Of a stretch of DNA of 48,504 bases, positions 1 to 48,504 are shown piece by piece (position 1 is the first letter of the stretch; each line of letters begins with the position of its first letter). The stretch is from Mesorhizobium sp. ZC-5 (GTDB lineage Bacteria > Pseudomonadota > Alphaproteobacteria > Rhizobiales > Rhizobiaceae). The translations under genes were made by a program, and so were the position numbers. The DNA is taken from NCBI RefSeq assembly GCF_025753855.1, contig NZ_JAOWPT010000021.1, positions 1 to 48,504 of the forward strand, read 5' to 3'. The notes under the pieces are model-generated. The model was not told where the DNA came from and ran no database searches. It saw only the letters and a program-made list of their open reading frames with translations.

Positions 1-650
1 GGCGGCAGAAGATAGAGCACATTGCCGAGCGGACGCACCAGCAGTCCGCGCTCGAGGAAAAAAGCGCGCAGTTTTGGCCCGATCTCGGCCAGATAGCCGG
101 CTGAGCCGGCGTGCAGATCAAGGGCCGCGATCGTGCCGGTCACCCGACTGTCGGTGAAGTTGGCATTGTCGCGAAAGCGCTGAAGCCCGGCGGCCTGCAT
201 CCCGCTCAAGGCCGCGATCCGCTCGGCCACTGGTTCGTCGCGCCAGATCTCGACATTGGCGAGCGCTGCCGCGCAGGCAATCGGATTGGCGGTGTATGAG
301 CTCGAATGAAAGAAGGTCTTCTTACGGTCTTCGGAATAATGGGCCTGGAAGATGGCATCGGTGGCGAGCGTGGCCGCCAGCGGGATGGCGCCACCGGTCA
401 GGCCCTTCGAGGTGCACAGTATGTCGGTAGAGATGGCCGCCTGCTCGCAGGCGAACATGGTTCCGGTTCGTCCCCAACCGGTCATCACTTCGTCGGCGAT
501 CAGCAGCGTGCCGGAGGCTTCGGCAATCTTCTTCAGTTCGGCCAGAACCCAGGCCGGGTACATCAGCATGCCGCCGGCGCCAAGCACGAGCGGTTCGACA
601 ATCAGCGCGGCGGCACGCCGGTCGCGGGAGACTTCTTCGAACCGATCCAT
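1..650 (-). pseudogene. bioA: bioA-like aminotransferase, C-terminal half only
   Basis: The minus-strand frame reads as the C-terminal half of adenosylmethionine-8-amino-7-oxononanoate aminotransferase, a PLP enzyme of biotin synthesis. Visible class III aminotransferase motifs are ADEVMTGWGRTG (PLP-ring aspartate), CTSKGLTGG (Schiff-base lysine) and FFHSSSYTANPIACAAALA. The protein continues past the left edge, so its C-terminus is not seen. Recognisable BioA sequence starts only near RFEEVSRDRRAAALIVEP (about position 645). About 200 residues normal for the family are missing upstream. The frame stays open for at least 130 bases beyond that point, but the residues there do not look like BioA to me, so this is most likely a 5'-truncated gene or a fusion junction. 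The family call is firm; the pseudogene call is an inference. Confidence 0.72.
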
Positions 651-933
651 TGTTTGCCCTCTATCGTGCCTAAGCAGACCGGCGTTCGGCATTCTGATCG
701 ATTTTCCAGTGTCGGCGTCGAGGGCGCGAGCGAATGGCGAATTCGTGGTGCCCTGCGTCGATCGCCTACTGGTTACATTTGACGCGCGCCCGGGATTATT
801 CGGGCGTTTGGCTATCGCGACCAGAGCCCTGGACGCTCGAGTAATTTCGAAGGTCCTTACCGACATGGCCGCATCAAACATGCAAGCATGGGGCAGCTTG
901 ACCGGATTCTGCAGTCGCTGACGACGGGGCCCT
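651..933. other. junction sequence between bioA remnant and mutase gene
   Basis: This stretch of about 280 bases lies between the broken end of the bioA-like frame and the stop codon of methylmalonyl-CoA mutase. I see no complete gene. The minus-strand bioA frame stays open to at least about position 780, without recognisable aminotransferase residues. It may be scar sequence from a past rearrangement. No clear terminator was found. Confidence 0.35.
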
Positions 934-3075
934 TCATTGATTACGACGCCTTCCTTCCAGGAGATCGATGACCGCGCGCGCGGCATCCAAGATGTGTGTT
1001 CCAGGGCCTAATATAGCGGCGACCCCGTGGTCCATCAGGAACTGATAATCCTGGCGCGGCACCACGCCACCGCACACAACGATGATGTTTTCGCCGCCTT
1101 GTGCCTTCAGCGCTTGGACGAGCTGCGGCAGTAGTGTCTTGTGTCCGGCCGCGAGCGAGGACGCTCCGATGACATGAACGTGAGAAGCCACGGCCATGCT
1201 TGCCGCTTCTTCCGGCGTTTGGAAGAGCGGGCCGGCGACCACATCGAAGCCGAGATCGCCAAACGCCGATGCGATCACTTTGGCGCCACGGTCATGGCCA
1301 TCCTGGCCGAGCTTGGCCACCATCAGCTTCGGCTGGCCGCCAAGCGACATGGAAACGTCCCTGATGCGGGACGTTAGGGTTTGGTATTCCGGCTCATTCT
1401 GGAAGGCGGCGCCGTAAACCTCCGAGGTCACCTCAGGAACGGCCACGTGATCGCCGAAGGCGCTACGCAGAGTGTCGGAAATCTCCCCCACCGTCGCGCG
1501 AGCGCGCACCGCTTTAACCGCGGCCTGAAGTATGTTGCCCTTGCCGCTGGCCGCGGTCTTGCCAAGCGCGGCAAGGGCTGCGTCGACGCGCTTGGGGTCG
1601 CGCTGACGCTTTGTTTGTTCGAGACGGCGGATCTGCGCCTCTCGCACCGCCGCATTGTCGATCTCAAGGGCATCGATCGCGGCTTCGGTCTCCAGCCGGT
1701 ATTTGTTGACGCCGACGATCACCTCATCGCCGAGATCGATCGCCGCCTGGCGGCGGGTCGCCGCCGTCTCGATCAGACGTTTTGGCAAACCGTCAATGAC
1801 GGCTTTAGTCATGCCGCCGATGGCCTCGATGTCCTCTATGAGCGCCCACGCTTTCTCGGCAAGCTCGGCGGTCAGGCTTTCGACGTAATAGGAGCCGGCC
1901 AGCGGATCGACGACCTTGGTCACGCCGGTCTCGTGCTGAAGAATAAGCTGGGTGTTGCGCGCGATCCGCGCCGAAAACTCCGTCGGCAGCGCGATCGCCT
2001 CATCGAAGGAGTTGGTGTGGAGCGATTGCGTGCCACCAAGCACTGCGGCCAACGCCTCATAGGCGGTGCGCACGATGTTGTTGTAGGGGTCCTGCTCCTG
2101 CAGCGACACGCCCGATGTCTGGCAGTGCGTGCGCAGCATCAGCGATGAAGGCTTCTTCGGTTCGAACTCTTCCATGATACGCCACCACAGAAGTCGCGCT
2201 GCCCGCAGCTTGGCGGCCTCCATGAAGAAATTCATTCCAATCGCAAAGAAGAACGAGAGCCTTCCGGCAAAATCGTCGACATCGAGGCCTTTCTTCAGCG
2301 CCGCGCGGACATACTCGCGCCCATCGGCCAGGGTAAAGGCGAGCTCCTGCACCAGCGTCGCGCCGGCCTCCTGCATGTGATAGCCGGAGATCGAGATCGA
2401 GTTGAACTTCGGCATCTCCTTTGCGGTGTACTCGATGATGTCGGCGACAATCCGCATCGAGGGTTCGGGGGGATAGATGTAGGTGTTGCGGACCATGAAC
2501 TCCTTCAGGATGTCGTTCTGGATGGTCCCGGAAAGCTCGGACGACGAGCAGCCCTGCTCCTCGCCGGCAACAATGAAGCAGGCAAGAATCGGAATGACCG
2601 CACCATTCATCGTCATGGAGACGGAAATATCCTTGAGCGGTATGCCCTCGAACAGAACCTTCATGTCCTCGACGGAATCGATGGCCACGCCGGCCTTGCC
2701 GACATCGCCGACGGCACGCGGATGATCGCTGTCATAGCCGCGGTGCGTCGCAAGATCGAAAGCGACCGACACACCCTGCTGGCCGGCGGCGAGCGCCTTG
2801 CGGTAGAACGCGTTCGACTCCTCGGCCGTCGAGAAGCCCGCATATTGCCGGATCGTCCACGGCCTGCCGGCATACATCGTGGCACGCGGTCCGCGGACGA
2901 ATGGCTTCAGGCCGGGCAGCGTGGTGAGGTGGTCGGCCCCATCAAGATCATCTGCCGTATAGAGCGGCCTGACGTCGATGCCTTCGGGTGTGCGCCAGAC
3001 CAGGGCGTCTGGGGAGGCCTTCAGCTCCCGTTCGGCGAGAGCGCGCCAGTCGGCGAGTTTGGCGTCGGCCATCAT
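934..3075 (-). CDS. scpA: methylmalonyl-CoA mutase
   Basis: Converts (R)-methylmalonyl-CoA to succinyl-CoA with adenosylcobalamin, the last step of propionyl-CoA assimilation. The protein is 713 residues, the usual length for the single-chain catalytic subunit. The N-terminal substrate barrel carries [31 protein letters not shown] and [18 protein letters not shown]. The C-terminal cobalamin domain carries DGHDRG at about residues 592-597, whose histidine is the lower cobalt ligand of the family, followed by GASSLAAGH and VVCGGVVP. The ATG at 3075 overlaps the TGA of pccA (ATGA), which suggests translational coupling; the next ATG at 3072 is also possible. It is the last gene of the pccB-pccA-mutase operon. 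An epimerase gene is not in the window. Confidence 0.96.
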
Positions 3076-5075
3076 TCGAACTCCAGAATGGGTTCGTCGA
3101 CGGCAAGGCTTGCGCCCGCCTTGGCGGCGATCCGTTTGATAACGGCCCGCCGTTCGGCGCGAAGCACGTTCTCCATCTTCATGGCCTCGACGGTGGCGAG
3201 CACCTGTCCAGCCTCGACCTGTTCTCCTTCGGACACGGCGATCGCGGTGACCACACCAGGCATCGGGCAAAGCAGCAGCCTGGAGGTGTCCGGCGGCTGT
3301 TTCTTCGGCATCAATCGCGCAAGCTCGGCGATAGGTGGGCTGCGTACATGGGCGACAACATCCGTTCCGCGACAGCGCAGTCGGTAGCCGGTTCCTGACT
3401 TTGACGTCTTGATAGACGCGGACTCGGTGCCAATTTGAAAGTGCGCGATATGCCGTCCCGGCAGCCAATCGCTGACAACACTGAGAACCGAGCCGTCATC
3501 GAATGAAACCGCGGTAGCATCTTCCTGATCGCGCACCGCGATTGCGAAGGCATGGCTGCCAAGTGTGACGATCCAATCGCTAGGGACTTTGCGACGATGA
3601 TTGTCCATCGCGCCGGAGATCAGGACATTGCGGTGCTGAAGTTTCCAGTTGATATGCGCCGCGACCGCAGCGAGCTTGCGCTCATCCGCGTCGGTTGGGG
3701 ACACACCTGTGAAGCCGTCCGGAAACTCCTCGGGGATAAAGGCTGTGCTCAGCCGCCCCTCGCGAAACCGCGGATGGTCCATGACAGCGCAGAGAAACGG
3801 CAGATTGTTGCCGATGCCTTCCACTTCGAAATCATCCAATGCAGCAGCCATGGCGTTGATTGCGCCCAGCCGATCGGGCGCCCAGGTGCAGAGCTTCGCT
3901 ATCATAGGATCATAGTGCATCGAGATGTCCGAGCCTTCGACCACCCCAGTATCGTTGCGAATCAGTGAACCATCTGCACGTGCACCCTCAATGGGCGGCC
4001 GGTAACGTGTCAGACGACCGATCGAGGGCAGGAAATTGCGACACGGGTCTTCGGCGTAGAGTCGGCTTTCGATCGCCCAGCCGTTCAGCTTCACATCTTC
4101 TTGGGCAAAGCGCAGCTTTTGGCCGGCGGCGATGCGGATCATTTCCTCGACCAGATCGATGCCGGTTACCAGTTCGGTGACCGGATGCTCGACCTGAAGC
4201 CGGGTATTCATCTCGAGGAAGTAAAAGTTGCGGTCGCGGTCGACGATGAATTCAACCGTACCTGCCGAGTGGTAGCCGACCGCCCTGGCAAGAGCGATGG
4301 CCTGCCTTCCCATCGCCTGCCGGGTTGCTTCGTCAAGGAACGGGGAGGGGGCCTCCTCGATGATCTTCTGATTGCGGCGCTGGATCGAGCATTCCCGCTC
4401 GCCCAGGTAGACGATGTTGCCGTACTGATCGCCGAGTACCTGGATTTCGATGTGACGTGGTTCGGTGACGAATTTCTCGATGAAGATGCGGTCGTCGCCA
4501 AAGGCGTTCTTGGCTTCGTTTCGTGAGGACTGAAATCCTTCGCGCGCCTCGATCTCGTTCCAGGCAATGCGCATGCCCTTGCCGCCACCGCCGGCGGATG
4601 CCTTGATCATGACGGGAAAGCCGATCTCCGAGGAGATGCGCGCCGCTTCCTCGGCATCCTCAATCAGGCCCATATGGCCGGGTACGGTGGAGACACCGGC
4701 GGATGCCGCGATCTTCTTTGAGGTGATCTTGTCGCCCATCGCCTCGATGGCGACGGGCGAGGGGCCGATGAAGGCGATGCCCTTGGCTTTGAGCGCTTCG
4801 GCAAAATTCGAATTCTCGGACAGGAAACCGTAGCCCGGATGAACCGCATCAGCGCCCGTAGCGGTGACGGCATCGAGGATGTTTGCAAAGCGAAGATAGG
4901 ACTGGGCCGAGGCGGCGGGACCGATATGGACCGCCTCATCGGCCTGCCGGACGTGCAAGGCGTCGCGGTCAGCGTCGGAATAGACCGCGACGGTGGCTAT
5001 GCCAAGCCTCTGTGCCGTCTTGATCACCCGGCACGCGATCTCGCCACGATTGGCAATCAGGATCTTCTTGAACAT
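3072..5075 (-). CDS. pccA: propionyl-CoA carboxylase, biotin-carrying alpha subunit
   Basis: Carboxylates its biotin and hands the carboxyl group to the beta subunit, giving methylmalonyl-CoA from propionyl-CoA. The 667 residues begin [17 protein letters not shown], the standard start of the biotin carboxylase domain. The ATP-grasp glycine loop [14 protein letters not shown] and the FIEKFV and [16 protein letters not shown] motifs follow. A middle BT region and a C-terminal biotinyl domain with VEAMKMEN (biotinylated lysine near residue 633) complete the chain. I chose the ATG at 5075 because it gives this N-terminus and has a GAG-containing site upstream; an in-frame TTG at 5090 would add five residues. 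It sits between pccB and the mutase with almost no spacing, so all three are probably co-transcribed. Confidence 0.96.
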
Positions 5076-5086
5076 TTTTTGCGTAC

Positions 5087-6619
5087 TCAAAGTGGGATCG
5101 TGTCGTGCTTCTTCCAGCGCGTTTCGACGCTTTTTCCGCGCAGAGCGGCAAAGGCACGCGCAATCCGCCTGCGTGAAGAATGTGGCATGATCACCTCGTC
5201 GATGAAGCCCCGCTCGGCGGCAATGAAGGGGTTGGCGAAACGCTGCTCGTATTCCCTGGTGCGAGCAGCAAGCCTCTCGGGATTGCCGAGTTCTGACCGG
5301 TAGAGGATCTCGGCCGCCCCCTTTGCGCCCATCACCGCGATTTCGGCGGTCGGCCAGGCGTAGTTGATGTCGGCGCCGATATGTTTGGAAGCCATCACGT
5401 CGTAGGCGCCGCCATAAGCCTTGCGCGTGATCAACGTGACCATCGGCACGGTCGCCTGGGAATAGGCAAACAGCAGCTTGGCGCCGTGCTTGATGACGCC
5501 GCCAAATTCCTGGGCGGTGCCCGGCAGGAAACCTGGCACGTCGACGAGCGTCAGGATCGGGATGTCGAAGGCGTCGCAGAAGCGAACGAAACGTGCCGCC
5601 TTGCGGGAGGAATCAATGTCGAGGCATCCGGCCAGCACCATGGGCTGGTTGGCCACCACGCCAACCGTCCTGCCCTCGATGCGAACAAATCCGGTGATGA
5701 TGTTGCGGGCGAAGGCGGCCTGAAGCTCGAAGAAGTCGCCTTCATCGGCGATTGCCGTGATCAGTTCCTTCATGTCGTAGGGCTTGTTGGCGCTGTCCGG
5801 CGCCAGCGTGTCGAGACGCAACTCGATCCGCTCGGGATCGTCATGAAATGGCCGCACGGGCGGCTTTTCCCGATTGTTCAGCGGCAGGAAGTCAAAGAGG
5901 CGCCTGACCTCTTCCAAGGCCTCGATATCGTTTTCGAAAGCCCCGTCGGCGACAGAGGACTTTTGCGTGTGCGTTGCCGCGCCGCCTAGTTCCTCCGCGG
6001 TCACGATCTCGTTCGTGACCGTCTTGACCACGTCGGGGCCGGTCACGAACATGTAGGAGGAATCCCGAACCATGAAGATGAAGTCGGTCATGGCCGGGGA
6101 GTAGACCGCACCGCCGGCGCAGGGCCCCATGATCACCGAAATCTGCGGAATGACGCCGGAAGCATCGACATTGCGTTTGAAGACATCGGCGTAGCCGGCC
6201 AGTGAGGCGACACCCTCCTGGATGCGCGCGCCGCCAGAATCGTTGAGGCCAATGACCGGCGCCCCGTTGCGCACCGCCATGTCCATGATCTTGCAGATCT
6301 TCTGGGCGTGTGTCTCAGACAGAGATCCGCCGAGCACCGTGAAGTCCTGAGAGAAGACGTAAACAAGCCTGCCGTTGATCGTACCCCAGCCCGTGACCAC
6401 GCCGTCGCCAGCGACCTTCTGGTCAGCCATGCCGAAGTCTGTGGCACGATGGGTGACATACATGTCGTATTCTTCGAAGGAGCCTTCATCGAGGAGCACC
6501 ACGAGGCGCTCGCGGGCGGTCAGCTTCCCTTTGGCATGCTGGGCATCGACACGCTTCTGCCCGCCGCCCAGGCGGGCCTGCGCACGACGCACCTCGAGTT
6601 GTTCGAGAACGGCCCGCAT
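5087..6619 (-). CDS. pccB: propionyl-CoA carboxylase, carboxyltransferase beta subunit
   Basis: Transfers the carboxyl group from biotin to propionyl-CoA. The 510 residues begin [20 protein letters not shown], followed by [10 protein letters not shown], typical of decarboxylase/carboxyltransferase beta subunits. Two crotonase-like carboxyltransferase halves are visible, with the acyl-CoA oxyanion regions [13 protein letters not shown] and [16 protein letters not shown] in the first and [12 protein letters not shown] and [11 protein letters not shown] in the second. It is the first gene of the operon and is divergent from the regulator at 6835. The 215-bp intergenic region holds several TTTGC/GCAAA elements expected of a ScfR-type operator. 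Confidence 0.96.
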
Positions 6620-6680
6620 CAGCGGTCAGCCTTCGGTGCAAAGTTCAAAGCCGTCGGCAATGGCGTCGCGGCGAGCCGGC

Positions 6681-6707
6681 TTTGCTTCAAATGCGGGTTT
6701 GCTTTGC
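6681..6707. promoter_or_regulatory. cluster of TTTGC half-sites upstream of pccB
   Basis: TTTGC occurs at 6681-6685, 6698-6702 and 6703-6707, between the pccB start codon (6619) and the regulator gene. Rhodobacter PccR is known to use TTTGCAAA-type half-sites. These are partial matches, so binding is an inference. The adjacent better matches at 6790-6835 strengthen the case. Confidence 0.35.
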
Positions 6708-6789
6708 TGGACAATCGCATGAGCTCCTCACTGGAATTACGCTGCATTAGTTCGCCAGCAATGGACGGGAAAGGCTTGACCGTGTGCGC

Positions 6790-6835
6790 TTGCAAAATGT
6801 ATGAAATTGCGAACAGCAACATGCGAAATTGCAAA
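6790..6835. promoter_or_regulatory. candidate PccR/ScfR operator overlapping the regulator start codon
   Basis: TTGCAAA lies at 6790-6796, TTGCGAA at 6807-6813 and TTGCAAA at 6829-6835. The octamer GAAATTGC is repeated at 6803-6810 and 6825-6832, exactly 22 bp (about two helical turns) apart. The last TTGCAAA shares its final A with the ATG at 6835. Placement suggests both autorepression of the regulator and control of divergent pccB. The motif resemblance to TTTGCAAA repeats is established for Rhodobacter PccR; its role here is inferred. Confidence 0.55.
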
Positions 6836-8247
6836 TGGCAAACGGCAAGCTCTTCATTGGACGCCGCGTACGCGAATTGCGCGAGGCCAACAAGGCCACC
6901 CAGGCGGCATTCGCCGAGCGGCTGGGGATCTCGACCAGCTATCTGAACCAGATTGAAAACAACCAACGACCGGTGTCAGCCGCAGTGCTTCTTGCGCTCG
7001 CCGAAAAGTTCCATGTGGATATCGCTTCAATCGGTGGCAGCGAGGCCGACCGGCTGCTCTCGGCACTGAGCGAGGCACTTGCTGATCCGGTGTTCGGCGG
7101 TGTTTCAGCCGGATTTCAGGAACTCAAGCTCGTTGCCCAAAACGCACCGTCTCTCGCTCATGCGCTGATCACCTGTCACCAGGCATATCGACGAAACAGC
7201 GAGCAGCTTGCCAGCTTCGACGACCAGCTGATCCGAACCAATGCCTTTGCCGGGCCGACACCCTACGAGGAAGTGCGGGACTTCTTTCATTTTGTCGACA
7301 ACTACATTGACGAGCTCGACGCCGCGGCCGAGCACCTGGCGAAGGCCTTGGGCTTGCCGGACCGAGATGTCGGTACGGCTTTGGCGGATCATCTGGAACA
7401 GCATCATCGCGTTCGCATTGCGCGTGCTGCCAGTGGCGAGCGGGTAATCAGGCGCTTCGACGCCTCCGCGCGCGTGCTGTATTTGAACTCTTACTCGCCT
7501 GCATCGACGCGCAGTTTTCAGATGGCACTCCAGATCGGCGCCTTGGAGCAGCGGGCGGAAATCGATGCGATCATCGAGCGCACGGGCTTCCGTACCCCGG
7601 AAGCGGCAGAGATATGCAGGGTCGGCCTCCAGAATTATTTTGCCGGTTCGCTCATGTTGCCATACCGTCCCTTCCTGGCCGCCGCAAAAGAACTAAGGCA
7701 CGACCTCCACCTGCTCGCAATGCGCTTCGGCGCCAGCCTTGAGCAGGTGGCGCATCGCCTGTCGACCTTGCAAAGGCCTCGGTTGAAGGGCGTGCCCGTC
7801 TTCTTCGCGCGCATCGACCGGGCCGGCAACATCACCAAGCGCCATAGCGCCGCGAAGTTGCAATTCGCCCGCTACGGTGCAGCTTGCCCGTTGTGGAACG
7901 CTCATCAAGCGTTCGAAACCCCAGGCCGCATGGATTGCCAGTTGGCCGAGACACCAGACGGCGTGTGTTATCTCAGTATCGCGACAGAAATCACCAAGGC
8001 AGACGGTGGATACGGTTCTCCTCATCGACGCTATGCGATCGCGCTCGGATGCGAGATCTCCGACGCCGGCGATTTCGTCTACGCGGACCGGCTGGATTTT
8101 GCCAACAGCTCAGCGTTCGAGCCCATCGGCGTTTCATGCCGCATTTGCGAGCGGATAAACTGCATCCAACGCGCCGTTCCGCCGCTCAAGAGCACGATTA
8201 CCGTGGATCACGACCGACGCGGCGAACTGCCATACACGATCTGCTGA
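6835..8247 (+). CDS. pccR: short-chain fatty acyl-CoA responsive regulator (ScfR family, PccR-like)
   Basis: Probable transcription factor that senses a short acyl-CoA and controls the divergent propionyl-CoA operon. The 470-residue protein begins with an XRE helix-turn-helix (IGRRVRELREANKATQAAFAERLGIS, then TSYLNQIENNQRPVSAAVLLALAEKF, residues about 8-65). A long ImmA/IrrE-like middle follows (for example PYEEVRDFFHFVDNYIDEL), then a C-terminal ScfR region with paired cysteines (CQLAETPDGVCYLSIATEI; GVSCRICERINCIQRAVPPL). Length and layout match the ScfR/MdcR-like family described with Rhodobacter PccR. I chose ATG 6835 rather than the in-frame TTG at 6829 because the protein then begins at the HTH. 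A TTGCAAA element overlaps the start codon. Confidence 0.88.
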   Translation: MANGKLFIGRRVRELREANKATQAAFAERLGISTSYLNQIENNQRPVSAAVLLALAEKFHVDIASIGGSEADRLLSALSEALADPVFGGVSAGFQELKLVAQNAPSLAHALITCHQAYRRNSEQLASFDDQLIRTNAFAGPTPYEEVRDFFHFVDNYIDELDAAAEHLAKALGLPDRDVGTALADHLEQHHRVRIARAASGERVIRRFDASARVLYLNSYSPASTRSFQMALQIGALEQRAEIDAIIERTGFRTPEAAEICRVGLQNYFAGSLMLPYRPFLAAAKELRHDLHLLAMRFGASLEQVAHRLSTLQRPRLKGVPVFFARIDRAGNITKRHSAAKLQFARYGAACPLWNAHQAFETPGRMDCQLAETPDGVCYLSIATEITKADGGYGSPHRRYAIALGCEISDAGDFVYADRLDFANSSAFEPIGVSCRICERINCIQRAVPPLKSTITVDHDRRGELPYTIC

Positions 8248-8376
8248 TTTCGATCGCCGGCAGCGCCAGGACATGCAAGTCGAATCATCATCATTGCTCC
8301 GACCTCGATTCGCCGAAATCGCTTCCCGACGTCAGAAGCATCGTCAACGACCGTGCGCGGGTCTCCCAAGCGACAG

Positions 8377-9363
8377 TTAAGGCGGGTCTAGCTGGCATCG
8401 ACAACCAGACTCCAAAGCCTTCGCTCGAACAATGGCTCGATGTCGACGTTTTTCAACATGCTGCGAACCGTGGAGAGCGAACAAGCCGGCCACGATAATG
8501 ATCAGAGCGCCTGCCAGGGTCGTGGCGCGCGGCAACTCCGCGAAGAACACATATCCCCACAGCGGAGTCCAAATCATGCCAGTGTATTCGAAAGTTGCAA
8601 CACGGTTTGCCGGCGCTAGACGATAGGCTTGAGAGAGAAGCACCATTCCTGCAGAAGCAACTACGCCGCATGCGGTCATCTTCAGCAGATCGATCGATGT
8701 TGGCCATACCCAGGGCCTAACCAAGAATGCCAGGCTGGGGTGTTCTGCATGCGTGAAGCCTGCCACGCGAAACGCAACCGCGAACACGATCGATCCTGCC
8801 AGATACGCTACGTTCTGGTAGAATCCCATCGTAGTCGCGGATTCGGTTTCGCTGATATGACGCGCGATCACTTGTGAAAATGCATAGAGAAGTGCTGATC
8901 CAAGGGAGAGAAACGCGGCCCAGTCCAGCAAACCTGCTCCAGGGCGGAGCATTATCAGAACCCCCACCAAACCGAGCAGAACGCCAGCCAAGGTTCCGAT
9001 GGAAATCCGCTCTCCCAAGTATGGGCTTGCGAGCCCCATTATGAAAAGCGGAGCCATGAAGAAGAGAGATACGGCATCGGCGAGCGTCAACGCTGCGATG
9101 GCTAGGTAATAAAGCGCGTACGAAAAGAACTGCGTGAATCCTCGGATGGTCAGAGTTATGTATCTTGTTGTAAGCAGCGCACCCAGTCCGACGTCGAGGT
9201 GGACAAGAACCACGAGGATCGGAAATGAGGCCAAGGCCCTTATCGCCATCACTTCGGAAACAGGGTACGCGGACGATACCGACTTGACCAATGGATCCTG
9301 TAGGGAAAACACAAAGACGCCTAGACAAAGGCTCGCAACCCCCAGCAACACTCGATTCTGCAT
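8377..9363 (-). CDS. EamA/DMT-family transporter (copy 1)
   Basis: A 328-residue inner-membrane protein of the drug/metabolite transporter superfamily with about ten hydrophobic segments in two EamA repeats. The segments include LGVASLCLGVFVFSLQDPLVK at the start, LADAVSLFFMAPLFIMGLASPYLGERIS at the end of repeat one, and ACGVVASAGMVLLSQAYRLAP in repeat two. The substrate cannot be read from sequence. It closely resembles the transporter at 46540-47472 over its whole length, including the FYQN and HPSLAFLVRPWVWPT segments. A charged tail of about 30 residues follows the last membrane segment and is not shared by copy 2. The 33-bp operator found before copy 2 is not present here. Confidence 0.85.
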   Translation of the reverse strand: MQNRVLLGVASLCLGVFVFSLQDPLVKSVSSAYPVSEVMAIRALASFPILVVLVHLDVGLGALLTTRYITLTIRGFTQFFSYALYYLAIAALTLADAVSLFFMAPLFIMGLASPYLGERISIGTLAGVLLGLVGVLIMLRPGAGLLDWAAFLSLGSALLYAFSQVIARHISETESATTMGFYQNVAYLAGSIVFAVAFRVAGFTHAEHPSLAFLVRPWVWPTSIDLLKMTACGVVASAGMVLLSQAYRLAPANRVATFEYTGMIWTPLWGYVFFAELPRATTLAGALIIIVAGLFALHGSQHVEKRRHRAIVRAKALESGCRCQLDPP

Positions 9364-9505
9364 TTCGGTCCGCTGAGTTAGAGCCTTCCGGCTGGATGAA
9401 GTTCACTGGGATCTGGAGAGCGAGGTCGCGCCACCGGAGACGCAAACACAGTAATGGCTAGCCACTTCAAAAAGTCTGAGTTAGGACCTCGGCGTGGGGT
9501 ACTCG

Positions 9506-9715
9506 TTAGAGTAGCCAGGGTATGTTCGACCGATTCCACTTCGACCGCGAACCGGCGTCGGGAAATCCGAGCGCCTCGCGGGTAAGTCCAGCGTCAGCTA
9601 GAAGCCTGTCGTCGTGCCGTGCAAGAACTGTGTCCAAGGCGGTGTCTCGGCCGACCAGATTCCAGTGCTGGAGATACCTTGATCCGATTGACTGAGTTCT
9701 GGAGAGGAATGACAT
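9506..9715 (-). CDS. small DUF1127-type protein
   Basis: A 69-residue basic protein ending with the DUF1127 hallmark ARHDDRLLADAGLTREAL (short helix, DDRLLADAGL, turn). Such proteins are abundant in Rhizobiales; some are linked to RNA turnover and to phosphate and carbon physiology, but no function can be assigned here. I chose ATG 9715 (MSFLSRTQSI); an in-frame TTG at 9769 would add 18 unremarkable residues. It is divergent from the LysR gene at 9805 and shares its short intergenic region. Confidence 0.65.
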   Translation of the reverse strand: MSFLSRTQSIGSRYLQHWNLVGRDTALDTVLARHDDRLLADAGLTREALGFPDAGSRSKWNRSNIPWLL

Positions 9716-9768
9716 CCAAGTTTTCTTTCGTTGCCTACCCAGGATGCACGTGCCATGGGTATGAATCA

Positions 9769-9779
9769 AACGAATATAA
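9769..9779 (+). promoter_or_regulatory. AACGAATATAA element upstream of LysR gene
   Basis: This 11-bp stretch matches elements upstream of the LysR gene at 40712 and of proX. It contains a TATAAC -10-like core 25 bases before the ATG at 9805. It may be a promoter core rather than a regulator site. Confidence 0.3.
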
Positions 9780-9804
9780 CTTCTGGCAGCAATGAGTGAA
9801 TTTT

Positions 9805-10671
9805 ATGAGTGCGGCTCTGGACAGCGATCTTTTGCGTACGTTTCTGGCGGTTCATGAGACCCGCAGCTTCACGCGCGCGGCTGACACAGTTGGCCGAACT
9901 CAGTCGGCGGTAAGCCTTCAAATAAAGCGCCTCGAAGGAATACTCGGGCAACCTCTGTTCACTCGTGGCGGTCGCGGAGTGGAGCTGACCCGGTCAGGAA
10001 CAGAGTTGCTTGTCAATGCTCGTCGCGTCGTAGCTCTATTGGATCAGACGGTTGCAGCATTTCAGACACCGCAACTCGGAGGGCTGGTTCGCATAGGATT
10101 GCCGGAAGAGTACGGACATATCGTTGTAGGCCGTGCGTTGAACACATTCTCGAAGCTCCACCCGAATGTGGATTGCACAGCCAGATACGGGCACTCCTCC
10201 GAGAACCTGAACCGTGTGGTATCCGGAGAACTGGACTTGGCGGTGGTATTCGATTGGCAGGAAGACTCCGGCGGCGAACTTCTGATGATCGACCCTACGG
10301 TTTGGGCGACCTCCGATGAGCATAACACGCATGTGCGCTCTCCATTGCCGATTGCCCTGTACGTCAACTCCGGCTGGTGCACTGAATACGCCCTCGGATC
10401 GTTGAAAGAAAAAAAGGTCAAATTCCGGACGGTCTACACCAGCGATACGAGCAGCGGACTCAAGCTCGCAGTCCTTTCAGGCTTGGCGGTGGCACCTCTC
10501 TCTCGGAGCAACATCCCGGCTGGGGCCAGGGAACTGACCGAGGAAGATGGGTTCCAGCAGATCGATGCGTCCCGCGTGGTACTGCATCGGAACGCTCGGT
10601 CTGATAGCGAAGCAGTATCGGGTATGGCGGCAGCGATAAGAGAAGCCTTTGGCGCGCTGCACAAACGCTAA
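9805..10671 (+). CDS. LysR-family transcriptional regulator
   Basis: A 288-residue DNA-binding regulator. The N-terminal winged helix-turn-helix is clear (LLRTFLAVHETRSFTRAADTVGRTQSAVSLQIKRLE, residues about 8-45), followed by the linker helix and a periplasmic-binding-like effector domain (VRIGLPEEYGHIVVGRALNTFSKLHP onward). The ATG at 9805 gives the usual N-terminus; a GTG at 9796 would add three residues. It lies directly before the flavoprotein gene at 10882 and may regulate that or nearby catabolic genes. The inducer cannot be inferred. It is one of three full-length LysR proteins in the window. Confidence 0.9.
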   Translation: MSAALDSDLLRTFLAVHETRSFTRAADTVGRTQSAVSLQIKRLEGILGQPLFTRGGRGVELTRSGTELLVNARRVVALLDQTVAAFQTPQLGGLVRIGLPEEYGHIVVGRALNTFSKLHPNVDCTARYGHSSENLNRVVSGELDLAVVFDWQEDSGGELLMIDPTVWATSDEHNTHVRSPLPIALYVNSGWCTEYALGSLKEKKVKFRTVYTSDTSSGLKLAVLSGLAVAPLSRSNIPAGARELTEEDGFQQIDASRVVLHRNARSDSEAVSGMAAAIREAFGALHKR

Positions 10672-10881
10672 ACAACGACAGCATTCACTCTACGATAGCT
10701 GTGCCGCGTTGATAGGCTGTCGCTTGTCAAATTCAGTGGCAGAAAAATTTTCGACGTGCACGTGAGAATTAGTCACGTTGCGCTCGAGCATGCCCCCTCG
10801 AATTCTGTCGCGAAGATCTGCAGCTCGCTGAACGGATCTGAGCGATTTGCCGATCGAGGCGCACTCGTGGAGTGTCATTTC

Positions 10882-11847
10882 ATGGGCTTGCCCATTTCCA
10901 TTGCCTCGCGGATGCGGATCCCATTGATCGCAGCGCCAATGCAGGGCGTGTCCGGGCCAGAACTCGTCTCAACCATCTGCCGTAATGGTGTTATAGGCGC
11001 CTTCCCAACCTTCAATGCTCGAACGCCCGAGCAGCTCGACTACTGGTTGACGATCATCGGTCAGGCGTGTGCCGAGCCTTCATCAGCTCCCTGCTGCCCG
11101 AACATCGTGATGAGAAGGTCTGCGGAAGCCCTGCAGACTGAGGTCGATATCTTGGTGAAGCATCGAGTCAAAATCGTCCTCGCAAGCGTAGGGTCGCCGG
11201 AAGCGATCATTCCCCAACTGCACGATATCGGATGCACAGTCTTGACGGACGTCGCTTCTATGCGGCACGCCGAAAAGGCGATCAAGGTTGGTGCAGATGG
11301 CCTCGTTCTTTTAAGCGCCGGCGCAGGTGGTCAGACCGGATGGTTGAACGGCCTATCGTTCGCTCGAGCGGTTCGTGCGATCTATGATGGGCCAATCGGA
11401 TTGGCCGGGGGCATCTCGGATGGTCACGCCCTTTGGGCGGCCCAGGTGGTGGGCTGCGATTTCTCGTTGATGGGGTCGCCGTTCATAGCGACGCACGAAA
11501 GCATGGCTTCAGACGGCCATAAGGAAATGGTCGTCGCCTCTGGCATAGACGAGATACGTCTCACAAAGGCGATCAATGGCTTCGATGCCAACTATCTTAC
11601 CAGATCCATACTGCAGACCGGCCTCGACCTCGCAGAGCTCGACATTCCGCTGAGCGTCGAGGAAGCGCGAAGGCGGTTCAGCGCGGACATGGCAGGCGAG
11701 GGCCCGAAACGATGGCGCGATATCTGGAGTGCGGGTCACACGGTCGCGGCAGTCAAGAAGATACGTCCTGCAGCAGAGCTGATCGCTGAGATAGCTTCGG
11801 AATATCATCAGGCGACCGAGCGCACCCGCGGCCTGCTCTCCCGCTAG
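10882..11847 (+). CDS. nitronate monooxygenase-like FMN protein
   Basis: A 321-residue TIM-barrel flavoprotein of the 2-nitropropane dioxygenase/nitronate monooxygenase superfamily. Visible features are IPLIAAPMQGVSGPELVSTICRNGVIGAFP at the N-terminus and DGPIGLAGGISDGHALWAAQVVGCDFSLMGSPFIAT for the phosphate-binding end of the barrel. At the position where true nitronate monooxygenases have GGH with the catalytic histidine, this protein has AGAGGQTGW, so the histidine is replaced by glutamine. Nitronate oxidation is therefore uncertain, and it could be another FMN oxidoreductase. ATG 10882 has GGAGTG upstream and starts just before the barrel. It precedes the acyl-CoA synthetase but is separated by 224 bp holding an operator-like palindrome. 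Confidence 0.78.
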   Translation: MGLPISIASRMRIPLIAAPMQGVSGPELVSTICRNGVIGAFPTFNARTPEQLDYWLTIIGQACAEPSSAPCCPNIVMRRSAEALQTEVDILVKHRVKIVLASVGSPEAIIPQLHDIGCTVLTDVASMRHAEKAIKVGADGLVLLSAGAGGQTGWLNGLSFARAVRAIYDGPIGLAGGISDGHALWAAQVVGCDFSLMGSPFIATHESMASDGHKEMVVASGIDEIRLTKAINGFDANYLTRSILQTGLDLAELDIPLSVEEARRRFSADMAGEGPKRWRDIWSAGHTVAAVKKIRPAAELIAEIASEYHQATERTRGLLSR

Positions 11848-11956
11848 TTTGCAAGCATTCTGGCGTTTTCGACCATTGTGCGCCCTGGCACCTATCGACG
11901 ACAAGACGAGCTTCGCATTCCGCTACTCGTGCGCGCAGCCTAGCTCTTCTCACGCT

Positions 11957-11989
11957 GTAAAAAAGTAACGAGCTGAATGAGTTTATTTC
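11957..11989. promoter_or_regulatory. 33-bp operator-like palindrome, copy A
   Basis: Left arm GTAAAAAAGTAAC, 7-bp centre GAGCTGA, right arm ATGAGTTTATTTC. The left arm is degenerate and the right arm is close to the consensus ATGACTTTATTTC. It ends 82 bases before the ATG of the acyl-CoA synthetase gene at 12072, a normal place for an operator or activator site. It is one of six copies in the window. Confidence 0.7.
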
Positions 11990-12071
11990 GGATCTCTAGA
12001 GCAGCCCGCTTGCGATATGGAGGCTAATCAAGCGGCCGTAGTATCACCGCAAACCAGATCAATGGAGCACA

Positions 12072-14216
12072 ATGTTGAGCGACCAAGACGCGCGAGAATT
12101 GAGACGCGGGCGCATCAAGCGGATGCTGTCCCCAAAAAGCGCCGTTTTCATCGGTGGGGCCGCAATGATTCCTGCGATTGAATACTGCCGTGCCCGGGGA
12201 TTTCAGGGTGAAATCTTTGTCGTGAACCCACGCCGGAACGAGTTGGCTGGGGTGAAGTGCGTTCCCACCATCTCCGAACTCCCGATCGACCCGGACGTCG
12301 CTTTCTTAGCCGTTCCGAGAGACGGTCTAATCGGCGTTGTCAGGGAGCTGGCGAGCATCGGCGCCGGTGGTGCAATTTGCAACACCTCCGGGTTCTCCGA
12401 AATGCATGGCGGCGAAGAGTCTCAGAGGCAACTGGTCGAGGCGGCCGGAGAAATGCCGATCATTGGCCCCAACTGCCCGGGCGTAGCGAACTTCGCCGAC
12501 CGTGCGTGCTTCATGATGGATCACTTCGGCGATCAAGACGTCGGTGGTTGCGTAGCTCTAATAAGCAACGGTGGTTCCTATCTGTCAGACCTTGGCTGTG
12601 CAGATCGTTCTATTCCGATTGCCTATTCGATTGGGCTTGGCAATCAGGCGATGTTGAGTGTCGCCGATTTGATGGACGTCGTTCTCGATGATCCACGCGT
12701 TAAGGCCATCAATCTGTATCTTGAAAGCATCAGGGAAGTCTCCGTTCTTTCCGCCGCAGCGCTGAAGGCAGCTCGCAAGAACATCCCGGTGGTTGTTATC
12801 AAGGGTGGAAGGACAACTGCAGGTCAACGAGCCACACAGTCACATACTGCCTCACTTGCAGGCGATGATGTTGTCGCATCGGCCCTCTTCCGTCGTCTTG
12901 GATTCGTCGAGGTTGGTACACCACTTGAAGCGTTGGAAACGCTGAAAATGCTTGTTTACGCACCGTCTGTGAAGGGGCGTCGCACGGCGTATGTAACCAG
13001 TTCTGGAACCTATGCGGTGCTCGGTAGCGACGTTTCGGAGTTCAACGGCTTGGACCTTCAGCCGCCGTCAGCCGAAGCGGCAGCCGAGACCGAAAAGTAT
13101 CTGCCGCCGTTCATCCACCCGGCAAACCCTCTGGACATCTCTTCCGCGCAGAATGAGGGCTATGACCACAATCTGGATCTTTACCGTGCGTATCTTTCAG
13201 ATCAGCCCGATATGGCGCTCATGGTCATGTGCTTCCCACCGGAGAAGGGCTGGGATCCGATAACGTGGCAAACCACTACTGCCGCATTCGCAAAGGCCGC
13301 CGCAGAACGGGAGATACCGGCAGCGTTCGTCAACACTGTTCCCGAGCTGCTTCCAAAAGCGGACCGAGAAAAGATGATTGCGGACGGCCTGGTTCCGCTT
13401 CAAAGCCTGGAAGACGGCATTCGCGCGGTTTCGAACGCAATGCGGGCGTCCGAACTTGCGGAAGAATTGGCTCGCAAATCCGATGACGAAATCCTGATTG
13501 AACCACGCCTTACTGGCCAAGTCGAGCCCATGTCTCTCGACGAGGCCGAAGCGAAGGCGGAACTCGCAATACACGGTGTAAGTGTGCCGCGAAACATCGT
13601 TGTCCAACCGGAAACCCGTGTTTCCCTGGAGGAGCTGCAGTTCCCGGTCGTCGTCAAAGCTCTCAGCTCCGAGCTCGCCCACAAGAGCGAGCTCGGTGGC
13701 GTTGCCCTGAAGATCCAGTCTGCAGAAGAAGTTTGGCAGATTGTTCGCCTGATGGCTGCGAAGCTCAAGCAAACCGCTCCACATATCGACATCCAGCACT
13801 TCCTGGTCGAGGAAATGGTAAGAGATGGCGTCGGTGAGCTGCTCGTGGGCATCCGCCATGTTGACGGGATCGGCCTCGCGCTGACTGTCGGCTTCGGGGG
13901 AACGGAGGCTGAGTTGCTCCGAGACACGAAGACGGTGCTTCTGCCAGCGTCCTCGGACACGATTTCCGAGGCCATTCAAAGCCTGCGGCTCTATCCACTG
14001 CTCTCCGGATGGCGCGGGCGTATCGCTGGCGATGTCGAAGCAGCCGTCTCGGCCATCAAAAAGATGTCCGATTGGGCGATCTCGTTAGGTGAAGCCTTTG
14101 TCGAAGCTGAGATCAACCCGTTGATCGTCCGCCCGAAAGGTGTGGTTGCGGTAGATGCTGTCACCCGGCTTTCAAAAAAGGCCGCTCCGACGCAACGGGA
14201 ACAACTTTTAGCCTAG
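12072..14216 (+). CDS. ADP-forming acyl-CoA synthetase (acetate-CoA ligase family)
   Basis: Predicted to make an acyl-CoA from a free acid, ATP and CoA, releasing ADP and phosphate. The 714 residues contain a CoA-binding Rossmann domain (about 15-140, with SAVFIGGAAMIPAIEYCRARGF). Succinyl-CoA-synthetase-alpha-like domains follow, with the phosphorylated histidine in SHTASLAGDD (His258). A C-terminal ATP-grasp domain spans about 480-710 (FPVVVKALSSELAHKSELGGVALKI, EMVRDGVGELLVGIRHVDGIG, EAEINPLIVRPKGVVAVDA). The alpha and beta parts are fused, as in many bacterial homologues. The substrate is not determined. It is the first gene after operator copy A, and the dehydrogenase and racemase follow on the same strand, so it probably primes their substrate. 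Confidence 0.9.
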   Translation: MLSDQDARELRRGRIKRMLSPKSAVFIGGAAMIPAIEYCRARGFQGEIFVVNPRRNELAGVKCVPTISELPIDPDVAFLAVPRDGLIGVVRELASIGAGGAICNTSGFSEMHGGEESQRQLVEAAGEMPIIGPNCPGVANFADRACFMMDHFGDQDVGGCVALISNGGSYLSDLGCADRSIPIAYSIGLGNQAMLSVADLMDVVLDDPRVKAINLYLESIREVSVLSAAALKAARKNIPVVVIKGGRTTAGQRATQSHTASLAGDDVVASALFRRLGFVEVGTPLEALETLKMLVYAPSVKGRRTAYVTSSGTYAVLGSDVSEFNGLDLQPPSAEAAAETEKYLPPFIHPANPLDISSAQNEGYDHNLDLYRAYLSDQPDMALMVMCFPPEKGWDPITWQTTTAAFAKAAAEREIPAAFVNTVPELLPKADREKMIADGLVPLQSLEDGIRAVSNAMRASELAEELARKSDDEILIEPRLTGQVEPMSLDEAEAKAELAIHGVSVPRNIVVQPETRVSLEELQFPVVVKALSSELAHKSELGGVALKIQSAEEVWQIVRLMAAKLKQTAPHIDIQHFLVEEMVRDGVGELLVGIRHVDGIGLALTVGFGGTEAELLRDTKTVLLPASSDTISEAIQSLRLYPLLSGWRGRIAGDVEAAVSAIKKMSDWAISLGEAFVEAEINPLIVRPKGVVAVDAVTRLSKKAAPTQREQLLA

Positions 14217-14326
14217 CCTAGAAGTGAGATCTCGCTCGGTTTGGCGAATTGCTGCGCTCCGAACGCGCAATCCGCCGAACCGGGAGAAAGCCCCACCTAG
14301 CACCCAGACACAGATAGGAAGAAGAC

Positions 14327-15490
14327 ATGGACTTTGCTCTCTCGGAAGACGAAAGCCTCATCTACAAGACCGCTACACATTTTTGCGAAAAGGAACTTAT
14401 GCCGCACGAGGAATTGCTTGAGCGGACAGGCGAATTTCCAATCGAATTAGAGTTGGAAATCCGGCGGAAGGGCATCGCCGTAGGACTTCATGCCTGCAAC
14501 ATGCCAGAGAGTGTTGGCGGCGGTGGACTGAACTGCGTTTCCCTCACCTTGGTTGAGAAAGGGCTTTCCCGCGCCTCGACCGCTCTTGCTGAGGCGGTTC
14601 GCAGGCCTTTCAACATTCTGGCAGCGTGCGAAGGGGAGCAAGTCGCACACTTTCTCGAGCCGGTTATGAGTGGTGAAAAACGCGACTGCATCGCAATGTC
14701 TGAACCCGACGTGGGCTCCGACCTGCGGAGCATGAAAACCCGAGCGGTGCGTGACGGTGCGGATTGGATCATCAACGGCACGAAACATTTTATCTCGAGC
14801 GCGCAAAGGTCCCAATTCGTGATCCTTTTCGCGGTCACTGGAGAGGACGAGACACCACGAGGCGTCAAGAAGCGGATTTCCTGTTTCCTGATCGACCTCG
14901 ACACGCCTGGGCTCGTGGTCGCAAAGGGATATCAGCAGTTGGGTCACCGCGGCCACTCCAACAGTATTCTTCATTTCGACAATTGTCGGATCGGCGGCTG
15001 GCAGTTAGTTGGAGAGGAAGGGCAGGGGTTTGCCCTCGTGTCGAAATGGCTTGGAGAGGGGCGCCTTTCAGTAGCAGCTGTCTGTCAAGCGCGTGCAGAA
15101 AGAGCTTTCGAGTATGCTTCTGAATATGCTGCGCGGCGCAAGCAGTTCGGGCAACCGATCGGTAATTTCCAAGGCATAGGGTTTCCACTTGCGGATATGG
15201 CCACAGATATCCGCATCGGCGACCTTCTGTTGATGAACACCGCCTGGAAGGTGGATCAAAAGTCTCCGACCGTCGCACAAGATTGTGCAATGGCGAAAGT
15301 GTGGTGTTCTGAAATGCTTGGACGAGTGGCTGATCAAGCCATCCAGACCTGCGGCGGCATGGGGTTGATGACCGACCTGCCACTAGAGCGCATCTACCGT
15401 GACGCGCGCGCTGAGCGCATTTGGGAAGGCACCTCGGAAATCCAAAGACGTATCATCAGCCGTGAGTTGATGCGCGAGCAGGGTATCTGA
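14327..15490 (+). CDS. acyl-CoA dehydrogenase, module copy 1
   Basis: FAD-dependent alpha,beta-dehydrogenation of an acyl-CoA. The 387 residues include CIAMSEPDVGSDLRSMKTRAV (FAD/substrate loop), WIINGTKHFI, RRKQFGQPIGNFQGIGFPLADMA and QTCGGMGLMTDLPLERIYRDAR. The terminal IWEGTSEIQR places a glutamate at residue 367, where medium-chain-type enzymes have their catalytic base. CaiA-type crotonobetainyl-CoA reductases lack that glutamate, so this is more likely a true dehydrogenase. By hand count it differs from the copy at 18841 at about 55 of 387 positions (about 86% identity). It is followed 85 bp later by its racemase partner, an arrangement repeated at 18841-21284. Confidence 0.93.
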   Translation: MDFALSEDESLIYKTATHFCEKELMPHEELLERTGEFPIELELEIRRKGIAVGLHACNMPESVGGGGLNCVSLTLVEKGLSRASTALAEAVRRPFNILAACEGEQVAHFLEPVMSGEKRDCIAMSEPDVGSDLRSMKTRAVRDGADWIINGTKHFISSAQRSQFVILFAVTGEDETPRGVKKRISCFLIDLDTPGLVVAKGYQQLGHRGHSNSILHFDNCRIGGWQLVGEEGQGFALVSKWLGEGRLSVAAVCQARAERAFEYASEYAARRKQFGQPIGNFQGIGFPLADMATDIRIGDLLLMNTAWKVDQKSPTVAQDCAMAKVWCSEMLGRVADQAIQTCGGMGLMTDLPLERIYRDARAERIWEGTSEIQRRIISRELMREQGI

Positions 15491-15575
15491 TCTTAGGCCC
15501 GCTCGTTTCGAATTGAGAATGTGAAGGCTTCCTCGCATCAGCGTGCCGGGGCGCCGCAAGTGAGGATATAGGTAC

Positions 15576-16724
15576 ATGGGCGTTCTAAGCGGTGTCCGCA
15601 TCATCGAGATGGTTGGACTAGGACCAGCACCATTCTGCGGAATGATCCTGGCAGACTTAGGGGCCGACGTGATCGCCGTTGAGCGTCCAGGTGCGGACCA
15701 TGGAGCACCTCGGCCTTGGTCGTTGGTGAATCGCGGAAAGCGCTCAATCGTACTCGATTTGAAAAAGCCAGGGGCGGTCAATCTGTTTCTGGAACTGCTC
15801 GACGGTGCCGACGCTCTCATCGAAGGGAACAGGCCCGGCGTGATGGAGCGTCTTGGGCTCGGCCCTGAAGCCTGTATCGCAAGGCGGCCAGCGCTCGTCT
15901 ACGGGCGCATGACTGGATACGGGCAGTTCGGACCGCTGTCGAATGCAGCGGGACACGACGCGAATTACGTGGCACTCTCCGGCGCGCTTTGGCTGGCTAC
16001 CCAACCCGGAATAGCTCCAGAGGCGCCCCCGACTATCCTCGGCGATTCGGCTGGGGGAGCACTCTACCTAGCGATTGGCATTCTTGCTGGCATTCTGCGA
16101 GCGAGAAAGGACGGGGTCGGCCAAGTTATCGATGCCGCGATGGTGGATGGTTCCGCGCATCTCATGAGCCTTCTGCTGTCGTTCCTCGCCAGCGATTATA
16201 ACTACTCGACTGCCAATGCGCGACCCGGCGCGCTCGGACGGCATTACGATCGCGCATATGTCTGCGGGGACGGACTATGGGTCGTCGTGCAGGCGGAAGA
16301 GCCGAAATTCTACGCAGAATTGTTGCATCGCCTCGGGCTGGAACAGGAGGAGCGATTCTCCGAGGAAGTCAGGCACAATCCAAAGTCCTGGGGACCTCTC
16401 AGCCAAGAGCTCGCAGCAATCTTCAAGTCCAAGACGCGGAAGGAATGGTGCGAACTTTTGGAGAATACGGACACCTGTTTCACACCGGTGCTCACGATGG
16501 AGGAAGCAGCGGTCCACCCGCATATGATGGCCCGCAACGTTTTCAGCAACGTAGATGGCGTGCTGCAGCCGAATCCTGCCCCACGTTTTTCGGTAACACC
16601 ATCTGCCAATCCGACTTCCATCCCGCACCGTGGCGCGAACACAGCCGAGATTTTGGCTGAACTGGGAGTCGGCGCGGCGCAAATTCAAGAGCTCCGCCTT
16701 GCTGGCGCTCTTGGCCCTAGCTGA
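15576..16724 (+). CDS. alpha-methylacyl-CoA racemase (CaiB/BaiF family), module copy 1
   Basis: Predicted to interconvert (2R)- and (2S)-methylacyl-CoA. The family also contains class III CoA transferases, but the M. tuberculosis racemase residues Arg91, His126, Asp156 and Glu241 are matched, each shifted by exactly one. Arg92 is in GNRPGVMERLGLGP, His127 in AAGHDANY, Asp157 in ILGDSAGGALYLAIGILAG and Glu242 in QAEEPKFYAELL. The 382-residue length also fits. GQVIDAAMVDGSAHLMSLL is typical of racemase members. A neighbouring dehydrogenase that accepts only the 2S form would explain the pairing; that is inference. A CoA-transferase activity cannot be fully excluded. Confidence 0.82.
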   Translation: MGVLSGVRIIEMVGLGPAPFCGMILADLGADVIAVERPGADHGAPRPWSLVNRGKRSIVLDLKKPGAVNLFLELLDGADALIEGNRPGVMERLGLGPEACIARRPALVYGRMTGYGQFGPLSNAAGHDANYVALSGALWLATQPGIAPEAPPTILGDSAGGALYLAIGILAGILRARKDGVGQVIDAAMVDGSAHLMSLLLSFLASDYNYSTANARPGALGRHYDRAYVCGDGLWVVVQAEEPKFYAELLHRLGLEQEERFSEEVRHNPKSWGPLSQELAAIFKSKTRKEWCELLENTDTCFTPVLTMEEAAVHPHMMARNVFSNVDGVLQPNPAPRFSVTPSANPTSIPHRGANTAEILAELGVGAAQIQELRLAGALGPS

Positions 16725-16861
16725 TTGTCCAAACCTCCCAGTTGCGCAGAAGCTAACTCAGGCTGGAAGCAGATCCCGTTCGCGAACATAACAGGTAGGG
16801 GCCGGTGAGCACGGCCTTCTAACGACTGGCGCTGATCCTCCTAAAGGAGTCGGAGCAAAAG

Positions 16862-17644
16862 CTAGGTGTCAGATTTGGCCGCTTTCCACGCATGTACATC
16901 ACCGATGCTGATGGCGCCTGCGAGATACAGATCTATGAGTTCGAGCAGACGTTGTCTTCCGAACGACGGAAAGTGGCCCGCGTGAATTGTCTCGACAGGA
17001 AGCTCCCGCAATCTGCGAAGAGACTCGCGGAAAGCTTCAGCGTCTGAATGCCACGCGTTGTCGACGAGATCGCCATCGTAGATCGCGTCCCCGCTGAACA
17101 ATGTTTTTGTCGATTTTTCGTACAGCGCGATCGAACCGGGGGAATGCCCGGGCAGATGCAGCACCTGGAAGGCACGGTCGCCAAGATCAATCACATCGCC
17201 TTCGTCGAGATACCCTGTGAGCGGCGCCGGCGTGAGCCGATAGTTGGCGATTTCGAAGCCGTCATTTGGCAGGGCGGTGATGATTTCCTCGCTGAGCCAT
17301 GCACGAGCGCATGTGCTGTCGGGATCTGGTTCGGCATGTATTTGCGCTTCCGATGCATGCCCGAGCCGCACATCAAATTCGTGCGCGCATCCGGTGTGGT
17401 CGAAATGGCAGTGTGTGCAGACGCATTTGATATGAATGTCTCTCAGGGCCTCGATCTCATTCCGGATCGGTCGGAAGCCCATGCCGCTATCGAGAAGAAG
17501 GCTGCTTGACCGTCCGCGGATAAGAAAAATATTGCAGCGCATCCACGGCACGACATGTTTCTCGATGATCTGACTTATACCGTCAGACACCGCTGCGACG
17601 CGGTACCATTCTCTCGCGACGGGCAGACCGTTGGGCTTTGGCAT
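16862..17644 (-). CDS. metallo-beta-lactamase-fold hydrolase
   Basis: A 260-residue dinuclear-metal hydrolase. The signature THCHFDHTG (HxHxDH) lies near residue 80. The later ligands are in VLHLPGHSPGSIALY, LFSGDAIYDGDLVDN and TIHAGHFPSF, so the active site looks complete. The subgroup resembles glyoxalase II-like and thioester- or lactone-cleaving enzymes, but no substrate can be assigned. It is the only minus-strand gene between the two dehydrogenase-racemase modules and is divergent from the crotonase at 17959. Operator copy B lies in the shared 314-bp intergenic region, so both directions could be controlled. Confidence 0.85.
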   Translation of the reverse strand: MPKPNGLPVAREWYRVAAVSDGISQIIEKHVVPWMRCNIFLIRGRSSSLLLDSGMGFRPIRNEIEALRDIHIKCVCTHCHFDHTGCAHEFDVRLGHASEAQIHAEPDPDSTCARAWLSEEIITALPNDGFEIANYRLTPAPLTGYLDEGDVIDLGDRAFQVLHLPGHSPGSIALYEKSTKTLFSGDAIYDGDLVDNAWHSDAEAFRESLRRLRELPVETIHAGHFPSFGRQRLLELIDLYLAGAISIGDVHAWKAAKSDT

Positions 17645-17751
17645 GCGTTACCCGATCTTAAGATCGATCACAATTCTCACCGGACCGCTAGAGAGAGAGG
17701 TCGCTGCCCTTAGTTGCAGACATTACCATGGCCGTACACACACGGCGGCGC

Positions 17752-17784
17752 GTAAAAAAGTCACCAGCTGAATGATTTTATTTC
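17752..17784. promoter_or_regulatory. 33-bp operator-like palindrome, copy B
   Basis: Left arm GTAAAAAAGTCAC, centre CAGCTGA, right arm ATGATTTTATTTC. It lies between the divergent hydrolase (start 17644) and crotonase (start 17959). It is very like copy A, sharing GTAAAAAAGT and most of the right arm, although the downstream genes are different. Confidence 0.72.
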
Positions 17785-17958
17785 GAATTTTGGTGTCCAC
17801 TCCAATCATATATGCCGCTTCTTATACAAGCGAGGAAGTGCTCTTCCCCGCCACACTCGAATGACTTGAGCGGTGGCGTGACGAAGTCTCTGCATCTCCT
17901 TGGTAACCGCAAAGCGCCAGCGATCCTGGCGCAAAACAGTGACTCGTGGGAGATTGAA

Positions 17959-18729
17959 ATGAGCGAAGAATCCAACTGCGTTCTGATCGAGCGCCGAGGC
18001 TCGATCCTGATTGCGACTTTGAATCGCCCGCATACCAGGAACGCTTTCAATCTGGACATGGCCAAGGCGCTGGAGAAGGCCATGGACGTGCTGGATAATG
18101 AAGAGGACCTGTTCGTCGGAATTCTAACCGGTGCGAACGGCACGTTCTCTTCGGGTATGGATTTGAAGGCTGCTGCCAAGGATGGCATCCCGCCGCCGCT
18201 AGCGCGTGGTGATTTCGGCATAATGGGTCGTCCTCCACGCAAGCCGTTAATTGCGGCTGTTGAAGGGTACGCTCTTGCTGGTGGTTTCGAGACAGCGCTT
18301 TCTTGCGATCTAATCGTTGCAGCGCGCGATGCGAAGTTCGGGCTTCCTGAGGTGCGCCACAACCTAGTAGCGACAAACGGCCTTGTCCGGCTTCCGACAC
18401 GCATGCCGTATCACCTTGCAATGGAAATTGCGCTCACGGGCGCATTCAAAGAAGCGCCGTACTTCGAGCGGTTCGGCGTGATCAATCAGATCACGGAACC
18501 CGGGAAGGCGCTGGAAGGCGCAATCAAGCTTGCCGAAGTACTCCTCGAAAATGGGCCGCTTGCGATGGCTGCGAGCAAGGAAATGATGTTCCAGTCTTTC
18601 GATAAACAGCCAGACGAAGAGCGGCTCAAGGAGCTACCGATCGTTCAAAGGGTGAATGGCTCAGAAGACGAGCGAGAAGGTCTGCTTGCTTTCGCTGAAA
18701 AGCGGAAACCCGTGTGGAAGGGGCGATAA
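17959..18729 (+). CDS. enoyl-CoA hydratase/isomerase (crotonase family) 1
   Basis: Predicted to hydrate the double bond made by an acyl-CoA dehydrogenase. The 256 residues show the crotonase motifs LNRPHTRNAFNLDM, GTFSSGMDLKAAA (first oxyanion glycine), VEGYALAGGFETALSCDLIVAARDAKFGLPEVRHNL (second oxyanion loop and both acidic residues) and the tail LLAFAEKRKPVWKGR. That tail is shared with CaiD-type crotonobetainyl-CoA hydratases and many relatives, so substrate class stays open. ATG 17959 has GGGAGA upstream; an in-frame ATG at 17812 would add 49 residues that do not look like crotonase. It heads a likely operon with the dehydrogenase and racemase of module copy 2. Confidence 0.9.
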   Translation: MSEESNCVLIERRGSILIATLNRPHTRNAFNLDMAKALEKAMDVLDNEEDLFVGILTGANGTFSSGMDLKAAAKDGIPPPLARGDFGIMGRPPRKPLIAAVEGYALAGGFETALSCDLIVAARDAKFGLPEVRHNLVATNGLVRLPTRMPYHLAMEIALTGAFKEAPYFERFGVINQITEPGKALEGAIKLAEVLLENGPLAMAASKEMMFQSFDKQPDEERLKELPIVQRVNGSEDEREGLLAFAEKRKPVWKGR

Positions 18730-18840
18730 CACAGACCTACGCGCTGATCGCGGCACCCGAAGGCAGCCACGGCCGCTTTCAGAATTAAGCAGCGGTCAGT
18801 TCATCCAGCATTCTACATTTGAATTGGGAGGTAAATCGGT

Positions 18841-20004
18841 ATGGACTTCGAACTAAACGAAGAAGAAAAATTAATTTACAATACTGCCAGAGAGTTCTGC
18901 GAGAAAGAGCTTATCCAACATGAGGAGCTGCTGGAACGGACTGGAGTCCTCCCTCCTGAACTGGATCTGGAGATACGCAAGAAAGGCATGGCAATCGGTC
19001 TTCATGCCTGCAATCTGCCAGAAAGCGTGGGCGGAGGCGGGTTGAACTGCGTCTCGTTAACTCTCGTGGAGCGCGGCCTCTCCCGCGCGTCAACTGCGTT
19101 GGCAGAGTGTGTGCGGCGGCCGAATAATATCCTCGCCGCATGTGAAGGGGAGCAGGTAGCTCATTTCCTCGAGCCCGTCATGCGAGGTGAGAAGCGTGAG
19201 TGTATCGCTATGTCCGAGCCTGACGCCGGCTCCGATCTGCGCAGCATGAAGACTAAAGCGGTCAAAGACGGTTCAGACTGGATCATCAACGGGACCAAGC
19301 ATTTCATCGGATACGCTCAACGGTCCCAGTTTGTTATCTTATTCGCGGTGACTGGCGAAGAGCACACTCCAAAGGGCATTAAGAAGCGCATTTCGTGCTT
19401 TTTGGTCGATTTGGATGCACCTGGCGTGACTGTTGCCAAGGGTTACGAACAGCTTGGTCACCGGGGTCATTCCAACGACATTCTGCATTTCGACAATGTT
19501 CGAGTCGGTGGCTGGCAAATGGTCGGTGAAGAAGGAGAAGGTTTTAAGGTCGTTACAAAGTGGCTGGGAGAAGGGCGGCTTTCAGTTGCCGCCGTCTGTC
19601 AGGCTCGTGCCGAGCGAGCTTTCGAAGTGGCTGTGGAGTATGCCGCTCGTCGGAAGCAATTCGGCCAAGCCATTGGCAACTTTCAAGGCATAGGTTTTCC
19701 ACTCGCGAATATGGCGACGGACATTCGTCTGGGCGATCTACTGCTTATGAATACTGCTTGGAAAGTTGATCAAAAAGCTCCAACGGTTGCGCAAGATTGC
19801 GCCATGGCAAAGGTTTGGTGCTCCGAGATGCTGGGGCGTGTTGCTGACCAAGCAATCCAGACTTGCGGTGGTATGGGCTTGATGACCGATCTTCCCCTCG
19901 AACGCATTTATCGAGATGCCCGTGCGGAACGCATATGGGAAGGCACATCTGAAATCCAGCGTTTCATAATTAGCCGTGAGCTCATGCGAGCGCACGGCGC
20001 GTAG
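18841..20004 (+). CDS. acyl-CoA dehydrogenase, module copy 2
   Basis: Same length (387 residues) and role as the gene at 14327, with about 86% identity by hand count. It keeps IAMSEPDAGSDLRSMKTKAV and the catalytic glutamate in IWEGTSEIQRFIISREL. This copy has the family-typical DAGSD and QRFI where copy 1 has DVGSD and QRRI, so copy 2 is nearer the usual form. Differences cluster at residues 1-50 and 170-240, while the C-terminal 140 residues are almost unchanged. GGGAGG-like sequence precedes the ATG. It probably belongs to one operon with the crotonase upstream and the racemase downstream. Confidence 0.93.
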   Translation: MDFELNEEEKLIYNTAREFCEKELIQHEELLERTGVLPPELDLEIRKKGMAIGLHACNLPESVGGGGLNCVSLTLVERGLSRASTALAECVRRPNNILAACEGEQVAHFLEPVMRGEKRECIAMSEPDAGSDLRSMKTKAVKDGSDWIINGTKHFIGYAQRSQFVILFAVTGEEHTPKGIKKRISCFLVDLDAPGVTVAKGYEQLGHRGHSNDILHFDNVRVGGWQMVGEEGEGFKVVTKWLGEGRLSVAAVCQARAERAFEVAVEYAARRKQFGQAIGNFQGIGFPLANMATDIRLGDLLLMNTAWKVDQKAPTVAQDCAMAKVWCSEMLGRVADQAIQTCGGMGLMTDLPLERIYRDARAERIWEGTSEIQRFIISRELMRAHGA

Positions 20005-20135
20005 GCCAACCGCCCAATCTCATTCAATCAACAACATCAGAAGATGTGCGCTGAACTATCGCGTAACCGACATCGGCCTCATTCACCCGTCTCCGCATAG
20101 GGGTGCCACGCGGAGACAAGCACAGGGAACCGTCC

Positions 20136-21284
20136 ATGGGCGTACTTAGCGGCGTTAAGATCATTGAAATGGTCGGAATGGGCCCCGGCCCGTTTTGCGG
20201 GATGTTGCTCGCAGATCTCGGTGCGGATGTGATCGCAGTCGAGCGCCCGGCTGCAGACATCGGAACCGAACGACCATGGTCCGTCTGCAGCCGCGGCAAA
20301 CGTTCAATCGTGCTTGATATGAAAAAGCCCGAGGCCGTCGCCACATTTCTCGATCTAGTCGAGGGAGCCGACGCGCTAATCGAAGGTAATAGGCCAGGAG
20401 TGATGGAACGGCTGGGAATTGGACCAGATGTCTGTCTTGCCCGTCGTCCATCGCTTGTCTACGGGCGTATGACTGGGTGGGGCCAGCACGGTCCTTTGGC
20501 TAAGGCAGCAGCGCACGATGCCAACTACCTTGCTCTGTCCGGTGCTCTCTATTTTGCCACTCAGCCTGATGTCGCGCCTGAATCACCCCCGACGATCTTG
20601 GGCGATGTGGCGGGTGGAGCGCTCTACCTTGCGATTGGCATTCTCGCAGGAATCCTAAGGGCCAAGAATGAAGGAACCGGACAGGTCATCGACGCCGCTA
20701 TGGTCGACGGCTCAGCCCACTTGCTGAACCTCTTGGTCTCGTTCCTCCCTGTCGACTACAACATGGTTTATGCGAATGCCCGTCCCGGAGCATTGAAGAA
20801 GCATTTCGACCGGACGTACCTTTGCTCGGACGGAGAGTGGGTTGTCCTGCAGGCGATGGAGCCGCAGTTCTACATCGATCTCATGAAGCGACTTGGGCTG
20901 GGCGGGGATGAGCGGTTCGCAGAAGAGCGGCGTGACGATCCTGCCGTTTGGAAGCCACTCGGCGAGGAGATGGCAGCACTGTTCAAAACGAAGTCGAGGG
21001 ATGAATGGTGTGCTCTCCTGGAGGGCACTGACACATGCTTCGCTCCGCTGCTGACGATGCCGGAAGCTGCTGAACACCCGCACATGAAGGCACGCGACGT
21101 GTACCGGACCGTAGACGGCATACTGCAGGCCACCGCGGCTCCGAGATTCTCGGTTACTGAATCCCCCGAATTGCGTTCGGTGCCGGCGCGAGGCGCCCAC
21201 ACTGGCGAAATACTTTCTCAGCTTGGACTTGGCGACGGCCAGATTGCAGATCTCCGGCGCACGGGAGCACTCGGTCCAGTCTAA
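20136..21284 (+). CDS. alpha-methylacyl-CoA racemase (CaiB/BaiF family), module copy 2
   Basis: A 382-residue paralogue of the gene at 15576, aligning without gaps through the active site. The four racemase residues are kept at the same numbers: Arg92 (NRPGVMERLGIGP), His127 (AAAHDANY), Asp157 (ILGDVAGGALYLAIGILAG) and Glu242 (QAMEPQFYIDLM). The last motif is closer to mycobacterial and animal AMACR than copy 1. I chose ATG 20136 because it aligns with the start of copy 1; an upstream in-frame ATG at 20103 would add 11 residues. It is the last gene of the crotonase-dehydrogenase-racemase unit. Confidence 0.83.
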   Translation: MGVLSGVKIIEMVGMGPGPFCGMLLADLGADVIAVERPAADIGTERPWSVCSRGKRSIVLDMKKPEAVATFLDLVEGADALIEGNRPGVMERLGIGPDVCLARRPSLVYGRMTGWGQHGPLAKAAAHDANYLALSGALYFATQPDVAPESPPTILGDVAGGALYLAIGILAGILRAKNEGTGQVIDAAMVDGSAHLLNLLVSFLPVDYNMVYANARPGALKKHFDRTYLCSDGEWVVLQAMEPQFYIDLMKRLGLGGDERFAEERRDDPAVWKPLGEEMAALFKTKSRDEWCALLEGTDTCFAPLLTMPEAAEHPHMKARDVYRTVDGILQATAAPRFSVTESPELRSVPARGAHTGEILSQLGLGDGQIADLRRTGALGPV

Positions 21285-21360
21285 CAGTCCCAGGAGCAGG
21301 ACAGACCAAATTTCAGCACCACTACCACTCAAGTAATGGCTCCCAAGGCCTCGACCGCGC

Positions 21361-21403
21361 CGCGAGCGCTGCTAAACCGCAGCGTTCGCGGCTGGGGTTT
21401 AGC
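21361..21403. other. two overlapping, mutually exclusive stem-loops
   Basis: CGCGAGCGCTG (21361-21371) can pair with CAGCGTTCGCG (21380-21390) with one mismatch. GCTAAACC (21371-21378) can pair perfectly with GGTTTAGC (21396-21403). The two helices share bases and cannot form fully together. The element lies 77 bases after the racemase stop and about 230 bases before the binding-protein gene. No T-run follows, so a simple terminator is not certain; it could be a 3' stabiliser or switch. Confidence 0.4.
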
Positions 21404-21495
21404 GGTTACCATCGAAGTCCTGACAGGCTGCCTTTATCGGCCCTCATTGACGGCCGTACCTACGCGAACTCGTGAAAATCGGCGCACGTTTGAAC

Positions 21496-21528
21496 GCTGA
21501 CAACTCATGCCGGGGATGAGTTTTTTTC
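21496..21528. promoter_or_regulatory. 33-bp operator-like palindrome, copy C
   Basis: Left arm GCTGACAACTCAT, centre GCCGGGG, right arm ATGAGTTTTTTTC. The inner CTCAT and ATGAG pair exactly and the outer left arm is degenerate. It ends 105 bases before the ATG of the binding-protein gene at 21634. Confidence 0.65.
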
Positions 21529-21633
21529 AGACGGTTCAGCATCAGTCCCGTGATAATTCACATGCAGCGGTAGCTGTACTGCAAATGCAGAAGCGCCGCC
21601 GGTGCTGTTAGAAGCGCTTAAGGGGAGGGTGTC

Positions 21634-23217
21634 ATGGCTAACTACGATTTTTCACGAACAGGTCCTCATTCTACCCGTCGCCAATTCTTGACGGGAGTAG
21701 CTGCCGCAGGCGCTATGATGGTCGGCTCATCAGGGTTTCCAAACGTAGCGAGAGCCCAGACAACCGACGCCAAGCGAGGTGGTCATTTCAGGATAGGGAT
21801 CGGCTCTGGCTCCTCGACGGACTCCCTCGATCCGGCGCTGTATCATGACACATTCATGATGTCGCTTGGCCGCAGCCTTCATGGCTACCTGGCGGACATC
21901 AACGCTGAGGGCGAGTTGGTTGGCGAACTGGCCGTGCAGTGGGAGCCGTCATCGGACGCCAAGACCTGGAATTTCAAGCTTCGCAAGGATGTCGTATTCC
22001 ACAACGGTAAGACCTTGGACGCGGACGACGTCGTCGCCTCGATAAATCACCACCGGGGAGATCAGTCACAGTCAGGTGCGAAGGGTATCGTCGACGCCAT
22101 TGAGGATATTCGCGCTGATGGCCCGCACATTGTCGTCATCAAACTCAAGGAAGGAAACGCAGATTTTCCGTTCATGATGGAAGACTACACGCTGGCGATC
22201 CTTCCCCAGAAGGATGGCAAGGTCGACGTGTCCGGCGTAGGTTGTGGCGGATATCAGCTCGACGGCATCGATTTTGGCGTGAAGGCAATTGCCAAGCGTT
22301 TCGAGAACTACTGGAAGCCAAATTCCGCCTGGTTCGATTCAGTTGAAACTCTGGCCATCCACGACACGGTCGCCCGGACAAATGCGCTGACAACTGGCCA
22401 GATCCACGCCATGGATCGATGCGACCTGAAAACGGTTCGACTGCTGGAACGCGATCGGCGCGTCGAAATCGCTTCTGTGGCGGGAACTCAGCACTACACG
22501 CTGCCGATGCTGGTGGACGTGGCTCCCTTCGACAATGTCGATGTTCGGCTGGCTCTCAAATGTTCCATCGACCGCCAGCAACTCCTCGACACTGTCCTCT
22601 ATGGGCATGGACAACTGGGCAACGACCACCCGATTGCTCCGGGCACACGTGACTTCGCGGTCGACTTGCCTCAGCGCCAGTACGATCCGGACAAGGCTAA
22701 ATTCCATCTCAGCAAGGCTGGCCTGTCGAGCCTCAGCGTTGACCTGTCAGCGTCAGACGCTGCCTTCGCAGGTGCAGTGGATTCGGCGGTCATCTACCAG
22801 CAGAACGCTCAGAAATCCGGAATTTCCATCAATGTGGTGCGAGAACCCGCAGATGGATATTGGGAGAACGTCTGGCTGAAAAAGCCTTGGTGCCTCAGCT
22901 ACTGGGGCGGGCGGCCGACTGCGGACTGGATGTTCTCCCAATTCTACGCTGCAGGTGTCAGCTTGAATGAGACCCGCTGGAAAAATCCTCGTTTCAACAA
23001 GCTTCTGGTGGCAGCTCGACCGGAACTCGACGTCAAAAAGCGAGCTGAGATGTATACGGAGATGCAGGCAATCTGCAGGGACGACGGAGGCTCTGTAATT
23101 CCGCTCTTCGCAAACTACGTCAACGCCGTTTCTCGAAAGATCGGACACGGGAAAATCGGATCGAGCCGCGATCTCGATGGCTTTCGTTGCGCTGAGCGTT
23201 GGTGGTTTGCTACCTAA
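21634..23217 (+). CDS. ABC transporter substrate-binding protein, SBP_bac_5 family (copy 1), Tat-exported
   Basis: A 527-residue periplasmic binding protein of the dipeptide/nickel type. A twin-arginine signal is visible (STRRQFLTG, then hydrophobic VAAAGAMMVGSSGF, cleavage probably after ARAQ). The mature part starts GGHFRIGIGSGSSTDSLDP, with AVQWEPSSDAKTWNFKLRKD, VVFHNGKTLDADDVVASINH and the C-terminal WWFAT. It is a clear paralogue of the protein at 27468-29054. No permease or ATPase follows on this strand, so it may deliver a second ligand to the importer encoded at 23844-27449. It is preceded by operator copy C and followed by the thioesterase. Confidence 0.9.
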   Translation: MANYDFSRTGPHSTRRQFLTGVAAAGAMMVGSSGFPNVARAQTTDAKRGGHFRIGIGSGSSTDSLDPALYHDTFMMSLGRSLHGYLADINAEGELVGELAVQWEPSSDAKTWNFKLRKDVVFHNGKTLDADDVVASINHHRGDQSQSGAKGIVDAIEDIRADGPHIVVIKLKEGNADFPFMMEDYTLAILPQKDGKVDVSGVGCGGYQLDGIDFGVKAIAKRFENYWKPNSAWFDSVETLAIHDTVARTNALTTGQIHAMDRCDLKTVRLLERDRRVEIASVAGTQHYTLPMLVDVAPFDNVDVRLALKCSIDRQQLLDTVLYGHGQLGNDHPIAPGTRDFAVDLPQRQYDPDKAKFHLSKAGLSSLSVDLSASDAAFAGAVDSAVIYQQNAQKSGISINVVREPADGYWENVWLKKPWCLSYWGGRPTADWMFSQFYAAGVSLNETRWKNPRFNKLLVAARPELDVKKRAEMYTEMQAICRDDGGSVIPLFANYVNAVSRKIGHGKIGSSRDLDGFRCAERWWFAT

Positions 23218-23308
23218 ATCGCTCCAAGGCTAGGCTGCTCCAGCGCTGGGACAACCGCCTTCGTGCAGCCTGACAATTGTCAGTTTCCGCATTTCAGCAT
23301 TGTAAGTC

Positions 23309-23785
23309 ATGTCAGATATTTTCTCTTCTCCCATTATGAAGGTCGAGGACGCGTCCTGGATCGATTATAATGGCCACCTGAACATGGCTTATTACAATGT
23401 TCTCTTCGATCGAGCGGGGGAGTTCGCCTTCAGAGAGATGAAGCTTGGGGGTGGGTATGTCGCAGAGCGAAAGCTGACGACTTTCACCGCAGAGGCTCAT
23501 GTTTGTTATGTTCGCGAACTGCACCTTGGTGACGACGTATTCGCAACACTCCAGCTTCTGGATTTCGACCAGAAAAGACTGCACCTGTTCCAGGAACTTT
23601 ACCATGCTGATGGTTGGCTCTCGGCAACTTCCGAGCAGCTATGCCTCCACATCGACCTGACGGGCCCGCGAGTGGCTCCTTTTCCTGACGACATTTTTTT
23701 TGAGCTCGATCAGGTGTTGGCACGCCACTCCATGCGAGGGCGGCCTGTTCGCGCTGGCAAACAGATTGCCATCAAAAGGAAGTAG
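23309..23785 (+). CDS. hot-dog fold acyl-CoA thioesterase
   Basis: A 158-residue 4HBT-family protein. The motif WIDYNGHLNMAYYNVLFDRAGEFAF near residues 17-41 carries the Asp-x-x-x-His-(M/L)-N element of the YbgC/4-hydroxybenzoyl-CoA thioesterase type (DYNGHLNM). It probably releases a free acid and CoA from an acyl-CoA. Similar stand-alone proteins include betainyl-CoA thioesterases of carnitine degradation, but I cannot set the substrate. It lies 91 bp downstream of the binding-protein gene on the same strand and converges with the ABC ATPase gene, whose stop is 58 bases away. Confidence 0.82.
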   Translation: MSDIFSSPIMKVEDASWIDYNGHLNMAYYNVLFDRAGEFAFREMKLGGGYVAERKLTTFTAEAHVCYVRELHLGDDVFATLQLLDFDQKRLHLFQELYHADGWLSATSEQLCLHIDLTGPRVAPFPDDIFFELDQVLARHSMRGRPVRAGKQIAIKRK

Positions 23786-23843
23786 GGCATCCCGCCTTCC
23801 TCCGCGCAATACTGCACCTCCTATACGCGCCGGCTTTGCCCCG

Positions 23844-25529
23844 CTAGTTTCCGGCGGGCTGCATACGCCGTGAGGCAATAGCTCCATCGAGCCAACCCTC
23901 GTTCAGCTGCGGAACGGAAGAGAGCAGCAGTTCCGTGTACGGGTCGAACGGCGGATTTAGAACCTGCGATTTCGCGCCTGATCTTACGACCCGACCACGG
24001 TGCATAACGACTACCGAGTCCGCGATCGAGCTGACGGTCGCGAGGTCATGAGTAATGAAGAGGTACGCAATTTCCTCTTCCTTCTGCAGCTGGAGAAGGA
24101 GCTTCAAGATGCCGTTGGAAACCAGCGGATCCAGCGCGGAAGTGACCTCGTCACAGATGATGATGCGCGGCTTGGCTGCTAGAGCGCGCGCGATGCATAT
24201 TCTCTGCTTCTGACCTCCCGAAAGCTCCGAGGGATATCGATTTGCGAACTCCTTGCCTAGTTCGATCTGGTCGAGCAGTTTCGCAACTCTACGATCTCGT
24301 TCGTCACCCTTGATACCGAAGTAGAATTCGATGGGCCGTCCTATGATCGTGGCGACCGTCTGCCGGGGATTCATAGCGACATCGGCCATCTGGTAGATCA
24401 TCTGCAGCTGACGAAGCTCATTCTTTGACCGTTCGGCCAGCCTCGCAGGGAGTGCCTTCCCGTCAAATTTCAAGCTGCCGCTCATAGGCGGGAGCAACCC
24501 GGTGATGACACGAGCCAGTGTCGATTTGCCCGAACCAGACTCGCCAACTATCGCAAGGGTGTGAGCCTTCTCGAGTACTAACGCGACGTCTTCTAGAACC
24601 TTGATGGTGCCGTTTCCGTAACCGGCGGTGAGCCTGTCTATGGCAAGGATTGGCGACGCGGCTGCTGGTTTCTCAGGGTGCTGGATGTCGTGAACTGCGA
24701 CCAGCGCCTTTGTGTAGTCCTGCCTGGGGTGGTGGATGATTTGACGCGTCGTGCCCTGTTCGACCATTTTTCCGCCGCGCAGGACCATGATCTCGTCGGC
24801 AACTTGGGCGACCACAGCCAGATCGTGAGTAATGTAGATCGCCGCGACCGACGTTTCCCGCATTGCGTCGCGTATCGCCGCCAGCACATCGATCTGCGTG
24901 GTGACGTCGAGAGCGGTAGTAGGCTCGTCAAAAACGATGAGGTCAGGTTCCGAACACAGCGCCATTGCGGTCATGACGCGCTGAAGCTGACCGCCTGACA
25001 CTTGATGCGGAAAACGTCGGCCGATTTTCTCCGGATCCGGCAGCCCGAGCTTCTTGAACAGGATGACAGCGCGCGCTTCAGCGTCCGCTCGGCTGGAAAC
25101 GCCGTGCATCAGGGCAGCCTCGACAACCTGGTCCATCAGCCTTTTGGCAGGATTGAACGCTGCCGCCGCCGATTGGGCGACATAGCATATTTCCTTGCCG
25201 CGCAGCTTTCTCAATCCGGCCTTACTGAGCTTACGTATGTCGCGACCGTTGACAACGACCGATCCACCTGTGATTTTAATACCACCACGCCCGTAGCCCA
25301 TGCTTGCGAGGCCGATGGTTGACTTCCCTGCGCCGGATTCGCCAATCAAGCCCATAACCCGGCCGCGTCGCACGCTCAACGAAACGTCGTCTACGAGGAT
25401 GGACGGAACTCCGCCACGGACCGAGTTTGACGCCGGCGCCTCGATACGCAAATTCTCGATGGTCAGGAGTTCGCCTGCCGTAGCGATGCCAGCGCATTGC
25501 TCTGTGGACATCTTTCCTCTTTCGGACAT
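23844..25529 (-). CDS. dipeptide-type ABC transporter ATPase, two NBDs fused (DppD-DppF like)
   Basis: A 561-residue cytoplasmic ATPase with two nucleotide-binding domains. NBD1 has Walker A GESGAGKST, signature VSGGQLQRV and Walker B DLIVFDEPTTALDV. NBD2 has GESGSGKST, LSGGQKQRI and RIIICDEVTSALDP. Each domain ends in the peptide-importer style (AVVAQVADEIMVLRGGKMVEQG; ATVSSIADSVVVMHRGRVVRSG). I chose ATG 25529 because GGAGG lies 6 bases upstream; ATG 25511 also has a good AGAGGA. It is the last gene of the minus-strand importer operon with the permeases at 25624 and 26493 and the binding protein at 27468. Confidence 0.93.
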   Translation of the reverse strand: MSERGKMSTEQCAGIATAGELLTIENLRIEAPASNSVRGGVPSILVDDVSLSVRRGRVMGLIGESGAGKSTIGLASMGYGRGGIKITGGSVVVNGRDIRKLSKAGLRKLRGKEICYVAQSAAAAFNPAKRLMDQVVEAALMHGVSSRADAEARAVILFKKLGLPDPEKIGRRFPHQVSGGQLQRVMTAMALCSEPDLIVFDEPTTALDVTTQIDVLAAIRDAMRETSVAAIYITHDLAVVAQVADEIMVLRGGKMVEQGTTRQIIHHPRQDYTKALVAVHDIQHPEKPAAASPILAIDRLTAGYGNGTIKVLEDVALVLEKAHTLAIVGESGSGKSTLARVITGLLPPMSGSLKFDGKALPARLAERSKNELRQLQMIYQMADVAMNPRQTVATIIGRPIEFYFGIKGDERDRRVAKLLDQIELGKEFANRYPSELSGGQKQRICIARALAAKPRIIICDEVTSALDPLVSNGILKLLLQLQKEEEIAYLFITHDLATVSSIADSVVVMHRGRVVRSGAKSQVLNPPFDPYTELLLSSVPQLNEGWLDGAIASRRMQPAGN

Positions 25530-25623
25530 TGGAACCTCCAACGTGGTCAGTGTGGCAGCCGTTTAGTGCTGACACCACAAGGCTTCGCTTCCAAGGGTAG
25601 GGGTTCGAGCAGACTTGAATGCG

Positions 25624-26442
25624 TCAGTCGTCTTTAAGTCCGCTGGCCCGATGCAGAAACCAGTCCACAACCAGATTTATCGCAACCGCCAGCAGCGCGA
25701 TGGCAGCGGCCGGGAGGAGTGGCGTCACGTCGCCGTAGGTTATCAACGTCGCGCTGTCGCGCACCATGGATCCCCAATCGGCTGTAGGGGGCTGGATACC
25801 CAGGCCTAGAAACGAAAGTCCGCTTATCAGCAGAAACACGAAGCAGAACCTCAACCCGAATTCCGCGATCAGCGTCGGAACGATGTTTGGCAGGATCTCC
25901 CGCGTCATGATCCAAATAGCACCTTCGCCTCGAAGTCTCGAAGCTTCGACATAGTCGAAGACCGTAACATTGATCGCCACCGCGCGGGTCAGGCGATAAA
26001 CGCGAGTGGAATCTAGAACCGCGATCACGAGGATTAGAGAGGGGATGGAGATGCCAAAGATTGAGAGGAGCAATAATGCGAAGATCAGCTGCGGGATCGA
26101 CATAAGCACGTCCACGAAGCGGGACAGGATCTGGTCTGTCCAACCACCGAAAGTCGCCGCTACCAGGCCACCGGTCGCGCCCAGCGCGAACGCGATCACA
26201 GTCGTCACAAACGCTATGCCCAAGGTGTTGCGAGCTCCGAAAAGGAGTCTCGTGAACATGTCCCGCCCGAGATTGTCGGTCCCCAGCCAGAATTGTGAGC
26301 TCCATGCTTCAAAGGGCGTAGCAACGATGTCTGCTTCGCCATAGGGAGCGAGTTGCGCCGCGAATATCGCCGTCAGCACGTACATGATGATCACAATAAT
26401 CCCGAATTTGGCGCTTAGCGGGATGTCGCGTAGCTTGATCAT
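25624..26442 (-). CDS. ABC transporter permease, DppC type
   Basis: A 272-residue inner-membrane permease with about six hydrophobic segments. Recognition points are GTDNLGRDMFTRLLFGARNTLGIA near residue 55 (family-typical DxxGRDxxSR/L-x-GAR), VDVLMSIPQLIFALLLLSIFG, and the ATPase-contact loop EASRLRGEGAIWIMTREILPNIVPTLIAEFG. The end LLPAAAIALLAVAINLVVDWFLHRA matches DppC-type subunits. It is paired with the DppB-type subunit 50 bp upstream in the operon. Confidence 0.92.
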   Translation of the reverse strand: MIKLRDIPLSAKFGIIVIIMYVLTAIFAAQLAPYGEADIVATPFEAWSSQFWLGTDNLGRDMFTRLLFGARNTLGIAFVTTVIAFALGATGGLVAATFGGWTDQILSRFVDVLMSIPQLIFALLLLSIFGISIPSLILVIAVLDSTRVYRLTRAVAINVTVFDYVEASRLRGEGAIWIMTREILPNIVPTLIAEFGLRFCFVFLLISGLSFLGLGIQPPTADWGSMVRDSATLITYGDVTPLLPAAAIALLAVAINLVVDWFLHRASGLKDD

Positions 26443-26492
26443 GGTCAGTTAAGTCCAAGTATGCCGGATACGTAGCCTAGTGAGACCGACTT

Positions 26493-27449
26493 CTATTTTG
26501 GATGAAGAAGCCGGGGGTTCGTGACGATGGACAGGATGTCCGCGATTAGATTCAGGACGACGTATGTTGCGGCGAAGATGAGGCTGCACGCCTGTACGAC
26601 AGGGATATCGCGCTTCTGTACCGAGTCGACGATCAACTGACCGAGACCTGGATAAACGAACACGACCTCAACGACGACCACGCCCGTTATAAGATACGCT
26701 AGGTTCATCACGATGACGTTCGCGATAGGGGCGAGTGCATTGGGGAGAGCATGCCCAACTAGAACGCGCCGCTCCGGGAGGCCTTTGAGGCGAGCTGTTT
26801 CGATGTATTGGTTCCCAAGCACATTGATGATCGAGGTCCTGGTCATTCTCATCATGTGTGCGAGGACGACCACCGCCAACGTCAGGGAGGGCAGGGCCAT
26901 TGCGATCAGCCGATCAACGAGAGCGGTCGACGAGTCCACGTCCGACATGCTCGGCAATATACCTGCCTGCACAGACAAGAAAAGAATGAGCACGTAGCCT
27001 ACGAAAAACTCTGGGAACGAGATCGAGGCGAGAGTGACGATGTTGATGGAACGATCGACGATCGTATTACGGTACAACGCCGCAACGATGCCCCCTAACA
27101 AGGCAAGCGGTACCGAGATTACCGCGGCGCTCAGTGCAAGCAGCAGGGTGTTGATAAATCTCGGCCGAATAAGCTCGGCGATGTCTCTGCCGTTCGCGAG
27201 CGCCGTGCCAAAATTTCCCTGAAGGATGGATCCCAGCCATTGGAAGTAGCGGATGTGCGCCGGCACGTCCAACCCCAAGCTCTTCCGGATTGCTGCGACC
27301 GCCTCCGGCGTAGCGGATCGTCCGAGAATTTCGGTGGCGATGTCACCTGGAAGAAATTGTACTCCCGCGAAGATTACGATCGAGACGATCCATAGGGTCA
27401 ACGCGCCGAGGGCGACGCGTTGACCGATGATTTTACCAATCTGGTACAT
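26493..27449 (-). CDS. ABC transporter permease, DppB type
   Basis: A 318-residue inner-membrane permease. The N-terminus (GQRVALGALTLWIVSIVIFAGVQFLPGD) and the segment AAIRKSLGLDVPAHIRYFQWLGSILQGNFGTAL are typical of DppB/OppB. TARLKGLPERRVLVGHALPNALAPIANVIVMNLAYLITG is the ATPase-contact (EAA-like) region, and VEVVFVYPGLGQLIVDSVQKRDIPVVQACSL precedes the last membrane span. The gene follows the binding-protein gene by 18 bp, so the two are almost certainly co-transcribed. Confidence 0.92.
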   Translation of the reverse strand: MYQIGKIIGQRVALGALTLWIVSIVIFAGVQFLPGDIATEILGRSATPEAVAAIRKSLGLDVPAHIRYFQWLGSILQGNFGTALANGRDIAELIRPRFINTLLLALSAAVISVPLALLGGIVAALYRNTIVDRSINIVTLASISFPEFFVGYVLILFLSVQAGILPSMSDVDSSTALVDRLIAMALPSLTLAVVVLAHMMRMTRTSIINVLGNQYIETARLKGLPERRVLVGHALPNALAPIANVIVMNLAYLITGVVVVEVVFVYPGLGQLIVDSVQKRDIPVVQACSLIFAATYVVLNLIADILSIVTNPRLLHPK

Positions 27450-27467
27450 GTTTCGCTGAAGTATCTC

Positions 27468-29054
27468 TTAGCTATCAGCTCGCCACCAGCGCTCGAAGCA
27501 GCGGAAGCCGTCCAGGTCCCAATTGGTGGCAATCTTGTCGTGACCGACATTCCTGGAAAGCGCATTGATGTAATTCGCGAAGACAGGGATGACGGCACCA
27601 CCTTCGTCGCTGCAGAGTTTCTGCATTTCCGTATACATTTCCAACCGCTTTCCGTCGTCGAGTTCACTTCGGGCGGCCACGAGCAACTCGTTGAAACGCG
27701 GGTTTTTCCAGTGGGTCTCATTCCAGGAAGCTTCCGCAGCGTAGGTAGTGGTGAACATCCAATCCGCCGTCGGGCGACCGCCCCAGTAGTTGGTGGAGAA
27801 GGGCTTCTTCATCCAGACATTGTCATAGTAGCCGTCCGCAGGCTCACGCACCACATCAATCGATATACCCGCCTTCGAGGCCTCCTGTTGATACAGCGTG
27901 GCTGCATCCACAGCACCGGTATACGCAGCGTCGGAGGCCGAGAGCTGTATGTTGAGGTCGCCCAATCCCGCCTTTTTGAGATGGAACTTTGCCTTCTCGG
28001 GATCATACACCCGCTGCGGCAGGTCCTTCGCGAAAAACCTATTGGTCGAGGCGATTGGATGATCGTTGCCAATCTGCCCATACCCGCTGAGCATTGTCTT
28101 GAGTATTTGTTCTCGATCGATAGCGTACTTCAGCGCAAGGCGAACGTCCACGTTGTCAAATGGGGCCACGTCAACCAGCATTGGGAAAACGTAGTGCTGG
28201 GTTCCGCTTACCGATGCGATCTCCAGCATTTTGTTACGTTCCAGCAGGTGGATCGTTTTAAGATCGCAACGGTCCATCGCATCGATTTGCCCCGTCGTGA
28301 GCGCATTCGTTCGGGCGGTAACGTCCCGAATAGCCAAGATTTCTATAGAGTCGAACCACGCGGCGTTCGGCTTCCAATAGTTGGCAAACTTCTTTGCTGA
28401 TGCCTTTACACCGAAGTCGATAGTATCAAGCACGTACCCGCCACATCCTACTCCAGACGCATCAGCCTTGCCGTCCTTCTCGGGCATGATCGGGAGTTGA
28501 TAATACTCCATAAGGTAAGGGAAATCGACGTTGCCCTCTGTGAGGTTCACGACAACGGTCTCATTTCCGTCTGCTTTGACATCTGTCACGGATTTCAAGA
28601 TGTCTTTTGCCGCAGACTTGGAGTCTTTTCCGCGATGGTGATTGATAGACGCGATGACGTCAGCGGCCGTCAGTGATTTGCCATTGTGAAACTCGACGCC
28701 GCTGCGAAGCTTGAAAGTCCATGTCTTGGCGTCTTTTGACGGCTCCCAAGATTCGGCTAGTTCACCCACCAGATTTCCGTTCACATCCACTTCCGTTAGG
28801 TAGCTGTGCAGCCCGTGGCCAAGAATATACATAAATGTCTCAGCGTACGTTCCTGGGTCCAGCGAATCCGATGTGGAGCCTGAACCCACGCCGATTTTGA
28901 AGTGACCGCCCTTCTTAGGCTGTGCCGTTTGCGCGTGCGCGGCAAAAATACCTGAAGTGGCGCCTGCGGCTGCTAGGCCCAACATTCCAGCCGTCTGCAG
29001 GAACCGGCGGCGATTGGCTTCCCAACTTTTTGTGACGTCGTAATCTTTAGACAT
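27468..29054 (-). CDS. ABC transporter substrate-binding protein, SBP_bac_5 family (copy 2), Tat-exported
   Basis: A 528-residue periplasmic binding protein. The N-terminus has NRRRFLQ twin arginines, a hydrophobic stretch (TAGMLGLAAAGATSGIFAAHA) and a likely cut after AHAQ. The mature part begins GGHFKIGVGSGSTSDSLDPG and contains ELAESWEPSKDAKTWTFKLRSGVEFHNGKSL. It parallels copy 1 (21634) throughout, including LDGFRCFERWW at the C-terminus. ATG 29054 has AGGAGA upstream and gives the signal peptide; the open frame further upstream is not coding. It is the first gene of a four-gene importer operon. Operator copy D lies 150 bases upstream. Confidence 0.93.
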   Translation of the reverse strand: MSKDYDVTKSWEANRRRFLQTAGMLGLAAAGATSGIFAAHAQTAQPKKGGHFKIGVGSGSTSDSLDPGTYAETFMYILGHGLHSYLTEVDVNGNLVGELAESWEPSKDAKTWTFKLRSGVEFHNGKSLTAADVIASINHHRGKDSKSAAKDILKSVTDVKADGNETVVVNLTEGNVDFPYLMEYYQLPIMPEKDGKADASGVGCGGYVLDTIDFGVKASAKKFANYWKPNAAWFDSIEILAIRDVTARTNALTTGQIDAMDRCDLKTIHLLERNKMLEIASVSGTQHYVFPMLVDVAPFDNVDVRLALKYAIDREQILKTMLSGYGQIGNDHPIASTNRFFAKDLPQRVYDPEKAKFHLKKAGLGDLNIQLSASDAAYTGAVDAATLYQQEASKAGISIDVVREPADGYYDNVWMKKPFSTNYWGGRPTADWMFTTTYAAEASWNETHWKNPRFNELLVAARSELDDGKRLEMYTEMQKLCSDEGGAVIPVFANYINALSRNVGHDKIATNWDLDGFRCFERWWRADS

Positions 29055-29201
29055 TCCGTTCTCCTCTCTGAACATCATTCGGTGACGTTTCTTTTCCGGC
29101 CGATCGCGTGGCCGCGCTGAGCAATCTCGAATTGTCGGCTGGTAAGCGGCCTGTTCGCCCAACGTTGATGAACGCTTAACATGGCCGCAGTTCGCGAGAG
29201 C

Positions 29202-29238
29202 GCGAAATAAAGTCATGCGGAGGATGACTTTATTTCGC
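29202..29238. promoter_or_regulatory. 33-bp operator-like palindrome, copy D (perfect)
   Basis: Arms GAAATAAAGTCAT (29204-29216) and ATGACTTTATTTC (29224-29236) are exact inverted repeats around GCGGAGG. The match extends two more bases outward (GC on each side), giving a 15-bp perfect inverted repeat. The site lies between the importer operon (start 29054, minus) and the HTH-only LysR gene (start 29496, plus), so it could control both. Confidence 0.8.
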
Positions 29239-29495
29239 TTCGATCGGCTCACCTGACAGGTGATAGCTGCTGTGAAATTTGCCAAATCAGGCCATACGTT
29301 CTGTCAGGACCTAAGAGAGAGCTTTTCCAATGTCCTATTCCACGGCAACTGCGTATTCGGCCCGTGTACGTCGTCTCTTTTCAGCACTTTGATCTAGAGC
29401 CATCGGCAAAAGCCAGCGCCGAGGCCAGAGGCTCCGCGTCGTGCAGTTATCGGCACCCGATGCGAGCGCGATGGTCGATCTGATTGGATACCCCG

Positions 29496-29807
29496 ATGGA
29501 ACATCGCTACCACAGCCTGCCGAGCCTGGATGCCTTGGAACTGTTTGAGTCGCTGGCGAGAAACCTCTCGATCAACGCGGCTGCCAGAGAACTCGGGCTG
29601 AGCGCATCCGAGATCAGGCAGAAGATGAAGGTAATCGAAGATGAGTTAGGCGTTTGCCTGATTATTGCGCACGATGCGGATGTTTTGCTAACGGTGCCTG
29701 GCAGGGAGATGTATCAGGCCATCTCCTTGGTTCTCTCGAACACGAGCGACTGCCTGGACAAAATCAAGCGGGCATCTCGCAAGCGCTTATCTCGCCGAAT
29801 TACATAG
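29496..29807 (+). CDS. LysR-type DNA-binding domain without effector domain
   Basis: A 103-residue protein that contains only the winged helix-turn-helix of a GcvA-type LysR regulator (LPSLDALELFESLARNLSINAAARELGLSASEIRQKMKVIEDELG), a wing and the start of the linker helix (EMYQAISLVLSNTSDCLDKIKRASR). Normal LysR proteins are about 300 residues, so the sensor/oligomerisation domain is absent. The following 360 bases show no remnant of it that I can recognise, so this may be a working mini-regulator or a stable truncation. I chose ATG 29496; a TTG at 29484 adds four residues. It is divergent from the importer operon and next to the perfect palindrome. Confidence 0.7.
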   Translation: MEHRYHSLPSLDALELFESLARNLSINAAARELGLSASEIRQKMKVIEDELGVCLIIAHDADVLLTVPGREMYQAISLVLSNTSDCLDKIKRASRKRLSRRIT

Positions 29808-30039
29808 ATCGTTACGATACCGATCCAGTTTCACCCAGTCTGATACAATTCAGATCTCATCTCGTTCCCGACCAATTACACATATTCCAACCTAGATAAA
29901 TGTTTGCTGCAATGCAGCGATTATAGCGGCTTCGCGCGCCTATCATCAGGGGAGCGACCGGAGATAACTGCTCGTCGTCATCAGTGTGCCTCTCAACATA
30001 CTTAGCACACTTCAGCTAATGTTGACGAGAGGGCTTTTG

Positions 30040-30072
30040 GAAGCAAAGTCACCGGTCAGGTTACTTTTTTGC
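30040..30072. promoter_or_regulatory. 33-bp operator-like palindrome, copy E
   Basis: Left arm GAAGCAAAGTCAC, centre CGGTCAG, right arm GTTACTTTTTTGC. It ends 97 bases before the ATG of crotonase 2 at 30170. Apart from it and a scatter of AT-rich bases, the 362-bp gap 29808-30169 shows no gene. Confidence 0.65.
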
Positions 30073-30169
30073 TGACACATGAAGTGCGGATTGCTGATAT
30101 CCGATTCACGATCTCGCAAGGCGCACACGGCTGACGAGATGGATTTTACCGACAGAGGACCCATTGGAC

Positions 30170-31003
30170 ATGACCAGCGAGACTACAAATTACGAGAATA
30201 TCCTCTATGAAGTGGATGCGGAGCACATCTGCTGGATCACGCTAAATCGCCCGGAGAAGGCCAATGCTATGAGCGAAGCGCTCATTCTTGAGTTGCGCTC
30301 CGGCTTGCTGCGTGCAGACCAGGATGACTCGGTGCACGTGATTGTAGTGCGTGGCGCCGGCAAGGGCTTTTCGGGTGGCTACGATCTGGATGGCGACAGC
30401 CAGGATGACCGCTCCTCCATCTACCCATACCGCCTAAAGTACATTAGGCAGTTCGAAGAGTTCATCACGCCGTGGCTCCTGAGTAAGCCAGTGATCTGCG
30501 CGATCCATAAGTATGCGATCGGAAAGGCGTTCGAGTTCTCGCTGTTCTGCGACTACACGATCGCCACGTCGGACACGAAGATGGGGTACAGCGAAGTGCG
30601 TTATGGCTTGTCCGCGCACTGCCTATTCATGCCTTGGCTGGTGAATATGAAGACGGCGAAGGACCTGCTTCTAACAGGTCGCGAAGTTCCGGCCGAAGAG
30701 GCGAAGACCCTTGGTTTGATCTCGGAAGTCTGCGCTCCTGAACAGCTTCATGAAGTTACGAAGCGCAAGGCGACGCTCATGGCGCGCATTCCGCGCCACA
30801 TGCAGCAGATGCACAAGATGTACCTGAACCGTCTGTACGAGATGCAGGGACTTCGTAGCGCGACCGACTACTACCTCGAACTCGTCGCCGTGCTCGGGCA
30901 GCAGCCGGTTCCGGAGTATGAGGAGCTCACCCGCATGACGGTGGAGAAGGGCCTCCGCGCGGCTCTGGATCACGCTCAAGCTCGCTACAAGGGTCTGGAC
31001 TAA
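30170..31003 (+). CDS. crotonase-family protein 2 (enoyl-CoA hydratase-like)
   Basis: A 277-residue crotonase-fold protein. The first oxyanion region GKGFSGGYDLDGD and WITLNRPEKANAMSEALI are standard. The second loop reads HKYAIGKAFEFSLFCDYTIA, where most hydratases have YALGGG; the usual second glycine is lysine, though the following acidic residue is kept. The second acid is in MGYSEVRYGLS. The reaction may therefore differ from simple hydration (isomerase, hydrolase or dehalogenase are all known in the fold). It follows operator copy E and is followed closely by the CoA-pyrophosphatase gene. Confidence 0.85.
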   Translation: MTSETTNYENILYEVDAEHICWITLNRPEKANAMSEALILELRSGLLRADQDDSVHVIVVRGAGKGFSGGYDLDGDSQDDRSSIYPYRLKYIRQFEEFITPWLLSKPVICAIHKYAIGKAFEFSLFCDYTIATSDTKMGYSEVRYGLSAHCLFMPWLVNMKTAKDLLLTGREVPAEEAKTLGLISEVCAPEQLHEVTKRKATLMARIPRHMQQMHKMYLNRLYEMQGLRSATDYYLELVAVLGQQPVPEYEELTRMTVEKGLRAALDHAQARYKGLD

Positions 31004-31082
31004 CTCAACCGGCGCACCACAGCAACCTGTGGTGCGCGACCGGCATCAAGTGGGAACTGAATAAACGGAGCGGAGGCGGCAC

Positions 31083-31715
31083 TTGCACGTATCAAAGCTG
31101 ACGCCGGAATTGGTCGCAGATCTTCGATCGCAGTACCAAGCGGTAGCGCCTTGGAAGACGGAGAGCGGCGAATCTTTGAAGCGTGCAGCCGTCGGCATCA
31201 TTCTGATCGAGGCGGATGATGGGTCTGGCGAACCTGCTTTCCTATTAACGCTGCGAAATTCGAAGATGAGATCGCATGCTGGCCAATACGCTCTGCCCGG
31301 CGGGCGCGCAAATGACGGCGAGATGCCTATAGAGACGGTCATTCGTGAGTGTGATGAGGAAATCGGTCTGAAGCTTCGCGAGGAGCAGGCGATAGGGTCT
31401 CTTGACGTCTACGTCAGCCAATCTGGCTACGTGATCACGCCCGTGGTTTTTGTTGTGTTGTCCGACGCGGCCTTCAACATCAATCCTGAAGAGGTCACAG
31501 AGATGTTTCGGATTAAGTTGTCGGATGTAACTGGTGAGCGTGGAGCACAGTTTTCTGACGAGCTGGGGGGCGGCGCCAATCTGATAAGACTTCCTCTCTT
31601 CGACCATCACTTGCACGCCCCGACAGCCGCGATGATCTATCAACTCCTCGAATTGCTCGCAGGGAGATACACAGCTGTTAGTCACCTTGTTGCCCCAGAT
31701 TTTGCGACGCGGTGA
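31083..31715 (+). CDS. Nudix hydrolase, CoA pyrophosphatase type
   Basis: Predicted to cleave CoA or acyl-CoA to phosphopantetheine and 3',5'-ADP. The 210 residues contain the Nudix box (GRANDGEMPIETVIRECDEEIGL fits G-x5-E-x7-R-E-x2-E-E-x-G). Just before it is the CoA-specific motif LLTLRN then HAGQYALPGG. The start appears to be TTG at 31083, with GGAGG seven bases upstream and no ATG or GTG at a suitable place. It lies 79 bp after crotonase 2 on the same strand. A CoA-degrading enzyme in an acyl-CoA catabolic unit may clear stalled thioesters; that is inference. Confidence 0.82.
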   Translation: MHVSKLTPELVADLRSQYQAVAPWKTESGESLKRAAVGIILIEADDGSGEPAFLLTLRNSKMRSHAGQYALPGGRANDGEMPIETVIRECDEEIGLKLREEQAIGSLDVYVSQSGYVITPVVFVVLSDAAFNINPEEVTEMFRIKLSDVTGERGAQFSDELGGGANLIRLPLFDHHLHAPTAAMIYQLLELLAGRYTAVSHLVAPDFATR

Positions 31716-31882
31716 ATGGTATCTGGCGATTCTGATCTCCAGCAGCAGACAGCTCGGATCCAGAAAGCATCAACTTCTTCCCAATGCTGCCGATATCGCA
31801 ACACGCGAAACGTCATCGATGAGCGCTTTTGCAGCGGTGCGGCGAAGTCACAGTGACCTATTGAGTGAAAAGGCGTCGCGGA

Positions 31883-33337
31883 ATGAAATATCAACCTGAG
31901 GCAAGCCACTTCATCAATGGCGCGTATCTCGACGATACGTCTGGAAAGCCCATCGAGGTCATCTATCCGGGTAGCGGTAAGGTGATCGCGACGCTCCACT
32001 CGGCCACGCACACCATCGTTGAGGAGGCTCTGCGGGGAGGGGACGCCGCGAAAGTCATCTGGCGAGAGGCCACCAGCGCCGAGCGTAGCCGTGTGTTGAG
32101 CGCAGCTTCGCGGATATTGCGCGAGCGTGCAGCTGAACTCGCTGAACTCGAAACGCAGAACACCGGAAAGCCCATACAGGAGACGATCGTAGCGGATGCT
32201 GGCGCTGCCGCCGACCTACTGGAGTACTTTGGAAGTGTCGCGGCGAGCATTACGGGCGACTACATCCCACTGGCGAACGGAGACTTTGCCTACACAGTGC
32301 CAGAGCCAGTCGGGCTTTGTGTGGGAATCGGCGCCTGGAACTATCCCCTGCAGATCGCTTGCGCGAAAGCGGCGCCCGCGTTGGCATGCGGCAATACCGT
32401 GATTTTCAAACCATCGGAGATCACGCCGCTGACGGCCCTTAAGCTGGCGGAGGTACTCCATCAAGCGGGTCTCCCGCCCGGCGTATTCAATGTCGTCCAG
32501 GGTTACGGTGAGGTCGGCGCTACGCTGATAGCAGATCCTCGCGTCGCGAAAGTTTCGCTCACGGGGTCCGTAGCCACAGGCAAAAGGGTCTACGCCGCAG
32601 CAGCCGAGGGTATGAAACGTGTGACTATGGAGCTCGGTGGGAAATCACCGCTTATTGTTTTTGACGACGCAGATCTAGAGACCGCGGTCAGCGGCGCGAT
32701 TCTCGGCAACTTCTATTCATCCGGCCAAGTCTGCTCCAATGGAACGAGGGTGTTCGTTCAGAAGGGCATAAAAACTGCCTTCACGGAACGTCTGCTGCAA
32801 CGGCTTTCATTGGCAAAGATCGGTGATCCGATGGATCCCGAAACGAACTTTGGTCCATTGATAAGCGAGCGACAGCTACAGATCGTCAGGTCTTATATCG
32901 AGAAGGGTATAGGTGAGGGGGCGAACCTGGTACATGGCGGTATCCAGCTCAACCGTGCCGGTTATTACCTGTATCCAACCGTTTTCACGGAAGTCGACGA
33001 TCGGATGACGATCGCGCGTGAGGAGATATTCGGTCCGGTGATGTCCGTCTTGGACTTCGACACGGAAGAAGAAGTGATCGGAAGAGCCAATGCAACGGAA
33101 TTTGGTCTGGCTGCGGGAGTTTTCACAGCCAACCTCGCACGGGCGCATCGTGTCGCAAAAGCCTTTGAGTCCGGGACTTGCTACATCAACACATATAACG
33201 TTTCGCCGCCGGAAACTCCGTTCGGGGGCTCAAAGCTATCGGGCGTTGGCCGAGAGAATTCAAAGGCTGCGATCCAGCACTACACCGAGATGAAGACGGT
33301 GTTAGTATCGGTGAACGAACTCAGTGCTCCCTATTAA
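31883..33337 (+). CDS. betB: betaine aldehyde dehydrogenase-like NAD(P)-dependent aldehyde dehydrogenase
   Basis: A 484-residue aldehyde dehydrogenase that closely follows rhizobial BetB along its length ([10 protein letters not shown] start, [72 protein letters not shown], end SAPY). The catalytic glutamate is in MELGGKSP and the cysteine in GQVCSN near residue 285. BetB oxidises betaine aldehyde to glycine betaine, but related enzymes take other aminoaldehydes. There is no betA or betI beside it, so the aldehyde may come from the neighbouring catabolic genes. ATG 31883 gives the normal N-terminus; a GTG at 31865 would add six residues. Confidence 0.85.
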
Positions 33338-33570
33338 TGCGTCACGTGGCACGTCTGGCTCATGTCCTGAGGATCATGCTGACACGATGTAGAACTTTGA
33401 GAGCAGCAGACAAGGGAAATAGAGAGTCCGCCTTCGCGCCGCGATTGGAGCGAATATCCCGATCGCAGAGCTACGGTCGTCCTTTCTGCGAGAACCTCCA
33501 CCGCGAACAAGGAGATACCCCCGGCTGCTGGCAGGATAACGCGGGTCGTCATAGTGACGAATGCAGCAGC

Positions 33571-34482
33571 CTAGATCGCGGGCTCTTTCGCTGCGAGCTC
33601 CATCATCCAGTCTCTGAACAGCTGAGCTGCCCCTGACAGCTTCCGGTTCTCATTCCACGTCAGGTAGAAGTTTCCGGGTGCGGGCAGACGCAAATCGGTA
33701 AGCCTGACCAACTTACCCGCAGTGACCAGAGGGTGAATGAGACGATGCCATCCGATTGCGACGCCTTGATCGGCTTGCGCAGCCTGCATCGTCGCCGAAA
33801 ACTTCCCGAACCTTCGACCCCTAGGCGTATCATGTGGGATTGCTGCTTTCGTGAACAGCTCATCCCACCCTGTCCAATAGGAGTCAACCCAACTGAAATG
33901 CAAAAGCGGTAGCTCAGGTAATGACTTGGGTGTCACATCGCAGTGTTGCTGCGCGAATCCCGGTCCGCATACCGGGTACATGCCATCGTCGAAAAGATGC
34001 TCGGCACGCTCCGCCTGCCATGAGCCATTCCCGTAGCGAACGCGCAGCTGAACCTCCGCGTTCCTGAAGTCGCGAGGATCATCCGACACAAGATGGTCGA
34101 CTGAGATGTCGGGGTATCGCTGCCAGAAGTCGGGCATCCGTGGCATCAGCCATAGCGATGCAAAATTGTCGGTGCACGCGATCGTTAGCTGACTAGCCTG
34201 ATCGCCGCGCTTGACGCTCTTCACAACCTCCGACGCTCTTGTGAAACCATTCGCCAAAACCGAGTAGAGTTCCTCGCCGGCGGAAGTGAGCATCACACCG
34301 GTATGCACACGGTGGAATAGGGGAACGCCAATTTCCTCTTCGACAGCCTTTACTTGTCGGCTGACGGCGCCTGGCGTGACATTTAATTCTGACGCGGCGA
34401 GCTTGAACGAGAGATGTCTCGCGGACGCCTCGAAAACCGCCAGTGAGGTCAAGGACGGCAGGTCATAGTAGCGACGAACCAT
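33571..34482 (-). CDS. LysR-family regulator, GcvA type
   Basis: A 303-residue regulator. The N-terminus (LPSLTSLAVFEASARHLSFKLAASELNVTPGAVSRQVKAVEEEIG) is the GcvA-type winged HTH and resembles that of the truncated protein at 29496. The effector domain follows (LTIACTDNFASLWLMPRMPDFWQRYPDI). It converges with betB; the 233-bp gap 33338-33570 holds no gene that I recognise. It is a candidate for the regulator of the 33-bp palindromes, but no palindrome lies before this gene itself. Confidence 0.9.
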   Translation of the reverse strand: MVRRYYDLPSLTSLAVFEASARHLSFKLAASELNVTPGAVSRQVKAVEEEIGVPLFHRVHTGVMLTSAGEELYSVLANGFTRASEVVKSVKRGDQASQLTIACTDNFASLWLMPRMPDFWQRYPDISVDHLVSDDPRDFRNAEVQLRVRYGNGSWQAERAEHLFDDGMYPVCGPGFAQQHCDVTPKSLPELPLLHFSWVDSYWTGWDELFTKAAIPHDTPRGRRFGKFSATMQAAQADQGVAIGWHRLIHPLVTAGKLVRLTDLRLPAPGNFYLTWNENRKLSGAAQLFRDWMMELAAKEPAI

Positions 34483-34661
34483 AGTATGAAACCATCAAAA
34501 GCGCCCACAGCCGTGGGCTGTTTGCGTTGAAGGCTATCCCGCGGCTGGACGCGTGACAAGAGGTACTAGTGGTCCCGGGTTCCTTCCCGCCGACCTACCG
34601 TTAAGACAATCCATCATCTGCATTCCTCCCACGCACTTTAAGTCGCTTTACTGGAAATCCT

Positions 34662-35104
34662 AGGCACGAGTGCTTTCAGCACGTCCGTCATTCTAAGTGT
34701 CCCACCACGCTCACCGTCGACCTCAACCGAGAGAACTTTGTCGGCCGCTCCCCCGGCCTTCAAGCTGCCTCGAGCGTCTGATCGCTACTGATAACCTCGT
34801 CTGCGTCGTGCGACACGGGCCCCGTTTGCATGACGGATCGAACGCGAAGTACGCGCGCCCTGTTGATATCGCTCATGAAATTATCGATGTAAGGGTCCGC
34901 CGGGTTCAGTAGAATGTCTTGGGGCTCACCCTGTTGGATGACTTCGCCATCCTTCAGGATCACGAGATGATCCGCGAGCTTCAAGGCTTCGTCGAGATCG
35001 TGGGTGATAAAAACGACCGTTTTATGAAGATCGTTTTGCAGGTCCAACAAAAGGTCCTGCACGCTGGACCGGATTAGTCGGTCAAGTGCCGAATAGGCCT
35101 CGTC
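34662..35104 (-). pseudogene. proV: broken duplicate of proV (C-terminal half)
   Basis: The frame matches the C-terminal half of the intact ProV encoded at 35367-36422 (DEAYSALDRLIRSS, TVVFITHDLDEALKLADHLVILKDGE, PADPYIDNFMSDINRARVLRVRSVM). Homology begins abruptly at about 35104, so Walker A and the signature motif are absent. A frameshift/deletion near 34762 creates an early stop after DQTLEAA, while the matching tail (MTDVLKALVP) persists in another frame down to about 34662. The open frame upstream to 35233 is not ProV. It is a decayed tandem duplicate lying directly downstream of the intact gene. Confidence 0.8.
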
Positions 35105-35366
35105 GTTCCAAATGGCAGCGGCAGTGGGTCCAAGCTTCGTAAATTGCTGTGTTCTGGGCAACAGAGATGAGCCGATGACTTCTGAGACAATGCCCAAAAC
35201 CGGAGCCCCGTAACCTGTGATCAGAGGACTCATGGATTCACTTTCCGGGACGCCTGAAAAGCCTTTGCAAAAATCCTCGCAGCCATGGCCTACGGCATTT
35301 GTTCGGCAACAGCGAGGTCCATTCGGTTGAAGAGCGCCAAGGGAAACCCATCGTCGTGGTCCTAAC

Positions 35367-36422
35367 CTAAACGTTGCTGTGGTTCCGTCCTGTCGTCGCC
35401 GTGGGTACGAGCGCCTTCAAAACGTCAGTCATCTTGAGAGTGCCCACCCGGGCCCCGTTCGAGTGCACCGCAAATGACTTGTCGGCGGCACCGTGGGATC
35501 GCAGGATCGCTCGCTCCAGGGTTTCGTCCCCGTCGAGGACTTCATAGCCATCATCCTCGACGATAGTCTTTTCCATTACGGATCGGACGCGAAGCACCCG
35601 GGCGCGGTTGATATCGCTGACGAAGTCTTCGATGTAAGGGTCGGCCGGGTTGAGGAGGATGTATTGCGGTTCCCCTTGCTGCACGATTTCGCCGTCCTTC
35701 AGGATCACCAGATGGTCGGCGAGCTTGAGGGCCTCATCTAGGTCATGCGTGATGAAGACGACGGTCTTCTGGAGATCCTTCTGTAATTCCAAGAGGAGGT
35801 CCTGCATGCTTGAGCGGATAAGCGGGTCAAGCGCCGAATAGGCTTCATCCATGAGCATGAGCTCGGAGTTTGAAGTTAGCGCCCGCGCAAGGCCGACGCG
35901 CTGCTGCATGCCTCCCGACAGTTGGTGAGGATACAGCCCCTCCGAGCCCGCGAGGCCGACTCTGCTGAGCCATTTGCGGGCCGTCTCGTCGGTTTTGGCC
36001 CGCCCGTCCCCACGCACAGAGCATGGCATGCCGGCGTTGCGGAGGACCGTTTCATGGGGCAGCAGCGCAAACTTTTGAAAAACCATAGACATCTGGGTCC
36101 GGCGTAGCTGCTGCAGCCTCGCCCGATCGAGTTTCATGATGTCCGTCCCGTTGACTATGACCTCACCCGCCGTGGGGTCGACGAGGCGGTTGAGGTGTCG
36201 AATGAGGGTCGATTTTCCGGAGCCCGAAAGGCCCATGATCACCGTGATCTCGCCTTGTTTGATCTCCACATTGATGTCGCGCAGCCCAAGTACATGGCCG
36301 TAGGCCTGCAGCATGTCCTTCTTGTGCATCCCGGCCTTCGCGTAGGACACCATGGCCGGCGCGTTGTTGCCGAAGATCTTGTACAGGTTGCGGATGGATA
36401 CGAAGCTCTCGGTCATGCTCAT
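35367..36422 (-). CDS. proV: glycine betaine/choline-type ABC transporter ATPase
   Basis: A 351-residue ATPase of the ProV/OpuAA type. The N-terminal IRNLYKIFGNNAP is followed by Walker A GLSGSGKST, signature LSGGMQQRV, Walker B ELMLMDEAYSALDPLIRSS and a short C-terminal tail instead of a full CBS pair. It energises uptake of a quaternary ammonium compound with ProW and ProX. The ATG at 36422 overlaps the TGA of proW (ATGA), which indicates coupling. A broken copy of its 3' half lies downstream. Confidence 0.92.
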   Translation of the reverse strand: MSMTESFVSIRNLYKIFGNNAPAMVSYAKAGMHKKDMLQAYGHVLGLRDINVEIKQGEITVIMGLSGSGKSTLIRHLNRLVDPTAGEVIVNGTDIMKLDRARLQQLRRTQMSMVFQKFALLPHETVLRNAGMPCSVRGDGRAKTDETARKWLSRVGLAGSEGLYPHQLSGGMQQRVGLARALTSNSELMLMDEAYSALDPLIRSSMQDLLLELQKDLQKTVVFITHDLDEALKLADHLVILKDGEIVQQGEPQYILLNPADPYIEDFVSDINRARVLRVRSVMEKTIVEDDGYEVLDGDETLERAILRSHGAADKSFAVHSNGARVGTLKMTDVLKALVPTATTGRNHSNV

Positions 36423-37453
36423 GTCCGCGACTGATGCATCTTATTGACGCGCTGGAGGGCTGCTCGGCTGACTCGGTCGAGAACAATGGCCAGGAGCACG
36501 ATGCCGAGGCCCGCGACAAGGCCGACGCCGAGTTCGAGTTTGTTGATGCCGCGAAGGACAAGAGTTCCAAGGCCAGGCGCGGAGACCAGCGAAGCGATCA
36601 CGACCATAGATAACGACAACATGATTGTCTGGTTGATACCGGCCATGATGTTCGGCAGCGCGAGGGGCAGCTGGACGCGATAGAGCTTTTGCCAGGAGGT
36701 CATGCCAAACGCCTCTCCGGCCTCGAGAACGTCTTTGTCCACTAGCCGTATGCCGAGGTTCGTTAGCCTGATCGACGGCACGATCGCATAGAGAATGATC
36801 GCGATGCCGTACAGCTTCGGCTCCGTGACGCTGAACAGGAAGATCAGCGGGATGAGATAGACAAAAGTGGGCAACGTCTGCAGCAGGTCGAGAAAAGGCG
36901 TCAGCCACCGCTCCAACCGGTTGCTGCGTGACATCGCAATTCCGATCGGCACGCCGAACAGGACACAGATGAATGTGCAGACCATGATGATGGCGAGGGT
37001 CTGCATGGCGTAACCAAAATGGTCGATGAACGCCAAGACTAGGAACACCACCAGCACGAAGATCGTCACGCCGGTGCGACGCCCGGCGAAATGAGCGATG
37101 GCGACCAGGATCAGGATAGCAGCCCACCAAGGAAGTGACTGCATCAGATCGATGGTGTTGCGCAACGCCCAGCTCAAGGGCTGCGTCACCGGGTCCAGAA
37201 CGACTTTGACGGGGTCTTTCACGTCCAGGAACAGACGTTCCAATCCGGCCGTCATGTCGCGGGTCCGTGGGAAGGCGCCGCACGCCTTGTGAAGGACATC
37301 CAGGGACGGAAACGGGAAAAATTCGGTTTGCTCGGTCCCCGCCGCGCCGGCCTTGGCGAGTAGATCGTCCATCGACATCGGCCCGCCGATGGCGCCGGCG
37401 TCGCACCAGGACCGCAGCCCCAAGGAGTCAAAAGCTTTTTCGTAAGCTGACAT
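36419..37453 (-). CDS. proW: glycine betaine/choline-type ABC transporter permease
   Basis: A 344-residue inner-membrane permease. A long N-terminal extension (about 80 residues, including FFPFPSLDVLHKACGAFPRTRDMTAGLERLF) precedes the membrane domain with about seven hydrophobic segments. SNRLERWLTPFLDLLQTLPTFVYLIPLIFLF and the ATPase-contact region EAGEAFGMTSWQKLYRVQLPLALPNIMAGINQTIM are typical of ProW. It lies between proX and proV in one minus-strand operon. Confidence 0.92.
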   Translation of the reverse strand: MSAYEKAFDSLGLRSWCDAGAIGGPMSMDDLLAKAGAAGTEQTEFFPFPSLDVLHKACGAFPRTRDMTAGLERLFLDVKDPVKVVLDPVTQPLSWALRNTIDLMQSLPWWAAILILVAIAHFAGRRTGVTIFVLVVFLVLAFIDHFGYAMQTLAIIMVCTFICVLFGVPIGIAMSRSNRLERWLTPFLDLLQTLPTFVYLIPLIFLFSVTEPKLYGIAIILYAIVPSIRLTNLGIRLVDKDVLEAGEAFGMTSWQKLYRVQLPLALPNIMAGINQTIMLSLSMVVIASLVSAPGLGTLVLRGINKLELGVGLVAGLGIVLLAIVLDRVSRAALQRVNKMHQSRT

Positions 37454-37578
37454 TTCGAGCCTTAAATCGCCGCAATCCGGCAGCCACGCCCGTCAAGGCG
37501 CGGCCACCAGAATTGACCGAGAGGTGCTTGTCGATGTGCTTGAGGTGCCGCCAAGCATTTTGCCAAGTCAACCACTAG

Positions 37579-37597
37579 ACCCACACACAGCGTGGGT
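37579..37597. other. short hairpin between proX and proW
   Basis: ACCCAC (37579-37584) pairs with GTGGGT (37592-37597) across a 7-base loop, in the 171-bp gap after the binding-protein gene. Stem-loops here often protect the upstream binding-protein message or reduce read-through to the permease. The stem is short, so this is tentative. Confidence 0.35.
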
Positions 37598-37624
37598 GGT
37601 GCCCGGAGAGCGCGCTTGTTGATC

Positions 37625-38596
37625 TCACTTCAAGACGGCCGAAAGCTTTTCTTTCGCCTCAGGGCTGAGCCAGTCCGCCCACACCGTTTTATAAGTGGTC
37701 AGGAAGTGGACCGCTGACTCATCGGCCGAAGCCTTCTTGCCATCCTGCCACGCCAGTATTTCGTTCATCTGCTCGGTTGTGAACGTCACCTTGGACATTA
37801 GCGCTGCAATCTCGGGCTCGCGCTTCTCGAAATCCGTTGTCGCTGCTGTCACCACCTCTGCCGGCGGATAGGCCGACTTGCCGGGTGTCTTGCACGTTTC
37901 CACTGCATTGCAGGCATGGATTTCGGGGACATATGGACCAATGTCGACCTTGACCATCTTGTACTTGCCTAGAACGGATGTTGGACCCCAATAGTAACCG
38001 AACCAAGGCTGTTTGTTCTCGTTGGCAGCGGCGATCGCTGCGGCCAGCGTCTCTCCGGAGCCGTGATTGAAAACTTCGATGCCGTGGCCTTTCAGATCGA
38101 AAGCCTCAGCCAAATGGTCGTTCGTGATTTTACAACCCCAGCCTTCGGGGCAATTATGAAACTTGCCGCCGACCCAGTCGGGATGGGCCAGAATGCCATC
38201 AATCTTCGCAAGTTCCGGATGTTCGTCAACGAGGTATTGTGGGACCCACCATGCATCAATGCCGCCGGGGGTCAGGATATGGCCCAAGGTCTTAACTTTG
38301 CCGGCGGTCACCAATGCTGGGTATGCTGGCGCGCCGTTAAGCCAGAGTTCGGTGACGATGTCGGGACGGCCGGTCTCTGCAACCGATGTCACCGCAGTAG
38401 CAGTAGCCGAAGGAACAACCGTGACCTTACAGCCGTAGCCCTGTTCCATCAGGAACTTAGAGACAGCGGTGACGATCGATCCCGAGGCCCAGTTCATCTC
38501 CGTGATGGTGACGTCACCGCATTTGGCTTCGGCCGCAGTCGCGGCGATGGTAGCGATAAAGGCTGCGGCGGTGAGTTTAAGCGAGTGTGAGAGCAT
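37625..38596 (-). CDS. proX: glycine betaine/choline-type periplasmic binding protein
   Basis: A 323-residue OpuAC-family binding protein with a Sec signal peptide (LKLTAAAFIATIAATAAEA, likely cleaved before KCGDV). The mature part has ITEMNWASGSIVTAVSKFLMEQGYGC, PDIVTELW, GGIDAWWVPQYLVDEHPEL and PWFGYYWGPTSVLGKY, with the tryptophans expected to form the cation-pi box for a quaternary ammonium ligand. AGGAGA precedes ATG 38596. It is the first gene of the proX-proW-proV operon. The exact ligand (glycine betaine, choline, carnitine or proline betaine) cannot be decided by eye. Confidence 0.92.
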   Translation of the reverse strand: MLSHSLKLTAAAFIATIAATAAEAKCGDVTITEMNWASGSIVTAVSKFLMEQGYGCKVTVVPSATATAVTSVAETGRPDIVTELWLNGAPAYPALVTAGKVKTLGHILTPGGIDAWWVPQYLVDEHPELAKIDGILAHPDWVGGKFHNCPEGWGCKITNDHLAEAFDLKGHGIEVFNHGSGETLAAAIAAANENKQPWFGYYWGPTSVLGKYKMVKVDIGPYVPEIHACNAVETCKTPGKSAYPPAEVVTAATTDFEKREPEIAALMSKVTFTTEQMNEILAWQDGKKASADESAVHFLTTYKTVWADWLSPEAKEKLSAVLK

Positions 38597-38703
38597 TGTT
38601 TTCTCCTGTTGGTATTCCAATTCCAGGCGATGTCCCCAGCAGCTATGAAGTCGCCGGAGCGGTTCCCCACATCAGGAATTATAGGAATGCCGAACATTTA
38701 ACT

Positions 38704-38718
38704 AACGAATATAATTCG
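38704..38718. promoter_or_regulatory. AACGAATATAATT element upstream of proX
   Basis: AACGAATATAATT (38704-38716) occurs again upstream of the LysR gene (40755-40767). Within it CGAAT-ATA-ATTCG (38706-38718) is a perfect 5-bp inverted repeat. It lies 110 bases upstream of the proX start. It also contains TATAAT on the plus strand, so a promoter core is the simple alternative. Confidence 0.4.
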
Positions 38719-38755
38719 ACCCTGACATCGACTTTTTCGATGTCCAAACGAGCCG

Positions 38756-39841
38756 TCAGTCGATCGCAAAGCGCTCCACAGCAGTTTCATCAAACGTGAA
38801 ACCGGCTCCGGGACGGGTGGGTATGAGGATGTCGCCATCCACGATCTCCATCTGTTCGCGGAACAGCGGCGCATACCACGGCATGTGTTCCACGGAGATG
38901 CAATTGGCGGCAGATCCTGCGATGCACAGGCTGTGCTCGGTGAAAATATGGGTGGAAATGGGCAGGCAGTACGCTTCCGCCAAAGCCGCCACCCGGCGCA
39001 TTTCGGTAAGTCCACCAATCCGCTGGAGGTCCGGCATCAACACATCGGCGGCGCGGGCCTCGATCGTGTTGCGGATGCCGAAGCGTGTCCACTCCGTCTC
39101 ACCCGAAGCAATCGCCATGTCGAGCGCATTACGAACTTCGGCCTGGCCCACGAGGTCATGCACAGATACCGGCTCTTCCAGCCAGCCGATGTCGAGGTCC
39201 TCAAGCATCCTGCCAAGACGGATCGCCTGCTTTGGAGTGAGCGCCTGGTTGGCGTCCGTGAGGATTTCGATGGAGGGTCCGACTGCCTCTCGGACTGCCT
39301 TGACGCGCTCGAGATCCTTTCTAGGGTCTTTGTTGCCGACACGCACCTTCATCGCCCGGAACCCCTGGTTAAGAAAGATCGCCGCCTCATCAACCAGTTC
39401 GTCGATGCTCTGGGAAAGCCAGAGTCCGCCGCTGGCGTATGTGCGGATGCGATCTCGGCACGCTCCGAAAAGGTGATGCAGTGGCCGATCCGCGCTTTTG
39501 CCGACCAGATCCCAACAGGCCGTGTCGAGCGCGGAAAGCGCCGAGATCGTGACGCCAGCATAGCCAGTTGGATTGATTTCGGACCAGATGGCTGAATTGA
39601 TCGCCGTCACATAGTGAGGGTCCTGGCCCACGATGCGATGCGAAAAGCCACGGACCATCTCGTCGAAGGCTTTGAGCCGGACGGCATTCAACGTGAAGAT
39701 ATAACTCTGGCCCACGAGCCCGACATCGGTCTCCAGATAGACAAGCAGGCATCCGACCGAACGCATATTGTGAATGGCAGTTGTGATCGGCTTAGCAAAA
39801 GGAACGTCTGTCGGTCGAGTCTTCAACGCGGTGATTTTCAT
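38756..39841 (-). CDS. enolase-superfamily enzyme, mandelate racemase type
   Basis: A 361-residue dehydratase or epimerase acting on a hydroxy-acid. The acid/base lysine is in AMKVRVGNKDP (K-x-R form). The metal ligands are in ILTDANQALTP (Asp), IGWLEEPVS (Glu) and IASGETEWT (Glu). The second catalytic side is MPDLQRIGG (Asp) and STHIFTEHS (His), with VEHMPWYAPLF carrying the glutamate of the mandelate-racemase subgroup. All key residues look present. ATG 39841 has AAGGAA upstream. It is transcribed ahead of the proX operon, and the LysR gene lies just upstream. The substrate is unknown. Confidence 0.86.
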   Translation of the reverse strand: MKITALKTRPTDVPFAKPITTAIHNMRSVGCLLVYLETDVGLVGQSYIFTLNAVRLKAFDEMVRGFSHRIVGQDPHYVTAINSAIWSEINPTGYAGVTISALSALDTACWDLVGKSADRPLHHLFGACRDRIRTYASGGLWLSQSIDELVDEAAIFLNQGFRAMKVRVGNKDPRKDLERVKAVREAVGPSIEILTDANQALTPKQAIRLGRMLEDLDIGWLEEPVSVHDLVGQAEVRNALDMAIASGETEWTRFGIRNTIEARAADVLMPDLQRIGGLTEMRRVAALAEAYCLPISTHIFTEHSLCIAGSAANCISVEHMPWYAPLFREQMEIVDGDILIPTRPGAGFTFDETAVERFAID

Positions 39842-39866
39842 GAGATTCCTTTGTGCAGGTTGAGGT

Positions 39867-40712
39867 TCAGGCGATCGCCTCACGCAATGCCTTCACAGCG
39901 GTTTCCATAAATTCAGGTGCAATGACGTCAATACGAACGGCTACGAAGACTGTTCGTTGAAAGCGCGGCGCACCCTTGACCACATGCAGGTGGCCGGACT
40001 TGACGTGCGGTGCCACGGATTCGGCCAGGAAATAGCCCGAACCACCGCTAGCGAGGATGTGATCCATGGCCACCGCGGCGCTGCGGATCGTGAGTTTATG
40101 GCTGAAGACGCCCGGAAAATGCATGCTATGCTGCGCCCGGAACGTTTCCCCCCAATCCACGAAAACGTAGCCAGGAACGACCCCGCTCTCCACCGCGCGC
40201 GGTGTTGTCGAAACCATCACGAGTTCTTCGCTGATGAGCGGTTCGATGCGCGCCTCCGCGCAATGGCGCGGATCATAAAGCACGGCAATGTCGAGCAGTC
40301 CCGCTCGGAGTTTCTCCATAAGCGTATCCGAGCGCTCGGCGATGGCGCTCGCGACTCCATCCGGCAGGGCCTTGGCCATACGTTCCAGCCAGCCGGGCAC
40401 CACGCGGGGCCAATGATTGTCTTCGACGCCGAGCGTGACGAAGGCATTCAGGCCCTCCGGCAGGGTTGCGACTTGCTGGCCGCGCTCCCAGGCCCGGACG
40501 ATATTGATGGCGCTGGAGTGGAACTGATGCCCGCCGGTCGTCAAAGCCACTCCGTTACGCTTACGGTGAAACAGTTGGCGGTTTAGCCGGCGCTCGAGGG
40601 ACTTGATTCGAGCGCTGATGGTCGACTGCGTGACGTTCAACTGATCGGCGGCGTGTTGGAAGCTGCCGGTGCTGCCAACCTCCAAGAATGCCCGAATGTG
40701 CTCAATATTCAA
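39867..40712 (-). CDS. LysR-family transcriptional regulator
   Basis: A 281-residue regulator. It begins (L/M)NIEHIRAFLEVGSTGSFQHAADQLNVTQSTISARIKSLERRLNRQLFHRKR, a clear winged HTH. I chose the TTG at 40712 because it gives the conserved NIEHIR N-terminus and has GAGGA upstream; the 43 upstream residues of the longer frame are not LysR-like. It lies 25 bp from the enolase-superfamily gene on the same strand and is divergent from the dehydrogenase at 40899, so it probably controls this hydroxy-acid cluster. Confidence 0.88.
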   Translation of the reverse strand: MNIEHIRAFLEVGSTGSFQHAADQLNVTQSTISARIKSLERRLNRQLFHRKRNGVALTTGGHQFHSSAINIVRAWERGQQVATLPEGLNAFVTLGVEDNHWPRVVPGWLERMAKALPDGVASAIAERSDTLMEKLRAGLLDIAVLYDPRHCAEARIEPLISEELVMVSTTPRAVESGVVPGYVFVDWGETFRAQHSMHFPGVFSHKLTIRSAAVAMDHILASGGSGYFLAESVAPHVKSGHLHVVKGAPRFQRTVFVAVRIDVIAPEFMETAVKALREAIA

Positions 40713-40754
40713 CGCAAAGCCGTCCTCAAATCGAATTCTTCGATATGACTCGAT

Positions 40755-40767
40755 AATTATATTCGTT
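40755..40767. promoter_or_regulatory. AACGAATATAATT element upstream of LysR gene
   Basis: On the minus strand this reads AACGAATATAATT, identical over 13 bases to the element upstream of proX (38704-38716). It lies 43 bases upstream of the TTG start at 40712. It includes TATAAT, a perfect -10 hexamer, so it may be the promoter itself. Confidence 0.4.
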
Positions 40768-40898
40768 TGCCACGTCAATGCGGGTGAGAAAGAGTGGATT
40801 GCGGGATCCAGTGATGACAGCGCCAACTGGAGACATGCCAAATTTGGGCGGGCTCCCCCGGAGGTCGAAGCGCCGGCTGCCCCTGAACGGAGACATCT

Positions 40899-41807
40899 AT
40901 GCGGATTGCATTTATCGGGTTGGGCAATATGGGCGGGCCTATGGCCAGCAACTTGGCGCGCGGCGGCTACGAACTCGCGCTTTTCGACCTCGATTCAAAT
41001 AAGGTCGATGCCGTCCGATCAACCGGAGCGGCAGCCGGCAACCAGGCGATCTCAGCGGCCACGACTGCAGCCGAGGCCGCCTCTGGCGCCGACATCGCGT
41101 TCACCTCCCTACCTAACCCAAAAATCATCGAGTCTGCGGCGCTCGGAGAGAAGGGCATTGTTGCCGCGTTGCCGAAAGGTGCGGTATGGATCGATCTCTC
41201 AACGAACAACCTCGAATGCGAGCGTCGCATCCGCGCGGCCGCCGATGCTTGCGGGATCGATTTCCTTGATGCTCCGGTCTCCGGCGGCATTGAAGGCGCC
41301 GCAGCCGGGACGCTGATGATCATGGTCGGTGGAGACGCCCAAGTCTTTGCCCGCTGCAAGCCAGTCCTCGACAAGATCGGCAACCGGGTCATGCACCTAG
41401 GGCCTCATGGAGCCGGCTACGTCGCCAAGATTGCACAGGTCGTGCTATGCTACCTCAACTCCGTGGCCCTCAGCGAGGCCCTCATGCTCGGGGTCAAAGG
41501 CGGGGTTCCCGCAGATACCATGCTGGGGATCATCCAGGGCAGTACCGGGGCGAGCTACGTCGCCAATCGATACGGCCCGGCGATTCTGGACGGCAGCTAT
41601 GACCCGGGATTTGCACTCGGGCTTGCACACAAAGATATGGCCCTGACCCTGGAGCTCGCAGGATCTGTCGGCGCCACGCTGCCGATGTGCGAGCAGGTCG
41701 AGGCGGTCTACAAAAAAGCTGTCGACAAATACGGTTTCGATCAAAACCACCTCATGGCTGTGAAGCTCCTGGAAGAGCAGAACGGCACATTCCTTCGTTC
41801 CACCTGA
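40899..41807 (+). CDS. 3-hydroxyisobutyrate dehydrogenase-family oxidoreductase
   Basis: A 302-residue beta-hydroxyacid dehydrogenase (NAD(P)-dependent; relatives act on 3-hydroxyisobutyrate, tartronate semialdehyde and 4-phospho-erythronate-like acids). The Rossmann motif IGLGNMGGPMASNLARGGYE is at the N-terminus. The substrate motif DAPVSGGIEGAAAGTLMIMVGG is near residue 125, and the catalytic lysine is in GYVAKIAQ, where many relatives have asparagine four residues on. With the aldolase and D-2-hydroxyacid dehydrogenase downstream it forms a three-gene hydroxy-acid set. Confidence 0.88.
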   Translation: MRIAFIGLGNMGGPMASNLARGGYELALFDLDSNKVDAVRSTGAAAGNQAISAATTAAEAASGADIAFTSLPNPKIIESAALGEKGIVAALPKGAVWIDLSTNNLECERRIRAAADACGIDFLDAPVSGGIEGAAAGTLMIMVGGDAQVFARCKPVLDKIGNRVMHLGPHGAGYVAKIAQVVLCYLNSVALSEALMLGVKGGVPADTMLGIIQGSTGASYVANRYGPAILDGSYDPGFALGLAHKDMALTLELAGSVGATLPMCEQVEAVYKKAVDKYGFDQNHLMAVKLLEEQNGTFLRST

Positions 41808-41832
41808 CACGATATAAGCGAAAGGATTACCA

Positions 41833-42606
41833 ATGGCATACGAGATGAAAGCCGAGGACTTCAGCGTCCAGGGCGGCCACGCCAACATCTCCAAGGAAGA
41901 ATGGGAAGCGCGAGTGGACCTTGCGGCCCTCTATCGCCTCGCCAACATGTACGGCTACGACGATCTGATCTGGAACCACATCACGATGCGGGTTCCAGGT
42001 ACCGATCACCAGTTCCTCCTGAACCGCTTCGGCCTACTCTATAACGAGGTCACAGCGTCGAACCTGATCAAGGTCGACGAACAGGGCAAGGTTCTGTACG
42101 GCCCGCCGGACGTCAATACTGCGGGTTTCGTCATCCATTCAGCGATCCACAACACCCATCACGACATGAAAGTGGTCTTCCACAGCCACGCGCCCGCAGG
42201 CCTGGCCATCACAGCACTACAGGATGGCCTGGAATTCCTGACACAGGACGGCTCGATGCTTTGGGGCGACATCGGCTACCACGACTGGGAAGGCCTGTCG
42301 CTGACCCTTGAGGAGCGGGATCGTCTCGCCAAGAACATCGAAGGCAAGAAATGCCTGATCATGAAGAACCACGGGTTTCTCGCGGTTGGTGCCAACGCCG
42401 GCGAAGCCTTCATGAACCTATATTATACGGTCCGAGCGTGCCGAGTTCTGATCGATGCCTATTCTACCGGCCTCAAGCTCGACAAGAGCCGCGAAGACAT
42501 CTGGCGGCTAGCACATCGGCAGTATGACGATTTCCCGCTCGGTAAATATGAATGGCCTGCGCTGTTGCGCCAATGCGACCGGGTCGATCCTTCTTACCGC
42601 TATTAA
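41833..42606 (+). CDS. class II aldolase/adducin-family protein
   Basis: A 257-residue metal-dependent aldolase or decarboxylase. The zinc ligands are in VVFHSHAPAG (His-x-His) and IMKNHGFLAVG (third His). LYRLANMYGYDDLIWNHITMRVPG is the typical N-terminal segment. Family members act on sugar phosphates or 3-oxo-4-carboxy acids; the exact substrate is unknown. AAGGA precedes the ATG, and the gap to the upstream dehydrogenase is 25 bp. Confidence 0.88.
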   Translation: MAYEMKAEDFSVQGGHANISKEEWEARVDLAALYRLANMYGYDDLIWNHITMRVPGTDHQFLLNRFGLLYNEVTASNLIKVDEQGKVLYGPPDVNTAGFVIHSAIHNTHHDMKVVFHSHAPAGLAITALQDGLEFLTQDGSMLWGDIGYHDWEGLSLTLEERDRLAKNIEGKKCLIMKNHGFLAVGANAGEAFMNLYYTVRACRVLIDAYSTGLKLDKSREDIWRLAHRQYDDFPLGKYEWPALLRQCDRVDPSYRY

Positions 42607-42743
42607 ACTGACAGCTTGATCCTCGGCAGACACTGGCCGGGGTTCCTGTGGCAACATTTTTTCAACGCCCCGCACGGAGGTCGAACGACCCGCCGTCCCT
42701 TCCGTGCGGGCCGAATTCCTTCCAGCCGGGGGCACCCGAACCG

Positions 42744-43670
42744 ATGACCATCCTGTTGAATAATCATGGCTACGACAATGAAAGCTGGCGGAGGGAACTC
42801 TGCCGCCAGCTTCCTGAATTGCCTGTCAAAGTGTTCGGTGAACCGATTGATCCCGATGAAGTCGTCTATGCGATGGTCTGGAACCACCCCGCAGGTGATC
42901 TTAACCGCTATCCGAATCTCAAGGCAATTTTCTCCCTCGGCGCCGGGGCCGAACATTTCGTGGCAGATACAAGCCTGCCTGACGTCCCGGTGATTCTCCT
43001 CGCCGACCCGGCCGTGGCCCGAGACATGGCGGCCCATGCCCTTTACTGGGTGCTGACGTTCCACCGGCGCTACGCGGACTACCGTTCCCAGCAGAAAGAC
43101 CGGATCTGGCATCGTAAGCAGATCGTCCCTACGAAAGAGTTTCGCGCGGGGGTGTTCGGTTTGGGTCGCATCGGCACAGAAGTCGCCAGCCGCATCCGCG
43201 ATTTTGGTTACGCCGTCAGCGGGTGGGACCGCAGCGCGCGACAGATCGAGGGGGTCGACTGCTTTTCCGGAACGGATACCCTGCGAGACTTCCTGAGTCG
43301 CATCGACGTCGTCATCAACGCCCTTCCGCTATCCCCGAAGACGCGGCACTTTCTCGATGAGAAGATATTCGCGGTCATGCCCCCGGGCAGCTTTTTTGTC
43401 AACATCAGCCGCGGCGCAGTCGTCCACGACGAGTCCCTGCTTGACGCGCTCGACCGCGGCCATCTCGCCGGCGCCGCGTTAGATGCATTTGCCCAGGAAC
43501 CGCTCCCTCCCGAGCATCGCTATTGGACTCACCCCCAGGTGTACATCACGCCGCATATGTCGGGGGCCACATTTGCATCGAGCGCCGTAGCCGTGATCGC
43601 CACCAACGTGCGCCGTCTTGAGCGCGGACTTGAGGTCTTTCCGTTGTTCAACCGGGAAGCCGGCTATTGA
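42744..43670 (+). CDS. D-2-hydroxyacid dehydrogenase (glyoxylate/hydroxypyruvate reductase A type)
   Basis: A 308-residue NAD(P)H enzyme. The nucleotide motif is GVFGLGRIGTEVASRI, and the catalytic arginine, glutamate and histidine are in NISRGAVVHDESLLDAL, DAFAQEPLP and VYITPHMSGAT. The layout is closest to GhrA-type glyoxylate/hydroxypyruvate reductases. I chose ATG 42744 (MTILLNNHGY); the open frame upstream from 42648 looks non-coding. It is the third gene of the plus-strand set and ends 16 bp from the converging GlxA-type regulator. Confidence 0.87.
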   Translation: MTILLNNHGYDNESWRRELCRQLPELPVKVFGEPIDPDEVVYAMVWNHPAGDLNRYPNLKAIFSLGAGAEHFVADTSLPDVPVILLADPAVARDMAAHALYWVLTFHRRYADYRSQQKDRIWHRKQIVPTKEFRAGVFGLGRIGTEVASRIRDFGYAVSGWDRSARQIEGVDCFSGTDTLRDFLSRIDVVINALPLSPKTRHFLDEKIFAVMPPGSFFVNISRGAVVHDESLLDALDRGHLAGAALDAFAQEPLPPEHRYWTHPQVYITPHMSGATFASSAVAVIATNVRRLERGLEVFPLFNREAGY

Positions 43671-43686
43671 ACTTATCGGCATAATA

Positions 43687-44784
43687 TCACGCCCTATTTT
43701 GGTGCAGATCCAAATCAGGGTGCGTATGGACGGTGCCAGGTTGTGCTGCCGTTGGCACGCCGAGAAATCTTCCGGCCGGAAGATTTCTGGCTTTGTGAGG
43801 CGCTATCTGATGTGCCTGGCGGAAACACCTCGAAAAGTGGGAGGCGGACACGAAGCCACAGGATACCGCGATTTCCAGAACGGGCATCGCCGACTGGGCA
43901 AGCAGGAGCTTCGCGTGTTCCAATCGCAATTCCCGGAAGTAGCGGCAGGGAGAGCGACCGATATCATTGCGGAAGAGGCGTTCCACCTGCCGCCGCGACA
44001 GCCCTGCAGCCGCCGCAAGGTCCGCCATGGTCAGCGGGGCTGCCAAATTCCTCTGCATCAATTCGATGAGTTTCACGACCGTGGGGTTGAGCCTGCCATG
44101 CTGACGCAGAAGCGGCAGCCGCTGGCGCTCCTCGCCTGTGCGCACACGGCCCGCAACGGCCAACTCCGCAACACTCACCGCGACAGGTTCGCCGCAATGA
44201 TATTTCACAAGCTCGACCATCATATCGAAGGCTGCCGTGCCGCCGGCGCAACTCCAGATGTTGTTGTCGACCTCGTAGATGGTCGCCGCAGCCTCGACGC
44301 GCATGAACCGCTCGTTGAAGGCCGGCAATGCTTCCCAATGGACGGCGCACTTGCGGTCATTCAGCAGACCCGCTTTCGCCAAAGCAGCGACACCACTCCC
44401 GAATGCGCCCGTGTCAATGCGGCGCTGCCGGCATTCGCGCAACCATGCGCTCAGCACCTTGGTTTCAGGTCCTCCATCAGGCTCATCACCGAAGACCAGA
44501 GCCAGTACCGGGCGTTCAGGCTGCATCAAATACCTGCGCTCCTGTGCCAAGTCGGCGTCCGCCGTGAAAACGATGCCGCAGTTGGCCCTCACGGTTCCAC
44601 CCAGGTGGGAAACAATACGCCAGCGAAAGGCTTCACGCCCGGCGACTTTATTGGTGAGGCGGAAGACGTCCAAGACGGACGACACGGCGAGAAGTTCGAA
44701 TCCAGGTGCCAAGTAGAGGGCGACAGTAATCGGTTCAATGGCAGAAGCCGACGCCCAGGCGCCGTGGGACCAGTGATGGACCAT
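43687..44784 (-). CDS. GlxA-type regulator (DJ-1/PfpI plus AraC HTH), 1
   Basis: A 365-residue regulator. The N-terminal domain is a class I amidotransferase-like fold (ITVALYLAPGFELLAVSSVLDVFRLTN) in which the nucleophile position reads GAFGSGVAALAKAG, so the usual cysteine is missing, as expected for a ligand sensor. The C-terminal AraC domain has two HTHs (MADLAAAAGLSRRQVERLFRNDIGRSP and EIAVSCGFVSASHFSRCFRQAHQIAP). Relatives (GbdR, CdhR) sense glycine betaine or carnitine. ATG 44784 is used; ATG 44886 would add 34 residues not seen in relatives. It is head to head with the gene at 44885. Confidence 0.85.
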   Translation of the reverse strand: MVHHWSHGAWASASAIEPITVALYLAPGFELLAVSSVLDVFRLTNKVAGREAFRWRIVSHLGGTVRANCGIVFTADADLAQERRYLMQPERPVLALVFGDEPDGGPETKVLSAWLRECRQRRIDTGAFGSGVAALAKAGLLNDRKCAVHWEALPAFNERFMRVEAAATIYEVDNNIWSCAGGTAAFDMMVELVKYHCGEPVAVSVAELAVAGRVRTGEERQRLPLLRQHGRLNPTVVKLIELMQRNLAAPLTMADLAAAAGLSRRQVERLFRNDIGRSPCRYFRELRLEHAKLLLAQSAMPVLEIAVSCGFVSASHFSRCFRQAHQIAPHKARNLPAGRFLGVPTAAQPGTVHTHPDLDLHQNRA

Positions 44785-44884
44785 GATCAGACTCTCCGCC
44801 TTGTTCTTCGAGCGACAGGCGAGAACCCGCCCGCGCCATAATCTGATCGAAGGGGCAAATCCACGAAAGGATAGTTGCGTCAAC

Positions 44885-45979
44885 ATGGCGGTATATTTGC
44901 GACACGGTGATTTCTTCACCAAAAATCAGGCTCAAAGGCCAGGGCGCGAGCCTGCCCCGTTATCCGTCGGGTTTCTCCTCCTCCACCGCTTTACACTTGG
45001 GGCGTTCGCAAATTTCGTAGACGTGCTGCGACTTGCTGCCGACGATGGGGACCGAAGCCGCCCAATCCACTGCCAATGGCGTGTCATATCGCCCGATATG
45101 TCGCCGATCCTGTCCAGCTGCGGCGTTGCGATTTCTCCCCATGAACGGATCGGAGATCTTCGCCGCTTTGACTACCTGGTGGTCGTTGGCGGGGTTCTCG
45201 AAGAGGAAAGCCTCCTTGTCGACACCCGGTTTGACAACCATTTGCGGGTCGCTGCCGAGGCTGGCGTGCCTCTCGTGGGGTTGTGTACCGGTTCGTTCAT
45301 CTTGCACCGTGCCGGTCTGATGCACGGTTATAGGTGTTGCGTCAGCTGGTTCCACAATTCGGATTTCCTGCGACTTTTCGAGGGCCTTCAGGCCATTTCC
45401 GACCAGATTTTCGTTGTCGATCGAGACCGGCTGACCTGTTCGGGCGGCGCGAGCGCCGCGCATCTTGCAGCCTTCCTCGTCGACAGGCACCTCGGCAAAG
45501 CCCTGGCCTCCAAGAGTTTGCGGATTATGATGTTCAACGAGGCGGCAAAGGGTGAGACGGCGCAGCCGACCGGGCGCCTTGAGGTTGTCGTCCGGGACGA
45601 AATCCTGAAACGCGCAGTGCTGCTGATGCAGCACCACCTTGAGGTTCCGCTGACTATCGGCCGGATAGCCGACAAGCTCAACATAAGCAAACGACTGGTC
45701 GAGCGCCGCTTTCGATCGGAACTCCATACCTCGCCTCAGACGGTCTACACCCAGATACGGCTCGATCACGCTCGCCATCTTCTGCTGAGAACCGACAGGT
45801 CGATTTCAAGCATCGCCCTGGAATGCGGCTTCTGCGACGGTTCGCACCTGAGCCGCGTCTTTCGCCCTCGTTACTTGCGGACGCCTCAAGAGTTCAGGTC
45901 GCAGCAAGGAGAATCGCTGTCCCTGCATCGCGGCCAACGGCACGGCAATAAGGAACCGGCGTCGGGTAACGGGACCTAG
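44885..45979 (+). CDS. GlxA-type regulator (DJ-1/PfpI plus AraC HTH), 2
   Basis: A 364-residue regulator with the same architecture as the divergent neighbour. The sensor fold has LSVGFLLLHRFTLGAFANFVDVLRLAADD and the nucleophile region GLCTGSFILHRAG, where the cysteine is present. The AraC part has IADKLNISKRLVERRFRSELHTSP and SIALECGFCDGSHLSRVFRPRYLRTP. The pair share a 100-bp intergenic region. The presence of proXWV and betB in the window supports, but does not prove, a quaternary-ammonium ligand. Confidence 0.85.
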   Translation: MAVYLRHGDFFTKNQAQRPGREPAPLSVGFLLLHRFTLGAFANFVDVLRLAADDGDRSRPIHCQWRVISPDMSPILSSCGVAISPHERIGDLRRFDYLVVVGGVLEEESLLVDTRFDNHLRVAAEAGVPLVGLCTGSFILHRAGLMHGYRCCVSWFHNSDFLRLFEGLQAISDQIFVVDRDRLTCSGGASAAHLAAFLVDRHLGKALASKSLRIMMFNEAAKGETAQPTGRLEVVVRDEILKRAVLLMQHHLEVPLTIGRIADKLNISKRLVERRFRSELHTSPQTVYTQIRLDHARHLLLRTDRSISSIALECGFCDGSHLSRVFRPRYLRTPQEFRSQQGESLSLHRGQRHGNKEPASGNGT

Positions 45980-46539
45980 TTTGGATTAAAATAACCTTTC
46001 AAACAGGATCGCTATTCCACGAATAATCGCAGTATAGCGCTAGATGCGCCATGATACGCGGCGGCGGTAGCATAGCACAAAATGCCGATGATCGATCTCA
46101 CACGGGAAAAAATCGTTGTGGTGGTGCAATCAGCTTTTCCGGGGTCCAAAAAGCCCTGCCGGTAGGAGGTTCACCGGTAGGCCACCCCGCTTGGAACTGC
46201 GGCCCGCGTAGCTACCCGAAGTCGACAACCGAAGTTGCGAGCTCAAACTGCGGTGTCCACCCACTACATCTTTGGCAAGGTCAGCCGAAGGTCGAAATAA
46301 TGTCATGCGGCAGATGAGTTTTTTGCGCAACTGTCGGGCCCGGCGCAAATGATAGCGTCTACACACTGAACCGCCCGAATGAAGACGCGTAGAAATGAAA
46401 TCCTTGAGGCGTACCGGTCCGCCGAAGAATATACCCGGCCGGGGAGTGGCGCAAACTGGTGGATTACATGTGCAGTTGTACAAGCCCAATCGAGACCACC
46501 GAATCGGCGCTGGCTGCGTCGTCTCACGCGGAGCACCCC
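45980..46539. other. 560-bp gap before the second EamA transporter
   Basis: I see no convincing gene here. It contains operator-like palindrome F at 46294-46326, then 213 bases to the transporter ATG. Short open frames on both strands lack recognisable motifs or good ribosome sites. The region 46130-46290 might be a decayed gene, but I cannot name it. Confidence 0.4.
46294..46326. promoter_or_regulatory. 33-bp operator-like palindrome, copy F
   Basis: Left arm GAAATAATGTCAT, centre GCGGCAG, right arm ATGAGTTTTTTGC. The left arm differs from the perfect copy D by one base. It lies 213 bases upstream of the EamA transporter start at 46540 and about 16 kb from the nearest other copy. Confidence 0.72.
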
Positions 46540-47472
46540 ATGCACAAGAATTCCCTGGCAGCTACAGGCTTTCTGTGCCTGGGCGTTTTCATCTTCTCGC
46601 TGCAGGACGCGATTATGAAAGGGCTCTCGGACACGTATTCGGTCACCCAAGCGATAACGGTTCGATCAATTGTCGCATTGCCCATACTGGTGGTGTTGGT
46701 GCGCGCGACCGGGAGTATTCGGTTCCTTCTTTCAAAGCGTGCCGGGCTGCTGACCATTCGTGCAGTGATCCTCCTAGGCGCATACCTTTGCTACTATCTT
46801 TCAATCGCAGCGCTGCCTTTGGCCGATGCTATCGCGCTCTATGTTGTCGCTCCACTTATCATTGCAGGGCTCGGAATTCTTTTCCTCGGCGAGCGACCTC
46901 ACCAGACCACCTTTATGGCTCTGGTGGTGGGTTTGATCGGCGTGATCATCACGTTGGAACCGGGTCTTGCGGCCTTCGAATGGGCATCTGCGTTAACCCT
47001 CTTGGCTGCAGCCCTCTACTCGTCGGCACAGATCCTGGCGAGGAAACTTGGCGACAGCGAGAGCGCCGCAGTTATCACATTCTATCAGAATTTGGCCTTC
47101 CTCATTGGCGCGCCCGTGTTGGCCGCGCTCGTGAGTTCGAGCGCCCTCAAAGATGCTGGTCACCCGAGTCTTGCCTTCCTTATGCGCCCATGGGTCTGGC
47201 CAACGCTCAACGATACGTTGCTGATGGCCGGCTGTGGCGTAATCGCATCTGCCGGAATGACATTGCTTGCGCAGGCTTACCGGCTTGCGCCAGCGGGGAA
47301 CGTCGCCGTCTTCGAGTACAGCGCCATCCTATGGGTGCCATTGTGGGGGTTTCTGTTCTTCGACGAAGTGCCGAGATTCACCACCGTCGTGGGGGCAGCC
47401 CTGATCTGTGGAGCCGGATTGTTTGCACTGATTGGGCAGAGCTCCGCTAAGAACGCAGCTCAACCGACTTGA
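46540..47472 (+). CDS. EamA/DMT-family transporter (copy 2)
   Basis: A 310-residue inner-membrane protein with about ten membrane segments in two EamA repeats (FLCLGVFIFSLQDAIMKG, ALPLADAIALYVVAPLIIAGLGILFLGER, ACGVIASAGMTLLAQAYRLAPAGNVAVFEY in order). It matches the transporter at 8377-9363 from the first residues onward, which fixes the start at ATG 46540; the frame is open upstream to 46459. The substrate is unknown. It lies behind palindrome F, so it may belong to the same regulon as the acyl-CoA genes and export or import a pathway compound. Confidence 0.86.
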   Translation: MHKNSLAATGFLCLGVFIFSLQDAIMKGLSDTYSVTQAITVRSIVALPILVVLVRATGSIRFLLSKRAGLLTIRAVILLGAYLCYYLSIAALPLADAIALYVVAPLIIAGLGILFLGERPHQTTFMALVVGLIGVIITLEPGLAAFEWASALTLLAAALYSSAQILARKLGDSESAAVITFYQNLAFLIGAPVLAALVSSSALKDAGHPSLAFLMRPWVWPTLNDTLLMAGCGVIASAGMTLLAQAYRLAPAGNVAVFEYSAILWVPLWGFLFFDEVPRFTTVVGAALICGAGLFALIGQSSAKNAAQPT

Positions 47473-47564
47473 TCTGGTTCTCCACGGATAATCGTCGGCT
47501 CCAGAAGTGTGCCAAACGCGGCACCCCATGGTTGGTAACGTTGGGGGAGAAGCCCTTGTTGAAT

Positions 47565-47908
47565 GCGGTTGCTAATACGAGGGCGATCACACCGCCGGAT
47601 ATTCGTTCCCGGAAGGGTGGCACTCGTCTGCCTGACGGCCTATACTACGCCGATCGCAAAGCTCGTTGATCGGCAGTGACATTGTTCTCGTTGGCGACAG
47701 CGTCGGCATGGTACTCCACGGCTTGCCGTCGACGCTGGGCACGCTTGAGATGATGATCATGCACGGCTAGGCCGTGCGCCGTGGCCTCGAACAGGCGCTG
47801 TTGATCGTCGACATCCCATTCGGCTCCTACGAGGAAAGCCCCGAGCTGGCCTTCCGCAATGCTGCACGCGTCATGGCGGGAACCGGCTGCGCGGCGATCA
47901 AGCTCTAA
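47565..47908 (+). pseudogene. panB: panB remnant (ketopantoate hydroxymethyltransferase)
   Basis: Fragments of PanB occur in order but in changing frames: PPDIRSRKGG, then [19 protein letters not shown], then [66 protein letters not shown] and CAAIKL. Frameshifts lie near 47617 and 47676, an in-frame TAG at 47768-47770 interrupts HGQAVRR, and a TAA at 47906-47908 replaces the glutamate codon of KLEGG. Homology then stops, near the insertion sequence. The enzyme normally makes ketopantoate for pantothenate and CoA; this copy cannot be functional. Confidence 0.85.
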
Positions 47909-47951
47909 GGCGCATTGCATCGCCTGAACTGCTCCCGGATGTTGGGCCGTT

Positions 47952-48005
47952 GCCTCATCTGATTTGCTCCCCGCAGTTTGGTGGCGGGAGCAAATCAGAT
48001 GAGGC
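47952..48005. repeat. 20-bp perfect inverted repeat upstream of transposase
   Basis: GCCTCATCTGATTTGCTCCC (47952-47971) is the exact reverse complement of 47986-48005, with a 14-base loop. It could form a strong hairpin just before the transposase ATG at 48014. It may be part of the element's left end or a hairpin that limits transposase expression. Confidence 0.7.
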
Positions 48006-48013
48006 GGATAAGC

Positions 48014-48504
48014 ATGGCGACGCGGGATGAGCTGGTGAAGGTGGTAGCAAAGCGCTACGCCCGAGGCGATCGGGCAGATAAGTCGCGCATTCTCGATGAA
48101 TTTGCGGCGGTAAGCGGCTTTCACCGCAAGCATGCCATGCGGTTGCTGCGGAATGGACCACCGGCGCAGCGTTCGGGCCCGCGACCGGAGCGCCGGCTTT
48201 ATGACGACGCGGTGCGCGAAGCGCTGATCGTGCTCTGGGAAGCTTCAGATCGCATCTGCGGCAAGCGTCTGAAGATGCTGATTCCGATTTTGGTGGAGGC
48301 GATGGAGCGTCACGGGCATCTGCATCTAACCGCCGAGATCCGCACTCGGCTATTGGCGATGAGCGCGGCCACGATCGACCGCGCGCTTCGCGAGGTTCGA
48401 GACATCGCTGGTGGGCCGAGACGCCGTCGCAGTACAGCGTCCACCGCGCTGCGGCGCAGCATTCCGATCCGAACCTTCTCCGATTGGCAGGATCCTCCGC
48501 CTGG
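48014..48504 (+). CDS. integrase-core transposase, N-terminal part
   Basis: An open frame of 163 codons runs off the right edge without a stop. It begins MATRDELVKVVAKRYARGDRADKSRILDEF, followed by AAVSGFHRKHAMRLL, a DNA-binding N-terminus familiar from transposases of rhizobial insertion elements with a DDE integrase core. The core itself should begin just beyond the window (the last residues read IPIRTFSDWQDPP). The IS family is not assigned. An in-frame ATG at 47999 would add five residues and falls inside the hairpin arm. Confidence 0.78.
   Translation, partial: MATRDELVKVVAKRYARGDRADKSRILDEFAAVSGFHRKHAMRLLRNGPPAQRSGPRPERRLYDDAVREALIVLWEASDRICGKRLKMLIPILVEAMERHGHLHLTAEIRTRLLAMSAATIDRALREVRDIAGGPRRRRSTASTALRRSIPIRTFSDWQDPPP

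Follow-up and report, generated by a model that had tools for sequence, protein, structure and literature searches.

The 48,504-nucleotide stretch of the root-nodule bacterium Mesorhizobium sp. ZC-5 analyzed here (the window) carries six copies of a 33-bp inverted repeat upstream of transport and acyl-CoA genes, which raises the question of whether these repeats are operators and which regulator would read them. The six copies, to which no strand is assigned, begin exactly where the preliminary description had placed them, and their gaps to the start codons agree with the 82–213 bp claimed there when the likely starts of our choice are used. The first copy (11957..11989) lies 82 bp before the gene of an ATP-grasp/ADP-forming-type acyl-CoA synthetase (ACS; 12072..14216, + strand), downstream of which acyl-CoA dehydrogenase 1 and CaiB-type protein 1 are encoded (14327..16724, +). 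The second (17752..17784) lies 174 bp before crotonase 1 (likely start ATG 17959), encoded together with acyl-CoA dehydrogenase 2 and CaiB-type protein 2 (17959..21284, +); this copy is also located 107 bp upstream of a divergent metallo-hydrolase gene. The third (21496..21528) precedes binding protein 1 (SBP1, of the SBP_bac_5 type) by 105 bp, with a 4HBT thioesterase behind it (21634..23785, +). The fourth (29204..29236), a perfect palindrome, is placed between an ABC importer on the minus strand (ATPase, two permeases and binding protein 2, SBP2; 23844..29054), from whose start it is separated by 149 bp, and a plus-strand gene for a 103-amino-acid protein comprising a LysR helix-turn-helix (HTH) and linker region only (mini-LysR; 29496..29807). 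The fifth (30040..30072) lies 97 bp before crotonase 2 (likely start ATG 30170; 30170..31003, +), and the sixth (46294..46326) lies 213 bp before EamA transporter 2 (EamA2, likely start ATG 46540; 46540..47472, +). All six are intergenic, in line with the earlier claim that no copy lies inside a gene, with binding protein 2 started at ATG 29054; this start lies before the twin-arginine-like signal of the protein, and the longest ORF (TTG 29285) would overlap the site at 29204. The pcc operon had been described as free of the repeat, and indeed none of three PccB copies has a site upstream.

A symmetric matrix built from the six sites scores them at 33.3–46.1 bits (23.2–40.9 bits when each is left out in turn), compared with 6.1 bits for the top non-site place in the window and a top score of 13.3 in 20 mononucleotide shuffles of it. 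On a 27-site matrix the copy at 21496 scores lowest (23.6); the copy at 46294 is identical in its letters in G226 and G395. The arms pair at 8, 9, 9, 13, 9 and 9 of 13 positions, in the order of the sites. Since 281, 67 and 14 of the 33-mers in the window pair at 8, 9 and 10 of 13 positions, respectively, this palindromy is modest taken alone, and it is the common sequence that exceeds chance. The core reads GTCAY-N7-RTGAC with symmetric A/T-rich flanks. T10 and A24 are invariant, giving T-N13-A, as opposed to the strict T-N11-A that is described as the LysR family operator motif in a published account (PMC5002191). The arm centers are 20 bp apart, or two helical turns, which is compatible with the dimeric regulator proposed earlier and is no proof of one.

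The repeat is confined to this locus. A search of all 68 contigs of the genome (6,338,586 bases) with model R1 at E ≤ 10 returned the six window sites only, on both strands, with 150 of 1470 first-look candidates scored. When up to 3 mismatches were allowed, a loose consensus matched 20 times; 12 of these matches are the six sites counted on either strand, and the remaining 8 compare with 17 for a control pattern. A matrix scan of the organism's own genome, proposed earlier as a check, thus returned six intergenic sites with no spread into coding sequence. The companion check in related genomes was also favorable, as site and gene are largely kept together: Mesorhizobium camelthorni, Aminobacter anthyllidis and two Mesorhizobium plasmids have sites upstream of the orthologs. 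Among the replicons compared, a site precedes 5 of 6 copies of crotonase 2 (ECH2), all 3 of EamA2, 6 of 9 of ACS (5 of 8 without the window copy) and, with true starts used, 5 of 6 of SBP2. The orthologs concerned share 62–90% protein identity, and the arrangement of binding protein 2, perfect site and mini-LysR recurs in G226 and G395. We conclude that the operator is real, confined and conserved: as expected of an operator regulon, its copies lie between genes and ahead of them, and orthologs retain them, with exceptions.

Among three LysR candidates named in the preliminary description, co-occurrence strongly favors the one at 33571 (LysR2; 33571..34482, − strand), a GcvA-like LysR-type regulator and putative binder of the operator, with an N-terminal LysR HTH (PF00126, 1e-19) and a C-terminal substrate-binding domain (PF03466, 5.9e-30). 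The candidate at 9805 is not conserved, with no close relative in the other stretches with sites that were fetched, and that at 29496 is the HTH-only mini-LysR. LysR2 has an ortholog in the stretches fetched from each of the first five replicons, as does no other regulator of the window. Where a LysR2 homolog reaches 64% identity or more, sites above 15 bits occur in 12 of the 13 genomes or replicons examined; they occur in none of 15 loci with weaker homologs, and nowhere in 1,463,847 bases of control DNA. Against the tie, Mesorhizobium B1-1-8, with a 67.7% LysR2, has no site in 41 kb nor in its plasmid. Five plasmid loci were chosen by LysR2 homology alone, with a matrix trained on other replicons, and they contain sites above 15 bits in Sinorhizobium mexicanum (3), Phyllobacterium zundukense (8), Sinorhizobium fredii CCBAU 45436 (4), Rhizobium CB3060 (3) and CB3171 (3). 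Conversely, an order-wide scan with the motif alone gave G544 and G590, sister genomes of another family, as the sole strong new matches, and a 67% LysR2 ortholog was then detected 3.9 kb from the site; as the two belong to one genus and have near-identical LysR2, they form one independent case. Model R2 matches in 2 of 395 family genomes, both of which contain LysR2. Also against it, single weak sites in G215, G704 and G528, and weaker ones still in two MAGs, lie in fetched stretches from which LysR2 is absent. The element occurs in the promoter of LysR2 itself in seven loci; in the five first replicons that promoter carries no site (0 of 5), W02 having a degenerate version. That the LysR2 proteins with sites form one clade of single origin was considered and set aside, as the tree needs three label changes; yet none of 500 label shuffles gave so low a number. 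What the computation shows is that the sites exist, are confined and conserved, and go with LysR2 across genera.

LysR2 is quite likely the regulator of the six operators, forming a switch for uptake and catabolism in which binding, activation and effector are inferred. According to this model, LysR2 would bind the palindrome just upstream of the promoters of six transcripts and, on sensing a small molecule, would turn on uptake (SBP1, SBP2 with its importer, and EamA2) as well as catabolism (ACS with the downstream dehydrogenase and CaiB genes, and the crotonases). The geometry of the sites suggests an activator role for LysR2. At +25 to +27 past the sites lies a recurring −10-like hexamer, orthologous flanks among these not being independent; for the six window sites alone this signal is not significant (p 0.09). 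What LysR2 senses is probably a compound of the betaine type or a product derived from it.

The gene divergent from the best window site is mini-LysR, which counts against LysR2. Mini-LysR matches the LysR HTH (PF00126, 1.1e-11) and gave no LysR_substrate match in the domain search. On a rival reading it is mainly mini-LysR that binds the sites, as a dimer of HTH domains without an effector that acts as constitutive repressor or as competitor of LysR2: it holds the classic LysR place, diverging from binding protein 2 across the perfect site (window, G226 and G395). Short forms recur in four replicons (the window and three others), a fifth encoding an HTH of this type and a crotonase domain in one ORF (A. 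anthyllidis), and dN/dS values of 0.19–0.55 in six pairs are under neutrality; mini-LysR might alternatively be a plain pseudogene, a reading for which these values were weighed too. However, mini-LysR evolves faster than LysR2 (0.03–0.10), its recognition-helix residues vary among copies and differ from those of LysR2, and its top tblastn match in the plasmids of P. zundukense (with eight sites), S. fredii and CB3060 is LysR2 itself. We therefore regard mini-LysR as an improbable main binder; it is probably a duplicated relative that was shortened and that at most modulates the system. A rather speculative two-tier scheme, which we think unlikely, would have full-length LysR2 as activator and mini-LysR competing or pairing at the same operators, a brake derived from a duplicated HTH, with the A. 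anthyllidis HTH-crotonase as a one-component regulator possibly reading an acyl-CoA ester directly.

LysR2 might also merely travel with these gene clusters while the sites are read by a different regulator, encoded on the chromosome or elsewhere, given that the LysR2 gene lacks a site in five replicons. This seems improbable as well, as the sites follow LysR2 through Mesorhizobium, Aminobacter, Phyllobacterium, Sinorhizobium, Rhizobium and another family while the targets differ, mark its own promoter in the seven loci, and are absent in strong form where it is absent, as among the 395 family genomes above. Regarding the other regulators of the window, LysR1 (9796-10671, spanning position 9805) is without a close relative in those fetched stretches that carry sites, its one match (32% identity) being in Bradyrhizobium murdochi, which has no site; LysR3, AraC1, AraC2 and ScfR have orthologs in A. 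anthyllidis and partly in M. camelthorni, and none in the plasmid stretches fetched. One sequence in dispersed copies and the IS-rich surroundings in plasmid pM0123d might argue for a mobile element, a palindromic repeat or terminator-like sequence multiplied by copying rather than an operator, but this reading is very hard to reconcile with the differing flanks and variable 7-bp centers of non-orthologous copies, and with their retention upstream of diverged orthologs.

The 33-bp operator and LysR2 would together form a LysR regulon, a known type of system. In rhizobia, NodD and the nod box likewise combine a regulator of the LysR family and an operator present in several copies, although sequence and targets differ. 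LysR2 resembles GcvA of Escherichia coli in its top solved-structure match (8y6u chain H, 138.9 bits) and its top NCBIfam model, but falls below the cut-off of the latter (241.1 vs. 288 bits), failing the equivalog test. GcvA sites contain short inverted repeats, ATTA-n7-TAAT, with 15-bp ATTAG-n5-CTAAT elements centered at −65 and −43, and the regulator is divergent from a target (PMC5002191). The layout is similar, a 4–5-bp repeat flanking 7 bp near −50; unlike GcvA sites, the present operator is a single long palindrome with a GTCAY core in a strict A/T-rich frame, and its targets serve transport and catabolism rather than glycine cleavage. The operator had been called undescribed, and this holds within the open-access literature matches listed, which give no account of it or of its regulator.

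The preliminary description had also spoken of an acyl-CoA regulon. The multi-promoter set of sites is real, but the definition is too narrow, because outside the Mesorhizobium and Aminobacter replicons the same site and regulator serve OpuA/ProX-type betaine transport and MttB genes, with DHDPS/aldehyde dehydrogenase and mandelate-racemase-family genes as further targets. A regulon of betaine-type catabolism, including acyl-CoA genes in some replicons, would be a better name. Regulators of choline-sulfate or proline-betaine catabolism are likewise close: LysR2 scores 219.3 bits on the model of the choline-sulfate utilization regulator (TIGR03418), under the cut-off of 324.8, and hpbA, hpbD and betaine transport genes lie around weaker homologs, as in Paracoccus pantotrophus; no 33-bp site lies near the weaker homologs of P. 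pantotrophus, P. yeei and Shinella. An orphan LysR-type regulator of nodule bacteria in several genera is linked to a precise operator and target list, through which the question of its substrate becomes testable. The site lists place transporters and acyl-CoA enzymes lacking a known substrate in one pathway and connect it to quaternary-ammonium catabolism, and the forms of mini-LysR and HTH-crotonase give a hint of the ways in which such regulators acquire extra layers of control. As to the enzymes themselves, the aldehyde dehydrogenase scores above one NCBIfam cut-off for betaine-aldehyde dehydrogenase (731 vs. 593) and below another (641 vs. 668.6), the nearest NCBIfam model of the thioesterase is carnitine 3-dehydrogenase at a score far under its cut-off, and the nearest PDB match of CaiB-type protein 1 is alpha-methylacyl-CoA racemase.

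All six copies of the 33-bp palindromic element were confirmed at exactly the positions assigned to them in the preliminary description (11957, 17752, 21496, 29204, 30040 and 46294). With a symmetric weight matrix made from these sites, the lowest of them scored 33.3 bits and the best other place in the window 6.1 bits, a gap of 27 bits; leave-one-out scores were 23.2-40.9, as against 13.3 for the best match among 20 shuffled windows. The whole-genome scan that had been proposed, performed over 6.34 Mb with the motif model R1 (E<=10; 150 of 1470 first-look candidates scored), returned the same six sites and no further match. The reading of the 33-mers as operators is strongly supported. Self-complementarity of the arms amounts to 8 or 9 of 13 positions in five sites and is perfect in the sixth, and comparable palindromy is not rare among window sequences; therefore, weight is placed on the shared sequence and not on the symmetry.

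Proteins encoded around the sites comprise one ATP-grasp acyl-CoA synthetase (ACS), a pair each of acyl-CoA dehydrogenases, CaiB-type proteins and crotonases (ECH1 and ECH2), and a 4HBT thioesterase; the transport genes there specify two family-5 binding proteins (SBP1 and SBP2) with an ABC importer, plus one EamA transporter. Past crotonase 2 lie genes for an aldehyde dehydrogenase (ALDH) and a NUDIX protein; of two betaine-aldehyde dehydrogenase cut-offs from NCBIfam, the ALDH clears one. The pair of acyl-CoA dehydrogenase and CaiB-type genes occurs twice (14327-16724 and 18841-21284), as if duplicated inside the cluster. The motif was also found in a genome taken to be Mesorhizobium camelthorni, in Aminobacter anthyllidis and the plasmids pM0123d of M. 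amorphae and MesoLj131c2 of Mesorhizobium sp. 131-3-5. NodA is present in the window genome, M. camelthorni and A. anthyllidis, and all three thus look like nodule bacteria. Within the fetched stretches of these five replicon sets, a site lies at most 450 bp upstream of ACS in 6/9 copies, ECH2 in 5/6, the EamA2 transporter in 3/3 (letter-identical across three genomes), SBP1 in 2/2, CaiB in 4/8, the metallo-hydrolase MBL in 2/3, acyl-CoA dehydrogenase in 1/7, ECH1 in 1/5, ALDH in 1/5 and NMO in 2/6 (each pM0123d copy counted once; the window's own NMO has none). For SBP2, the automatic tally was 1/6, since the matches extended upstream across the site, and becomes 5/6 with true starts. Within the same distance, no site precedes PccB (0/3), ScfR (0/3), THIO (0/3) or LysR2 (0/5). 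A second ACS-ECH1-dehydrogenase-CaiB set on another contig of the window genome (C24; L126 9357-14931; 70-86% identity) carries a stop within ACS and matches ECH1 over a short length; it lacks the 33-bp site. At 934-8247, methylmalonyl-CoA mutase and propionyl-CoA carboxylase genes adjoin the short-chain acyl-CoA regulator ScfR; both A. anthyllidis and M. camelthorni have kept this set, which lacks the site. The site is also absent from the set at 35367-45979 (OpuA-type betaine transporter, mandelate-racemase-family protein, HIBDH, class II aldolase and two DJ-1/AraC-type regulators), which is ~89-99% identical in A. anthyllidis.

Several LysR-type proteins had been put forward as binders. Among the window regulators, only the GcvA-like LysR2 (33571-34482, minus strand) has an ortholog in the fetched stretches of all five first replicons. 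Plasmid records with LysR2 homologs were fetched irrespective of the motif; the scoring matrix had 27 sites of those five replicons as its only training data. Per 41-kb locus, sites above 15 bits numbered three in Sinorhizobium mexicanum, eight in Phyllobacterium zundukense, four in S. fredii CCBAU 45436 and three each in Rhizobium CB3060 and CB3171, which are not independent, their LysR2 rows being identical. Mesorhizobium B1-1-8 (LysR2 67.7%) has nothing above 9 bits in the locus, with a degenerate element before LysR2 only, and no R1 match on the plasmid. No site above 15 bits was found in 15 loci with 45-62% homologs: S. meliloti AK57 (gene in pieces, best 10.3), G067 (an 11.9-kb contig; whole genome without R1 match at E<=0.5), Rhizobium NXC24 (best 9.4), R. 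leguminosarum WSM1325 (gene in pieces), Paracoccus pantotrophus DSM 2944, Shinella zoogloeoides, P. yeei TT13, Agrobacterium 1D1609, S. americanum, G103, G191, G279, G225, G068 and G380. Sites thus occur in 12/13 cases with a homolog of at least 64% (five of the 12 had supplied sites for the matrix) versus 0/15 below. As controls, 78 crotonase-neighbourhood loci (L033-L110; 1,463,847 bases) gave no match above 15 bits, and a reversed matrix gave one above 9 bits in 537,696 bases. The regulator of the 33-bp sites is very probably LysR2.

Scans starting from the motif, in which strict filters lose weak matches, bear on the same question. R1 matched 3 of 395 family genomes (the window genome, M. 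camelthorni and G215). R2, a second model from 35 sites read both ways, matched only the first two of these and, among 397 order-level genomes, the window genome, G544 and G590 of another family (strongly) and G704 and G528 (weakly). G544 and G590 each carry a 67% LysR2 ortholog ending 3.9 kb away from the site, and the element also occurs before LysR2 (17.2 bits); they count as one independent success because they belong to the same genus and their LysR2 is nearly identical. No LysR2 lies within the fetched 20 kb in G704 and G528, or in the 12 kb surrounding the single G215 site (24.7 bits); still weaker matches (E 0.06-0.16) came from two MAGs that contain relatives of crotonase 1. These matches are taken as chance or as sites of other regulators.

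The eight P. zundukense sites precede two proX genes and genes for an OpuA-type permease, an NAD(P)/FAD oxidoreductase, and DHDPS-family and mandelate-racemase-family proteins, or lie in the gaps between aldehyde dehydrogenase and MFS genes and between LysR2 and a divergent trimethylamine-methyltransferase-family gene. In G590, a site separates OpuAC from a DHDPS/aldehyde dehydrogenase/DAO run, and MTTB is divergent from LysR2. This gene set resembles proline-betaine or hydroxyproline-betaine catabolism. The earlier label of an acyl-CoA regulon is consequently too narrow: by inference, quaternary-ammonium catabolism is under LysR2 control, and in the Mesorhizobium and Aminobacter replicons the regulon takes in an acyl-CoA pathway as well. 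The site set is a new putative LysR regulon.

The 35 sites, taken in both orientations, all share A7, T10, A24 and T27, and the layout is a GTCAY-N7-RTGAC-like core with A/T-rich flanks and G and C at the ends. A -10-like hexamer recurs +25 to +27 downstream of 34 sites, its mean score exceeding 1000/1000 shuffles, with orthologous flanks among the 34 not independent; the six window sites by themselves give p = 0.09. If the hexamer is a -10 box, the palindrome would span approximately -70 to -38, adjoining RNA polymerase, which would fit activation. In seven loci (S. mexicanum, P. zundukense, S. fredii, CB3060, CB3171, G590 and G544), the element also lies 69-75 bp ahead of the LysR2 start codon, which fits autoregulation there; it is absent from the LysR2 promoters of the five first replicons. 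Just before LysR2 at 20001 in the P. zundukense plasmid locus (L154), some dozen consecutive G residues between operator and start could be a slippage tract.

The most unusual part, based on few sequences, is a group of HTH-only and crotonase-fused LysR forms. The mini-LysR (29496-29807, plus strand) consists of an HTH and linker region and ends after 103 aa; its counterparts have 107 aa in M. camelthorni, 99 aa in MesoLj131c2 and 114 aa in pM0123d (L124 8712-9032, L021 28639-28938 and L167 6001-6345), and all four stop just past the linker region. In A. anthyllidis, a 390-aa ORF (L132 5878-7047, minus strand) joins the same LysR HTH (PF00126) to a crotonase domain (PF00378), the best solved relatives of which bear the names enoyl-CoA hydratase/carnitine racemase and, lower down, 1,2-epoxyphenylacetyl-CoA isomerase. 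Because an internal ATG precedes the crotonase part, this part may be made separately from the HTH. By the NG86 method over about 100 codons, dN/dS is 0.19-0.55 for mini-LysR (six pairs) versus 0.03-0.10 for LysR2 (three pairs); the short forms outpace LysR2 in their evolution, yet stay below neutrality.
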